The notes beneath the pieces were generated by a model that searched no databases, was not told the origin of the DNA, and was given only the letters and a program-made list of their open reading frames with translations. The position numbers and the translations under genes are program-made. Source: Sinohyriopsis cumingii (lineage: Eukaryota > Mollusca > Bivalvia > Unionida > Unionidae). Taken from it: 64,000 nt of DNA. Position 1 is the first letter of the stretch; each line of letters opens with the position of its first letter. Below are positions 1 to 64,000 of this stretch, in pieces. Location: positions 51,372,574-51,436,573 of the forward strand of contig CM068842.1 in NCBI GenBank assembly GCA_028554795.2. The letters are read 5' to 3'.

Positions 1-385
1 TACCCGAAGATGTAACAACTCTGGAAATGTTATGTGTGGTTACATTGCAAATTGGATCGGTTGCTCTTTTTCTACCACCGTCAAGTTCGCTAGGTTCACG
101 CAAATATCTGACAGTTACGTTACCGAACAATGGTGAGAAAGAATAATGTCGCTGGCGCGCACTCACGTTCACTGGTATTGGTTTCTTTGTAATCGCAATA
201 ATGTGTTTCATTGAAATTCCAAGCGTAATTTCGTTAACGCTGAGATCACGAGAGGTAGTCATGCAACCTATTCACTAGATCTGTCCTTGCTCATTAATTC
301 AAGGGCGTACTGACGCCCAAACAGTCGCTCAGCATTGTTCGAGTAAATCGCACAACGTTTTCCTAATCGCGATGTAGCGCTGTGT
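1..385 (-). pseudogene. Retroelement integrase C-terminal fragment (decayed)
   Basis: Read on the minus strand from about 262 to 1, one frame stays open and contains the motif VRYLREPSELDGGRKRATDP, typical of the C-terminal part of integrases from a retroelement family common in marine invertebrates. Further upstream (about 385-262), other frames show pieces like RFTRT and YALELMSKDRSSE, matching the integrase segment after the catalytic Glu, so at least one frameshift is present. A second copy of the same family lies at 8130-8830 on the plus strand. The fragment runs off the window edge. The family assignment rests on my memory of the motif pattern, not on a search. Confidence 0.5.
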
Positions 386-1550
386 GCCCTAGTCTGATTT
401 TATCTTTGTGTTTTTTCATCAGAGATGTTACTGCACCAATAAATTCTTTGCCAGGATTAACCTGTAGCAACTGTGGCCATCGCAGCAACCACACGGCCCA
501 GGTCCTTGTTGATGTGGCAAAACTAAATATCTGCCTGATAATTTTGTTGGGGGGGGGGGGCGGGTGCTAACATCATACCATCCGTGCTGAATCGTTTTAG
601 GCGGTGGTAGCTAAATTTGCTATATTGTCTGTTTGGTCAACCAATCTGCGGCAACACCACGTGAGACACCTGCTGCATCAGCGAGTTTATTAATATCATC
701 TCTACCCCTTCAGTATCCTTTTGGGCTATAATAAATCGATTTAGTATTAACCATCGGCGATTAATTGCCAGTTCGGTGAGCTACACCTCCGGAGGCTACA
801 CTCCCACTGCTAGTTTACCTTCCATTACCGATCTTATGAGCCAATTAGCGAGTGATTCTCTGAGAGATTTAATTTTTACAGACTTCGACGTGTGAATCAA
901 CTTTACGTCTGCAATATGTCGTTGTTGCATATCTCGATTTTTATATGCGACGTCACGAACATGGCACGCTTGATCAATCGCATTTACTGGACATTTTCCC
1001 AGTTTTGGTTGATTATTTTTCGTCGAGTATATGTCAAGTCGGGTTCCAGGACCACACTAATTATATCCCAGAAGGTGCTTCTCAACAGTATACTTAGCCC
1101 ATGGAGTTCTTGGCAATTTCCGAGGACTTATCATCAAACCATTTATGTCAGGTATAACCCAGTTGTTACTTAACCTAATAATGACATGGCTCAAGTGGGA
1201 TAAACTTTATTTAGTTGCATCATCGGAAGATGATCAGCGGTTATATAAGTGTTCTTAATGAATTCGATGAAAGTGCAAAGTCGCTGGAAGATGACGATGA
1301 TATTATTGATTTTCTAACCTACATCAATGATGATGTTCCATTGGAAGTTGATCTTGATGGTAGTATTAACAATCTAGTAGCGTACGATAATGCCATTCTC
1401 GACAGATAAATCCAGACCGTATATTTTTACGAGGTAGACATAAAACACAGACGTGATTTACGTCAAACAACGATGCACTCAGCTTCCTAAAGTCATCAGA
1501 GATGACTGCAGTCTTTTAGTTGTCTTCAATGGCGCTGTTACACAAGCTGC
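386..1550. other. Stretch without a recognised gene
   Basis: No reading frame here resembles a known protein. Short frames exist (for example 1215-1409, acidic, 64 codons) but show no domain. A run of 12 G lies at 549-560. Confidence 0.5.
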
Positions 1551-1734
1551 AAAATACTCATCAGAATTGGTGTTCCAGTGACATGGATATGATTAGATTT
1601 AAAAATGTCTTTGCACATGCGCAGAAGGAGCCACATGCGTTTAAAATACTCATCAGAATTGGTGTTCCAGTGACATGGATATAATTAGATTTAAAAATGT
1701 CTTTGCACATGCGCAGAAGGAGCCACATGCGTTT
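1551..1734. repeat. Tandem duplication, 92-bp unit x2
   Basis: The unit starting AAAATACTCATCAGAATTGG occurs at 1551-1642 and again at 1643-1734, almost identical (for example GATATGATT against GATATAATT). The near identity points to a recent duplication. I see no coding function. Confidence 0.9.
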
Positions 1735-2084
1735 ATGACAATCAATCTACATTATCATCGGTGACGATATCGCATTAGTCTCGATACAATTTTTGGTTGA
1801 GAGACCTATCGCCACAGCAGCTACTATTGTTTTAACCCCAGCGAGAAGTTCGGTTTTTAAAATAGCAGCAGGGAGACTGAACAGTGCATTAGTCTACGGG
1901 AAGACATCGACTGGGAGGAAGTGTGGACTGATCATTGAGCCTGCACCATCCTGATCGCAGGCCTAGTGGGGTGTCCACCTCTCTGATTGGTGTTCTCTAA
2001 ATCGTAGATGTAATGGTCTGTTTGCTCAAAGTGTGCATAATACCCAATACATGTGCGCAAGAATATCACGTGGCAAGTGAATAT

Positions 2085-2086
<2 letters not shown>

Positions 2087-2126
<40 letters not shown>
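2087..2126. repeat. (GT)n microsatellite
   Basis: An uninterrupted GT dinucleotide repeat of about 20 units. Reading frames crossing it on either strand (poly Cys-Val, poly His-Thr) are artefacts of the repeat. Confidence 0.95.
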
Positions 2127-2129
<3 letters not shown>

Positions 2130-3650
2130 GGTGGAGGTGTCTTAAGGGCGGTCGTCGGGAAACCCTGTAAAGCATACACCGACAAATTTTGCGCGAATCA
2201 TGTGAGCATCTCAGCATAATCGTCCTTTCCAATTCAAGGTAAAACAACACACTAAAAATGCCATTGAAGAAAAGGATTTGTGGGATTTGAACTTGGTTTG
2301 TCTGCATGTGAGGCAGCATACTTATCAATAGACCAAGGATATAAGATTAGCTCAGATTTCTCGGTCATTTTGCTAAAAGTCTATTCACAGGGCAGTAAAA
2401 ACATTCTGATATTCGATTACAGCGAGTTAACCAAATTATTTGTATTAGAAAATCCAGTAATTCACATGCTATTAACAAATAAAGACTCATCCTTGAAGCA
2501 ATCTTCTGTGTGGAGAAAATCATATGAGCCACCGCATGCTTTTGATCTACAAGTGTTTCAATATTACATGCAAAGCAAAAGGGGATAATTTCAGTAACGA
2601 GTGTCAAGTTTGTAAGTGGACTGAAATTGCATCAATTAATCACGGTGTCAAATTTTTTCAGTTACAAACAGGATGGTGTCTCAATGATATTTGATACTAA
2701 ATGCTTGTTTTCATTATTAATCAATCAAGACCATCCAAACCTGTATATACTCCATTATATCTAGACTGGATTTCATTTTTTCATAACATTTGAACGTTAA
2801 GCCGTTAATATCCGTTATGTTTTCATGACTGTCCCACTTAGTAAGAATCTTTAGAAATATTTAAACACGGCAGTACATCTCAAAGTCATTTAAGGCGTCA
2901 TTATCCTCCCTGTTTCTTGTTAATGTAACTGTTGTCTACGTCACAAAAGTATCTGAAAAACAGGAAGACCCCCCACCTAACTCACTTATTACAAGCCAAT
3001 ATGTCCACCATTTTAATGATGCTAATTTAGTCAAGACCCCTGTTATGGTATATGGGTAGAAACAAGTATAACAAAGTGAATAACGATAGATGAATGAACA
3101 AAACAAGAACGGATGACAGTGGAGAATTCAACACTGTTACATCAAGACAGTGTTAATTTACAAAAGCTTAACTTTTTATAAATAAGTATTTTGCAGTTCA
3201 TAATGTTAAAAACTTTTTCCTTTTGGGTCTAGTTATTTAGGCAAGAAATATATCTTTTTCCAGAAAGAGCCAGACTAACTTTTTATGACTCCAAGATCAA
3301 CACAAAAAATAATTCATCATGGGTCGATTTAGGTTCGAAACATTGCATAAAACATAATGATTGATTAGCCAAAGTGTCTACATGTATGAGTAAACAGTTC
3401 AAATACTAAAACTGTCGGATTGAAAACAGTCAAAAGTTTTCAATGTATATATATAGATAAGAGATTTTGTTTTTGGCATGAATGGTTGTGAATATCTACT
3501 AAAATGGACACACTGAATCTCTAAGTCCATGAACTGGGGTGAAAATTTTCAAAATATTTGTTGAGAAAGGGTATTTTAGTTAAATTGATGACGAAGGCTA
3601 CATGTAAGATGCGTTCTTATTTCAAGAGTGATTGAAAGGCATTTTCAGTT
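2127..3650. other. AT-rich stretch without a recognised gene
   Basis: The frame at 2280-2588 is open for 102 codons but resembles nothing I know, and the rest is AT-rich with many stops. I see nothing that can be supported. Confidence 0.4.
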
Positions 3651-3654
3651 TTTC

Positions 3655-4035
3655 CAGTATAACATGAACCACAAGGCATGGTATATTTATACCTGTGTAA
3701 AATGAACGACAAGGCATAGTATATTTATACCAGTGTAAAATAAACTGCAACTCATGGTATATTTATGCCATTGTAAAATGAAACGTCGTGTGTATTATGG
3801 CAGAACAGTATAAAATGAACCACAATGCATGGTATATTTATGCCAGTGTAAATTGAACCACAAGGCATGGCACATTTATGCCAGTGTAAAATAAACCACA
3901 ACTCATGGTATATTTATCCCAGTGTGAAATGAACCACAAGGCATGGTATATTTATGCCAGTGCAAAATGAAACGCAGCGTGTATTATGGCAGTTTAATAT
4001 AAAATAAAAATCAGAGTATATTTATGCCAGTATTA
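3655..4035. repeat. Degenerate minisatellite, unit about 45 bp
   Basis: About eight diverged copies of a unit close to AATGAACCACAAGGCATGG followed by TATATTTATGCCAGTGTAA. Every fourth to fifth unit is replaced by a variant containing CGTGTGTATTATGGCAG, so a higher-order repeat of several units is visible. Divergence between copies indicates age. Confidence 0.85.
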
Positions 4036-4617
4036 GAAATTTGTATTCAGATGTATTCTTCTGCAAGAGTTTACGCAATGGAAACAATATCGCACGGTCA
4101 TCTCATTTTCCTGGAATGTACTTCCCAGATTTTGTTCACAATATAGCTACAGAAATACAACCGTGATAATTATGTTTATCAAGATCGACATTGTTATCGC
4201 CCTTACATGATCAACCTAAACTTAACGCAAACTAGTGTGCCTGAAAATCAAATATCAGATTATTGTACCTGTCGATCAGAGGGCTGATATATATTTAGTA
4301 ATAAAAGTACGTCCATTGGTAAGTACATATTTCATGGAAATTATAAGATTAACGCTGCTATTAGGGAATAGAGAAAACATCGAAATCAGAAAAAGGTGTT
4401 GGATAGGCCCAAACCATCAGCTGAGCCCTCTAATGGAAGCGTACAAATACTCTTCCAAACATAAGCAATAAGATCAGTACAAACAAAGAACAAAATGAGT
4501 AACACCAAAATCTTAATTCAGAATATTCTGACCAATTGTAAATTTAAAGTAGCATTTCTGGACTCAAGTAACATTGTTACTCGAAATGTTGAGTCAAGTA
4601 TTGTGAGTGAAGAGCCA

Positions 4618-4728
4618 ACATTAGCATGGTGTTCAATCGCAGTCAACCAAAAGTTAGCATGGCGTTCAATGCCAGTCAACCAACATTTAGCATGTTGTTC
4701 AATCGCAATCAGCCTGCATTCAGCTTGA
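4618..4728. repeat. Short tandem repeat, unit about 41 bp x3
   Basis: TTAGCATGGTGTTCAATCGC, TTAGCATGGCGTTCAATGCC and TTTAGCATGTTGTTCAATCG follow one another at regular spacing, each followed by a variant of AGTCAACCAA. Frames translating this tract on both strands are repeat artefacts. Confidence 0.8.
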
Positions 4729-4841
4729 AACACACTTTCAATCGCATTTGCAGTAGAAGCTGACATCCATATTTACTCGAATCCTCACTTAATCCCAATA
4801 AAAACAAGGACAGATGCCACTCTCGATCTTGTTTATCATGG

Positions 4842-4917
4842 GCAGAGTCTTCGTACGGATCGAAGACTCTGCAACCGAGGCGGACGCTCTAACAACTAGG
4901 CCACTGGAGCGGTACCG
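4842..4917 (-). repeat. tRNA-derived SINE head
   Basis: On the minus strand the sequence reads CTCCAGTGGCCTAGTTGTTA followed by GAGCGTCCGCCTCGG, which is the tRNA-like head of a SINE with a recognisable A-box region. The second half is degenerate. The same head is present at 5945-6024 and 10536-10640. Confidence 0.6.
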
Positions 4918-5944
4918 ATTGGTGCACCTACAATGGTTGATGTTGATTCGAGTCACACCATGAACAGGAGTCGTTACCGCGGAAAGACCGCAAATAGCAT
5001 CTACGATGAAACAGACGCGTTTGTATTTCACGATCATCGCGAGTCTCTTGATAAACTTATCTCATAGTTGTTGTTCCTCTTTGATTACTTTTTTCACGTC
5101 GTTAAGAATTTAGGCTATCATAGTTCGTCCTTTATTAATACAATTGCGTATTTTTATTGTATCACAGGCAGACCTTGCCGGGTTTCAACATCACGTCCAG
5201 GCGCAATACGAACACGCACTTCTTGCAAGTACCGTTTCCCAGCGTTATGTTTGTCATACAGTGATAAAAGAAATCCTTTGACTCAGAAATATTTAAATCT
5301 CCGGTGATTATGCGTTCTGGTGGTCTGGCACTCCTTTTATTGGAAAACAAACCGATTACGACAGAACCTTTTAAATCTAACGATTGTCTTCGCCCAGTAA
5401 CTGTTACCCATACAAGTGCATCCGTGCTAAATAACAGTAGCGATCTTTCTCGTTGGTAAACGTATTCGGATGGATGCATCGGTGAATGTCATTTGAAAAT
5501 CCTGCGGTTTTTTTTTCGCACTTGTTGGTGCAGTTAGCGACTGTATGTTTTCACGTACTTTTGCGAGAGTCAAAGCTGGTCTCGAGTTGGTTGTGGTACA
5601 TCAGGATAATTCCCAAATATTACTCGATCCTTAACGCTGCAATCACTGCAAATAACGCTGCAATCACTGCAAGGAATATTCCGTAGTCTTTTGTATTTGT
5701 GTCACATCTGACTTGGTTCAGTTCAATATTACTTAGGTGTTATTGTGTTTGGCTGCATTAAGTTGAGCGAGTTATGTTTGAGTCAGCAATACGGTTACAT
5801 TTCTGGTTATTGTGCCTGAGAAAGTTTCAGTGTAACCCCACAATTGGTTTTGATTGCGTGTTTTTAATCTTGTAATTTGCACTAAGTCCGCTTTTACTTC
5901 GTGATAGGATATTATTACAGTATCATTTTATAAGTCCTTGATAA

Positions 5945-6024
5945 GACTTGGTCCCGGATCGAATCTGTGACCTCTCGCATCCGAGGCGGAAGTTCTAACT
6001 ACTTAGGCCACCGGAGCGGTCGCG
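5945..6024 (-). repeat. tRNA-derived SINE head
   Basis: On the minus strand this reads GCTCCGGTGGCCTAAGTAGT followed by a spacer and then GATTCGATCCGGGACC, giving a plausible A box and B box of a tRNA-derived RNA polymerase III promoter. No full SINE body was recognised next to it. Confidence 0.6.
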
Positions 6025-7200
6025 TACAGAGTAAAAAAGTCTTGTTGGGAAATTTGTAGATATATGTCGATGTTTTCATATCGGTCCATGTTCGACCACA
6101 TATTATGACATGCACGTGCAATATAAAGAGTAACTTCTGCATAGTTAAGCACAATTTTTCAGAAGGTTCCTGATGACCTTTTAACCGCAAATAAACTGCA
6201 GTGACACCTAAGGAATCAAATGTTATTTTGCTCTGGGTTTGACTATTATCTCTAAGTACATTTTGAAAGCCAACAATTACACAAACATATGCTTTGGTGC
6301 AGTAAGGCTATGTTGGGTACTTATTTGCTTAGTAAACTGTCCCGCAATGTCAACTGATGGGTGTGCGTCTGTGGTATATTTTTTAAAAAATTACATCGTT
6401 GAAGTGGTTCGCGACTGCATTAACGATAACAAACTGATCCTGTAGTCGGTGAAAGGGATAACACAGGCATACACAAAATCATTGTATATATTACAACTTT
6501 ACCATCAGCAACTCTTACACGGTCTGTTAAGTGCAATTTATATAGAATTTGTAAAGATCGCCTGGAGAGCTCTTTCGTTAAAGAAGAGAGCTGTTGTTCG
6601 CATCTGCCCATTGTATTCTGGTAGCACGTCTGGTAGCACGTCCGCTATCTTGGCTACTGTCTATCTAACGCCCTCATCAAATGCACGGGTTTCTTTTGCA
6701 AGACCACCGACGGCTTCTCCAGTGTCACCAACGTCTTCGCTGACTTCCTCAGTTGCCTGTGGTCGAAGCTTGATAGTCTTTGTAATTGCTCTTGTGTGTT
6801 TTTTTTTTTTTTATAGCCTTCGTGTGTCTAACTATCTTACGAACTGCGTACTGTTGACTCAAGTAGATGACGTCAGTGTTCTTTGTACCGGCCTCGTGAG
6901 AATATTTGTGCGAGATTTACATGGTTTTCAAATGTCACATCGTCGTACACGACAAGATTATTTTTCCTTTGGCATCCATATCGTCAATGATAGGTGCTTC
7001 GTCAATTTTGATGAAGAAATCAATTGATCAAAAGGTCATCTCATATCCGATTCTCGTGGTAACACTACCTTTTCTCAAAAAGATATTTAAACACTCAGAG
7101 CTTTTTGAAAATCTTTTGAAACATCATAACACGGTTTATCATCACCTCAAGACATGATCGCCTACAACCGATCCCATGTTAGACAGGGCCAGTGATCAGT

Positions 7201-8100
7201 GCATGAAATGAGAATGGAAATACGAAACTTCCAGTTCCATTATCATGCTTGTACGGGATAGGTGTTGCTTGTACAGAGAAGACAATAACCGAGAAATGGT
7301 TGGTTTATCACAAATCGTTCTATTTTCCAAAAGCATCTGCAAATTTTCTTTTGCGCGATACCACTGAATAATACAGTATATTTAATACGTCTTAATAATG
7401 TGTGGAATGTCGTGCCAAACCATTTATTGCACGTAGAACTCCAGTTTAGACAAGTAATAGATGAACAGTGATTACTGGAACTTGCGTCTATGTGAAGCAA
7501 AGAAATACACGTTTATCATGAAAGCCGTAGATGCGAACTCGTCGCAAGAGTATTACTCTAGTAAACGTTTTTAGCTGTGATATCGCGGCTGCATTAGCAC
7601 AGTTACCAGGGACATCATGGATTAAATATCCTAGTAAAACGCCTTCCTAGATATAAGTACACTGAACCTAGCACACGCTAGATATACGACTTAATTCTAA
7701 CCACCAACCAAAGCATGAAGGAGCACCTACCAACCGCGCTGATGCTGCTTGTTACCGACATGACCTTGCTTAAATAGCATCAAATGATAACCGTTTATGT
7801 CAATGAGTCGAAGTGGGTATTTTTTTTTAATGCGATTAATCCAACATTGGGAGGACAAATCTAAAAATGGGTCGTCAAAGGAGGCATGACAGCCAAAGTT
7901 ACACCTGGAGACTCTGCCTCTGTTGCTCTTATTAAAAGAAAAGTGATCTTAATATAAACAAACAAACAATGGACACAAAGAGCCGGACATTATCCAAAAT
8001 ATACTACAGTCATTGTGGTTACTGGAGAGGTGAAGCCGCCATAGAACAGTTAGCCAGTGCAGCCAATGTCACTCGTGGGATTGATCAAGCATGATTGGCC
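7201..8100. other. Stretch without a recognised gene
   Basis: Only short frames broken by stops. I see no motif that supports a gene. Confidence 0.4.
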
Positions 8101-8129
8101 AAATAAGCGCTGTGGCAAATTTACATACC

Positions 8130-8830
8130 AGTATCAAGAAAAGTTTCACGTGATTGGTTTGATGTACAAACACCTAATGAGGTCCATCAGGCTGATTTAT
8201 TCCACATAATCGAGTCCGAACCATAGTCGACTTTGACAGCAGATACAGACAAGCTTAGCCGCTGTCAAAAGATTACGCAAGTGTCCCAATCGGATTTAAG
8301 CACGCGGAGCGCTTACATGGCCACGATTGTCACAAGTGGATCTTGATAAAGAATTTATCGGATCTGTTCCTGCATTGTTAACTAAACACTATATGTGAGC
8401 ATGTGTCGGACATGGCAATGTACATCGTGATCAAGCTATTGTGCAACGATTTAACTGTACTCTTCTAGGATGGTTATTTAGTAATCAGTACGCACATGAA
8501 TTATTAATGAGACCTCAGGAATGGGTAGCACATGCTACATTACTCATAGCAGCAATGAACAATGAACACTGAAGTGACACGTATGGCTGAAGTAAATCCA
8601 ACTGATACAATTAGGCCAAAAACCATTACCGTTATTCAGAAAATAATTTCACAGCCAGCGCCCTTAGAACCACTCAGAGACAAGTTTGTTCGGTGTTTAT
8701 ATACACCTGGAAAGTTAGAAGGTGGACGATAACGTAGTGCAGATGACTAAGTATGGTCCGTGGATGTATTCACGGTTTCGGAATGGTAAGACAACCAATA
8801 CACTACGGAAGCGGCGATGAGATATGGAAC
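8130..8830 (+). pseudogene. Decayed retroelement integrase
   Basis: Fragments in plus-strand frames resemble a retroelement integrase: HQADLFHI near 8190 (region of the first catalytic Asp), then from 8411 HGNVHRDQAIVQRFNCTLL and LFSNQYAHELL (the segment around the catalytic Glu), then VRCLYTPGKLEGGR near 8700, the C-terminal signature also seen at 1-260 on the minus strand. Stops and frameshifts break the gene throughout. It is a dead copy; the first Asp region is preserved but the enzyme cannot be made. Confidence 0.55.
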
Positions 8831-8881
8831 CTCAACTGGCATAGCCCTGATAATAGGTCTTACCTGTAGCTGAATAGTTCA

Positions 8882-9940
8882 TTAGAATGTGATTATGGAA
8901 AGATCCTGCTTGTGAGATACCAAGTCAGGAGCTTCTGCAATTATGGTAATTTGTCCCAACTTGTCACAAGTCTCTATTATACATGTGAAGAAGTTGCACT
9001 TGAAAAAATTTGTCGATGCTGACTTTAATTGGAACGTTTTTCTGTGATTTGCCCTAGTTTGGCTATATGCCAGGGTCAGGTATTTGTCCGCTGATATGTC
9101 CACTAGGTTGTTTACAATCTTGTACAACATGGTCAGCTGGGCCTTGGTTCACCTGGATTCGAGTGATTCCCACTGGTTCAACATTGCACTTACACTGCTA
9201 GTGTTACGATATTTATTTGTGGTGAATCTAGCAGCTCTCCTCTGAACTATCGCTATCTTTTTTTAGATCTGTATTATGTGGGTTCAACACAGTCAAGCAA
9301 TACTCAAGACATAGTTGAACCAGATTTCACATCTGTCGTACGTTTTACTTCTTCAGTGTTGATTTGGAGGTTGCGGCGTACGAAACCAAGATTACTGTTC
9401 CCTTTTTTCACCACCTTGTCTATGTGCCTTTTCTAGGAGTTGGTCTCACGACAATTCAGCCCCGAGATAGTTTGTTGCCTGTTCATTGGCTAACTTGTGC
9501 CCCCTAAGAGTATATTCGGACAAGATTGGTGATTTCTTTCTGTAAACTCTTAGGATGCTGCATTATTCTGGGTAGAACGACATACCCTAAGTTCTTATCC
9601 AAAGGGCCAATTGGTTCAGGTCTTCTTGAAGGATCTCACTGTCCTTGGAGACATTTATTTCCCGGTAAACTATACAGTCATCTGCAAAAAGTATCTTGTT
9701 GAATTTGACGCTCGCAGATAGATCATTGATTAACACCAGCCAAAAAGGATGGAACCCGAAATACTCCCTTGAGGTAACCCACTAACACCTGGTGCTGTAT
9801 CTGATGCTGATTCATCTATTTTAACTCTCTGAAATCAGTCTAATAGGAAATCTCTTATCCATTTATGGGTGTTACCCATGATGTCATAGTGGTCCAACTT
9901 ACTGAGGATTCTTTCATGGTCGACCAAGTAAGCGAGAAAC
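8882..9940 (-). pseudogene. Decayed non-LTR retrotransposon (LINE) reverse transcriptase
   Basis: Minus-strand frames show, in order, DHYDIMGNTHKWIRDFLLD, then SGLPQGSIS at about 9782-9757, then ILFADDCIVY at about 9696-9670, the catalytic FADD box of reverse transcriptase, then a C-terminal region at 9130-8882 starting MLYKIVNNLVDI. That order and spacing is that of Jockey/CR1/RTE-type LINE reverse transcriptases. Frameshifts and stops separate the blocks, so the element is dead. The upstream endonuclease was not recognised. Confidence 0.7.
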
Positions 9941-10129
9941 CGTCGGGGTCATGCCCTTCCACGTTTGAGTTGTTGGCACGATCGTATCTGTGACGACATT
10001 GATACTCCGCCACGAAGTAATCACTTAAAAAACATAGGTTGATAAATGTCAGTGAGCAATTTCAGCTCCAGTTTGCTTTTGGACAATAATGCATCCCAAC
10101 GAATCCCAGTTTCGATTAGTAATGTGCAC

Positions 10130-11235
10130 GATCAAGCTGTACACCTGCATGGTAGTATCACAATGTTTTCATACACATCAGCGAACAACAACGCATCAAT
10201 GCACAGACACAGATATTGATAGTCACCAAGGATTGTGCATTCGAATGCTGTCCTAACATTTTTCGCATGTTCGTAATCATTTTGTGAAATACGTTCACAT
10301 GACAGCAATGAAAAAAACGCTTCGAACGGTAGCAACTGAGTTTCCGCAAATTTGTTCCTGTCACTCATGTACTCGTATTGATACCAACCTTTTTCGTTAA
10401 AAAAAAATTCGTATTGGTTAGAGAGTATAGATGAGTTATTACAAAGTTCTCCGACGTCAGATTGTTCGCTAACTTGTTGAAAGGATGAATTCATAAAATG
10501 TAACTTTAATTTTCCTAACCTTAATGTAATTTGACTGCTCCGGTGGCCTAAGTGGTGGCTTTTGTTCTCAGATCAGAATTCATTTTTTTAAATCATCTGA
10601 ATTGATCGTCTGTTCGAATCCCGGTCGAGTCATACAAATTACTTACAAAAACAGCATTAGCAGTTGCCTCGTTTGGCGCTCAGCATTGAGAGGCTAGTAG
10701 TAGGACTGGTCGGCCTGGTGTCAGGATAATTTGACTTGAGTGGGATATGATGGTACATGTCTTCGGCATCACGGCTAGACATCACTATAAACTGCTACAT
10801 TGAAGACATTGTAGCGATATGGCTCAAATTGTTAAATCTACATTAAAATTACACACGCACACAGACACACACACAATGCCATGCATTTCTTCATGATGAT
10901 GGGGATGAAGCTTTTTTGTGAGTTTGATGCCGTGGCTACCGCTTGCATTATTAACTTGTCATCATACCTACGCAAGTTATGAAGCACCACGTGATTTCGA
11001 TTTTGTTTGGGTAAATTTTTAGCTGCAAATTGCATGCGATGTGACATTGATCACGAACTTTGTCTTGGTTGGATGGCAAAGCCGTCTCGGTGAAAGCATT
11101 GATACAAATCCAGCAATGAGTTTCTTCGGTGAAATCACGATTGTTATCATCCATCACGATCATGACCGCTGTTGAACAAGAGCTGTTTGATCCGTTCAGT
11201 CGTAACTTCGATCGATTTAAGAAACACCTCATTTA
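10130..11235 (-). pseudogene. Decayed type-B DNA polymerase (exonuclease region) of a second viral lineage
   Basis: On the minus strand, 11232-10951 contains FTEETHCWIC followed by DKVRDQCH and CNLQLKI, the Cys/His finger found before the exonuclease domain in widespread endogenous polB genes. Next, HNLRRYDDKLIMQA (about 11000-10950) matches Exo II. At 10494-10132, DYEHAKNVRTAFECT and then DALLFADVYENI match the Exo III region, where Asp of the usual Thr-Asp-Val-Leu-Leu pattern is kept. Frames differ between blocks, and a SINE (10536-10880) splits the gene. This polymerase is not closely similar to the polB of the central element. Palm motifs were not found here. Confidence 0.6.
10536..10880 (+). 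repeat. tRNA-derived SINE, near full length
   Basis: It starts with a tRNA-like head GCTCCGGTGGCCTAAGTGGT and a B-box-like GTTCGAATCCCGG at about 10613. The body contains TTGGCGCTCAGCATTGAGAG and GACTGGTCGGCCTGGTGTCA, and the element ends in an imperfect AC-rich tract at about 10850-10877. This architecture is what I recall from lophotrochozoan SINEs. It sits inside the decayed polB of 10130-11235, so it inserted later. Confidence 0.7.
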
Positions 11236-11239
11236 TCTT

Positions 11240-13368
11240 CAGAGCAGTAGCATTCTGGGTAAGATAAAGGACTGGTTGATCTGTTTTTTCCATCACACAG
11301 AACTGCTACATAACAGAACCCTCATGGGATTTTTTTAAGCGATTGCACAGTTCGATTGATATCAGACGAATTTGTATAGTTAAAAGGGTGGCTTTCTACT
11401 GAACATTCAGGCATTCAAAATCTAAGGGACTTTCATCTGTCGTTCTCCTGCAGTAAATTTAACGATGTTTTTACCAGGTTCTGGTATTATTGTCGATGCG
11501 GTTTTTCGCTAATCAGGCCACTATTTTTCTGATCACGCATACAATATCTTTTGTTACTCATTGATAAATTGACAAATCTGAAGCATGAATTCAGTCGATA
11601 GAGCCAACTCAGTTTATTCATTACATTCTTTCATTTCACCCAATTTTATTTTAATATTTTATTCCGTTTTATGTGTTCCAACAACAGACTGATATTTATG
11701 TAAACATCTTTATTATATGCCCATTTTTTTCTCCGTTAACTGTACATTGTCAGATTCGTGCAGTATTTTACGATATTGAACTCGCGTGTAACTCATATTG
11801 AACTCAAGTGAATAAAGGAGCTACTTTCCATTTAAATAAACGATGGATGCAGACGCAAGCACTTTTAATTTATTTTTTTTGTCTGTGGAAGAAGTAAACC
11901 AAATGAATGAACTAAAGCAGATGTTGCGTGGACTGCCACATACCACCTGCTTTGCCACATTTCGCGTTAAATTTGTTTGATACGATGTTTCGGAATGAGG
12001 CTAGCTGTAGACAGGTTCCTTATAAATAACATGCAAGTGACAAGGCAAAACTGTCTTTAGCCTGTGATAGGAACGACAAAAATATTATACTTAGTTTCAC
12101 ATGCTGAATGTCCTCAGAATGTACTTTTTAGTTATGTAAGTCAGAATTACTCGAGTTATGTCATGGGTTCTCGAGCTTGATTACACATTTCGATATTCTA
12201 CTGTAATTTCGACTATATTCCTAGTGCAATTAAATCCTCCTTACTGCACTCGAAATGAAGTAAACATTATATTCCATAGCGTCTTTTTGATAATTACAAT
12301 TGAAAGACTTCATATTTTCCCCACAAAATGATTTCAAACATTCAATGACAGAACAGAAATACACTTGCAGATGTCAACAAGCTGTTAAAATCCAATGTAC
12401 TTCATGTAGAATTGGAACAGATAATTCCAGTCTATTATCACGAAATTTCGTAGAATCGACAAAAATACCAAACTCAATTCATTCCCGATCAAATGGAAAA
12501 GTTGTTGCAATGCGCATTCATTCAAATTATGACTCCAAATGCCAAGTATATGTAGACCAAAACGCCATTTTCTTTCAAAATGTATGTCTAGCGCGCGACT
12601 AAGTTCAAATTCATCTGTGTGGAGTTATGTGTTCATTAATAATGTTGTTGTTGTGTAATGATAATCAGCGCTTGTGTATTTAGTTTGGAATACGGCATAC
12701 ACTTAATTCCTTTGTTACTAGTAGTTTATATTTGTTTTTATAATTGAGCCATATGTAGAATAAGAAAATGAGCATATAATAAAAAGGTTACTGCATTTGT
12801 ATGGTAAAATATGTCGGATGGATACACTGCACTTCTAAGGTCGTGCAGTATATCATCCAGAAACCTCGTTCATATTTTTCCACACAAATGCAGTAACCTA
12901 CAAATACCTTCAAGATTTTAGGACAGTAACTGATATTTGTGTAAGCAACTGTACTTTCAAGAATGTAGGAAAGATGTCTTAAATACTGATATTTTTCTAG
13001 ATCTTCAAAGCTCACCTTTTCGTGATCTACTTCCACTTGAAACAGTATCTAAACTACCAGAGAATATACAAATCATGAGAAATTGTTTTAGACGTTATCA
13101 ACAGCGACAACTGAACGTCCATTGAAAACAGGAACTTTTATTTTCAGCAATTTGCTTAATGTTTTTAATTGTTTCAAATAATCTTAGATTTATGGCAAAT
13201 TTGCCGTTCCTAAGGTTGATTCAACGTCAGAACTTCATATATTACGTCAAGAATCGCTGTTTTAAATTCATCTCTCATTGCATTAATTATATCTTTGCTA
13301 TTTTAGTCGTTGTATATTGACTCTGTGACGTTTACAAGACCTTAAAATGTATTGTAAATTTAGCTTAA
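11240..13368. other. AT-rich stretch without a recognised gene
   Basis: Open frames such as 12300-12602 and 12937-13125 do not resemble known proteins. Nothing else was recognised up to the target duplication of the Maverick. Confidence 0.4.
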
Positions 13369-13374
13369 TACACC
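13369..13374. repeat. Target site duplication, left copy (TACACC)
   Basis: The six bases TACACC directly precede the left inverted repeat and recur directly after the right one at 35923-35928. Six-base duplications are the known outcome of Maverick/Polinton integration. Confidence 0.95.
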
Positions 13375-13669
13375 AGTAGTGAATAGGGATACTTTATGTA
13401 CAATGGGAATTAGCATTACAGAGACCCCTGGGACAGATTACGTACCATGGAAATTTAACATGGGGAAAAATCGTGGGTCAGATTACGTACAATGGGAATT
13501 AACATGGGAAAAATCGTGGGTCACTTTACGTACAAGGGGAATTTAACATGGGAATAAATCGTGGGTCACTTTACGTACAAGGGGAATTTAACATGGGATT
13601 TTTTTTTTTTTTAAATTATAAAAAGGGTAGACAATTGAAAAAGTCATTCTCTTTTCGAGAAATATGGCT

Positions 13670-13684
13670 GGCCCTAAAATGGCC
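13670..13684 (-). terminator. Decayed histone-type 3' stem-loop (left TIR)
   Basis: On the minus strand this reads GGCCATTTTAGGGCC, one base shorter than the intact GGCCCTTTTCAGGGCC of the right TIR and with a broken fifth stem pair. The downstream flank and purine-rich element TCTCGAAAAGAGA are intact (minus strand, about 13655-13643). It lies 25 nt after the stop of the minus-strand Arg-rich gene. Confidence 0.6.
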
Positions 13685-13690
13685 TTTGGG

Positions 13691-13718
13691 TTTATGTTAA
13701 TGTATTCATTAACATAAA
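13691..13718. repeat. Perfect palindrome within left TIR
   Basis: TTTATGTTAATG, a 4-base loop TATT, then CATTAACATAAA: a 12-bp perfect stem. The right TIR has the same palindrome at 35573-35600. It overlaps the stop codon of the Arg-rich gene. Possible roles are a protein-binding site or a replication structure; neither is shown by the sequence. Confidence 0.85.
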
Positions 13719-13942
13719 TGGCACCGCATTGGTCTTCTTCTTGTCCTTAGGCTGCGTCTCACTGTTGGTCCGTAAATCAGCACTCTTTTCAGGCATCCTT
13801 GTCTTTCAACGTAGATCCTACGTCTCCACAGGCTGGTGTTTGTCCTGTGGACAACGGTCCACTTGGATCGGACATACATGAGCATGTCCGTCCTAAACAT
13901 CATGGAAGACACAAGGGTGGATGACTCAACTGTGGTCCACAT
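13709..13942 (-). CDS. Small Arg-rich protein ending inside the left TIR
   Basis: 77 codons from ATG at 13942. The evidence for a gene is positional: a TATAAATA box at 13994-13987 on the minus strand lies 45 nt before the ATG, and a histone-type stem-loop (decayed) follows the stop. The C-terminal third is very basic (VRRSLRTRRRPMR), so nucleic-acid or histone-like binding is possible. About 29 C-terminal codons lie inside the inverted repeat, and the right TIR keeps the same frame as a remnant without a start. It is divergent from the coiled-coil gene at 14162 across a shared promoter region. I recognise no family; the gene could be spurious. Confidence 0.45.
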   Translation of the reverse strand: MWTTVESSTLVSSMMFRTDMLMYVRSKWTVVHRTNTSLWRRRIYVERQGCLKRVLIYGPTVRRSLRTRRRPMRCHLC

Positions 13943-13986
13943 CTTGAAGCGACGAGAACAGGTGAATCAATGCAGTGAACTGCGCT

Positions 13987-13994
13987 TATTTATA
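13987..13994 (-). promoter_or_regulatory. TATA box of the Arg-rich gene
   Basis: TATAAATA on the minus strand, 45 nt upstream of the ATG at 13942, which leaves room for a start site about 25-30 nt downstream. Confidence 0.55.
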
Positions 13995-14012
13995 GGCAGA
14001 GGAAGGATTGAA

Positions 14013-14113
14013 ACGGATTGAGTTCATTCACCAATCCGAACACGCGTTACAAAATTCAGTCAGCTCGCATCCAATCCGAAGAGAGCAGTCTGTGACGTCA
14101 CGTGGTCTATATA
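14013..14113. promoter_or_regulatory. Divergent control region: CCAAT-like repeats, CRE, E-box, TATA
   Basis: CCAATCCGAA occurs twice (14031-14040, 14071-14080) and its core once inverted (CGGATTG at about 14013). A consensus CRE TGACGTCA lies at 14093-14100, overlapping an E-box CACGTG at 14099-14104, followed by TATATA at 14108-14113 for the rightward gene. These are textbook animal promoter sites, suggesting control by host factors. Binding is inference. Confidence 0.6.
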
Positions 14114-14161
14114 GATTTGCTAGCGCTTGTGTGCAGTCAATCAATGCGACAGTGATTCAAC

Positions 14162-14734
14162 ATGACGGAAACTCAGAAAACGATCCATTGGGGTGCACCA
14201 GCAGGGGAGACCGCCCAAGGGAACCCGGACTTACTTTCAGAAGAGATGAATTGGGATTTTGTGGATTTTCTCTCCTCGCAAGAATTTGTTCCGGAACCTT
14301 CGTTACCTTCTTCATTACCGCAAGTGGAGAATTTTAGACAGAGACAGAAAGAAGAATTGGAGAAATTTATACTACGACAAAAGGAAGCGGAACAAGCTTT
14401 TCTCCTACAGCAACAGCAGCAAGAAGAAGAGGTAAGAAAAAAACAAGAAGAAGAAGAAGTAGCAGCAAAGAAACAAGAGGGTGAAAATCAAACGGTCACG
14501 GTACTGTCGGACATTTTAGCGGAGTTAAGAAGTCTGAAACAAATGTATCAGACTTCTTCATCACGACCGAAGAGAATACGACCTTCCCGAGCTAAACACG
14601 TCAACTCTGTGACTAAGCCTACCGTACCACCCTTAGTGATTTCAACCCAATCATCATCATTATCAACATTACGCAGTCCAGAAGTAGGCCTTGGCCGTGG
14701 CAAGGGCTTAAGGCAGTTAAAGTTGATTGCTTAA
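14162..14734 (+). CDS. Coiled-coil accessory protein with histone-type mRNA 3' end
   Basis: 190 codons from an ATG 49 nt after the TATATA box. Residues about 60-110 are rich in Gln, Glu and Lys (repeated EEE and QQQ runs) and should form a coiled coil. The region after it is Ser/Thr-rich and basic (RPKRIRPSRAK near residue 140), a possible nuclear-localisation or DNA-binding patch. No enzymatic domain is visible. The stop is followed after 27 nt by a histone-type stem-loop, with no AATAAA nearby. Composition resembles the coiled-coil proteins of the right-end cassettes (33248, 34136, 35032), so they may be distant relatives or functional partners. It converges with the zinc-knuckle gene. Confidence 0.75.
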   Translation: MTETQKTIHWGAPAGETAQGNPDLLSEEMNWDFVDFLSSQEFVPEPSLPSSLPQVENFRQRQKEELEKFILRQKEAEQAFLLQQQQQEEEVRKKQEEEEVAAKKQEGENQTVTVLSDILAELRSLKQMYQTSSSRPKRIRPSRAKHVNSVTKPTVPPLVISTQSSSLSTLRSPEVGLGRGKGLRQLKLIA

Positions 14735-14761
14735 ACTCACCCCTACACCATAAAGAAAAAA

Positions 14762-14777
14762 GGCCCTTTTCAGGGCC
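14762..14777 (+). terminator. Histone-type mRNA 3' stem-loop, copy 1
   Basis: GGCCCTTTTCAGGGCC: 6-bp stem and UUUC loop, preceded by an A-rich stretch and followed by ACCCACA, then the purine-rich GAAAAGAGAT at 14791-14800. All of this is as in replication-dependent histone mRNAs, where SLBP binds the stem-loop and U7 snRNA pairs with the downstream element. Confidence 0.85.
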
Positions 14778-14936
14778 ACCCACATTTCTCGAAAAGAGAT
14801 AGCCTTTCAATTTGCCAATAACTCAAGAAAAAAAACAACCCATTTACCCCCTATAGTACGTGTCTTTGTATGAGTGCGTGAGTGTACGTTTTTGTTTTAA
14901 AATCAAAACTCAAAGACACTTACCTTATATCATTAA

Positions 14937-14942
14937 TTTATT
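14937..14942 (-). terminator. AATAAA polyadenylation signal of the zinc-knuckle gene
   Basis: AATAAA on the minus strand starts 3 nt after the stop codon of the gene ending at 14946. It contrasts with the stem-loop used by the convergent gene. Confidence 0.65.
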
Positions 14943-14945
14943 CTT

Positions 14946-15497
14946 TTATCCATTGTTACAATCCAATTCACAATTCACAACAGAACACTTTAATAAAAAG
15001 TTCATTGACTTCTTCTTTCTCCTTCTTAAGTCTCTCTGTTTTTTGAATTTCTTCACCGTTACACTCTTTTCCTCTTCTTCCTCCTCACTTTCTTCCCTTC
15101 TTCTTTTCTTCTCCTGTTTCTTTTTCTTCACCTGTCTGCTTTCTTCCTCTGAAAAATCCCTCTCTTCTTCCGAAGAATCCCTCTCTTCTTCTGAAGAATT
15201 CCTTTTTTCTTCTGACTCCTCTTGTTTCTTTTTTGGGCAATCTGGAGACCAATGTCCTTTTTCTTTACAGTAATAACAGGTATCTTGACTTTTGTCTTTT
15301 TTAGCCCCTGTTTTTGTTCTTTTTTGACGGTCTGGACACTCTGAAGACCAATTTTCTTTCTTCTGACAGATATAGCAAGTATCTTGACTTTTATCTCGAA
15401 AGGAAGGAGAGTAGTCCGTCGGCTGGTCTGAAGAGAATTTTCTAATGCCCCCTCGCAAAGCTCTGACGAACCGTTCCATCTGGGTAGTCTCTTCCAT
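14946..15497 (-). CDS. Gag-like protein with two zinc knuckles
   Basis: The protein has two CX2CX4HX4C-type knuckles, about 35 residues apart. The distal one is canonical (CYYCKEKGHWSPDC). The proximal one has Asn in place of His (CYICQKKENWSSEC). They are followed by Ser-Glu repeats (SSEEERD), a Lys/Glu-rich charged segment and a basic tail. Zinc knuckles bind single-stranded nucleic acid, as in retroviral Gag nucleocapsid. The frame is open from an earlier ATG at 15545, but a TATATAAAAG box at 15560-15551 lies only 6 bp from that ATG, so the second Met (15497, 183 codons) fits a TATA-driven transcript better. It is divergent from polB. Function in a Maverick is unknown; capture from a retroelement or host gene is possible. 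Confidence 0.8.
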   Translation of the reverse strand: MEETTQMERFVRALRGGIRKFSSDQPTDYSPSFRDKSQDTCYICQKKENWSSECPDRQKRTKTGAKKDKSQDTCYYCKEKGHWSPDCPKKKQEESEEKRNSSEEERDSSEEERDFSEEESRQVKKKKQEKKRRREESEEEEEEKSVTVKKFKKQRDLRRRKKKSMNFLLKCSVVNCELDCNNG

Positions 15498-15550
15498 CGT
15501 TGTGCTCGGTTTGAGAGTGAAATGAATAGTGAAAGGACAAGACACACACC

Positions 15551-15560
15551 CTTTTATATA
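15551..15560 (-). promoter_or_regulatory. TATA box of the zinc-knuckle gene
   Basis: TATATAAAAG on the minus strand. Its position decides for the internal ATG at 15497 rather than 15545. Confidence 0.7.
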
Positions 15561-15577
15561 CGCTGGTCTGCCATGAC

Positions 15578-15611
15578 TATAAATTAGTCTATGGTGCTTA
15601 AACTTGAGTCA
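15578..15611 (+). promoter_or_regulatory. polB promoter: TATA box and AP-1-like site
   Basis: TATAAAT at 15578-15584, 48 nt before the polB ATG, followed by TGAGTCA (AP-1 consensus) at about 15605. It is back to back with the zinc-knuckle promoter. Confidence 0.6.
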
Positions 15612-15631
15612 TTTGACGTTTTTCACTCAAG

Positions 15632-18600
15632 ATGAAACGATCCTATTCATTCGAGAAGAAAGAAGAAGAAGAAAGTAAGAGGCAGAAACGTGATCTATCG
15701 CCTCGTACCAGGGCTGAAATCTTGACACAAATTCATGCCAGTGATTTTGAAGAGGACATGAGTGAACCAGAATTTGAATCCTTTAAACCAAGTTCACCAC
15801 CCTTAGTCAACCCTGAAAAATACTATTCCATTCGAGAGACGGAAAAGCGCTCCTCTAGAAAATTTAGAACCACGGCTTACAAATGCACGGTGAAATTTAA
15901 AGATTTCAAGGCTGAAGTGCCGTTAGAGAAAGCAGAAGTGTTTATCACTGGAGTGTGGGATTCTTTGCTCACTGCACTCAAGCGACAATGTCAACCCAAA
16001 GAAGACGATCGCTTGAGACTTTCCATACAACACGACGGTTTGAAATCCCCTGTTTGGATCGAGTTTAGCACCCTTGCAGAATTGACCGCTTCCAAAGTCA
16101 TGGACAAGATACAACACGTACAACAATCTAATGACAAGTTTGACATCACCGATGGTAAAGCCACACTGGACATGACCCACGTCTCTCCTCCTCAAGGGAC
16201 TGGACGCAAAAAGATGTTATTGGTGGACGACCTTCGCAACACCAAAAAGAGTCTCGTCCGAATTAACAACACTCAAGACCAGATGTGTTTAGCCCGTGCC
16301 ATCGTGGTGGGACGAACCTATGCCGACAAGAACGACACGGTAGAATGGAAAAGAACCTGGAACACTATTCAACGTTCCGATCGAGCCAAACTACGAAACG
16401 AAGCAGAACTCCTGTTGCAACAAGCTGGACTGTCCAAAGACACACCCTGTGGCATTCCTGAGATGCAAAAATTGCAAGATGCCCTAGCTCCACGCTACAC
16501 CTTGAAAGTGCACCCTCAAGAAATGCGCGGGTCTCTGTTGTTTCGAGGCCAAGATTTTAAGGACGGAAAATACATTCATGTTTATTATCACGATGACCAT
16601 TTCGATACCATTACCACCTTCACCGGATTCCTGGGATACGGTTATTATTGTGAGAAATGTGATTATGGTTATAAAAATCGAGAGCAACACAAGCATTGTG
16701 GATCGAAATGCCCAGGATGTTTGGCCTCCCCACCCTGTCTGAGCGAACAACCAGTGCCTTGTTCAACTTGTCTGCGCACGTTTGTCAGCCCTACCTGTTA
16801 CCAACAACATTTGAAAACACAAGGTTCACAGCAGAAATATGCTTGTCAGCTGCTGAGATTGTGCCCTACCTGTGGACAAGGCATATGTACCAATACTGCC
16901 AAGGCACACGTATGTCGACGAAAGAAAAAATGTCACATTTGTCACCACATCGTGGACTTGGAACACCAATGCTACGTGCAAAAATACCAACCCCCACCAG
17001 AGAAAGAGGACGGTCACAAGAAGAAAGGCAATTTCATCTTTTTCGATTTCGAATGCATGCAAGAGACCGGCATTCACATTCCTAATTTCTGCGTGGCTCA
17101 TCGAGTGTGCGAGAAGTGTATTCAAGAACCTATCTTCAGTCATTGCCCTCACTGCAGCAAGATTCCTGGAGGACGTGAAAAAATCTTTCGGGGACCGAAC
17201 ACGCTAGCCGATTTCGCTCGATGGGTCTTAGACCCCGTCGACAAGACGTGGAGCCAAGAGGACATCGAACGTTACGGAGATTGTCATCGTCATGCCACGG
17301 TGATGGCTCACAATTTCTCCGGATACGATGGACAGTTTCTTTTGAGATACTATACGGAACAAGGCACCGAGCGTCCTAAAGTGACTTTGAACGGAGCCAA
17401 AATCATTTTCATGCAAGTGGGACAAGTGCAGTTTAAAGATTCGATAAGTTACTTGGCCATGCCTTTGAGTCGAATGCCTAAAACGTTTGGAATGACAGAA
17501 ATGACTAAAGGGTACTTTCCACACTTTTTCAATACGGAAGCCAATCAACACGCCGTTCTACCCCATTTGCCTGAGGCTCACTATTACGACCCCGACAACA
17601 TGCGTACCGAACAACGAGAAGCTTTCTACGCTTGGTACCAGGCTCACGCCTCGGACCCTTTCGACTTTCAGGAAGAAATGCTAAAGTATTGTCGTTCGAC
17701 GTGGACATTTTACGACGTTGCTGTGGAAAATTTCGAGAACTGTTCATGGAACACGGAGGGGTCGATCCTTTGAAAGAAGCTTGCACCATTGCCAAAGCGT
17801 GTTCCTTAGTGTATCGACAACGATTCATGCCTGAAAACACCGTGGCTGTCATCAGCCCACAAACTACCCACTATGTCAAACGTCAATACTCGGTCAAAGC
17901 CCTACGTTGGTTACATTACTTGTGCGACAAGGAAGACAAATGGATTCAGCATGCCCGCAACGGAGGGGGCGAAAAGACCATCGGAACGTATTCGGTCGAT
18001 GGCTGGGACTTAGAAAACCCCAAAATCGTGTACGAGTTTAACGGTTGCTTATTTCACGGATGTCCCGTTTGTTACCCTGACCGTGGCACTAAAAATCAGT
18101 TTTTGCAACGAACCATGGAAGACTTGTACCAGGACACTTGTCAGCGACGCCTAAAGTTAGAACAGCAAGGATACCAAGTGGTGGAAATGTGGGAACACGA
18201 GTACGATCACCGTATGAAAACTGATCCCGAGTTTAAACGCCTCGTGGAAAGTTACCAGTTCATGGACCCGTTGAACCCGAGGGATAGTTTTGTACGGAGG
18301 AAGGACCAATGCCATCTGTTTGCTGTACCAAGCCGACGAAGAGAAAGGAGAAGAAATCAAATACTTGGACGTGTGTTCGCTGTATCCCTACGTGTGCAAA
18401 TATTGTCGCTTTCCTCTAGGGCACCCGCAATTGTTAACGGAACACATCGACCTGAAAAACATTCGACAATACGAAATCTTGATCAAGTGCAAAGTTTTGC
18501 CTCCCACGAACCTATACCATCCCGTCTTACCTCACCATTGTCAAGGCAAACTGATGTTTCCCTTGTGCCGTACTTGTGCCGAAACGTGCAACCAAGACCA

Positions 18601-19696
18601 ATCTTGTCAGCACACCCAGGAAGAACGGGCCTTGACGGGAACCTGGGTCAGCGTAGAATTGTTCAAAGCTCTGGACATGGGATACCAACTGTTAGAAGTG
18701 TACGAAATTTGCTACTTTCCCAAGACACAACAATACCACAAGGGTGACCCTACTCAGAAAGGCATTTTCGCTGACTTCGTGGATGCCTTTTTGAAACTGA
18801 AACAAGAAGCCAGCGGCTATCCGTCCTGGTGTCACACTCCCGAAGACCAAATACAATTCAAAAAGAAATACTATGAACAAGAAGGCATCTCTTTAGATCA
18901 CATCGAGAAAAACGAAGGCAGGCGATCGTTTGCCAAAGTGATGTTAAATTGCTTGTGGGATAAAATGGCACAACGACCGTGTTTACCCAAGACGAAATAT
19001 TTGACAGAACTTTCCCGCTACTTCCAGATGATTCACGACAAAACCAAATACATGAAACACGTGGACGTCGTTCGAGAGAATTTGATCTTGGTCAATTACG
19101 AAGAAGATCTGGACTTTGTACAAGACGACCCTTTTGGAAATGTCATCATTGCGGCTTACGTGACAGCTCATGCTCGCTTAAAATTGTACGAAGCTTTAGA
19201 ACTGTTAGGGGAACGCGTCCTGTACTTTGACACGGACAGTTGCATTTACATCCATCACCCGATTCAACATCACCCTGACATCGAAGGAGACCGTTTAGGA
19301 GCCTGGACAGACGAGCATCCCGACGACAAGATTCTAAGTTTCGTCAGTGGCGGTCCCAAAAATTACGGCTACGAATACCGGGACAAACAAGGAGAAGTGC
19401 ACACGACGTGCAAAGTGAAAGGACTGACTCTGAATTATCGTACCAGTCGAGTGGTGAACTTTGGGGTAGTGAAAGAAGCCTTGCAATCGGGAGAGGATGC
19501 AAACTTTAAAGTGACCACTTACCAACCCAACAAGATTGTACGTTTACCCACTCACCACATCGTCAGTCGGCCCTTGGAAAAAGTCTATCAAATCGTGTAC
19601 CAGAAGCGAGTGCGACTTCCCAATCATTTCACCTTACCGTATGGACACATCGGTATTGGTCTGTATATAAAAAGGAACCCTAGGCAAGATCGATAG
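15632..19696 (+). pseudogene. polB: Protein-primed DNA polymerase B (two frameshifts)
   Basis: Replicates the linear element from a protein primer. Order of parts: a charged N-terminus; a Cys/His-rich region (about 16650-16990) with several CXXC pairs; Exo I FFDFE at about 17040; Exo II HNFSGYDGQF at about 17310; Exo III DVDILRR near 17700; polymerase motif A DVCSLYPYV at about 18365; motif B KVMLNCLWDKM at about 18940; motif C YFDTDS at about 19224; then the KVKGL region. Total length fits Maverick polymerases (over 1300 codons). The frame moves at about 17695 and returns at about 18290-18305, so motif Exo III to the start of the palm is in a different frame. In motif B an Asp stands where Gly is usual. 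The copy as written cannot encode a full enzyme. Confidence 0.92.
19664..19673 (+). promoter_or_regulatory. TATA box inside the polB 3' end
   Basis: TATATAAAAA lies within the last codons of polB, 56 nt before the ATG at 19729, and should drive the BIR region. Confidence 0.65.
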
Positions 19697-19728
19697 TTCA
19701 TTGGGACTACCAAGACCGAACGAACAAG

Positions 19729-19881
19729 ATGAATACTTTCAGAGAAATGCAAAACAAGTTGTTTAGAAAGGCACAATTCAAGTGTGGGGCTTCGGAAGTG
19801 GAATGCAATTGTGAGCCTTGCGATGGGTACGATGCTGTACCTTGTGACCTGAGCGATGGCGTAAAGCATCATGGAAAGTGA
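19729..19881 (+). CDS. Small Cys-rich reading frame upstream of the BIR gene
   Basis: 50 codons, the first ATG after the TATA box at 19664. It contains CNCEPC and further Cys. It overlaps the BIR frame by 11 nt in a different frame. It is either an independent small protein or the displaced N-terminus of the BIR protein after a frameshift. No family is recognised. Confidence 0.4.
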   Translation: MNTFREMQNKLFRKAQFKCGASEVECNCEPCDGYDAVPCDLSDGVKHHGK

Positions 19882-20338
19882 TGCTGTGCGTGTCAAACCC
19901 GAGGGATGCGAAAGGGATGCCGCTCGTCCTCTTGGACATTTTACTGGGTTTCGTTTTAAAGGGGAATGTTCACCTTCACGTCTACCCCACTACGGATGTC
20001 ATCCAGCCTTGAGCAAACTCCTGTTCCTGACACCCAACCCTTATCGAAACGAACCTGTGAAAGACGAATATTCGTTCCCTGTGCGTTTGTCGGAATACTG
20101 CGACTTTGAAAATCATCTTCAATCGTTCAAAGGAAAATGGCCTAAGTATCTGGGAGGACCGACCCCCGAAGAATTAGCCAGAGCCGGATTTTTCTACTTG
20201 AGCGAAGGAGATAAAGTGAAGTGCTTCAGTTGCGGTGTGTCACTTCACCACTGGGAACCGCAAGATTCGGCCTACGTAGAACATGCTCGATGGTCACCGA
20301 ATTGTCATTACTTACCCTTAGTGGGACCGAGACATTGA
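19871..20338 (+). CDS. BIR-domain (IAP-type) protein
   Basis: 155 codons. The C-terminal half is one baculovirus IAP repeat: residues about 75-147 with KWPKYL, LARAGFFYLSEGD, then zinc ligands Cys118, Cys121, His138 and Cys145 with the usual WEPQD segment between. BIR domains bind caspases or IAP antagonists, and viral copies restrain host apoptosis. No RING domain follows, so ubiquitin-ligase activity is not expected. The N-terminal 70 residues match nothing I know. It sits between polB and the F-box-like genes in the accessory zone and may start further upstream (see 19729). The domain call is strong; its target in the host is unknown. Confidence 0.88.
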   Translation: MESDAVRVKPEGCERDAARPLGHFTGFRFKGECSPSRLPHYGCHPALSKLLFLTPNPYRNEPVKDEYSFPVRLSEYCDFENHLQSFKGKWPKYLGGPTPEELARAGFFYLSEGDKVKCFSCGVSLHHWEPQDSAYVEHARWSPNCHYLPLVGPRH

Positions 20339-20363
20339 AGTAACTTCTTACCATAATCTGTTC

Positions 20364-20819
20364 ATGAATACTTTACAAGAGAACATTCGTGCTTTGCCTG
20401 TGGAGTTGAGAGAACGCATTTACCGAGAGCTGGTCAAAATACAAGTGAAACGTAAAGAACAATTGCATCCGTTACGTCACCGGTGTTTGAACCACTGGTA
20501 CCTGAAGGCTATACAAGGACTGATTCAATTGAAAGTGTTCCATCGGACAGACATTGATGAACGATCCTCTAGTTTTAAAAAGGATTGGTTTGGTATGGAC
20601 GATTCTACCTACATCATTGTAAACTTACTGCATCGAATTCCAGAGGAAGAGTTAACGAATTACCAACATCTTGAACACAATGTCAACTTAGTGAAAGAGG
20701 AAACTTCTCAACGAATTGTAATGTGTAGATTAGTGACTGAACGATTTAAATTCGACACTGAAGTAAAACCATGTTTGTGCAAACAGTACATTTCTTGTGT
20801 CAGACCAAAGAGGATTTAG
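20364..20819 (+). CDS. F-box-like paralogue 1
   Basis: 151 codons. The N-terminus ENIRALPVELRERIYRELVK has the LP.EL..RIY pattern of F-box and related short helical domains, which link substrates to SCF ubiquitin ligases. The rest (YQHLEHNVNLVKEETSQ and so on) is not recognised. First of three tandem paralogues (next at 20832 and 21067). The F-box assignment is an inference from a short motif. Confidence 0.65.
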   Translation: MNTLQENIRALPVELRERIYRELVKIQVKRKEQLHPLRHRCLNHWYLKAIQGLIQLKVFHRTDIDERSSSFKKDWFGMDDSTYIIVNLLHRIPEEELTNYQHLEHNVNLVKEETSQRIVMCRLVTERFKFDTEVKPCLCKQYISCVRPKRI

Positions 20820-20831
20820 TATGACCTATTC

Positions 20832-21104
20832 ATGGATACTTTGCTAGAGAACATTCGTACTTTGCCTGTGGAGTTGAGAGAACGCATTTACCGAGAACTG
20901 ATCAAAATACAAGTGAAACGCAAACTCAAAGTGATTCATCCGTTTTTAAATTATGCTATGTTCCAAAGTACAAGAAGACTGATTATAAGTGGATATTACA
21001 TTAGGCACAAAGTTAAACGAGGCTTTTGGCCACCACCTAACGATTCCAAAAACAGTGTATATACTTATGGATACTTTACAAGAGAACATTTTGGGCTTGC
21101 CTGA
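20832..21104 (+). CDS. F-box-like paralogue 2, truncated
   Basis: 90 codons. Residues 1-30 are nearly identical to paralogue 1 (NIRTLPVELRERIYREL). After about residue 33 similarity becomes weak, and the frame runs on over the start of paralogue 3 (ATG 21067). It lacks the C-terminal half of its siblings, so it looks like a decayed or shortened copy that could still make a small protein. Confidence 0.5.
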   Translation: MDTLLENIRTLPVELRERIYRELIKIQVKRKLKVIHPFLNYAMFQSTRRLIISGYYIRHKVKRGFWPPPNDSKNSVYTYGYFTREHFGLA

Positions 21105-21486
21105 GGAGTTGAGAGAAAGGATTTACCGAGAGCTGGTGAAAATACAAGTGAAACGTAAAGAACAATTGCAATTTTTACGTCACCAGATCTTTAACCACTG
21201 GTACCTGAATGGTATAAGAGGACTGATTCGTCAGAAATTTTTTCAGTGGTCAGACCTTGTTGAACACTTTCAGTTTGTGGATGATGATGGACCAGACGTT
21301 CGCAATTTTGGTTACTTCGAGATTCACTTACTGCAACGTATTGAGGAAGACGAGTTAAAGGATTACCAACATTTGTTACATGGAATCTGCTTAGAAAAAG
21401 ACGAAACATCTAGACAAACTCTGACGTTTCAATTACGGTATGTAACATTTAAATTCCCTACTGGAGAACGAACACGTTTGGTTTGA
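21067..21486 (+). CDS. F-box-like paralogue 3
   Basis: 139 codons from ATG 21067. The frame is open from an earlier alternative start, but the paralogues fix this Met. It begins MDTLQENILGLPEELRERIY and shares HWYLNGIRGLI and DYQHLLHGICLEKDETS with paralogue 1 (roughly half identical overall). Its divergence from paralogue 1 implies an old duplication kept for some time. Function is inferred as for paralogue 1. Confidence 0.65.
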   Translation: MDTLQENILGLPEELRERIYRELVKIQVKRKEQLQFLRHQIFNHWYLNGIRGLIRQKFFQWSDLVEHFQFVDDDGPDVRNFGYFEIHLLQRIEEDELKDYQHLLHGICLEKDETSRQTLTFQLRYVTFKFPTGERTRLV

Positions 21487-21535
21487 AATTACAATTATTG
21501 CTTCCGAAACAAAGACACTATAAAATCAAGTTGCC

Positions 21536-21760
21536 ATGCCGCGGATTGTGTCACATATCATTGAACAGATTCCGTGGAAGGTACTCAATGACCATATTCA
21601 AACCGTGGATCATTACCATCAATTATTACAAGAACTGTATCCATTCAATTTGGGACGACAAGTGGTGTGTGTCGTAGTGACTTGTTTTCTGGGATTTCGT
21701 TTACCAGCCGATTCCTTGTGGACTCTTTACGATCAGTACTTGCCACCTCAATGGCCTTAA
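21536..21760 (+). CDS. Small unknown protein
   Basis: 74 codons, directly after a TATAAAA box (about 21519). It contains a moderately hydrophobic middle (VVCVVVTCFLGF). It overlaps the next gene by 10 nt. No family is recognised. The short TATA-to-ATG distance makes the start uncertain. Confidence 0.4.
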   Translation: MPRIVSHIIEQIPWKVLNDHIQTVDHYHQLLQELYPFNLGRQVVCVVVTCFLGFRLPADSLWTLYDQYLPPQWP

Positions 21761-22258
21761 ATGGTCACGAAAAACTCCTTTTGCTCAAAGCCTTGCGTTT
21801 TCATCTGGATACTTCTCGACCTCAACAGGAAAAAAAGATTCGTCAACTTTTAGCTACCCAAGACGTGTATGACGATGTGTGTGTAGCTTGTGACTTACAT
21901 CCCCATTGGACAGATGTCAATGCCTGGAAAGAATGGGGTTTTGAGGCTTGGACCCAAGAAGTGGCCCAGTATGCACGAGAGTTGTTCAAGGAAAAAAGTT
22001 ACTTTTCAACCCGTGTTAGTGACGGTGCCAGAAGAACCCGTCACCCAGGACAGGACTGTCGTGGACAGGCCTGAAAGACCCTTTCGGGAGGACATTTGTG
22101 TGACCTTACCCCTTACTATAGAACTGGTTAGAACATTACCCAAAACATGTTGTACAGACACTTGTTTTTATTCCACGTTCATGGTTATTATGTGCCTTTT
22201 ATTCTTGTACTTAAGCCTTTGGCTTTTATGTATTTTTGTCTTTCGTATTCATGTGTGA
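21751..22258 (+). pseudogene. Membrane-anchored protein with a frameshift
   Basis: Starts MALNGHEKLLLL. The first frame closes at 22074, but from about 22010 the +1-shifted frame has sensible composition (LVTVPEEPVTQDRTVVDRPE) and ends in a strong transmembrane segment (VIMCLLFLYLSLWLLCIFVF) near 22180-22250. The switch falls at or near the run GGAAAAAAG at about 21992. So either the gene suffered an indel in the A6 tract, or slippage produces the C-terminal anchor. A one-pass tail-anchored protein could be a virion membrane or host-interaction protein. No family is recognised. AATAAA follows at 22271. Confidence 0.5.
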
Positions 22259-22270
22259 AAAAAGACATTC

Positions 22271-22276
22271 AATAAA
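22271..22276 (+). terminator. AATAAA polyadenylation signal
   Basis: AATAAA 13 nt after the stop of the membrane-protein gene and before the next TATA box. Confidence 0.65.
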
Positions 22277-22293
22277 CGTGTTCTGAAAAAAAG

Positions 22294-22301
22294 TATATAA
22301 A
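22294..22301 (+). promoter_or_regulatory. TATA box of the packaging ATPase gene
   Basis: TATATAAA 47 nt upstream of the ATG at 22348. Confidence 0.65.
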
Positions 22302-22347
22302 CTCTTGTCTTGTTTGTTTTCGTGTCACAAGTGACATTTCTGACACT

Positions 22348-23054
22348 ATGGCTACCTCTGCTGTCTCTGCTCCATCTTCCTCCACTGTCAAAGTCATCGA
22401 CGAACCATCGATCGTGCCAGTTGGGAGGCTTTGTATCTTCGCCATCCCTTTAACATGCTCATTGCTGGACCTAGCGGTTCAAGCAAAACCGAATTCGTCA
22501 AACGTTTGATCAAACATAAACATCATTTGATCGATCGACAACCTCAGCGGATCGTGTGGTGTTACAAAGAGTGGCAATCGGCGTACAGCCTCTTGCGAGA
22601 AAGTCAAGGCGATTCCATCGTGTTTGTGGAAGGCATTCCTAAAGAAGACGACGGCATCGTCTCTGACTCCCGTCAAACCCATTTGGTCATTTTCGACGAC
22701 ATGTTAGGAGAAGACGAAGAAGAAATTAAACTGTGGTTCACGCGCAAAGGGCATCATCGTAATGCCAGTGTCGTTTACATCACCCAAAATTTGTTTCAAC
22801 AAAGTAAAGCCCATCGCACCATCAGTCTCAATGCGCATTACGTGGTCTTGCTTAAAAGCCCTCGAGATAAGTCGCAAGTGCAAGTCTTAGCCAAACAGTT
22901 AGGAACGCCTTGGCTGACTCAGGCGTACGACGATGCCACTCAAAAGCCACACGCCTAATTACTCGTCGATTTGAAACCTACCACCCCCGAGGATTTGCGA
23001 TTTCGTACCCACTTGTTTCACCACTGGTGCCAAGACGGAGGGCCTGTCCTGTAA
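22348..23054 (+). pseudogene. A32/FtsK-like genome-packaging ATPase (frameshift and stop)
   Basis: Pumps DNA into the virion in Mavericks. Walker A GPSGSSKT is at 22467-22490, Walker B VIFDDML at about 22686-22706, followed by HHRNASVVYITQNLF, the typical sensor region. The start ATG 22348 (MATSAVSAP) is in a different frame from the ATPase core; the switch falls at about 22405-22425. The core frame meets TAA at 22956-22958, yet the same frame continues open for 31 codons with plausible sequence (LVDLKPTTPEDLRFR) to TAA 23052-23054, so the first stop looks like a nonsense mutation. Both Walker motifs are intact, and the enzyme was functional in an ancestor. Confidence 0.9.
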
Positions 23055-23097
23055 ACGTCTCCGTCCTCGACTTCATTTTCACTCCCCATAAAAAATC

Positions 23098-23105
23098 TAT
23101 AAAAA
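23098..23105 (+). promoter_or_regulatory. TATA box
   Basis: TATAAAAA 45 nt upstream of the ATG at 23143. Confidence 0.6.
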
Positions 23106-23142
23106 CCTCAGACCCTTTTCGTCTGTCTCACACAGTGTGAAC

Positions 23143-23457
23143 ATGACGTCCCTTCAATCGCATCTTCCCGTCAAATTGATTCGTGCTTTGTATGGCATCA
23201 GTCGAGAAAAAAATCCACAAACACGAGCTCGTGTCTTAGAAGCTAGTCTCAAAGAAGTCTTACGATGGTTCACGGTGACGGCACGTCAATTACTCCAAGA
23301 AATCATTCAGATTCCTCATCAAACCAAACGCTTTTTCGATCGAAACAAAGTCGCTTTGGTCCAACTGGCCGATCCCCGCATCGACACTCAAACCAAAAAA
23401 CAAATCATTTTGAAACCTGGAGGGAGCGGTACTCTAGGAGGGGTCATCATTCGCTGA
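23143..23457 (+). CDS. Small Maverick structural-type protein of unknown function
   Basis: 104 codons from ATG 23143 (an in-frame GTG at 23137 is ignored for a eukaryote). N-terminal helix-rich part (LIRALYGISREKNPQTRARV), C-terminus IILKPGGSGTLGGVIIR with a Gly-Gly-Ser-Gly motif. It lies between the packaging ATPase and the basic core protein, so a virion role is likely. I do not recognise a named family. Confidence 0.65.
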   Translation: MTSLQSHLPVKLIRALYGISREKNPQTRARVLEASLKEVLRWFTVTARQLLQEIIQIPHQTKRFFDRNKVALVQLADPRIDTQTKKQIILKPGGSGTLGGVIIR

Positions 23458-23465
23458 CTCTTAAG

Positions 23466-24087
23466 ATGGGATCCTAATGCCCCCAAAGTTATCCCCAAGA
23501 AAAAAGTCCAACGAAGGCCCAAGAAGAAAAAGACCAAGTCCCCAAGGAGAACTTCTTCAGTGGCGGGACCCTCCTCTTACCAGACACCACCCCGGAAAAA
23601 GAAAAGAAGCCCCCAGAAAAAGAACCAGAGAAAAAGTCCCCAGAAAAAGAAAAGTCCACAGAAGAAAACTAGTCGCAAGAGAGGCACTTCGGCCAGGACG
23701 CAACCTTACACTCGCAAACTACGACCTGCCACGTCGGTGACTGTGTCTCCGGCAGCCTCACGTTTCTCCACTTCTCCGTTGATGACACCAGGAACTGAAG
23801 AGTACTTGGAGACGTTGATCACACCAAGAACTTCTCCGTTGATGACCCCAAAAAGAACTTCCCCAGTGGCAGGACCCTCCAATTTAGTGGCAGTGGCTGC
23901 TGCTCACAAAGTACCTTCTCCCAAAATCAAAGTCCATGAAAGATCGGGCATGTTGCAAAGTTTACTGGATTTGTCCAAGCAAGAACTGACTCGATTTAGT
24001 CCGTTGCGTACCCCTGCACGACGTGTCATGCCTGTCCTCAAACTGATACGACGTAAAGACAATCAGTGGCGACGCGTTCCAGTATAA
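23466..24087 (+). pseudogene. Highly basic core protein with SPQKK repeats
   Basis: The main frame (open from before 23461 to 24087) is very Lys/Arg-rich, with repeated SPQKK and SPRR units over about residues 10-55, then a Ser/Thr/Pro region with repeated TSPLMTP, and a C-terminus RFSPLRTPARRV. SPKK-type repeats bind DNA minor grooves in histones and protamine-like proteins. A role as virion DNA-condensing core protein, as for adenovirus pVII, is inferred. No ATG was found in this frame near the start. The ATG at 23466 is in another frame and hits a stop after three codons, so a one-base indel next to the start is likely. Confidence 0.6.
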
Positions 24088-24091
24088 AAAA
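24083..24091 (+). promoter_or_regulatory. TATA box of the pX-like gene
   Basis: TATAAAAAA overlaps the end of the core-protein gene and lies 62 nt before the ATG at 24153. Confidence 0.6.
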
Positions 24092-24152
24092 GGTGTGTGA
24101 CCACGTCGGGGGTATATATTTTTTTTTTTTTGGTGCTCCTGAAGACTCAAAG

Positions 24153-24655
24153 ATGTCACCCTCCAGAAAACCCCAAGGAAAGAAAAGGAAAGGACTACCA
24201 CCACGTTTAGTCAAACATGGGGACCTGTTATCTGTCCTGTCCAAAGCTTCTTCACCTCTACGAAAAAAACTCATTCAATCGGCCTCCAAAGAGGTCATCG
24301 ATACCGTGTGCGAATGTTGTTTGAACGTTTTTGAAAGGCACGATCCCTTTGTCCAAACACCAGAAACAATGCTTAGGCAAACATCGTCACGTTCTTCGCC
24401 AAATGGTTCGAAAGAAAATTCCCATTCGTCAAAAGAAGAAGATGTTAGTGCAACGTGGAGGCATTTTGCCCCTCTTGTTAGGTCCCATACTGAAAGGAGT
24501 CTTGGGAACCATGTTGGGAGGACTGGTGGGAGCAAGATAAAAAGGCCCTCGGAAGTCCCAAGATCTCAGAATTGACCCCTGACAACCCCACGGAAGGACG
24601 AAAACTAGCTTTAGTGCCTTACAAACGATGGATGGAATACACTGGTCAACAGTGA
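24153..24655 (+). pseudogene. pX-like (adenovirus mu-like) core/membrane peptide gene, frameshifted
   Basis: The first frame from ATG 24153 gives a basic N-terminus and VIDTVCECCLNVF, a CEC..N pattern common in Maverick proteins. At the TTTTT run (about 24328-24332) the sensible frame changes to one with KKKMLVQRGGILPLLLGPIL and a Gly-rich hydrophobic tail ending at 24540. The RGGILPLL motif is also found in adenovirus pX, and adintoviruses have a pX homologue. A third frame (about 24536-24655) continues with a plausible tail, LVPYKRWMEY, ending at a TGA that overlaps the candidate target duplication of the next transposon. So one or two indels have broken the gene. Confidence 0.7.
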
Positions 24656-24895
24656 AATCATTACTGACTTGAAAAGGCCCTAATCTGTAGTATTTTGGTG
24701 TGCCGAACACGAATATAACCGTGAAAAATTTGTATTGGCTCTCGTTTTGAAGATATTCATATACCTCATTTTCTATGTTTCACTGTGTAAATTTCTCCAG
24801 TAGGACTGCAGCAACATCCGGAATAATGATGTAACATTGCATAATACCATCATGCTCACATCATCCACAGTTGATTGCATCATTTTCTGATGCAA

Positions 24896-25020
24896 TGCAA
24901 TACTAATGCCATGCGGCTGCTGAAGTAAGTTGACGTCAGCAGTGTACTATACATGTGTAGGCCTATTATACTAATGCCAGGCGGCTGCTGAAGCTGACGT
25001 AAGCAGTGTACTATATAAAG
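24896..25020 (+). promoter_or_regulatory. Promoter of the nested transposon: duplicated box, CRE, TATA
   Basis: ATACTAATGCCATGCGGCTG occurs at about 24900 and again, slightly changed, at about 24968, each followed by a CTGCTGAAG...GCAGTGTACTATA segment. The first copy contains a perfect CRE TGACGTCA (24931-24938), the second a mutated one. The second ends in TATATAAAG (25012-25020), about 114 nt before the transposase ATG. Confidence 0.65.
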
Positions 25021-25133
25021 CCCAATCAGATAGGTTCAGCATTTAAAATATTTTAGACGTTGTACGAGACAGTTCAAGCTACTGTTACATAAAACTTATT
25101 ATTTTATCCATTTACGTACAATAAAGAACAGTA

Positions 25134-26822
25134 ATGCCTCGAAAGTGTGTTAATACCGCGGACAATTTTTGCTATATTTGTGGGGAAGTGACATTTGCCA
25201 ACCAGAAGAAAAGTATCAATTCTCAAGTGAAGAAGGCATATCATCTTTACTTCGGATGCAAGGTTGGTGACCAAGACAAGCCTTGGGCTCCGCATATATG
25301 CTGTGCTACATGTACAACACAGCTTTCACAGTGGTTGAATTGCAAAAGGTCATCAATGCCGTTTGCAGTCCCAATGGTGTGGAGAGAGCCAAGCAACCAC
25401 CTAAATGACTGTTACTTCTGCTTGGTTCCTCCTCTTTCCGGCGGAATAACGAAGCGAAAGAAGTCGAGAATAGTCTACCCAAACATTCCGTCTGCATTGA
25501 GACCAGTTCCACATGGTGAGGGACTTCCTATTCCAGAACCTCCAGCAGAATATTCTCTTGATTCATCTGACGAAGACAAAGGTGAGTCGACCTGTTCTTC
25601 TCCTGGTCCATCAGCATGCAGTGATCCAGATTTTCACTGTGGTGCATCATCAACCCCACACAGAATAACACAGGAAGAACTAAATGACCTGATTCGTGAT
25701 TTGGACTTATCAAAGAACAAGGCAGAATTGCTAGGATCAAGACTCCAACAATGGAATCTTCTAGAAGAAGATGTCACAATTACTGCATATCGAAAGCGCC
25801 ACCAGCAATTGGAGCCTTTCTTCAGAAAGGAAAGTAATCTGATATTCTGTTCCGATATTGAGGGCCTCATGAATGCTTTAAAAATCACTCATGACCCACA
25901 AGAATGGAGACTATTTGTGGACTCTTCGAAACTGAGTCTCAAGGCTGTGCTTTTGCACAATGGAAACATTCTTCCATCTATTCCAGTAGCGTATGCTGTC
26001 CACATGAAAGAGACATACGATAACTTAAGGCAGCTACTGAATTCCATTGAGTATAACAAGTACAGCTGGCACCTCTGTGGTGATTTGAAGGTAGTTGCCC
26101 TTTTAATGGGACTGCAGCAAGGATATACAAAATACATGTGTTTCTTATGCGAGTGGGAGAGCCGAGCAAGGGAAATGCACTACATGAGGAAGGAATGGAC
26201 TCACAGGCAGAATGTAGCCATTGGAGAGAAGAATATCCAACACCCAGCTCTGGTTGAGGCTCAGAAAATCTTGCTACCACCCCTTCACATCAAACTAGGT
26301 TTGATGAAGAACTTCGTGAAAGCCATTGACCGGACTTTGCCAGCATTCCGATACCTGCATGAAAAATTCCCTCGACTCAGCGAAGCAAAGATTAAAGAGG
26401 GAGTTTTTGTGGGTCCTCAGATTCGAGAGCTTTTCAAAGATGACTGGTTCAACAACTTGCTGGAAGGTGACGCGAAACAAGCATGGAATGCTTTTCGCCT
26501 AGTTTCTACAAACTTCCTCGGAAATGTTAGGGCAGAAAACTATAAGGAACTAGTAGAAGACATGTTGATGAAGTATAAGAAACTTGGCTGCAATATGTCT
26601 CTAAAGATTCACTTCCTTCATTCCCATTTGGATTTCTTTCCTAGCAACTGTGGTATTGTTAGTGATGAACACGGCGAACGTTTTCATCAAGATATCGCAA
26701 CAATGGAACAAAGATACCAGGGAAAATGGTCCACTACAATGCTGGCTGACTACTGCTGGACACTCCTCAGAGATGCTCCCGAACAGCTGTACAAGAGACA
26801 GGTGAAGAAATCTAAGATGTAG
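25134..26822 (+). CDS. Transposase-like protein of the nested transposon
   Basis: 562 codons, uninterrupted, unlike many of the surrounding Maverick genes. The N-terminus has a zinc-binding Cys pattern (CYICGE, CATC around residues 14-65), comparable in spacing to ZAD-like or THAP-like fingers. The centre has FVDSSKLSLKAVLLHNG (about residue 262), CGDLKVVALLMG (about 316) and CFLCEWESR (about 338), followed by LGLMKNFVKA and, near the C-terminus, VSDEHGERFHQ. Conserved Asp/Glu in these blocks are candidates for a DDE-type catalytic centre. I have seen similar proteins in many invertebrate genomes as repeated uncharacterised genes but cannot name the superfamily. An intact frame suggests recent activity. 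Confidence 0.6.
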   Translation: MPRKCVNTADNFCYICGEVTFANQKKSINSQVKKAYHLYFGCKVGDQDKPWAPHICCATCTTQLSQWLNCKRSSMPFAVPMVWREPSNHLNDCYFCLVPPLSGGITKRKKSRIVYPNIPSALRPVPHGEGLPIPEPPAEYSLDSSDEDKGESTCSSPGPSACSDPDFHCGASSTPHRITQEELNDLIRDLDLSKNKAELLGSRLQQWNLLEEDVTITAYRKRHQQLEPFFRKESNLIFCSDIEGLMNALKITHDPQEWRLFVDSSKLSLKAVLLHNGNILPSIPVAYAVHMKETYDNLRQLLNSIEYNKYSWHLCGDLKVVALLMGLQQGYTKYMCFLCEWESRAREMHYMRKEWTHRQNVAIGEKNIQHPALVEAQKILLPPLHIKLGLMKNFVKAIDRTLPAFRYLHEKFPRLSEAKIKEGVFVGPQIRELFKDDWFNNLLEGDAKQAWNAFRLVSTNFLGNVRAENYKELVEDMLMKYKKLGCNMSLKIHFLHSHLDFFPSNCGIVSDEHGERFHQDIATMEQRYQGKWSTTMLADYCWTLLRDAPEQLYKRQVKKSKM

Positions 26823-27100
26823 TCAATGACTTGATTTTTTATAGGTAGGCTATTACAGTTGACCTTTTACTATTGGAATGCATTTCGTTATGTAAACATT
26901 AATTTCTTGCAGATTACAAAAAAACTAGAGCCAATTTTGCAATTTGACTGTCATATTCGTGTTCAGCACATAAAAATTGATAAGAATTGACTAATTTTAT
27001 TTCAGTAACATGACTTTTGTAAAAATTTGTTGTCCAGTGATACCATCGGTGGCAAGAACAACGCACCCCGCATTTACCTCCCAATCCCAATTTGAGCGAG

Positions 27101-27610
27101 ATGTCCCAGTTACAACACGAACTGCAATCCTTGATGGATCGCCAAGATTTGTCCGAAACAGAAAACTCGCAAAAGTACGGTCAACTTTTGCAACGACTGC
27201 AACTCTTTCACCAGAAAGCTTTAGACGAAACAGCTCTACCCACTTTGAAAGATTTTAAGACCTTCATGAAAAGTCCAGCACCATCACCAGTACTAGTACC
27301 GGTGGTCAAGACAGAAAAAGGAAAAGAAGAAGAAGAAGAAGGGTTTCAAACTCCACCAGAAAAAGTACGCAAGTTAACAACACCACCTACCTCCAGAATT
27401 GGATGGATTAAAAAGATGATGGCCACCCCTTCTTCATCACAAGAGAAAAAGAAAGTGAAGACAGAAGTGAAACAAGAACCGATATCCCCCGCTCAGACAT
27501 CCTCCTCCTCTTCAACACCTATTGCCGGTCGCACACGCAAAGCATTGCAATCCAAGAAAATACCCCAAGAGAAAAAGAGTAGCCTCTTCCAAGAGTGGGT
27601 GCCTTATTAA
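27101..27610 (+). CDS. Charged accessory/virion-associated protein
   Basis: 169 codons from ATG 27101. N-terminal coiled-coil-like segment (LQHELQSLMDRQDLSETENS), a Glu-rich stretch, then a Lys/Ser/Pro-rich region with KTEVKQEPISP, which looks like a SUMOylation-type VKQEP site (pattern only). The C-terminus SLFQEWVPY is aromatic. It lies immediately upstream of the integrase and just after the nested transposon. I do not recognise a family. Confidence 0.6.
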   Translation: MSQLQHELQSLMDRQDLSETENSQKYGQLLQRLQLFHQKALDETALPTLKDFKTFMKSPAPSPVLVPVVKTEKGKEEEEEGFQTPPEKVRKLTTPPTSRIGWIKKMMATPSSSQEKKKVKTEVKQEPISPAQTSSSSSTPIAGRTRKALQSKKIPQEKKSSLFQEWVPY

Positions 27611-27632
27611 CACACCAATCAGCACAAAAAAA

Positions 27633-28742
27633 ATGGAAAAAGTCTTAGCCAGCATTTACTACGATACCTCCCATCCTGCAGGTTACGCAGGAGTTCAAAA
27701 ATTGTATCGTGCTGCCAAAATGCGACTAAAAAGTCTCCGTTTACCTCAAGTGCAACGATGGCTACAAGAACAAGCTACCTACACTTTGCACAAACCCATT
27801 CGACGCAAGTTTGCCAGAAGTCGCACCCGAGTGGAAGGCATCGATCATCAATGGCAAGCCGATTTAGCCGATGTCTCTCATTTGGCCAGCTACAATCGTG
27901 GCTACAAATATTTGTTTCGTGTCATCGACGTCTTTTCCAAATTTGCCTGGGTTGTGCCCTTGACTTCCAAATCCAGCAGCGAGTTAGTGCGAGCCCTGCA
28001 ACGAGTGCTGAAACAAAGCGGTCGTCACCCTCTTCGATGGCAAACGGAAAAAGGCACCGAATTTCTGAACCAAGCTTTCCAAAAAGAATTAAAAGAACGT
28101 GACATTCATTTTTTTACCACCGAGAATCCTGAAACCAAAGCCAGCATCGTGGAACGTTTTCAACGCACTTTGAAAGAATGCATGTGGAAATATTTTACGC
28201 ATCACCACACTCTGAAGTACATCGACATCTTATCGCACCTGGTGCAAGCGTACAACCAATCTTACCATCGAAGCATCGGACGTGCCCCGCAAGACGTGAC
28301 TCCCGACAACGAAGTGCTGGTGTTTGAGCGCCTGTTTGGTACGTCCCCGACGAGGGCTGTCCCCAAGAAAAGTGAAATGTTGGCCGTAGGAGATTGGGTA
28401 CCGATTGGCAAAACCAAACGCACTTTCGACAAAGGTTACTTACCTAACTGGACGACCGAACTGTTTCGCGTCACTGGACGAGTGCATGGCCGTCATCCTG
28501 CCGTCTATAAATTGGAAGACATGAACGGAGAAGTGCTCAAAGGAACGTTTTATTTGCCCGAGTTACAACGTGTCACCAAAAAAGAAGACGACGTGTACGA
28601 CATCGAAAGCATTCTCGAACGCAGAACTCGTAAAGTGGGCAAACGACGTGTCAAAGAAGTCAAAGTACGTTGGAAAGGATATCCACCCAGTTTTGATTCT
28701 TGGATCGACGCTTCGCAAGTCATCGACTATAAAAAGAAGTGA
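27633..28742 (+). CDS. Retroviral-type integrase with C-terminal chromodomain
   Basis: 369 codons from ATG 27633. Core: first catalytic Asp in QWQADLADV (Asp77), second position in WQTEKGTEF, where Glu139 stands in place of the usual Asp (codon GAA at 28047-28049), third catalytic Glu in SIVERFQRTL (Glu174), spacing as in D,D(35)E enzymes. The C-terminus (from about residue 322) is a chromodomain: VYDIESIL, VRWKGYPPSFDSWI. Integrase inserts the linear element and makes the 6-bp duplication; the chromodomain probably steers it to marked chromatin. The Asp-to-Glu change at a metal ligand would be expected to weaken or abolish activity, although the reading frame is intact. The N-terminal zinc domain is short or missing, as in other Mavericks. 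Confidence 0.92.
   Translation: MEKVLASIYYDTSHPAGYAGVQKLYRAAKMRLKSLRLPQVQRWLQEQATYTLHKPIRRKFARSRTRVEGIDHQWQADLADVSHLASYNRGYKYLFRVIDVFSKFAWVVPLTSKSSSELVRALQRVLKQSGRHPLRWQTEKGTEFLNQAFQKELKERDIHFFTTENPETKASIVERFQRTLKECMWKYFTHHHTLKYIDILSHLVQAYNQSYHRSIGRAPQDVTPDNEVLVFERLFGTSPTRAVPKKSEMLAVGDWVPIGKTKRTFDKGYLPNWTTELFRVTGRVHGRHPAVYKLEDMNGEVLKGTFYLPELQRVTKKEDDVYDIESILERRTRKVGKRRVKEVKVRWKGYPPSFDSWIDASQVIDYKKK
28728..28735 (+). promoter_or_regulatory. TATA box at the end of the integrase gene
   Basis: TATAAAAA overlaps the last integrase codons, 20 nt before the ATG at 28748. It may serve that gene with a very short leader or the minor capsid gene at 29161. Confidence 0.45.
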
Positions 28743-28747
28743 CCATC

Positions 28748-29164
28748 ATGCCTTTTCACACAGACGCAGCTACATCGACCACTCCTCCTTCACCTAGTTC
28801 TTCTGTGCAAGAGTTACAAAAACAACCCTTGTGGGTGTGGTGTGGAGAACGTGTGCCTAAAAGGCAAATCGTCTTTTTCTGCCAAATCTTCGTGGTGTAT
28901 TGTGTCATCGGGGCAGCCATCGCCAATTTGAGTTTTCAACAAGGAGACAAACAATTGTGGACCATTTTATTGAGCAGTTGCATCGGTTACCTGCTTCCCA
29001 ATCCCTCCCTGAAATTCTCCTCGAACGGGAACCACGGGAACCTTGTGTCCAGTGCCAGTGCCAGTCACCAGTCCAACCACAACCAGAACCCCATTTTTAG
29101 TGGAGACACGCCTCTGACGTCCAGTAATAACCCCTCGGACAGCCACAGAACTCTGGAATTATGA
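28748..29164 (+). CDS. Two-pass membrane protein conserved in Mavericks
   Basis: 138 codons. Two hydrophobic segments: IVFFCQIFVVYCVIGAAIA (about residues 42-60) and the shorter LWTILLSSCIGYLLPNPSL (about 70-90), with NLSF between. This pair, ending in LGYLLPNP-like sequence, is a recurrent small Maverick protein, probably in a virion or host membrane. Ser/Asn-rich tail. It starts 5 nt after the integrase stop and overlaps the minor capsid gene by 4 nt (ATGA), so the genes are tightly packed. Confidence 0.75.
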   Translation: MPFHTDAATSTTPPSPSSSVQELQKQPLWVWCGERVPKRQIVFFCQIFVVYCVIGAAIANLSFQQGDKQLWTILLSSCIGYLLPNPSLKFSSNGNHGNLVSSASASHQSNHNQNPIFSGDTPLTSSNNPSDSHRTLEL

Positions 29165-30096
29165 GTCACCAAAACCAATTTTACTTAACCTTACCCAGTG
29201 ACAGTTCCATGGAGGTGTTTCCCCACAACACGTTGTGCTGTTACACGGCCAAATTACCTCAGGCCATCCCCTTAGATCACGAAGCCCATTGGGAAGTGGC
29301 TTTAGTGGAAATGATTCACCCGACCCAAGTCCTCAATGTCCTTCCCAATCAAAATTATTTTACGGTGGAAGTTTATGACGAACAATCGCAACAGTGGATG
29401 GATACCCATAGCAAATATGACAAGAAAACCCGTTTACAAAATCAAAAGTACACCACCTATCACTTGTTCATTCCCCCAGGCTATTATTTTAGTGGCCAAC
29501 ATTTGGTCAGCACCATAGCCACCAGGTTTAATGGCGTGTTTCTGAAAGCTTTGGAAAGTGTCAATAAAGGTATCGTCACCCTGGAGTACCACAAAACAGC
29601 TCGTCGCTTCCTGATAAAATTTCCTGAGGGGCGTAAAATCATGTCTTTCTTATTTTGTCCTGAATTGTTTGACATGTTGGGCTGAGACATGGAGCTGAGG
29701 AAGAAAGTAGAACAAAAACCCGAATTACCAATCATTGCCGACAACGAGACTTTTGCCAAGTATTTTCGTACCCCGGTAGAACTGAACCAAGGACTGAATT
29801 TGATCTTTGTTTACTCCGATGTGGTGGAGTATAACGTGGTGGGACACACCTCCGTACCGTTACTGCGTGTCATTCCTTTCAAAGTGGATTCTGCCACGAA
29901 CGCTGACGAGGAAGGTGGAAACACTTACCACGTTCACCGCGAATTTGTCCATCCTCACTATTTGCCTGTCAGCAAGTCGTATTTGGACACGGTCAACATT
30001 ACTATAAAAGGAGATTTGGGACAAAATATTCCATTCACCAAAGGAAAAATCACGGTGAAACTCCATTTTCGAAAACGGTTCTCTCACGACTCGTAA
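29161..30096 (+). pseudogene. Minor capsid (penton-like) protein, interrupted by one in-frame TGA
   Basis: First part (174 codons, ending MLG then TGA at 29683-29685) contains EVFPHNTLCCYTAKLP, EVALVEMIHP and FIPPGYYFSG, the typical start of Maverick single jelly-roll penton-like proteins (N-terminal beta strands, YxP loop). The same frame resumes immediately, with LNLIFVYSDVVEYNVVGHTS and LLRVIPF and a C-terminus ITVKLHFRKR, which is the second half of the same domain. One nonsense codon therefore splits an otherwise intact gene of about 311 codons. The protein forms capsid vertices. Stop readthrough is an alternative, with no sequence support beyond the clean frame. Confidence 0.85.
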
Positions 30097-30103
30097 GTAA
30101 GTC

Positions 30104-30520
30104 ATGTATCCAGTGTACCCAGGGGTTGCTCGACAGCGAGGACACGGTTTAGGAGATATGTTAAAATCGGCCTTTCGTTCGGTGGCCCCAGTATTGAAAC
30201 CGATGGTGACACGCGGATTGCAGGCCTTGAAAGATGCGGCACTGACGCAAGGCAAAGAATTTCTCCAAAATGTCATCATAGACAAACAAAACCCTAAAGA
30301 AGCTTTCATGAGGGCAGACAAAAATGTCTTGCTGCAAACGGGCAAAGACATTTTGGGCCGACGAGACACACCTATAAATGCCCTGCACGCTACCGAATCA
30401 GGCATTCAGCAAGGACAAGGCAGAAAGAGACGACGAAGAAAACACCCTTTCACCAGACTTCAAGCTAGAAAGGCCAAGAAAAGAAGAACCGTTCGAGACT
30501 TAGACGTTTTCGATTATTGA
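30104..30520 (+). CDS. pVI-like minor virion protein
   Basis: 138 codons. N-terminus RQRGHGLGDMLKSAFRSVAP is an amphipathic helix after a Gly-rich motif, as in adenovirus pVI and its Maverick relatives, where it disrupts membranes during entry. The C-terminus (RKRRRRKHPF ... RKAKKRR) is strongly basic and may bind DNA or carry nuclear signals. A TATAAAAG box at 30003-30010 inside the previous gene could be its promoter. It lies between the minor and major capsid genes, the usual place. Function is by analogy. Confidence 0.72.
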   Translation: MYPVYPGVARQRGHGLGDMLKSAFRSVAPVLKPMVTRGLQALKDAALTQGKEFLQNVIIDKQNPKEAFMRADKNVLLQTGKDILGRRDTPINALHATESGIQQGQGRKRRRRKHPFTRLQARKAKKRRTVRDLDVFDY

Positions 30521-30533
30521 AACACAGAGAAAA

Positions 30534-31823
30534 ATGATGCACCGAGAGTCTTGCGCTTGTTCCAAGACGGAACTGGATCTGTTTGCCATGCCCCCCACCA
30601 TGATGACGATGCAAGAATCCCAGTGGGTGGAATTTCACCCCGTCTCCTCATTGACAGCCTCAGCTCCCATCGAGTTTGAAATCAAAGGACAGCCCGAAGA
30701 TTACATCGATCTGAATAGCAGTTACTTGTACTTGAAAGTCAAAGTTGTCGATGAGGACAATTCGACCCTAGATGGCGATGAGGTAATAGCTCCCGTCAAC
30801 AATTTCTTGCATTCCTTGTTTAGCGGTGTGGACTTGTACTTGAACAACAAACTGGTCAGCAGCAGCATGGATACTTACCCTTATCGAGCGTACCTGGAAA
30901 ATCTCTTGACGTACGGAATAGACGCCAAGAATACTCATCTCAATGCTTGTGTGCTGTGGGAACCTGACGAAGGGGGCAAGTTTGACACAACTGACAATCA
31001 CGGCTATGAGGAAAGACGAAACAAAATCAAAAATGGACAAAGTTTAGAACTGATGGATCGTTTACATCTGGACATGTGGTTGCAAGAGAAATATTTGCTA
31101 AACGGGGTGAATGTTCGCCTGAGACTGAATCGTAGCAGTGCCGCCTTCCATTTGATAGGTACTACTGTTTGCAAAACTGTCATCGAGGAAGCCAGGCTCT
31201 ACGTACGCCGTGTGGAAGTGTTACCTAAAGTGGGAAACGACATCAGTCAGACGTTGAGCAGAACGACCGCCAAGTATCCCATACGACACGTGGAAGTGAA
31301 AACGTTCACCATTCCCAAGGGACAGCGATCCATGATCGAAGATCATCTGTTCCAAGGACAGCTACCCAAACGTTTAATCCTTGGTATCGTCGAGAATGAT
31401 GCCTTCAACGGAGTTTTGGGTAAAAATCCTTTCCACTTTCAACACTTTGGCGTGTCCAAGATCGAAGTCAGTCGCGATGGCAAGACCTTGTGTACCCGAC
31501 CTTTCGAACCTGACTTTGAGAAGAAGAATTACTTGAGATCGTACTTGTCCCTGTACGAAGCCACCGGCCAGTTAGGAACCAACACCAGTCACGGCATTAC
31601 GTACGAGGATTACGCAGGAGGTTATGCTTTGTGGGCTTTCGATTTCACTCCAGACCAAGGCAGCGACGAGGGACATTTCCACCCTATAAAATCGGGCCAG
31701 ATTCGTGTGGAAATTCAGTTTGCAAACCGAGACCCTGATGTAACGGTGAACGTCATCCTGTATGCCGAATTCGATAATACCATAGAAATCAACAGTTTGA
31801 GAGAAGTCATTCTAGATTACTAG
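30534..31823 (+). CDS. Major capsid protein (double jelly-roll)
   Basis: 429 codons, uninterrupted. Starts with ESCACSKTELDLFAMPPTMM, the conserved N-terminus of Maverick major capsid proteins, followed by FHPVSSLTASAPIEFEIKG, DLNSSYLYLKVKV, FLHSLFSGVDLYLNNKLV and YPYRAYLENLLTYG, the first jelly roll. The C-terminus includes FDFTPDQ and VRIEIQFAN-like VEIQFANRDPDVTV. Such proteins build icosahedral capsids of trimers, like adenovirus hexon. It is at the short end for the family, as in adintoviruses. TATAAAT at 30373 is a possible promoter. It appears fully intact. Confidence 0.93.
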   Translation: MMHRESCACSKTELDLFAMPPTMMTMQESQWVEFHPVSSLTASAPIEFEIKGQPEDYIDLNSSYLYLKVKVVDEDNSTLDGDEVIAPVNNFLHSLFSGVDLYLNNKLVSSSMDTYPYRAYLENLLTYGIDAKNTHLNACVLWEPDEGGKFDTTDNHGYEERRNKIKNGQSLELMDRLHLDMWLQEKYLLNGVNVRLRLNRSSAAFHLIGTTVCKTVIEEARLYVRRVEVLPKVGNDISQTLSRTTAKYPIRHVEVKTFTIPKGQRSMIEDHLFQGQLPKRLILGIVENDAFNGVLGKNPFHFQHFGVSKIEVSRDGKTLCTRPFEPDFEKKNYLRSYLSLYEATGQLGTNTSHGITYEDYAGGYALWAFDFTPDQGSDEGHFHPIKSGQIRVEIQFANRDPDVTVNVILYAEFDNTIEINSLREVILDY

Positions 31824-31828
31824 AAGCC

Positions 31829-32314
31829 ATGGAAGACTGTTATCCCTCTTTACCTAGTGGAGAAACTTTGGACATGGAATGTAAGGAGACTGTGGAAGAA
31901 GAAGAAGTGATCATGATGAAGTCGAGATGGCCAGAACAAGAAGCCCATTTAGTCTCCTGTTTTGCCAAACACTTGGCTGAAAAAATAACAGAATTGGTCA
32001 AGAAAAATTGCTATGGATGTCAAAACGATCATCCCAGTCAAATTCAACACGATAAATGCCTGATGTTAAGTCAAGAAGAAAAATTGGACGAGTATCTGGA
32101 CGAAGCTTGGAGTCTCATCTCGGACAAAGACGTGTTGCATCAGTGGTATAAAGACTTGCATGAACATTCTTGTCCACCATTAACCACTCAAGAGATCCAT
32201 CGTATCGAAGCTCTCCTGAATCAGAGTGAGGAGACGAAACGAAGAAACGGTTATTTGTCAGACATTTTCAAGCAAAAAGTCAGGATCGAATTGACGACGT
32301 ATTATTACCTGTAA
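31829..32314 (+). CDS. Conserved Maverick Cys-motif protein
   Basis: 161 codons, starts 5 nt after the capsid stop. Acidic N-terminus, then CYGCQNDHPSQIQHDKCLM (about residues 66-84), a GC..DHPSQ..H..C block that recurs in Maverick elements and looks like a zinc site. The rest is helical and charged. Biochemical function is unknown; the position suggests a virion or assembly role. Confidence 0.75.
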   Translation: MEDCYPSLPSGETLDMECKETVEEEEVIMMKSRWPEQEAHLVSCFAKHLAEKITELVKKNCYGCQNDHPSQIQHDKCLMLSQEEKLDEYLDEAWSLISDKDVLHQWYKDLHEHSCPPLTTQEIHRIEALLNQSEETKRRNGYLSDIFKQKVRIELTTYYYL

Positions 32315-32339
32315 AGAAGAAAAAACAACACAGAAAACA

Positions 32340-32900
32340 ATGGATACCTGGGAACTTTATTACCTTTTGAACCACAGTTCGTATACGGCTTCTTGGAATC
32401 CTGTCGTCTGTGCTAAAAATGAACTCCCTCATCGCAAACCTCAAGACCATCAAGCTTACGTGATCAACACGGACGACAGTCATCTCCCAGGAACCCACTG
32501 GGTAGCCGTCTACTTTCCTCAAGAAGGATGTGTGGAATATTTCGATTCGTACGGATTGCCCCCTTTGGAAGACGATATCATTGACTTTATGAGAAGAAAT
32601 GCTCAGACCACCCGATTCAATAATGTGAAATTACAAGGCACAGATTCCTTGGTGTGTGGACAATATTGTGTGTATTTTCTGCATCATCGCAGTCTGGGCT
32701 ATTCCTTAGAACATTTAGTAACTCATTTTGATCCTCGTTCGTCTACTAGAAACGATGTGAAAGTAGATCAATGGTTTTGTGACCATCATGCTTATCTTTT
32801 GTCTCAAGCTAGGAAACGTAGTGTCAATCAATGGCCTAATGCTTTCCAACAGTGGAAATCACAATTTCATTCACAACTTTGTCAGCCCTGTTTAATGTAG
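32340..32900 (+). CDS. Adenain-type cysteine protease
   Basis: 186 codons. Catalytic His in GTHWVAVYF (about residue 59), the Asp position in EYFDSYG (about residue 75), and catalytic Cys in LVCGQYCVYFLHHR (Cys-Gly-Gln-Tyr-Cys, about residue 110), the order and spacing of adenovirus-type (C5) and Ulp1-like proteases. It matures virion precursor proteins such as pVI and pX. Length is normal for the family, and the frame is intact. AATAAA follows at 33019. Confidence 0.92.
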   Translation: MDTWELYYLLNHSSYTASWNPVVCAKNELPHRKPQDHQAYVINTDDSHLPGTHWVAVYFPQEGCVEYFDSYGLPPLEDDIIDFMRRNAQTTRFNNVKLQGTDSLVCGQYCVYFLHHRSLGYSLEHLVTHFDPRSSTRNDVKVDQWFCDHHAYLLSQARKRSVNQWPNAFQQWKSQFHSQLCQPCLM

Positions 32901-33154
32901 ACTGTATTTGAAGAAAAATGTTTGATGTTTTGAAGAAAAAAATGTTTGATGTTATCATGTTGGATTATTGTTAAAAAATATGTCAGAAATGTTGTTGTTT
33001 AGTGTTAAGTGATTTTTGAATAAAAAAATGTTGTGTTTTGAAAAAAAATGCCTTTGTGGTTTGTTTAGCTATAAGAATGTTGGATTGATGCTCTTTCATT
33101 TCTTACTATCCCTCTCATAACACTCATTGAACGTTGCCACTCGAAAACCGTGTG
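32901..33154 (+). other. AT-rich 3' region of the protease gene
   Basis: Contains two direct copies of GAAGAAAAA(A)ATGTTTGATG (about 32910 and 32932) and AATAAA at 33019-33024, the likely polyadenylation signal. No gene. Confidence 0.6.
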
Positions 33155-33184
33155 GGGGGATGTTTTCCTTCACGTCCGCGCTTT
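33155..33184 (+). promoter_or_regulatory. Right-end promoter box, copy 1
   Basis: GGATGTTTTCCTTCACGTCC followed by GCGCTTT, then a weak TATA-like TTTAAGA. The same box occurs at 34037 and 34955, each just upstream of a TATA element and a small coiled-coil gene, and without a gene at 34884. Confidence 0.75.
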
Positions 33185-33247
33185 GACTTTAAGAACCGGG
33201 GTTGTTTCCAGTCTAACCATCCATTGTCGACTCATCCTCCTACGAAG

Positions 33248-33430
33248 ATGTGCTCCAAACTAGCTAAGCTCAACGAAGCCTACGTGAATTTGCATAGGGT
33301 CAGACACAGTCTGATACCGAAGCCAGAAGAAATAGAGAACGTGAGAATGCTAAAAGTCACTGAAGACCTGATAGAAGAGCTCTTCAGAGAAGAAGTGAAC
33401 AGGGAGAAAGAAGAATGGACAGAGAAGTAA
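33248..33430 (+). CDS. Small coiled-coil protein, right-end cassette 1
   Basis: 60 codons from ATG 33248. MCSKLAKLNEAYVNLHRVRH resembles the start of the cassette 2 protein (MSSRLSKLIELQMHLEYAI), and an acidic/basic helical segment follows (EELFREEVNREKEEW). It is much shorter than cassette 2; the following poly-Gln frame (33447-33629) may be its displaced C-terminal part, so a frameshift is possible. The histone-type stem-loop at 33658 closes the cassette. Confidence 0.55.
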   Translation: MCSKLAKLNEAYVNLHRVRHSLIPKPEEIENVRMLKVTEDLIEELFREEVNREKEEWTEK

Positions 33431-33446
33431 AGAGAAGTACATACTT

Positions 33447-33629
33447 ATGAGACAGCAGCAGCAACAGCAACAACAACAACATCAGCAGCAGCAGCAGCAG
33501 CAACCTGAACCTGACAGAGGCTTTGTCGATTGCCGTATCGACACCAAAGAGTTCTTCTTCTCTTTCCGAAGAAGCAGACCTATTGCCAGAAAGTCTATAA
33601 TCAGAGGACATCGCATTCTTAGAAACTAA
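33447..33629 (+). CDS. Poly-Gln reading frame of cassette 1
   Basis: 60 codons starting MRQQQQQQQQQHQQQQQQQP over a CAG/CAA repeat, then FRRSRPIARKSII. It is in another frame than 33248-33430, and its ATG follows 16 nt after that stop. It could be the end of the cassette 1 protein after an indel, a separate product, or noise. CAG-repeat instability would explain frame changes. Confidence 0.3.
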   Translation: MRQQQQQQQQQHQQQQQQQPEPDRGFVDCRIDTKEFFFSFRRSRPIARKSIIRGHRILRN

Positions 33630-33657
33630 AAAAAGAATGCCATAGCAAACAAAAAAC

Positions 33658-33673
33658 AGCCCTTTTAAGGGCT
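33658..33673 (+). terminator. Histone-type mRNA 3' stem-loop, copy 2 (A-U variant)
   Basis: AGCCCTTTTAAGGGCT: the outer G-C pair is replaced by A-U on both sides, the loop is UUUA. A flank ACCCAAT and a purine-rich TAAAAAAGAAATA follow at about 33685. Confidence 0.82.
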
Positions 33674-34036
33674 ACCCAATACTCTAAAAAAGAAATAACC
33701 ATCGATTTGCCAATGTGTGTAGGTAGAGTAGTGTGAATATAAACATTAACTCTTTATTGATAGTGAGAGTGTATGTGTTTGTGTGTTTGTGTTTGTAAGA
33801 GTTTACGTAAGTTTGTGTGAATAGTAGATTAAAATAATGTCTTTTTTTGGTGTTTGAGGTGTATATTTGGGGTTAGATTGGATTGCTTTGGGTATGTAAA
33901 TAGTCTATTGAAGTGATTTATAAAAAATTTTAAAATAGTGATGGGTAGCATAAAAAAGTGAGTGAGTGTTTCTTTTAGGTCCGCGCATTGTTAGGTCATG
34001 ATCTAGGTAAGATCAATTTTATGTTTTTTAGGGGAG
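33674..34036 (+). other. Spacer between cassettes 1 and 2
   Basis: T/G-rich DNA with GTGTGTTTGTGTTTGTAAG at about 33781, matched after cassette 2 by a similar stretch. The segment TTGTTAGGTCATGATCTAGG (33989) recurs at 34911. No gene. Confidence 0.6.
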
Positions 34037-34074
34037 GGGATGTTTTCCTTCACGTCCGCGCTTTCAGTATAAAT
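34037..34074 (+). promoter_or_regulatory. Right-end promoter box copy 2 with TATAAAT
   Basis: GGATGTTTTCCTTCACGTCC then GCGCTTTCAG and TATAAAT at 34068-34074, 62 nt before the ATG at 34136. Confidence 0.78.
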
Positions 34075-34135
34075 CGAAACTCGCTGGACAGTTTAGCTAC
34101 CCTTGTTGATTGTTCAACAGTAAAAAAGGAGTAGA

Positions 34136-34624
34136 ATGAGCAGCAGACTGAGTAAATTGATAGAACTTCAGATGCATCTGGAGTATGCCATATGCCTCCT
34201 GAATGAGCTGGCTGCAGAGGCCCTTGTGGAAGAAGCCAGGATCGAACAAGAGGAAGAAGAAAGAAAACTGAAAGAAGAGGAAGAAAAGAAGAGAGGGATA
34301 AGGTCTCACGTGTTCATGATAGAGAAATGTGAGGTGAAGCCCTGGGTGATGGAACCTCCACAGGCAATGACTGCACCACAGTTACAACCACAAGAAGAGG
34401 TAAGGAGACCAATTGTTCATCCTCGAATGAGGAATAGAAGACAAAGAAGACAAAGGGAAGAAGAAGAAATGTTCACTATTCCGCAAACGGAGGAGTGGGA
34501 TAGTGAAGCCACTCACCCCCGTCAGCTCTTCCAACAACTTCAGTCAATTGGACCAATGATTGGAGTAGGCGTTGTGTCTGTGGTGCCAGACCCGGAAGGT
34601 GCCACCATTAACGAGGGTCTCTGA
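34136..34624 (+). CDS. Coiled-coil protein, right-end cassette 2
   Basis: 162 codons. N-terminal helix MSSRLSKLIELQMHLEYAIC, Glu/Lys-rich coiled coil (about residues 30-60), a basic patch PRMRNRRQRRQREEEE (about residues 100-115), then EEWDSEATHPRQLFQQLQ and a Gly/Val-rich end. No enzymatic motif. Preceded by the shared promoter box and followed after 14 nt by a histone-type stem-loop. The family relation to cassettes 1 and 3 rests on shared promoter and 3' end plus similar N-terminal layout; protein similarity is weak. Confidence 0.72.
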   Translation: MSSRLSKLIELQMHLEYAICLLNELAAEALVEEARIEQEEEERKLKEEEEKKRGIRSHVFMIEKCEVKPWVMEPPQAMTAPQLQPQEEVRRPIVHPRMRNRRQRRQREEEEMFTIPQTEEWDSEATHPRQLFQQLQSIGPMIGVGVVSVVPDPEGATINEGL

Positions 34625-34638
34625 AGTTAAAAACAAAC

Positions 34639-34654
34639 AGCCCTTTTCAGGGCT
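34639..34654 (+). terminator. Histone-type mRNA 3' stem-loop, copy 3 (A-U variant)
   Basis: AGCCCTTTTCAGGGCT: A-U outer pair and UUUC loop, followed by ACCCCAAT and the purine-rich AGAAAAGAAAT at about 34669. Confidence 0.85.
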
Positions 34655-34954
34655 ACCCCAATACTCTAGAAAAGAAATAACGATCCATTTGCCAATGTGT
34701 GTAGGTAGAGTAGTGTGAATATAAACACCAACTCTTTATTGATAGTGGAAGTGTATGTGTTTGTGTGTTGTGTTTGTGTTTGAAACTGTTCACGTAGGTT
34801 TGCGTGAATAGTAGTTTCTTTATTAGTTCTTAGCGTATGTGGAGAGTATAGTTTTGGTTTTATTATATGAAATGAGAAAGTAGGGGGATGTTTTCCTTCA
34901 GGTCCGCGCGTTGTTGGGTCATGATCTAGGTAAGATCAATTTTATGTTTTAGGC
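34655..34954 (+). other. Spacer with an extra promoter box
   Basis: Repeats the GTGTATGTGTTTGTGTG spacer of cassette 1. At 34884-34909 it holds a promoter box (GGATGTTTTCCTTCAGGTCC then GCGC) with no gene directly after it, followed by TTGTTGGGTCATGATCTAGG. This looks like a left-over of a deleted or collapsed cassette. Confidence 0.6.
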
Positions 34955-34992
34955 GGGATGTTTTCCTTCACGTCCGCGCTTTCACTATAAGA
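34955..34992 (+). promoter_or_regulatory. Right-end promoter box copy 3 with TATAAGA
   Basis: GGATGTTTTCCTTCACGTCC then GCGCTTTCAC and TATAAGA at 34986-34992, 40 nt before the ATG at 35032. Confidence 0.75.
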
Positions 34993-35031
34993 ACCCACAG
35001 TATTCGTCGTTCAAACCATTCTACAAAGAAG

Positions 35032-35376
35032 ATGGCTTCTAACCAAATTGACAAGATGCAAACATTGCAAGAGGTTTTAGACAATTTAGGAATGATGGAA
35101 CAGATGTTAATAAGACTGGTTGAAGACCACTATTCCTATAGTCCCCATCGTGTAAAGATGGAAATTAATAACTTGAGAAAGGTAAAGGACAAGATAAGTG
35201 GCGTTATGAAAGAGATAAAGGAGGAGAAGGAGGATGAAGAGGAAAGGATAAGAATACGCAAATGGAACGAAAAAATTGAAAAAGAAGAAGAAAATGAGAA
35301 GAGGAAGAAAGAAGAGGAGGAAGATAAGAAAGAAGAGGAGGAGAAAAAAAGAAAGAAAAGAAGAGAAAGAGTGTAG
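35032..35376 (+). CDS. Coiled-coil protein, right-end cassette 3
   Basis: 114 codons. N-terminus LQEVLDNLGMMEQMLIRLVE is helical, then an almost pure Glu/Lys/Arg segment (residues 62-114) likely to form a long charged helix. It ends at TAG in 35374-35376, 68 nt before a stem-loop. A shifted frame (35276-35599) continues the Lys/Glu-rich run past this stop, so an indel may have shortened the protein. Function is unknown. Confidence 0.62.
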   Translation: MASNQIDKMQTLQEVLDNLGMMEQMLIRLVEDHYSYSPHRVKMEINNLRKVKDKISGVMKEIKEEKEDEEERIRIRKWNEKIEKEEENEKRKKEEEEDKKEEEEKKRKKRRERV

Positions 35377-35444
35377 GAGAGAAAATAAGAAGTTGGTGGA
35401 GAAAAAGAAGAAATTAGAAGCTGAAGAAGAAGAAGAAAAACCAA

Positions 35445-35460
35445 GGCCCTTTTCAGGGCC
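35445..35460 (+). terminator. Histone-type mRNA 3' stem-loop, copy 4
   Basis: GGCCCTTTTCAGGGCC with flank AGCCATAT and purine-rich GAAAAGAGA at 35474-35482. It closes cassette 3. Confidence 0.83.
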
Positions 35461-35572
35461 AGCCATATTTCTAGAAAAGAGAATGACTTTTCAATTGCCT
35501 GAAAAGAGTGCTGATTTACGGACCAACAGTGAGACGCAGCCTAAGGACAAGAAGAAGACCAATGCGGTGCCA

Positions 35573-35600
35573 TTTATGTTAATGAATACATTAACATAAA
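35573..35600. repeat. Perfect palindrome within right TIR
   Basis: TTTATGTTAATG, loop AATA, CATTAACATAAA: the same 12-bp stem as at 13691-13718. Confidence 0.85.
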
Positions 35601-35606
35601 CCCAAA

Positions 35607-35622
35607 GGCCCTTTTCAGGGCC
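35607..35622 (+). terminator. Histone-type mRNA 3' stem-loop, copy 5 (right TIR)
   Basis: GGCCCTTTTCAGGGCC, flank AGCCATAT, purine-rich GAAAAGAGA at 35636-35644. It belongs to the Arg-rich gene remnant in the TIR. The segment 35443-35500 is a near duplicate of 35605-35666. Confidence 0.82.
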
Positions 35623-35922
35623 AGCCATATTTCTCGAAAAGAGAATGACTTTTTCAATTGCCTACCCTTTTTATAATTTTTTTTTTTTTTAAAAAAAATC
35701 CCATGTTAAATTCCCCTTGTACGTAAAGTGACCCACGATTTATTCCCATGTTAAATTCCCCTTGTACGTAAAGTGACCCACGATTTTTCCCATGTTAATT
35801 CCCATTGTACGTAATCTGACCCACGATTTTTCCCCATGTTAAATTTCCATTGTACGTAATCTGTCCCAGGGGTCTCTGTAATGCTAATTCCCATTGTACG
35901 TAAAGTATCCCTATTCACTACT

Positions 35923-35928
35923 TACACC
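35923..35928. repeat. Target site duplication, right copy (TACACC)
   Basis: Identical to 13369-13374. Confidence 0.95.
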
Positions 35929-36640
35929 TTTGCATGTTTACACACATCAAATAATTAATATAAGCTTCCTTCATACCGTATTGTGTTAAAACAAAACTCA
36001 CTGTCAGGATTGAAAATGCTTATCTCGCTCTTATCATCGTGAAATGAAGTATGGAAATCTTTATCGTTCTAAAATAGTGGATAGCTTTTTAATTTGTTTA
36101 AATTTTGTAACACAGCTAGCTTCTATCACACGATTATTTCATCCAAGCTTGCAAACAAATGCGTTATTTCTCGATATTAATGTCGTTTCTTTCAAGTGAA
36201 ACTCATCATATTTCTGAAAGTTATTGAATCTACAACAGTGTAACACTAAGTCATGATACTGATTGGCCTATTCTTCGCTTACAAAATTTGCAGGTGTATT
36301 CCATGTTCTCTCGTTATTATTTTAAACCAAGAACTGATAATTTGGAGCAATCTCGCAGAATTTGTCTTTGAGCAGACTCTTTGCACCTCTAAATGAGATA
36401 AAATGAGATAATAGCAAATATTATTAAAATATAATTTTAAAATAAACTTACAAAATGCATTGTTGTGTTATCTTTGATTCATTGCAACAAGAGTTGTTCC
36501 GTTGCTCATTTAGGACATCATTGTGTCCATTCACGTGATCGGAATATAAATAAATTTGAGAAAATATCACAAGATCAGATCTGTGTGTTCTAGTTGTTGA
36601 TGTCATCGTCGAAGTAAGCGACACAATTATCTACAACATA
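35929..36640. other. AT-rich flank without a recognised gene
   Basis: No coding or repeat feature that I can support. Confidence 0.4.
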
Positions 36641-36649
36641 TGTAAGCAT

Positions 36650-39600
36650 TTTCATTAAACGTTGGAAAGTAAAAGGCGATCCTTCCATGCCAAAGGACAT
36701 CACTTCATATTGATAAAGTCACATCTGGAGTTACTAATGTCAAAATTCATATTTTCCTTTCCGTAGCTAAATTTTCCGGAATCCTTTTAAAAGGTTAACT
36801 TTGGTGACATATTTTGCCTTTTCAGTCTTGTCAATGCAGTTATCGATTCTTGGCAATGAAAATTAATATGCTTTAATCATACTGTTCACTTTCCTATAAT
36901 TGGTACAGATGCAGAAAGTAATATCTGGTTTCAGCACAAGTATACATGGCGAACTCAAGTCACTCTTACTTATTTCTATGAAATCGAGCTCCAGCAAATA
37001 CTGAATTTCTTTTTTCAAACATTCCTGCTTGAGAGGATTTATCCTGTACGGATGCTGTTTCACAGGTGTGAAATCTACAATTTCAACGTCATGGTAAATT
37101 AATTTTACCTGTTCGTGTTGGGAAGTCTGGAAATTTAGTGTACACATTCAAATAATATATGTTTTAGTTCATTCATTTCTTGTGCCTGCAGATGTGAAAG
37201 TTTCCGGTCCAGATTATTCAACAGTTCTGAACTCCGAAGAACGGTTACACCGAAATCTTTTCAGACAGATTGCATTCCGTCGCTTAAATTCTCAGTGTGG
37301 GACAGGTACAACAAAACTGACTGCATAATTAACCTGGTCATCTCTATCAAGGTACTTTCTTAACATATTTTTTGTCAAAAATGACTTTGTTTTTTCATTC
37401 AGGATTGCTAATGATGTAATTTAAGTCACTTTCTTTTGTATAAGAAACATAATCGTCAGCCAGTAGAGGATGCTACGGTAATATCAAGAGAGCTATCGTC
37501 AGGCTCAGATCCTTTCCTTTGTATGTCTGTCATACAGAAATTTTATTTTTGATAGAGTAGAGTGAGGATTAGATCTTGCAACTTCACAAGCCTTTGACAT
37601 TTTATATTTTAAATCTTATACATCGTCAAGAAGATTAGTTTTCGAATCATCAGTTGGAAGATGTTTATCTTTTAATAACTTCAATGATCCACGGTCAGTA
37701 TGGCAACAACTATTTTAGAAAGACTAAATCCTAATGATTCTTGAAATAATTCCCCAACAGAAAAGACCAGTTAATGAACATCTTTGTCTCAATATATACC
37801 TGTATCAAAGCAATGAATCATATTTTTCAAAGTGTAATGAAATCTTTCTACATCCCCCATCGCTTTCAGGAATAATAGGCAGATTTAAACTGCTGGATGC
37901 CTAATACATCATAACTTGCTGAAAATTTCCATACCTGAAATTATGACCCCTAATAAGATTGGACAGTTTTGGGAGGGCCAAATTATGTTAAAAAATAATT
38001 TTATCACAGCTTTTCCTTTGGTTTTAGTTTTAATTTTCCTCAACACAATTGCATCTGGAAATATTTAGACGTACACATTATGGTCAACAAAAAGTGATGG
38101 TAACCTGACTTGGTCTACTATTATTTTGCTAACGGCTTCATGAAATAAATTTAGTAATAGGTTGCAGATGATCCTTAGGTATATTCTGATTGGGCTTTCG
38201 TACCATTTAAAACGTGTGACAAGATATACATTATTTACAAACATCACTTTAATTTTCGGCCAGTAAAAATGATTTAAGATCTCGGGATAATCTTATTGAC
38301 CTCTAAATGACCACCCAAAGCACTCATCACTAGCGGGAACCTCAGATGGACTCATTTTCTCGTAAGAACCCCATTTTTAACAAAATAATAAACAGTCACT
38401 TCTGTGGCAACAGTCTCGCTAATAGCCCATGGAAACGAACAGGAGATATCAGGATCTTGTTCCTGTTCGACATTGAGTGATTGTTGTTTGTCATCCTGAT
38501 TAGAATAAAGAAATTGAGCAGTAAAAAGTGAATCGCTGTTAGCAATACCTCTTGACTAACAAATGAGAAAGCATAGTTTCAAGAGCTCTCTTTGGCATAG
38601 CACAAGACACTATACAAGCTGTGCATACATTAGGTAATTTCATATTCAGTATGATTTACTTTCTCATCCAAATAAAGCTTGTGAGTTACAAGTGGATTAA
38701 CCACAACCGTATCTCCAATTAGGTCATTAACAAGCAACAAATGAATTACCACGATGGGCAAAGACTGTACTAGTCCGAAAGTCACGGGTTCTGAAACTAG
38801 GTATAATGACCAATTTTAAAATTTTAAACAAAGGAAAGGAGAATTGGCAAAGCCGCATTCTACTCTCTTAATAAGAACGCTTTAAGTAGAAGAAGACTTC
38901 TCACAAAAAGACAAAGATCCTGATAATACAAGACTCTGTGAAGTTCCCGTGTACCTTAAAATTTTAATAGGGATACAAATGGCAGAATCACTAGTAAGTG
39001 GTACAGAACCTATTGGAATGAATGGTTCATAATTCTCTATAACAGAATCAAATTTGGGTTTGTTTCACCCAACAAATGTATTGCTTTCCATACATGACCG
39101 TGACTTTGACCTCTTAAAAATAAGAGCATTTTGAATAGGTCTGTCTTGATTCTGCTGCTTATTTTGCATTCTGTCGCTATCAGAAATAACATGCCTTTTC
39201 TTGTGCAATAGGTGCAGGTACGAAGAGGTAAGGATTTATGATCATTTTTATCTGAAATCTGATTCATCAATGTTGGGCCAGATTGAGATTTCAAAGTGTT
39301 TGTATGAAACTAAAATGGCATTTTACCCTAAAACCTGTTGAGTGAAAGACTTACTGACAAAATAATTTGCATTAGTCTCATGGCCATTTCAAATTTTCCA
39401 GCAAACTGGTTTTCAAAATGAGGAAAATATTTATTTACGAGCCTAATATTTCTGGTTACATCAAAAACCAAAACTATTGATATTGTTGATATCACTTGAC
39501 TATTGGACCACTGATCCTAATGACAAGTAGGATGCCATATTTGCATAGTCATGTGACTAGGAATGTCAATGGCAACTTCCTGGCAATATTTCATCAATGC

Positions 39601-39800
39601 TATAGTTTCTTCTCGTCTGCCAGCATATTAAAAACATCACTAATGTTAAATTAACAATTTCTGAGAGAGAAAAATTCATATTTATATCGATTTCATGTAG
39701 GTATATCTCGATGAAAGTTCGTTTAATTTTGCGAGGCCGGCTAGTAACAGCTACCCTAAGTCGATACCACATGGTGGTGGCGAATAACAACTTTTTAAAT
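36650..39800 (-). pseudogene. Decayed Ty3/Gypsy LTR retrotransposon
   Basis: On the minus strand, 37147-36863 is open and matches Gypsy reverse transcriptase: VKQHPYRINPLKQECLKKEI, ELDFIEISKSDLSSPCILVL, then CTNYRKVNS. Further along (about 36830-36660) come KYVTKVNLLKGF and EVMSFGMEGSPF, the next RT blocks, with stops. At about 39230-39170 CTYCTRKGMLFLIATEC looks like an eroded Gag zinc knuckle, so the order Gag, then Pol fits one element read leftwards. Between them (37150-39000) only stop-ridden DNA remains. No LTRs were found. Confidence 0.6.
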
Positions 39801-42800
39801 GGCAAATGGTTCTGACTCTACACCCCAACAGAAATGTCCAAATATCAAAAATGGGGTTGTAAGGTTCAGAGGAAACTCGGATTACCATTAAACTATGATT
39901 TGAATATTTAATCTATTATCATGGAACAATATTAGCTATGCATTATATTGTTAATAAAATAAATGCTATTGCTCGGGTACACCATGAACATGATTTTAGA
40001 CAAGGTCAAGTGGAAAATACAGATATACATAACATATAATCACTAAGAAAAAATCCAACAAACAAAACAAATTAAATATAAAATACAAATCAATATTAGA
40101 AATTATTACGAGGTCTTTGACGCTTCTTGTCTCTTCTTCATCAACTATATAATCTCTGGCATCATCACCACACCACCACTCCACACACACTAGAAGAAAG
40201 AGTTTTATAAAATTAAGTTTTCTTTGCTCATTGCATTACTCTCTCCCTCTCTCTCTCTCTCTCTCGAATTTATTTTCTATCGTTTTATTTGTTTAACCAG
40301 GACATTTATATTTTGTATCTCAAGTAAAGGTAGACATGCATGAAGCTGCCATGGTCATGACTAGATATTTCTAATGTATATGTGATCACGACGACGTTTG
40401 AGCTACCCGGTTCCACGTTCTTAACACGATTAAGCTGATATGACGACAAATGCACTTAAGTTGCTATAGTGTAGCAACATATCAGGAAACAACAATTAAA
40501 TTGATTACTATTTTTATTAACGGATAAAAGGTAATCTTGATCACGCACGCGATATAGTTATCTCGTCATTATCTCAGAGTGACAATGGAAGCTTAAAGCT
40601 TTTTTAAAAAGGAACCACAACACCCCCACCGACACATTTGCACATACACGTAACATTATTTACTGTCAGTCTTTTTGTTCACTGAATGGGGATGGAGTAC
40701 ATGCCGAAAAGAGCAGACAACTACTGACAATTTCGTAAACGCAAGTTTTCATAACGATTTTCATGTAAAGTATGTTACACCTTACGGCAAATGTTGCGGC
40801 TTTTGTTCTTTCTGACATATCATATATGTGTTGGGTCCAAATGATGTAGAGGAAATAGTTGTTTTCGACGTTCAATGTTAATGTAAAGGATTATCATTTA
40901 ATGGGGATGGGCATATTTTATTTCGAGCGAGTATTTTTTTCTTTCACCTCAAGATAAAAGAATGTCAACTAATATGGATGTACTTAGTGCAGCGGTCTGA
41001 GTATTATGAATCATACTTTTTCAAAGTGTCTGGGAGCCAGACATTTATTTTTCAACAATTCCAGGCCCATTTTACCCCCACCCCTCCCAATGAAATTATC
41101 GGTACCTGAACACTTAGTGACTGTGACGTTTGCAGTTCTAAATTCCATTTCTCTCAAATGAGGAATTGTTTCAAAATACATCTTTCTAATACCAAAAGGA
41201 AATTGACGCTTACGACTGTTCAGGGGCAACTTTCGAAAAGTAAGGGGTAAATCTGAACATCTGCAACATAAACAATAATCACTGTTGTTGTTTTTGCTGC
41301 ATATGTTCATGACGAAGATGATGATGATTGTAATAGTGGTGAAAATTGGTATAATAGCGCGACGACATGAAGGATAGGAATAGGATAAATAATAGAATGT
41401 TTTGTTGTTTTGGAATAGCAATAAAAGAGGACGCAAAGGCGATGACATGTAATAAAGTTGCTGAAGGGTTAATATGTTTGAAATGTGTGAAAACAAAGAA
41501 ATTAAGTTTGTTAAATGTAATTATTTGTTGCATGGGTTGTTGTGAAGGGTGTTTTTAACACATTATTTTGTATATGAGGTGATGGCGCTGTTTGTTATAA
41601 GATAGAAAAGAAATGTTTGGTAGTTGTTACATTTGTTGTATTTTAATATTTTTGTTTAAGTATGAGAAAGACGGTCCAATAAAGTAATGCTCTTCGGCTT
41701 AAAGAATCAAAACAACCCCAAAACACCTGTAACCAAATCCCGCTCAGAAAAAAGACAAACCACACAAACCCCAAAACAAAACAACAACCTCTCTCCCCAA
41801 GAAAAACACTCGCCATAAAACAAACAAAAAAACCAGCCCACCAACCCCAACGCCCGAAAACAAAACACAAGAAAAGAGAACTCCCAATAAATCAAATAAA
41901 GAGGACGTTATATCGTCCGCTAGCAAACAACAGCGTTTTATTGCTTTCAGTTATTACCTAATGCGCTATATGTTGGAAACAAGAGGTAATCTAGGTTGAT
42001 ATAATTATCGCAAGAAAGTACCATTTCTGAAGTTAAACCTCTATAAGAAAACGGAGAGGAGAAATTTGGACATTTTAGATTGGTAGAATTTTATCCACAT
42101 AATTTTCACTCTTTAAATATCTGTAACATTATTAATTATATCAGTGGTCAATAGCTGAAAATGATGCAAAACAACATAGAAAGGATGTATATGCTCTCTC
42201 TTGCAACAGACCAAAGCATCGAGTATCGATTGTGTCAAAGTCTAATTTTCGTCTGGTTTATAATTCTTTGAGACACGAAGGAGTAAATTCTGCATTTTGC
42301 ACGCTTTCACAAATTATTTTGAAGACTTCGAGAATGTATGCCTCTATGTTGTTACGACCACTATAGACGTTAACAAAATCAAAGCACAGCCTGGGCTTCT
42401 TCCAGCTCAAACGTATTTTGACTCTAAATAATGAATATGAGGGGTAAATGACTGTTCTTTCCACAATTGTAAAGGAGTAGTCGAAATTACCCGACGTCCG
42501 AGAAAACTTGGATTTTTCTCTACAATTTTAGAAAGGCAGTGAAGAAAGCAAGTAGTATGATTAAATAGGGGCTCAAGACCAAACGAAGGAGATCCCTTTG
42601 ATCTTATGTGATAAGGGCTCTGAACCATCTGAACTAAGAGGTGAAGCTTGTGGGTTCTAGACCCAACGTGGGAGAACGCAGTTATCTTATACGATGTGGG
42701 TTCTGGACCAGCTGAACAATGAGGTGATGATATCTATTGGTGTTCTGGACTAAATCCATTGTTCTTTTTAACGTAGCAAAAGTTGGTTATGTACCAAACG

Positions 42801-42880
42801 TGGGAAGCCCATGGATTCTAATGAGAAAACCATAAGGGTTCTGGACCACTGGGTGGTGATCCGGGAGATGCTGGTTCTGT
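39801..42880. other. Stretch without a recognised gene
   Basis: Contains a short CT repeat (about 40245-40264) and, at 41700-41885, a tract almost free of G and T on the plus strand. Open frames on the minus strand there are compositional artefacts. Confidence 0.45.
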
Positions 42881-42884
42881 GTCA

Positions 42885-45800
42885 CTGTGTGTATATTATA
42901 CATTTATTATCAGTATAATGAATGGATCAGGCATCTTTGTCTCAGGAAACTTCGTTTCCAGAGGCGTCATATCTACGACCATAGCCGCGTGCTATGGATA
43001 TCAGCGTCCTCGAAACTGGATGCAAATTTCAAAGACGCCATCGATGATATTTTAAAACGTTTTGATGAGGCTGTGGCGATTGTTAATAAGAATCTGAGTT
43101 ATATTCCAGAGATGATTTTTTGGGGATGAGAAGGATCATGATGTGTATGAAGATGACCAATGGAGGAGAATATGTTGTTATCATAAGAGACCCACGCAAG
43201 GATACAAGCAGCACTATCATATCAGGAATAAACTCAAGCGTTTTAAATTGACCGCAGGAAAACGATATCAATTTGTCATTGGATGAACCTGGTCACACGC
43301 GCACCACTTCCAGGTCGCATGAAATTCATTAAGTTTAAATACGTGCTCAGGCATATTTTGAGTTGATACGCTTACAAGAGCATGCTGCTAAATGCGAACC
43401 CATTTTGGAAAAAAAGTATCAGCATCATACGATATGATTATTTCGGAGGCACTGGAACTGGTGACGAGCGTCTCTGAGACGCCAGGGTCTCCAAAGCCTC
43501 CATCGGGGTCCACAAGTTAAATTTGTCACATGTCCTGGTTGGTTTTCTGTAATTCCCGCTCTTAAAATGAACCATCGATGGACTCATCGTGAAGCATCTT
43601 TAAGCGAGTACGCGACTGGCATAGCTTTTTTAAAACTGCATTCAACACAAACAAGTCCTGTGTCTCTTTCAGTGTGTATCCTTTCCCACATGTGCATTTT
43701 CATCTGTTGATTCTCACGTGGACGCCTATCTTAAATTTATGCTTAAAAATAAGGCGTCATTCACTTCCTGTTTTCGGTTACCTCAGACGTTTTCGTGGGC
43801 GCCATTTTAATACTTCTGTTCCTCGTGTGATTATACTAGTTTACGATTTCTTGCAAACAAAAGTAAAACCGGTTAGTATTATCGCTGAAAATATCTCTTC
43901 CACATGCGATTTTTCAGAATTCTAATAAACCTATCCATGATTGCAGCTTTGACCTAATTTTGTGTGCTGTACAAGTCTACGTTATTTTTTAAAGCTAGTC
44001 CGAGACGATTTTGTTGTACATCTCTTTCCCGTTATCTACCTACAATGTTTAAGGTCTGCGCACACCCACAATGCTGTCCAATTCCTTAACGATAGAGTTT
44101 CCTTTTTTCAGTGGAACCACTTAAGCGTATTTTCTAAAGACATCAACAAATGATTGAAATGATCGTTGTACTAGCTGTAATCTCTGACATAGACTAGATC
44201 AGCTGACCATATGTCCCTCGCATTCACATCAGTGAGCGTACGACGTGAAAAACGCTTACACACATGTTTGTGCAGCTCTTCCTCCAGCAACTAAAATGCC
44301 GGCTATCTTGTGACTCGCGTCCGAACACCCAACTTATGCTTAGTTCTTTTGATACCACGTATGAGAGCGCGGTCTACTCGATCCCTAAAATTTATCGGTT
44401 TGCGCTCTTTTAAATCTCGCTTGAGATGCTTGGATTTTTTAGATACGTCGAAATGGAAAATGGGGTAAAACGCTACGATATACACGAGCGATACCTGAGT
44501 ACCCGTGTCCACGTCCTGGTATTTCTGCAATGCCTCCATGATTATCATGTACACGCGGATGTAATTACTCGTGGCGGTGGCAAATATACACTCGAGTTCT
44601 CGCTCTAGAAACTGCCTAAAATTGTTGCGGACGTAAACGTGCGAACAATTAAGATGGTAGAAAATGTGCTTGTTTTTCGGTTTGGTCGTTACTCCGTGCC
44701 GCTAACTGAAAGACTACAAACATGTGCCGTGGAAGCATGCTGCCTGGATTGGTTGCCACACTCAACGACGTGGTTCGCTGCACAGCGGCAAACTGCTACA
44801 TGTAAATACGATGTTGTTCAAAGTAAAGTGTTTTAGTGAACAGAGCCAGCTCGGTCTCAAACTCGAATGCATGGAAGAACATTGAGGGAGTGATTTTTGG
44901 CATCTACAACGCGAGGCACCTCATGGTTAGGTTTTCATTGCCAGGTGCTCCAGCTCCACTGGCTTTGTACTTGTACTACGCGGGAGAATCCCTTTCCATG
45001 ATCAGAGGTTGCTTGACGCTTCCAAACATTTTCTGGATATCGCGGAACACACCGAAAATGCTAATGAGTGAAAGTATCGTGAAAATTTCTCTGCTCGAAT
45101 CAGTTGGCTCTGACGTTGGTTCCCTTGAGAGCATCGGCTGTTCATGCACATTCGTTAGTCTCTGCGTCACCGCTGCTTGTATCTCTATACCACCACATTC
45201 TGGTGGCGAAAGATCTCATGTCATCGTCGCTACATATGATCAATGTGAGAATCGTGCTTGCCTGAGCAGACAGGCGTTAATCACTTACCAGGTCTGATTG
45301 TCTAGCTGATACTGCGTCGACTTGAACAATGACCATCCGTTGTTCTTCTGCGTGGTCTGAGCATTGGTGGCATAATGTCCACCTGCGTCCGTCTGGATTT
45401 TCTCACGGTCCTCCAGGAACGTTTCGTGTGGAAGTAGGTACAAATCAATGTCCCGAGTCTATGTTTTTCGTTGCGTGTTTCCATTGAGGTTGGTGATGTT
45501 CGAAAACTCGTACTCAACAGGCGAATCATCGATGGTAGTATAATCGTTTAGCCTCAGGTAATCGAGTGTAAATGTCGAGTTCGTGGTTCTGTACAATGGC
45601 AGTGTGATTAAAATCGCACTGTGGTCGCCATGATCTCTTCAGGCTGTATCCAAGCATGACACGTCTTGCTCCAAATACGTAAGCGCTAGATGCTTTCCTA
45701 TCTAGGTCAGAAAAATCTATTTGGGTTGAAAACACAGCGACAGCTTTATCACGCTTTTTCGAGAGCGTGCCTGGCCCGTGGATCTCCATCTTAGCTGGTG

Positions 45801-48290
45801 GTTCCTGATCTTTCTTGCAATTTTCTATTTGACAGCTGTTTCAGAGGCAGAGGTGGCTCTGGTCTCTGCAGCTTCAGCGCATTTGAGGGAGATGTAAACG
45901 GCTTTCACAGCAATTCCAGGTAAAGACGATCGAATTGATGAAAACAACGTGGATACAAATCCTCCCACCATATTACGTCGCACTGTGCGTGATCTTATCT
46001 TGTCTTATTTATTAATCAATCACTGTTTTGGCAACTCGCTGCATACCCGTGTCTTCCTCCGCACGTGCAGGTAATTAATACGTGTTTCTTTCGTTGCTCG
46101 CATCTACTGCATCATCGGACTGATTCGTGAGCCACATGGTAATTTCCGATATTGCGTACGTGTTCACGACGGGATAATAAAAGGATTAGCCCGAATCAGC
46201 ATCAACGATCGCTGAGGTACGTTAATCACCGTGAAGTAAATGACGTTGAATGACGATCCGACCGAGAGGAGTGATCGTTGGGAGATGGAGCAGTTGATGA
46301 GTAAACTGTTCACGTCGGTGGTATTCATTGATAAATCTCCCTTGTATAAACCATTACTCGATATTACCGAACCTGTGATGAAGCCCAGAATGGCTCCGAT
46401 CGAGTGGGAGATGTCAAATCCTACACGATAACTGCCCAATAACGTGCTTCTGGTGCGTTAAAATGCTGTTCCAGATCTCTTTGGAGATCAGCGTTATCTC
46501 GTACGACGCCTGCTCAAATAACTCCAAAGGTGGGCTGTAGCGAACGGTCGATCTCACCGTGTGCAAATCGAATAACACCGTGGTACAGTCAATATACATA
46601 TTCTTATTTTTGTGTGGGTTAAAATGTCAACACACTACCATATCAGAGCCCTGCGTAAACCCTGGAAAAGAATGCGCGTGAGAAGATCGTGTGACAGCAA
46701 ATGATTCAAAATTTATACTGTCTCATTATCGAATTCCTCACTTAATTACCCTCTTGCTTACACGCCATCAGGAGCTTCAGTTGAGCCACGAGATCGGACG
46801 AGTTCTGGTAGTAGTGGATCCCAGATCCATCACGGCCGCCATGAACGGTGTTGGAGGCCATACAGCCACGAATGCCAACACCAGAACCTGTTTTGTCTTC
46901 ACTTCTTATCTTTTCTTTCAGTATCTCAAAAGTGTTGCTCTTATTCATCAACCAGTATTGGAGCTGAGAATCATTTAATTTTATCTGCTTTTGTCTTCTC
47001 TCACGCAACATTTTAGCCTTCTCGGAACTCAACCTGCTCACTCTTTTTAAATCTGTTCATTTCATCAAGATGATAAAGTTTCTGATCCAGTGTCATACTA
47101 CTCATATTCTCTGGTGTAAGCTAATAATGATCGATGAGTCTCTTCATCTCATAGGGTGGAACACCATATTAAAGCTTTCGTGCAAGAGACGCGGCCAACG
47201 AAATTGCCTGAGTTGGCAACGCATCTGCCTGTGGATACAACGAAGTTTCCTGAACAGGTTGGGGCAGCGTATCGACTTGTGTGGGAAAACACAGTTTGCG
47301 CAGCGCAGTTGGCAGAGGAAGTAACACTCCAGATGCATTTGCCTGTCCTGTGCCTTAGATTAGTTTGCCCTGCCATTGACTTTCATTCGGGACGTGGAGG
47401 TGATCGCCAGCGCACTCAGAGTTCTGTTCGCGTGACCACACAGCTGCCTCACATCACTTTTATATTTACCAAGACTAGGGTCCACTTGCTCGTTTTGTGA
47501 AGACGTCGCAGATTATCCTTCTCGCTCACTAACAGCTATTTATCATCAGCAGACTGTATGTTTTAAGCTTGGCCAGAATGTGTTAAAATCTCTCTTCGGT
47601 TGGGCTCAAATACTCTTCTATACTCACAGCCTGACTTGGTCGATCTTTTGTTTAATCATTACTTCCATCATCTGCCGGTCTCGATTCTATCTCTGCTCTT
47701 CTAGGTCCGTCAGTTTTTTCAGGAGCTCAGTTTCTTTGTCCGCCAACATAGCTGCCTGTTTCGATAATAACACGACGCTGTGTGCGCAAGTAACTCGACT
47801 AGCACAGACTAAACTATCGCTCACAGGAGGGCAGCTGACCGGAAACATTTACATTAGAGATAAATTATTGTACGGTCTACCATCTTCAACAGGAATGGCT
47901 CCAATATCTTCTCAGGCCGTCTCGGTAGCTGATCACCTGGTGGCACTTGCTGATAATACGATAAAAAAGGCGGATCCTTGTCAGGAAACGTGCACGTTGC
48001 GGGCACGTTTTCAGTGGCTACAAAACTCAATGTTAATTTAACGATTGAATCACCTAGCTCTAGCTCGGGCATGCAGAATATGAGAAAGGTGGAAGCATAC
48101 ACCGTGCTCAATCCTTGTGCGACAATGCCCGTCAGGAATTTACTTGCCCATCACTGTGCTAACCAACGACGAGGGATTCGGGTTTAATAACAACACTCCC
48201 AGGCACTGATGACGGTCACCAAATTCGTCGGAGCCAAAATCAGATCCATCCCAAATAATTTTTGAAAAGTACATGTTCTCGGTTGGACCA
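42885..48290. pseudogene. Decayed second or third Maverick-type block (capsid-like pieces)
   Basis: Minus-strand fragments at 46599-46414 (RYSPPLELFEQASYEITLIS) and 46439-46164 (DISHSIGAILGF, MNTTDVNSLLINCSIS, FTVINVPQRSLMLIRANPFI) follow the pattern of a jelly-roll virion protein from another Maverick lineage, where similar LGF, VN...I.C and IPN blocks occur. Other minus-strand frames at 45789-45526 and 45170-44976 have ordered, protein-like sequence but no sure identity. Stops and frameshifts are everywhere. Together with the polB palm at 48296 they suggest one decayed element of several kb. Assignment is by pattern memory. Confidence 0.35.
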
Positions 48291-48295
48291 TTCAG

Positions 48296-48898
48296 GTGCA
48301 TAGACAGCTTCTAGTTAATGTCCGCGCCATTCGACGAACTTGCCAAAAATTATGTTGTCTTTGCTCACCTCGAACACTTGGTAGCCGTCGAATTCAGAAA
48401 AAAACACAGTTAAAACTCGACAAACCTGTGTACGTTGGATCAGCCATACTTGATTTATCCAAAATGCTCCTACTGGATTACCAATATGGCTTCATCAAGT
48501 CGCGGTATGGTGATTGTCTTCATCTGCTCATGACCGACACCAATTCTCTCTTCTATGATATTCAGACGAAGGATCTTCATCAGAATATGTTTGATCACAG
48601 AGAATATTTCAATCTCAGCAATTACCCACGACATATTCTGTTTTACTGCTCCGACAACAAAACGATCCTAGGAAAGTTCAGAGACAAGTGTAACGGTGCG
48701 CCCATTGCGAAGTTTATCTGTCTGCGCTCCAAACTGTACTATATCAAGATGGACACTGGGGCATTAAAAAGAGCGTCGTCAGTAAAATTGCCACAGTCGA
48801 TCATTACAGGGAGGCCTTGGCTGGTGGTCTCCATTACTACAAGATACGAACCTTCAAATCAGACCGGCACAGCATTTCCACGTTGCTGGTCAAAATAA
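48296..48898 (+). pseudogene. polB palm fragment with mutated catalytic motif
   Basis: An open frame of 200 codons includes KPVYVGSAILDLSKMLLLDY, then LLMTDTNSLFYDIQTKDLHQ, the motif C region where the second catalytic Asp of the usual TDTDS is Asn, then FRDKCNGAPIAKFICLRSKL and YYIKMD. This order matches the C-terminal palm and thumb of the endogenous polB type also represented by the exonuclease fragment at 10130-11235 (opposite strand). Later codons are shifted out of sense. It is a dead gene. Confidence 0.65.
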
Positions 48899-49382
48899 AG
48901 GACTTTTGCACCTTCGACGATAAATTATGTTGCCCCGATGAAATTTCATTGATGGCGATTGGACATAAAATATCAGGCCACGGTCAGTTCCTATGATGTT
49001 AACATGCATCACCGCATCGTTTATGTTTGCTTGTCAAAGATGAAATAACAAAATGAGCTAACTCAATTAGAGAAACTCTCGGGTTTTAGTTAGAGATTTC
49101 GGTTTAGCATTATTGACCTTGTATTTTTCATTTTTTTTTTTTGTATAAAGTTTTATTTTTCATAAATGGACTTTCCAGCAAATGGTCTCTTCACCCTCCT
49201 CGATGCAGCCTAACTACGATAAGGGAAGCAGTCAATCGGGCTTCTTGCAACAAGTTTCATTATTCAAAAAGCTTACAATTTGGTTACTTTTTTATACTGA
49301 AAAATGATTTTATTATGACTATATACACATGGTTAAATCCGACCGTGTTGGGGCTTATTCCGACCATTGATATCTATCTATA
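48899..49382. other. Stretch without a recognised gene
   Basis: AT-rich with a T11 run near 49131-49141. Nothing supported. Confidence 0.4.
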
Positions 49383-49434
49383 GCCATCTATAGCCTATCC
49401 TGTGCTGAAAAATGGCGTTAAATCCTATAACAAC
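49383..49434 (+). repeat. SINE 3'-end fragment
   Basis: CTGTGCTGAAAAATGGCGTTAAATCCTATAACAAC matches the 3' end of the SINE at 60831-61070 (TGTGCTGAAAAATAGCGTTA and so on). Confidence 0.6.
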
Positions 49435-49487
49435 ATTTTCTTCAAGCTAGTGTTCTTGGTCGGAATTGCCCTCCTATGAAAAATAAC

Positions 49488-50769
49488 CTGGGGGGACGTC
49501 CATTAATTATGTCAACAATTTTTAGGCAATTTTTACCCCCCTCCCCCCTTTGTCAACAGCTGTCAAACTTTCAGTGACCCCCCTAATAAAATGTTAGACC
49601 CACCCCCCACAAACTAACAATATTTTATACGGCTGGCTTTTATGCTAAAAATAGAATTATGGAAATTAAAAGGTCTACAAATAAATTTTAATACATTTTT
49701 CTTACTTGTTTAACAGATTTCAAATTGACTATAACACTTTGAATTCATGAAAAAATCGAGAGTTTATATTCTAGCTTCTATCATCTTCCTATGGGGAAGC
49801 CAAATGTTCCTCAATTGTTATAATGGGCATAGTGGCTGATTCATTAATTTCTTGTGGAACCGATACACCCGACAAGTCAACATCATCTTCATCTAACCAT
49901 TCTGCGCTTAACATCTCTCCATGAGCAATAATTGCCATCAGCTCTCTCTCTCTTTTGGCAGCCACTCGTATTGGCCGAATTCTTTGCGGTTGAGGAGCAT
50001 GTGGTAATTGCCTAGGCCCAAGATCGCGTTGTCAGTGCTGTTGAACATGCTTCTTCAACATGACTTGTGAAGCAACACAGAGGTGACAGATTTTGCAGAT
50101 CCGTTCAAGCAACGACAACTGAATGGAAGGACAATATAGATCATATGGAAGAATTCTGAATGCCTTTGCCGATCGAGGCAGCATGTTATCAACTTTCAAA
50201 GACTGATTGAAAAAGGAGATGGAAATCTGTGCAAGTCGCTCAGATGCATCTGGTGCTTTAAGGCTTTCACTAGTTTGGCAGACTGGAATTGGTGGTGGAA
50301 TGAATCTATCGGCGATAATCTCAAAATGCATCTATGTTATATGTATAGCTGCTATATATTACATAGCATCTATACATATAACATACATGCTATCATGGAT
50401 AGCTATACTATTTAGATATCTATGGCTCAGTGCAGTCTTTGAATTTAGTAACAGCTTCCCTTAAAAATATGTCTACAGTCTACAATCTACATTGAATAAA
50501 AACAAAATATGATGATGCAAGACTATGACTTCCTTGGCAAGAGCTCAACCGGTTTAGGATTAAACTGGTGGGCTGTCGACGGGCGAGCGTGTGCCATACC
50601 AACGCACCGACTAATTTCCTATTTTTTGATTTATTAAATTTATTACAAAAAAATAACATTTTTGACGTCAATTTATCTTGAACTCCCCCTCCCCCATGTC
50701 AACAATTGTCAAACTTCTTCAAACCCCCTCCACCCTATTTTGTTGACATAATTAATGGACGACCCCTGG
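49488..50769. mobile_element. DNA transposon with inverted repeats
   Basis: GACGTCCATTAATTATGTCAACAA at about 49493 matches, inverted, TTGTTGACATAATTAATGGACGACC at about 50740-50764. Further inside, C-rich blocks (CCCCCCTCCCCCC; CCCCCTCCCCC) and TGTCAAACTT occur on both sides in mirrored order. The interior has a minus-strand frame (50331-50032) ending in a C2H2-like finger, CKICHLCVASQVMLKKHVQQ, so it may encode part of its own transposase. Superfamily and target duplication not determined. Confidence 0.6.
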
Positions 50770-53213
50770 GGTAAATCTGACCACTATCCAGAACATTGCA
50801 TACTATTGTTATTTGTCATAAAACTGGTGCAGTTTTTACTTTTATAGCGAGACAAAGCATTATTTTAAAGCTACGATTAGTATGTTAATGATAGCTCTAT
50901 AAATCTTGTATGATTGATGCATGAACTTGCACGGAAGAGAGAATACTGAGGCGATTACGTCATTTTGTCACACGATGCCCTCGTCGCCTGGAAACATCTT
51001 TACTAATTTGCATACGCACGTGCACAAATAAATACAAAGAACACAGCATATATTTGTTGTAAACAGCAGGACGTATATCTACGGGTAGGAATTACCCTAC
51101 TGGTCGGGATATGACCATGTTACCCTAGTTTGTGGGATTCCAAACCTCATATCGTGTGATGCTGATCTTTTGGGGACTTCAAACTTTGAATGGCATAATG
51201 TTGGTTTGGCGGATTCCAAAGCTTATAACTGAGTTTGGTTTGAGGGATTCCAAACACCTACATTTTATACAAGGAGTGGGTTCTGATTTACCTGTATACT
51301 TTAAAGCTGCATTCTTCATACATAGCGCAACATACATAATGATGGAGAATACTACATAACAAGAACAACAAACATGGCAACCTCCATGGTTTCACGATGT
51401 TTGCTATTTAGGTAAGCAAACGTAAATCATATCCCGATGGTTACTCAATGACAACATACTTTATTTTCTTGGAATTAATGTTTTCAAAATCGAGTATGAT
51501 GCCAATGCACCCAATTGTCAGAAGAGTGCGATATCTAGATATGCACTCTATACACATTGTACATGAACCTTTGATAGTGCTACTCCACACCAGAAGCAAA
51601 CTCTAATGCTGATACATATTCATATATCAACAGATAGACACTTCATTTAGGGTGATGAGGGGGCTTGAAAATTGACGCTAGTCCAAAAATGTAAGACATA
51701 TCGTTGGTTATGTTTTTGTGCTACATCTTACAAATCAAATAAGGGCCTTGTGTAGTGTGTTCCGATGTTGACTGACATAGGAGCGAGCGTCAAAATTTTC
51801 AAGATTATCGCAAACACTTGGAAGCATATATCGAAGCTTTTCAACAGATTAAAGGCATGTTGATTTACGTAGACTTTACTTACTCTGATGTCTCTTTTTG
51901 AAATGAATTCAAATCATCGCAAGCAAATTGACATGTTTTCTTGTTCCTTCGACCTACATTTCAGTTGGTTCTAATGTTGTCGAAGCTGCGAATGCCAAAA
52001 TTGGTTAAAAGGATGATAAATATCTTGAATGAAATGAATTATATAAGCACTTTCTTCAATATTAGCATAGTTTTATTTGTTTCATTAAAGAAACATTCTT
52101 CAACCTAATCCAATTTTGGCATTTCCTGCTTCCATTGCATTCCATCCAGCTGAATGGAACATGAAAACTTGTCCATTTGCTACTTTCAGATTTTGATTCC
52201 ATCAGGATAAAGTAAGTATCATCAGTTAAATTTCAATTTGTGGAAGAGTGTCAATATTGGCTGCCAAGTTCTTAGTGATATAGTCCTCACTAGAAAGTTT
52301 CCAGCCATTACTTTTGCCTTTGGGTATTGCTGTTGTGTTTGCAATAATGGAGACACAGGTGTTCTGTCACGTCAGTTGAAATAAATTTATTAATTACTAG
52401 CAAGCCTCTGTTAGTGAGAACTGATTGGAGGTGAAAGCTTCATTTCAAATTATGACCCGGGCATGGTTGGTCTCCACTACCAGTGATGTGATTGAAAAAC
52501 AAAGATCTACCTGTTGGTCTAACATTTTGCTTTTTACAATTCTGATATTGCTAAATAAATGAAACTTGAAATTTCTTGATAGTGATATTTTAGATGTGTA
52601 TAAAAGAAAAAAATGTTCAATATATGAAATGTGCTAATGGACTTTGAAAATAGCCTGATTTTACTACTTGTAAATATTACTTTTATTACTGCATTATTTT
52701 GTAACAAAATGGGGTTGGGACAAATGACATGAAATCAAGACAAGGGAAATGAACTTGATCTTTTTGTTAAGGCAAAATGAAAGACTCAAATGTGATTGTT
52801 TAACCCAAATCAATCCTGTAGAATTAACCCAGATACATGTATATGCCTTGCAATATAGTATAGGGTATAGGATCCATTGTTATTACTAGAATTGCTCACA
52901 TGTTGTGATGTCTGTCAAGAACATCATAGGGAGTCAGTCAGGTGCACTTATCTTAGGTTTTGCCTATATAATATTACTCTTTGATAGCAGATCTTGCAAT
53001 AAAAGCTAGCAAATAGAAAAAAAATTAACATTGTTACAATTTTTGCATGTCAGTTAATAAAATCATGGGAAATCCATCACTTATCATAGGCTTTGCTTAT
53101 TTAATATTATTCTTTGATATAGCAAATTTTGCAATTAAACCTAAAATAAATAGACACAAATATGTGTTAAAATTTTCACATATGCCATAATTTAATGATT
53201 TGTTAGAATTTTT
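50770..53213. other. Stretch with short repeats, no recognised gene
   Basis: GGGATTCCAAAC-type units recur at 51133, 51208 and 51246. A 60-bp segment (TTTTGCCTATATAATATTAC...) at about 52960 recurs diverged at about 53090. No gene supported. Confidence 0.5.
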
Positions 53214-54160
53214 TTTAGAGAATGGAAACGAGGGTACCAGAAGTACTGACAAGGAGATTATTATCCTAAGGTCAATGCAGTATTCTTTCAAAATATTGAA
53301 TAGTGACATATTTATTTGTGTGTGTGTGTATGTGTGTCTGTAATGTAATCTTATTCATCCTTTTTATATTTTCAGGACAATGGGAGGCCACTGCAAAAGA
53401 AAACTGCATCATAGATTACTTCATGACAAGCTGACTTGTCATGCTTGGAACGTGCCTCTCTCCCTGCCTAGAAGATATGCTTCCAGTAAGTATAATTTGT
53501 GTGGGAACAATGAAAGCAGGGAATCATTTGATCAATATAATACATGACCACAACATCAATATGAAATAATTCTTGTATACATATACAGCACAGAATGTAT
53601 TTGCATAGTTTTCATATTCTTTGCTCTGGCCCATTTTTCACACGAGGCTGTTATTTCTTCTGACATTGCCTTTATTTAGTTCTTCATAAGGCAAAAATAA
53701 TGTGTATTTCCTATTGCACTGATTTTAAAATCAGGGTATATATGTAGGGATTTTTTTAAAAACATATATTGTCATGTGCACCCTACAGAGTTTTTCTAAC
53801 CCTGGAGAAGGACAGACAATTTAAAGGTTTAATAGCTCCAAGCCCCCAGTCAGTGAAGCCGATGGTCTGAATGTTAAAATATAAAAATATTAAGGTGAAA
53901 GGTATAACAATTTAATAAACTGTATCACAGTATTCCACAATTACAAGACAATTTTCAATGCAACTGTTTCTAGTTAATACACAACCTATCCAAATTACCA
54001 ATTATTTCATATGTGAAATTAAAGGTGAGGGGGTTTCCTTCCCATGTTCCTTCTGGGTTACTCATCTGTAACTTCCACCTTGTGTTACTTCTGGTACCTT
54101 TGTTCTGTTTTACAGCTCTCCTTGTCAGTACTTCTGGTACCCTCGTTTCCATTCTCTAAA
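53214..54160. repeat. Inverted repeat pair, arms of about 43 bp
   Basis: TTTAGAGAATGGAAACGAGG followed by GTACCAGAAGTACTGACAAGGAG at 53214-53256 recurs as reverse complement at 54117-54160. A third diverged copy is at 54165-54200. The 860-bp interior has no recognised gene; possibly a non-autonomous transposon. Confidence 0.75.
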
Positions 54161-54218
54161 CCACTTTGTCAGTACTTCTGGTACCCTCATTTCCGTCTCC
54201 GGCCCACCTTGTTAGTAT

Positions 54219-54346
54219 GAAAGACCTGGTTCCTATTCTTTTTATCAGTATAGCCACCCAGCTGGAGCAAGCACATTTGGGAATAGTTCGTCAGAAAGGA
54301 AAGGGCCAGACAAGGGAATCTGAAATGAATAGGGACCAGGTCTTTC
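54219..54346. repeat. Hairpin-forming inverted repeat, 20-bp arms
   Basis: GAAAGACCTGGTTCCTATTC (54219-54238) pairs with GAATAGGGACCAGGTCTTTC (54327-54346) with one mismatch, separated by 88 bp. Possibly a tiny MITE. Confidence 0.75.
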
Positions 54347-56849
54347 GTTGACCAGAATACAGGCACTACAAGGCTCCTTCAGGAAGCATGAAATTCTTGG
54401 AATAATGACCTTTCGAGAATACACATCTTAACTGAAGATCTCTCTTCTCTCATTATTTTGCCCTGTTCGTCACACGGTTGATCTTAAGTAATGAACTGCA
54501 AGCACGACCCAGTTGATGACTCAGCAACCCACAAAATGACCTAGTCAATGATTCAGTCTGTGATTCAGAGTACAGTCAACAATTTAGTTGGTGAACGGAA
54601 GCTGGAAATGTGATGGTATCCAGCTGGGGTAGAAATCTGGAGCACCAGTTCTCAGATAGTTATGCAGGGTATCACTCCAAATACAAAGACCTATCCTAAA
54701 GAACCCACGAAAACGAGACTCTGGATAGTGTAGCCAAGGGAGAGTTAGTTACCCACTACAGTATTTAAGGTTACTTATATCAAAGCAAGCTACAACTGAG
54801 CTTTTATGATACAGTGTACTATAATTATTTTCAAAGCATTATTTCTGAACATTCTTTATTGTATTTTGGAGATATTGTTTAAGTTTAATGCAGTGGTGCC
54901 TATTTGAAGCCAAGGGATGTAATCCATTTAGCATTTTTTGAAATCGTCAATATACAAGTGGTGATGCAATTATATGTAAATATGTTTAACAGATGCAAGG
55001 CAGCATTGAACCAAACTCTATTGTTCATACTGGGATCACATTTGAATGAGTGAGGTATATACACATGAAAGGCAAAATAAAAACATTACTGGTGCATTGA
55101 TACAAAATTATACATGTACTGCAATAATGCATAAACAGTAATAAACTAGAGACAATGTGTAAAGCAACCTGCTAATGCTCAGTTGTTATCTTCTAATCAA
55201 ATTATATATATCTGAATTAGGTAGATATAATAAGAAAAGAGAGGAAAATCAAATAAATTTATTGATTTTTCAAACAAATTATATTAATTGCAAATATTTC
55301 CATAGAGTAATTCATGATGATTGTCTCTTAACAACCACAAAACCATTTTTTGTGTCATTATGATTGATAAAATGCAACATTCATTTAGTAGAAAAAAATG
55401 TTGAAGGTGTCCCAAGACTTATAGGATCTGAAAAATTTGCTATGATTTTGTGTCCCAACATTTATACTTTTGATAATAATTAAGGGTGTCCAAGTGTCCC
55501 AAGATTTAGTCATTATGGTATGTGAACATTTGTGTTTCAGATACAAGTGAGACACGGACAAATAAGCGACCCTATCGGTGGTTCCAGTGGTTGATGATTA
55601 CAACTGGGACTGGTACACTGTTGTATTTAGGGGTGCAGAGAAAATGTAGATCAGGTGACACTTTAGACCACAAACTTGCCACTAACACCCAGGTAAATGA
55701 CTGATATTTAGTTATTCCATCACGCTAGAGAATTCAAAAGTCTGAATCTAATTCACTTATTAATTAATTACTGTAAACCTCTATTTTTAGTATGCTAATT
55801 CATTTCATGTATTTTAGATTAATGCTTAAGTATGTTCATGTGTTTTTCAGGTATTGGTTGAAAAGCTAATAATTTAACAGGATAGCTGCCATGAAATTAA
55901 ATATAATCATCACTGTAGTAATCTGGAGGTTTAATTTTTCTGGACAGTATGTTTTTCAAATTTTGTAATGAGTTTCAATAGTACATGTATATACAAATAC
56001 CAGACATCAGTTTTGTTTCTTAAAGTAAAAAAGACCCTAAAAATTCAAGTTTTATTGTAATCCAAGGTATGATTTACCCAAACTCAAAAAGAGGTAAATG
56101 AATCAATGACCATCAAACCATGAAACCACTTGGATTTCTATAATATTACATGAGTTTGCCAAAGATGTGCCAGTGAACAGCATTTGAAACGCCTAACATT
56201 TTCTTCATTACTTGTGATCATGTATTTCCTTAAAAATGTGGTCAACATCTCGAACACACAAACTTAAAAAGTTCTTGTCATTTCAGTTTTATACATTGTC
56301 ATATTTCCTTTTGATAACTGTATTTTGTTCATTTTTACTTTGGTTTTCAGACCTGTATAACTGTATTCCATGATTAGATGTTTGAACCAGTCTGGCTGAT
56401 TTGGTTTATTTGCATATTTGTTACAGTAGTCTTTTAGCGACCTAGTAATTTCAACCCTTTACTAGATTCTTTTTTAGTTTTTTGTGTTGTTTGTGCAGAG
56501 GTACTACTGAGCCAAGGCCTTCCGCTTGACTTATGCTGAGCTTGAATCTGAGCCAGATGATAAACTGGCGCACATTAAGGGTGATGAGTGATCAATAGTC
56601 GCATGTGCACCCACATCATTCCCTATATGCAATAGTACAGCGGCTGTATGAAACTGATTTGAGCTCGCTGGACTTCCTTCTTCCTGCAGGTGGGGGCTGA
56701 TCCAGGTCAGTCGAAGGGTCTTTTGGTTTTGTTCATCAACAACCTCCGTGTTCCTCCACACAATACACAGTCAGATCAGGAGATAGATGCCTTTTGATAA
56801 CAGAGGATAGTCGCTCATAAAAGACATAGGAGCTTGTACTAAGAACACA
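54347..56849. other. Stretch without a recognised gene
   Basis: AT-rich, stop-ridden. Nothing supported. Confidence 0.4.
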
Positions 56850-58600
56850 TTCCCCAATGAGTTACTCAAAACCTGCTTTGGCATACAAACAGCAGGTGGA
56901 GGCCCATCATCGACTGGAGTCTCCTCACCATATTCAAGACAGGGAAGGTGATGTAGTTCCACCTCCCTGTCAGACAGGGCAAGTTCTCCATTGTCTCAAT
57001 CTGACAGATGTATACTTCCATGTCTCTATCCACTCCAGCTGTTGCTAGCTTCCACGTTTACCGCCACATCGTTATCAACTCGCCATTTTTCCCTTCGGCT
57101 CTCATCAACCCTTGGGCTTTCACTCACACTAGGGTCTCCGCTGTCTCCCCATTCCGGGTGTCATCTGCATCGACAGCAGCGTACCTGGGTAGCATTTTAA
57201 AGAAACACATCGTAAGTTCTATCCTACTCCAAGGCCGAATGATTTCATTTCACTGCTAGATCATTCAAGCCTTTTCACGAACTGGGAAATTCAGACCTCC
57301 GTACATCCCAGAATTTCGTCCATTTTGCATGGACTTCTTAACCAACCAAACCTGGCCCATCCCCTTGTGTTTGCGCTCCCAGAATCATTGAACTCGTCAA
57401 GTCTGTTTCCACCAAGACTTGGATTTCATTGGGAGAGTTCTTGCAACTCCTCGGCTATTATACAGCAGCGGACTTGACCCCGCTTTGCCGTCTCGTTATG
57501 CAGGCCTTGCCATCACATTGGTGCCACAATTTACGTCCTCTTAATCAAGCAGTCATGATCACACCCGAACTTCCATTATTCCTACGTCAGTGGGGCAATC
57601 CAGACTGGCGGACCATTGGAATCCCGCTGCAGAACCCCAGGGGGAATACCGTAAAGTACCACCGCCTGTGCACATGGTGGGAGTACCAACCTGTTGCTGA
57701 CCTTCACTACCGTTAGCGACACCTGGGAAATGACCTCTGTGCATCAGTATCCCATTAAAGAAGGCTGTCATCAATACTTTTCATTTCCGTAAAGATCGAT
57801 CCTGTGGTCGAAACGGTCCTCTTTCGATCCGACAACACTGGTTGTGACCTCTTTTCTCAAACAGGGTGGTACCAGACCACTTGTCTGGTGTTCTGATTTG
57901 GCATTTTTCTAGGTGGGTGCAGCAATCCCCATATCAACATACAATTCGGACACCTTCTGACTGCATCAATGGCTTCACCGAGAATCAATCCAAAAGGGGT
58001 CATGTCCCTCAGACGGAATGTCCCCTCCATCAGTTGATCGTCACTCGGATTTATACACTTCAAGGGCATCCGATGATCACCCGCTTGGCGACAAAGTGGA
58101 ATCAACAGCTACCCACCTTCGTCCCCCCAGTTCGAGACACAGCTGCTTGGGCCGTGAGATGCACTGTCAGCCATCTGGGAGATATCCTAGGCCTGTGCCA
58201 CCCCTCCTATCGTGCTACAATTACGGGGTCGGATTGGCAAGATGACTCCGATAGCCCTTCTTTGAGGGCACAAGCCCTGTATCACCGTTCTAATTTTCCC
58301 AACGATAATACACCCATGAAGATTACAACTAACCTGAATCAACCGTCCTCATCTTCTACATGCTTGGCCTTTACCAGTACAGCCTTACGAGTCAGACAAT
58401 TCAAACCTTCATTTGTGCAGAGAATCTCTAGAGTAACCATCTATATCGCCCATCTGCGTGCCTCTATCCCTCATCAGGCCGACTTTCTCTGGCTTAGTTC
58501 TTGGAGGAGAAACGATTGGACCCTAATCGTTACCACAGGCTACCGCCCTATACTATTGGACAAATTCTGGCATCATATTTGTGTGGGATAGAGACCTTTT
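56850..58600 (+). pseudogene. Decayed DIRS-type (tyrosine-recombinase) retroelement
   Basis: Plus-strand fragments: LNLTDVYFHVSIHSS at about 56993, the first catalytic Asp block of DIRS reverse transcriptase; FLQLLGYYTAADLTPLCRLV and ALPSHWCHNLRPLNQ at about 57430-57550, the RT/RNase H linker; then from about 58010 TECPLHQLIVTRIYTLQGHP, LATKWNQQLPTFVPPVRDT and AAWAV, a block typical of DIRS/Ngaro polyproteins. The frame is broken several times. The tyrosine recombinase was not recognised with confidence. Confidence 0.6.
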
Positions 58601-60599
58601 AGATCTTTTAGTCAATGCTGGTCTTCTTGACCAGTCTCCCTTATTTGTCTCCAAAGGGATCCAATCAGGTTTTTTTTTTAAACATGACAAGGCTTGTTGC
58701 TATCTCTCAATTTGACATAATTCTTGGAAATTCTTTTCCATTTCACATGACGACGGAAATCATATCTTCCGCGACGAGACACTCAAATTGGCACATGATG
58801 TCCAAGAAACGCAATTAATTGTGCCCTTTCCAGCTTTTATTCACAATAATCTAAATACTCCTTTTATTCTTCTGTGTTGATTATCAACACTTTTCTAGGA
58901 GCTTATTTTCCCTTTCGTTTTATACATGCATCGTTTTCTGGACGCCATTTTTAAAAATTATATAATCAAAAGTTTGATCATGCAGACACTTCGCATGAGC
59001 AAGTGGGTGCAGTTTAAAGCGTCTGGGGTGCTTGTGTAAAGTTAGTCTGGTTCCCTGACTAATTTCACAAATTCTAAGATGAAACCCGGATCCAAATAAA
59101 ACACGGCTGAACCAGTTATCCGGATTTTTCGGCAACGATCATTTTCCTGTAGCTTTTCCTAATATGCCGTCAAGTCCGTATTTTAAGGGTAATTTTCGTA
59201 AGACTTACGGCAAAATCGTAAGAGCTGGCAGGTCTGCTATAATACAGACTATGTATACTGATAGCTTTAGCTTCAGCATGCAGGGTAAGAGGACTACATT
59301 ACCTTTTATGTTCACGGGAATTTTCAAAGTTCAGATCGGCGAGTTTGGTGGTTCTCAAGATACCATCGGAATTTATAGCCCATAACAGTTTACAGTCTGT
59401 TGGTAGTCAACCATTGTCCCTGCTCGCTTTCTTCGTAGCCAGGTAGAAAACAGCAGCCATGCCAGATTCTGTTAGCGCTCTCATGGATCAGTGATCTCGG
59501 ACACATTCCGACATCATGGCAGCTTTGAGATTGGACATGATAAAGATCTCTCAGATCTGTTAGCCAATTTGATCTTTAGCAACCAAAATCCATAAAATTA
59601 TTTCCAAAATGGAATTTGTCTTGGGTTCTAACGTGGTTCAACTCAAGCAAGTTTTAACTTCTCGCTCATGCGTCGCTAAAGTTCCTATCCTAAAAGACAT
59701 GCTTCCTGATAGCATTAGCTTTTAGATGCAGAGTCAATGAGCTACATCAACGTTCAGTCGACCCTAAGTGTCTTCAGTTCAGTTCGGATCGTTCGGTAGT
59801 CCTCTTTACACAACCAGTCATAATTGCCATGAATCAGTTGCCGTCCGTAAGTAACCGACGAGTCGTCATTCGTCCTTTCTTTTCCATAGACAAGTCTAGA
59901 GAGGCAGCCATGCAAGATCCTGTCTGCAGCCTCAAGCACTACATGAGATGCACAGAGACAAGTTGTGGCACTAGCAACATCTCTTCTTACGTGGCTTACT
60001 GCTCCGAAATTTCGAGCAATCTCTGTGAGACAATACATAGGATATTACGCCTTACACCCTTTTTTTCCTGGCTAAAAGGGGATCATCTGCTTGGTGTACT
60101 CTGACGTCTCACCAGATCAGAGTAGCATCATGTCTGCTCCCTCAAACACTACTTGAGACACACAGAGACAAGTCGTGACATGCGCAAATAACACTCCGTC
60201 CCAGTCAATGTCGGAAAACGAGGCATCACCCCAGAAGTCCTTGCTTTGTGGATGAAGTGGGTTATCGGCGTACTCTGAGATATGTCAAGATCAAAGTTTC
60301 CTCATGAGGATTACGGCTCACGAGATTAGACCCATTTCTGCGAGCCTCGCTTTCGAACGCAGTGTTTCGATCCCAGACATGAATGAAGATGTTGGCTGGC
60401 ATGTTGAGTCAACCCTCTAGAGTTTTTACCTCAGAGATTTAGCGTCGCAAAGACAAACGTTCGATCTGATAGGGCCGGTGTCAGCAGCACAGACGGCCAC
60501 CAGTCCTAACTAGACTAATCAACACAGCCCATTAACTTCGCTGGATTCGCCAGTGAAATTTTGGTAGGTGGAAAGATCTCAACTTCATCTTCTCAGCCA

Positions 60600-60600
<1 letters not shown>
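58601..60600. other. Stretch without a recognised gene, one diverged direct repeat
   Basis: CTGCAGCCTCAAGCACTACA (about 59924) and CTGCTCCCTCAAACACTACT (about 60135), each followed by TGAGA..CACAGAGACAAGT, form a diverged direct repeat. No gene supported. Confidence 0.45.

Positions 60601-60674
<74 letters not shown>
60600..60674. repeat. Compound microsatellite (TG)n(TA)n
   Basis: About 13 TG units followed by about 23 TA units. Reading frames across it are artefacts. Confidence 0.95.
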
Positions 60675-60677
<3 letters not shown>

Positions 60678-60830
60678 TCCCACATCAAGGGATCTCGGGC
60701 TGTGTTACTTAGTTCATCAGGCGAACGGATTATCTTTCATACGGGGAATCCAGGCACTCATCTCCATAAGGATACCCGAGGTAGAGGCTGGATGCTCAGC
60801 ATCCCCTCCACCTTTTACTTATTCTCCTGG

Positions 60831-61070
60831 GGACCCCGAGTGGCCGAATGGTCTAAAGCGCTCTCCGTTACGGATACCTGCCATATCACCTCTGTCTGCG
60901 TGGGTTCGCGTCTCGGATTCAACCAAAAGCTTGCCAGTAGCTTCTCTTGGGTCGGTGGTTCTTTCCGGGGTTTTCCCGGGTTCTTCCTCCACCATTAATA
61001 CTGGCCGCCATGTATAGCATATGGTGTGCTGAAAAATAGCGTTAAACCCTACAACAACAACAACAACAAC
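60831..61070 (+). repeat. tRNA-derived SINE with (CAA)n tail
   Basis: Head GAGTGGCCGAATGGTCTAAA (A box), GGTTCGCGTCTCGGATTC (B box) at about 60903, body with TTTCCGGGGTTTTCCCGGGT and CCACCATTAATACTGGCCGC, end TGCTGAAAAATAGCGTTA and (CAA)n. Such Ser/Leu-tRNA-like heads with this conserved central part occur in lophotrochozoan and some other invertebrate SINEs. Confidence 0.8.
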
Positions 61071-61138
61071 TTATTCTCCAAACGCAATATGACTGGGGAA
61101 CGTATTCGAAGGAGAAAGCAATTTTTTAAGTAAATTAT

Positions 61139-62445
61139 GTTTCTCGGAAATAGTTACCCAATCACATTAATTAAAAACCCTCGAAACCACCCCGCCATGT
61201 GAGCATCCGCGTTAATATCTCGCTCAGCTAAATCCTGGAGACACCGGATGGTATCAAGGGGAGGTAATGCGCAAGTGTTACTGTCCTTTGTGTATCTAAC
61301 AATAGTCAATAAGACGATTTTCGTCCTGTAGTAGGACTAGATTCGCTAGGTAGCAGGCTAATATTCCTAAAGTAATGTGATCACAGGTGCTCGACGCGAG
61401 CTTGACGTTGAGAAAAACAAAACAAAAAACAATAATCTAAAGGAAAAACTTCAGTCAGAGTGACAAAAATACCTTAGATTTCCCCCATGACCCGTTCTGA
61501 CATAGAACCTTCTCTATCATAAGATACGAGAGAAGGTACGGAACTTCCAAATACTTCGTTCCAACCATGTCCCTTGATTTATTTCTGCTATTTCCGTCTT
61601 TAAAGGTACACGACCATACTATATGGCTTGTTTTACTCCTGAGATATTTTTCTATTCATCAAGCCATCATTGACTTTTCTGCGTTGTACCAAACTGAAAT
61701 TACGGGCTCCGAAACGTGGCATTTTTGCGAACTTTGTCTTCTGGACAAGTGCGTGCACATGTGAAAACCGGCGAAGAGAGCTACATGTACCATGTTTGCG
61801 ACTCTACGATGCATCCCTTCTTGAATTACAGAACAGTGGTCGATGCAAAAGTAAGGTTTTACTTACCATTAACTCGATTCAACTTTAGGAATCCTGTTCC
61901 ATGCAAGAATTAGACATTGTCTTCTTCACTGCACATACATCGTATACATGCATCTCTATTTTCAAAATAGGCAAATTATGCGGCACACACGTCAACGCCG
62001 AAATATGATTGGCTCAAAAGGTTATACTTATTATCAGAGGAGCGCGGATTTGTCTCAGCAGTAAAACTTCGCGAAAATGCAGCGTTTAGGAGCCCGTAAC
62101 TTCAGTTTGGTACAACGTAGAAAAGTCAATATGGCTTGATGGATAGAAAAATATCTCAGGAGTAAAACAAGCCATATAGTGTGGAGGTGTGCCTTTAAAG
62201 ACGGAAATAGCAGAAGGAAATCGAGGGTAATGGGTGGAACAAAGTATTTGGAAGTTCCGTACCTTCTCTCTTATATATTATGATAGAGAGGGTCCTATGT
62301 CAGAACGGGTCATGGGGGTAATCTAAGGTAGTTTTGTCACTCTGTATGATTTTTTTCCCCTTCAAATTATTGTTTTTTCTCGACATAAAGCTCGCGTCGA
62401 GCACCTGTGAATGAGATTGGGTAAACATTCTCGGAGAAACGGAAT
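61139..62445. mobile_element. Foldback-type element with arms of about 340 bp
   Basis: The segment about 61383-61715 recurs inverted at about 62085-62420 at high similarity, for example CAGGTGCTCGACGCGAGCTT (61386) against AAGCTCGCGTCGAGCACCTG (62388). The outermost piece of the left arm (61139-61165, CTCGGAAATAGTTACCCAAT) is separated from the rest by about 210 bp of other sequence. The loop of about 370 bp has no recognised gene. Confidence 0.8.
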
Positions 62446-62719
62446 TTACTTTTTTTTTAATTCCTATTCTCTGCACTTATAGGATTAGACTAACTGCAAA
62501 CTGCATAGACTCACATCTGCTGTAGCATAATGCGCTGGCAGATCTTGGTTTATGCAGTTTGTTAGGAGTAATCCTAGAACAACCAACATAGACCCTGATC
62601 TGCTGGTGTGTTATGTGATGGCAGATCATGGTCTGTGTTTGTTCTTGAGCTTGAATTTAGGTGAATATATGTGGTATATTCCATAAGTTGACTCTATACT
62701 ATTCTCACACCATCCCGTT

Positions 62720-63235
62720 AATGGGGCCATCCATTTAGTACGTACGCAGAAAACTGGCAAAGCTTGACACACACACCCCGTACACATGCGTACTTATTTA
62801 GACCCCCATCTGCGTACGTACGCTTGATGCACCACCCCACCCCACCCCACACACACACCGTTTTATAGAACGGCCTATATTTAATCCAAGCAGAAACCAT
62901 ACAGGATTAATAATATTAACGTGTTTAATAAACAGATAGTCCCTCCACGTTGAATGTCTGGCAGGTTCAAAGAAATAAGCTGCGTAACTCTACACAGTTT
63001 GTATATTGTCGACTAAAATTGAAACGCCGACTGACAGTCGAACAAGTTACGTATTAGGCAAATTATTATCGAGGTCCCCTCTCCCCGTTTCCTATGCGTA
63101 CGTACATTATCAGTAGACCCCCCCACCCCCATCCATACTCGAGCGAATGCATTTGGGTACCCGCCCCCCAAGCGTGCGTACCAAATGGTATGCCCCGCTT
63201 GTTTGTACCCCCTACCGATTTATAAAACGGACCAT
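62720..63235. repeat. Possible non-autonomous transposon with C-rich, GTACGTACG ends
   Basis: Left part has TAGTACGTACGCAG and GCGTACGTACGC with C-rich runs and CCGTTTTATAGAACGG; the right part mirrors this with GCGTACGTACAT, C-rich runs and CCGATTTATAAAACGG. Ends cannot be placed exactly. Confidence 0.4.
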
Positions 63236-64000
63236 AGTCTGTTCATTGATTTACAATTTCTAACCTGATTGTCGCCAGGGAGTCCCAACCACTGTCAACT
63301 TATTGGCGTTTCGAATCGAAAGGAAGTTTCTTAGCAGCACGGTCGCCGTATTTGCCTGGGTCAGTCATTGTTTTCACGTAACATATGTCACGTAGTTCAC
63401 CATCTTCGAAAATCTCACATCTTTTTGAACGCGTGTATACAAGTGTTCATATTTACTTGTTTAATTTGGTTGAGAAATATTAAAATTAGACATTGCAAAC
63501 TGAGATAGAAAATTCTAGAAACCCAATCTGTTTAAAATCAGATCTACTCGTATGACATTGGAGATCTGGTTTTAATGAGATTGCCAGAAACCAGAAATAG
63601 ACAGCGATAATCTGTTTGTATCTTTACATTGAGAGCTTCCGTTTGCGTTGAAACGCCAATAATTCGACAGTTAGGGACCCCTTGGAGACAATCAGTAAGA
63701 AATTATAAATCAGTAAATTAAATGACTCAGTTTTTGTGCATTTTTATATCCTTGTTGCTTTTGGTATTTAAAAACGTATGTGGTTACGGGAGAGTGTGCA
63801 AATAATATGGTGTTTTGATTTCTTACATTGGTAAGTACTAAAACAAGTTTATGGAACCTCTCTTAAAAGATTACCTATAGTTACAACCCTAAAGGGGTCT
63901 CTGAAGACAGCTGGTTGTCCAGTAGAAAATCTTTGAGGCTCAGAGGTATCAGAAAAATTCTTTTAAAAAAAAGAACCAAATCTAAAGCAAATGGCCTATT
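63236..64000. other. Stretch without a recognised gene
   Basis: AT-rich; nothing supported. Confidence 0.4.

Follow-up and report, generated by a model that had tools for sequence, protein, structure and literature searches.

Whether a virus-like transposon can place genes of its own under the signals that control the histone genes of its host is the question raised by a stretch of 64,000 nucleotides of Sinohyriopsis cumingii DNA, which is referred to here in its full length as the window. A preliminary description had placed five histone-type mRNA 3' stem-loops on the terminal genes of a Maverick in this window. Comparison with host histone genes and with other copies of the element leads us to regard it as likely that the small genes at both Maverick ends are expressed through the host programme for replication-dependent histone genes.

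The Maverick and its edge genes

The element in the window is bounded by inverted repeats and a 6-bp target-site duplication and encodes PolB, a retroviral-type integrase, an ATPase-like protein, a protease-like protein, and a capsid protein, and in all of these features it resembles Maverick/Polinton elements. Among the 19 Maverick proteins given to Pfam, which were a selection from the open reading frames (ORFs) and left out the second R1 ORF, DNA_pol_B_2 and rve were above the Pfam cut-off and Pox_A32 and Peptidase_C5 below it. The protein that we take, from its position, to be the capsid found no match in Pfam; its homologues number 1761. The hairpins do belong to edge genes of this Maverick, as had been proposed, and the matches to the Rfam family Histone3 (RF00032) lie at the edge genes of 13375-35922.

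13375..35922, no strand assigned: Maverick/Polinton element, 22,548 bp, AGT...ACT ends
13369-13374 and 35923-35928: 6-bp target-site duplication TACACC, flanking the Maverick
13375..13795, no strand assigned: left terminal inverted repeat; its outer end holds tandem repeats of 45 nt
35496..35922, no strand assigned: right terminal inverted repeat, holding the hairpin at 35607
13709..13942, minus strand: left edge gene, 77 aa, pI 11.7, 15 Arg, TATAAATA upstream
14162..14734, plus strand: left edge gene, 190 aa, rich in Q/E/K; public proteins include 20 homologues
33248..33430, plus strand: edge gene R1, first ORF
33447..33629, plus strand: edge gene R1, second ORF, 60 aa with pI 11.6; 28 nt separate its stop from stem-loop 2
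34136..34624, plus strand: edge gene R2, 162 aa, acidic, without a Pfam family
35032..35376, plus strand: edge gene R3, 114 aa

Unlike histone genes, the edge genes encode no recognisable histones; a histone-derived coding sequence was rejected because no histone family came up in Pfam for the edge proteins run against it (second R1 ORF left out).

Histone-type 3' ends and promoter motifs

The five stems start exactly where they had been reported, at 14762, 33658, 34639, 35445, and 35607, and the details given for them also hold. All five have six Watson-Crick pairs, the loop is UUUC in four and UUUA in the one at 33658, and the 3' flank is of the ACCCA type in three (by position ACCCA, ACCCA, ACCCC, AGCCA, and AGCCA). 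The purine core CTAGAAAAGA, exact at two of the five sites and with one mismatch at three, starts 10-11 nt past the stem, so that its GAAAAGA part falls at about the 13 nt claimed for the purine-rich element. The stems also follow shortly after stop codons, with gaps of 27, 28, 14, 68, and 7 nt in order of position.

14762..14777, plus strand: stem-loop 1, Rfam match 14757-14802 with 41.8 bits, downstream element GAAAAGAGA at 14791-14799
33658..33673, plus strand: stem-loop 2, first pair A-U, downstream element 33684-33696
34639..34654, plus strand: stem-loop 3, first pair A-U, downstream element 34666-34678
35445..35460, plus strand: stem-loop 4, downstream element 35471-35483
35607..35622, plus strand: stem-loop 5, in the right inverted repeat, downstream element 35633-35645
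about 13639..13693, minus strand: sixth histone-type 3' end, within the left inverted repeat, with a damaged stem here

The covariance check suggested in the preliminary description gave a divided answer. RF00032 matched at all five sites (41.8, 33.5, 29.8, 32.2, and 33.9 bits by position; E 6e-9 to 1.7e-4), but only the match at 14757-14802 exceeds the Rfam gathering score of 34. A cmscan of the whole 64-kb window at E <= 5 returned 19 matches to all families, and five of these were to RF00032, all on the plus strand. There are 12 perfect 6-bp TTYH hairpins on the two strands of the window, with a histone-like stem and flanks in these five. Covariance scores and conservation, together with the flanks, strand, and position of the hairpins, led us to reject chance as their source. 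The hairpin at 35607 is inside the right inverted repeat, and that at 35445 is just outside it.

On the sense strand, no AATAAA or ATTAAA occurs within 150 nt past any of the five stems; the first lies 155 and 215 nt past two of them, and none is found up to 36000 after the other three. The CCHC gene has an AATAAA, and so does the protease end.

For comparison with the host, one histone unit (L079) containing H3, H4, H2B, H2A, and H1 was used. Each of its five genes has a Histone3 match (35.0-39.4 bits; 45.6 for the best Maverick copy), the Maverick stem is identical in four of them (the exception being H1), and CTAGAAAAGA is present in four (the exception being H2A), 10-11 nt past the stem. 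The Maverick 3' ends thus carry the histone stem-loop of the host with the host histone core following at an unchanged distance, and their purine element fits that of the host genes with equal spacing. The stop-to-stem gap in the unit is 27-38 nt. There are also differences: the Maverick flanks ACCCA, ACCCC, and AGCCA stand against ACACA, ACAAA, ATACA, and ACTTT in the host, and the first stem pair is A-U in two Maverick genes, unlike in host histone genes.

The right-end genes are furthermore preceded by a 23-nt motif that the preliminary description had missed. It stands before host H2B with one mismatch and before H1 with two, and an H4 variant is identical over 18 nt.

33159..33181, plus strand: histone promoter motif before R1
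34039..34061, plus strand: histone promoter motif before R2, TATA 6 nt downstream
34887..34909, plus strand: one-mismatch copy of the promoter motif
34957..34979, plus strand: histone promoter motif before R3, TATA 6 nt downstream
33969..33986, plus strand: TTTCTTTTAGGTCCGCGC, which recurs unchanged in the host H4 promoter
13943..14161, no strand assigned: divergent promoter region of the left end, with CCAAT boxes, TGACGTCA, and TATA boxes both ways (by eye)

Two of these right-end motifs are therefore placed just upstream of a TATA box. The divergent promoter at the left end of this Maverick does not contain the 23-nt motif, and its left-end genes do not share it; among the copies, genes 2 and 3 have the host histone motif in 10 of 10. 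A candidate binder of the ACGTCCGC core of the motif is HINFP (JASPAR); no HINFP consensus was found in the literature looked up.

Overall, the Maverick edge genes resemble metazoan replication-dependent histone genes, as represented by the one host unit, in the stem and loop, in the downstream element and its spacing, in the distance from stop codon to stem, and in a promoter motif.

Copies of the element and the retention of its signals

In the host genome, 75 Histone3 matches were scored, all above the cut-off, and all 30 of these loci that were fetched sit in copies of this Maverick family, with none of five histone peptide motifs found in 3 kb of them. Ten copies, of 98 scored, were selected by their capsid gene rather than by a hairpin. 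With G-U counted, six pairs are formed in 29 of their 30 hairpins (gene 1, 10/10; gene 2, 9/10; gene 3, 10/10), the tenth gene 2 hairpin (L078) having one A-C mismatch. Single changes among these copies preserve pairing (C-G to U-G, G-C to G-U), and the first stem pair varies by gene, being G-C in some and A-U in others. Gene 3 has a single hairpin in all ten, as against 35445 and 35607 in the window. An ORF stop lies 12-43 nt before each of the 19 gene 2 and gene 3 hairpins, a count that took the longest ORF and includes three ORFs of merely 37-46 aa. In every one of the ten right ends the motif occurs three times, covering both gene 2 and gene 3, and two of the three occurrences are followed by TATA at exactly 6 nt.

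Where loci were chosen via a neighbouring hairpin, a broken pair was seen at position 14762 in 3 hairpins out of 13 and at 34639 in 3 out of 12. The sixth hairpin is intact in 3 of 3 left ends (L018, L019, and L038) fetched via the other left hairpin, the remaining left ends having been selected by the sixth hairpin itself. A Histone3 hairpin was found in each copy set examined in this genome.

A host histone gene is the probable source of the regulatory pieces; in the one unit compared, H2B comes closest to them. The likeness to the H2B 3' end reaches 85% over 54 nt, somewhat beyond the core. This might suggest that an ancestral Maverick took up pieces of a histone gene passively and that the signals have since spread, unused, with the copies. 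Because copies in the same genome share descent, conservation in them does not provide independent tests, and PMC12220804 considers the rRNA genes that such elements have captured to be probably non-functional. However, next to the gene 2 and gene 3 hairpins the coding sequence is more diverged than the signals are: pairwise identity is 0.975 (without L078) for the gene 2 stem-loop and 0.989 for that of gene 3, against 0.65-0.71 and 0.59-0.62, respectively, in the coding stretch 60-180 nt upstream. The coding sequence beside the gene 3 promoter has likewise diverged more than the promoter signal, and for gene 2 the difference between the 5' coding stretch (0.80) and the motif (0.957) is modest. 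The promoter motif and the 3' signals are thus kept across divergent copies. Weighing the other way, the five bases 3' of the stem, which differ from those of host histone genes, are less conserved (0.81-0.83, genes 2 and 3); other stretches of the right ends are conserved too, 5-11% of 2124 16-nt windows there equalling or exceeding the hairpins in conservation; and gene 1 is conserved throughout, so that its hairpin tells little. Against passive capture, the hairpin also terminates several genes at both element ends and on both strands, and on the right-end genes promoter motif and 3' end occur together at working distances. Passive capture without use is accordingly an unlikely explanation. 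The reading of the hairpins as histone-type 3' ends of the edge genes is well supported by their match to host histone genes, including the downstream element, and by their retention across copies.

The recurrence of the hairpin in related Mavericks, on which the preliminary description had partly staked its claim, holds for the copies in this genome and fails for four distant relatives on genome contigs (filed as bacterial bins), which gave no Histone3 match at E <= 1. The contig of one (L005) stops 1.3 kb past the capsid gene, two (L006 and L007) have broken capsid frames, and the fourth (L008), 27% identical and with long open frames, extends 7.6 kb past the capsid match and is without a Histone3 match. 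Among viral contigs, the capsid protein found no relative, and neither a 21-nt metazoan stem-loop pattern nor the promoter motif had a match; four exact 17-mer matches there yielded a single weak Histone3 match (L003) of 24.8 bits, which is under the cut-off.

Probable histone-type expression of the edge genes

The combination of these signals suggests that the Maverick activates its edge genes while the host cell is replicating its DNA, and the histone promoter motif raises the likelihood of such coupling to S phase. A histone-gene activator and factors of the histone locus body would turn the edge genes on at G1/S, SLBP would bind the stem-loop, U7 snRNP would pair with the downstream element, and CPSF73 would cut between the two. 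The resulting edge mRNA would be non-polyadenylated and would be made and stable only during host DNA replication, allowing the Maverick, which has its own DNA polymerase gene, to time its edge products to the supply of nucleotides and replication factors. As for the host U7, which was not found, RF00066 gave no match, its control being silent too, and a pattern search gave 2 matches as against 4 in the control. Neither of the two candidates matches Rfam U7, and duplex energies are circular because the candidate was picked for that complementarity.

It is very unlikely that the main use of the signals is instead that of a decoy, sequestering SLBP, U7, or a promoter factor and so disturbing host histone supply, with the edge proteins secondary. 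The exact H2B-type motif has 6101 sites in the host genome (reversed control, 0), a number that would suit a decoy, although some part of these lies within histone arrays. The regular placing of ORF stops before the gene 2 and gene 3 hairpins is what would be expected for use in mRNA, and silenced copies would take up no factors.

Virophage 3' hairpins mark cleavage and polyadenylation by virus-coded enzymes. A hairpin at the transcript end as a 3' end mark is also known from Mimiviridae, in which viral enzymes carry out hairpin-directed polyadenylation (PMC4402537); that the hairpins of this virophage relative, just past stop codons, act in the same way is most improbable, since their stem, loop, downstream element, and spacing are those of host histone genes, Histone3-type hairpins (the type searched for) occur at edge genes only while two other genes carry AATAAA, and no polyadenylation enzyme is among the 19 proteins given to Pfam, which are not all ORFs.

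Expression as histone genes would account for the way in which a self-replicating element matches its genes to the replication of host DNA, and would provide a natural experiment on the sequences sufficient for histone-type expression. We are inclined, with some reserve, to go further: a many-copy Maverick would dress the genes at both of its ends as histone genes, and their mRNAs would form a second poly(A)-less class of protein-coding mRNA in metazoans, produced in the histone locus body and coupled to replication of host DNA, while the many copies could compete with the host for histone factors. Poly(A)-selected RNA libraries would then miss edge-gene transcripts.

The preliminary description knew of no account of such signals in Mavericks, and this needs some correction. 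Section 16 of PMC12220804, in a scan with the same Rfam family at gathering cut-offs, counts six 'histone 3'UTR stem-loop' matches among 8300 genomes of Polinton-like viruses (PLVs, a term that there includes capsid-coding polintons) and virophages, none of them in cryptophyte elements. That section gives the count without further discussion, and names neither the hosts and genes nor the positions, downstream elements, promoters, or functions involved. This count aside, no description of histone-type gene ends and histone promoter motifs in Mavericks was found in the literature searched, and the available part of PMC12721341 contains nothing on the subject. A SARS-CoV-2 match named after the same Rfam family, reported in PMC7786107, lies inside a coding gene and, at 14.7 bits, is far below the cut-off of 34.

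Histone-type hairpins of the Maverick and of host histone genes

Five places in the window, all on the + strand, match the Rfam model of the histone mRNA 3' stem-loop (Histone3, RF00032; cmscan, E <= 5), and they are exactly those at which the preliminary description had placed histone-type 3' stem-loops on the terminal genes of a Maverick. The element and its neighboring features are as follows.

13375-35922: the Maverick itself, 22,548 bp long, with AGT...ACT ends and inverted repeats, flanked by a duplication of the 6-bp target TACACC
13709-13942 (-): left edge gene, encoding a small, strongly basic protein (pI 11.7, 15 Arg of 77) that perhaps packs DNA
14946-15497 (-): gene running towards the 14162 gene; its product has a CCHC zinc knuckle and acidic stretches, and AATAAA directly follows the stop, in contrast to the hairpin genes
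15632-19696 (+): DNA polymerase region, spread over at least two frames in the window copy
19871-20338 (+): protein with a BIR domain, of the inhibitor-of-apoptosis kind
20364-21486 (+): three paralogues in tandem that begin alike (MDTLxEN...LPVELRERIYREL type); the first has no Pfam match
25134-26822 (+): 562-aa ORF between the ATPase and integrase genes; its start is rich in cysteine, and Pfam gives no match

Among the 10 Maverick proteins given to Pfam, DNA_pol_B_2, rve with Chromo, BIR and zf-CCHC were over the cut-off, and Pox_A32 and Peptidase_C5 were below it.

The hairpins at 14762, 33658, 34639, 35445 and 35607 score 41.8, 33.5, 29.8, 32.2 and 33.9 bits; the covariance model recovers all five, but only one passes the Rfam gathering score. 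They begin 27, 28, 14, 68 and 7 nt after a stop, respectively, in keeping with the earlier remark that they follow stops shortly. Of the 12 perfect six-pair TTYH hairpins on the two strands of the window, it is these five that have histone-like stem and flanks. The gene of the 77-aa basic protein also has a hairpin after its stop, the sixth, which lies within the left inverted repeat on the - strand; the stem of this one is damaged in the window copy.

A PF00125 search of the host genome gave 662 candidates; the 150 that were scored mostly form tandem arrays whose unit measures about 8.3 kb. The comparison rests on one unit (L079), in which H3, H4, H2B, H2A and H1 lie on the same strand with Histone3 scores of 35.9, 37.7, 38.2, 39.4 and 35.0 bits. 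The H2B hairpin of this unit, GGCCCTTTTCAGGGCC, is identical in its letters to the window hairpins at 14762, 35445 and 35607; those of H3, H4 and H2A share its stem but have a different last loop base, and the H1 hairpin differs in its third pair. Downstream, CTAGAAAAGA lies 10-11 nt 3' of the stem in H3, H4, H2B and H1 and is absent from H2A. The window keeps this 10-11 nt spacing, with an exact CTAGAAAAGA at 34639 and 35445 and a single mismatch at each of the remaining three hairpins. Stop-to-stem distances in the unit are 27-38 nt, and over 54 nt the H2B 3' end is 85% identical to the surroundings of the 35445 hairpin. Because hairpin letters, CTAGAAAAGA spacing and stop-to-stem layout agree with this unit, the Maverick 3' ends, judged by sequence, agree with the histone genes of this host in stem-loop, downstream element and arrangement.

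In histone mRNAs the stem-loop is bound by SLBP, the downstream element is paired by U7, and CPSF73 makes its cut between the two sites; in mouse H2a the purine core reads AAAGAG, and AAUUUGUCU is the Sm site of U7 (PMC7026596). The edge-gene mRNAs would pass through the same steps, with SLBP on the stem-loop, U7 on the downstream element and cleavage by CPSF73 between the two. Since the histone and Maverick cores are nearly the same, a U7 able to pair with the host histone element should also pair with that of the Maverick. A search of the host genome did not identify the host U7.

Hairpins among Maverick copies of the host genome

An RF00032 profile search of the host genome (2.9 Gb) returned 589,472 loose candidates. 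All 75 that were scored exceed the cut-off, the highest at 45.6 bits, and the best Maverick copies are closer to the general metazoan model than the host histone unit (45.6 versus 35.0-39.4 bits). Thirty of the 75 were fetched, and all 30 lie inside copies of the window Maverick, and none of the 30 shows any of five histone peptide motifs in the 3 kb fetched for it. This set was selected by one hairpin; the other hairpins of each locus played no part in the choice. The hairpin at the 14762 position is intact in 10 of 13 loci with an alignment >1500 nt and has a broken pair in three, and that at the 34639 position is intact in 9 of 12 (alignment >= 299 nt).

Copies were also chosen by the capsid gene, for which at least 98 copies were scored, at 94-100% identity; 94 of 98 have no internal stop, and the expansion in the host genome is apparently large and young. 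Ten of the 98, from several chromosomes and identity classes, were sampled with 3 kb of right end each. The six-pair hairpin (G-U counted) is kept in 10/10 copies for gene 1, 9/10 for gene 2 and 10/10 for gene 3 (the right edge genes R1, R2 and R3), the tenth gene 2 hairpin, in copy L078, having a single A-C mismatch. For genes 2 and 3 (the fetched stretch starts too late to show the gene 1 ORF), the longest ORF ending within 150 nt upstream of the hairpin was taken; it ends 12-43 nt before all 19 hairpins and is short (37-46 aa) in three. The target-site end is seen in seven of the ten copies, and the seven flanking hexamers are all different; therefore, the capsid-chosen copies are separate insertions.

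Pairwise identity in gene 3 is 0.989 at the hairpin; it is 0.59-0.62 in the coding sequence that lies 60-180 nt upstream and 0.48-0.64 more than 60 nt downstream. In gene 2 it is 0.975 versus 0.65-0.71 in the upstream coding stretch (L078 left out). The downstream element reaches 0.98-1.0 in gene 2 and 0.89 in gene 3, and the five bases 3' of the stem 0.81-0.83. Gene 1 is conserved over its whole stretch, which makes hairpin conservation there less informative. Where a pair differs among these copies, one base alone has changed and pairing is kept; between genes, the first pair is A-U or G-C, a two-sided change. Of 2124 16-nt windows spanning the complete right end, 5-11% equal or exceed the hairpins in conservation (gene 2 hairpin, 0.966 in that alignment), and therefore other signals are kept too. 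Also highly conserved (0.94-0.95) are the 60-100 nt past the hairpin starts of genes 1 and 2 (33647-33787 and 34629-34769).

A promoter motif shared with histone genes

A promoter motif, absent from the preliminary description, is an addition to it: the 23-nt GATGTTTTCCTTCACGTCCGCGC stands before R1, R2 and R3 at 33159, 34039 and 34957, with a one-mismatch copy at 34887. In the host unit, GATGTTTTCCTTCACGTCCGCGC is found in the promoters of H2B (one mismatch) and H1 (two mismatches), the H4 promoter shares 18 identical nt with a second Maverick motif, at 33969, and a five-mismatch match to the 23-nt motif lies upstream of H2A on the other strand. Within six mismatches, the unit has three real matches versus one in 100 first-order Markov shuffles. 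All ten right ends, as fetched from after the gene 1 promoter, contain three motif copies (<=3 mismatches), and exactly 6 nt downstream of two of these stands a TATA. Pairwise identity of the motif is 0.957 for gene 2 and 0.94 for gene 3; that of the coding stretch beyond 100 nt is 0.80 and 0.42-0.54.

The exact H2B version has 6101 sites in the host genome, including a share in histone arrays, and its reversed control has none. The 100 sites listed are all on C1. At least four of them lie 3.5-4.3 kb past the beginning of a scored capsid gene, like the gene 2 and gene 3 promoters of the window copy, and 18 pairs on the same strand are 736-1032 bp apart, which is similar to the gene 2-gene 3 promoter spacing (918 bp in the window). 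Against the histone-type reading, the motif is absent from the left-end genes of the Maverick, though the hairpin is present there; their shared promoter region has, by eye, CCAAT, TGACGTCA and TATA sequences, which are common elements. The motif core ACGTCCGC is presumably similar to the site bound by HINFP, which activates H4 genes. Components of the histone locus body include HiNF-P, NPAT, SLBP and U7 (PMC3771687).

Published matches and distant relatives

The preliminary description knew of no earlier account of such a use in Mavericks, which holds in part: a scan of 8300 genomes of Polinton-like viruses and virophages at Rfam gathering cut-offs counted six matches to the 'histone 3'UTR stem-loop', none in cryptophyte elements, but the section giving the count does not discuss them (PMC12220804). 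Within the text available from these sources, this count is the nearest published note found. No other publication joining the histone stem-loop with both Maverick and Polinton, none joining it with one of the two among the publications listed, and none joining Polinton with replication-dependent histone, was found in a search covering few subscription papers. For viral use of the stem-loop, the accessible text matched only an artificial expression system and reovirus particles, and among nine papers naming RF00032 one is, by its title, on a virus; the match it gives scores well under the cut-off.

The animals named among 120 listed capsid relatives are all bivalves (Mercenaria, Crassostrea, Ostrea, Saccostrea), which makes a bivalve host probable. 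As for related Mavericks, the hairpin is kept in copies within the host genome, but no Histone3 match occurs in four distant relatives (L005-L008), which counts against the histone-type reading; three of the four either cover the ends poorly or are broken, and the fourth, L008, has long open frames but only 27% identity. These Maverick-like capsid genes lie in contigs filed as bacterial genomes, namely endosymbionts of Escarpia and Bathymodiolus, Breoghania and Rickettsiaceae, and the contigs are probably eukaryotic DNA.
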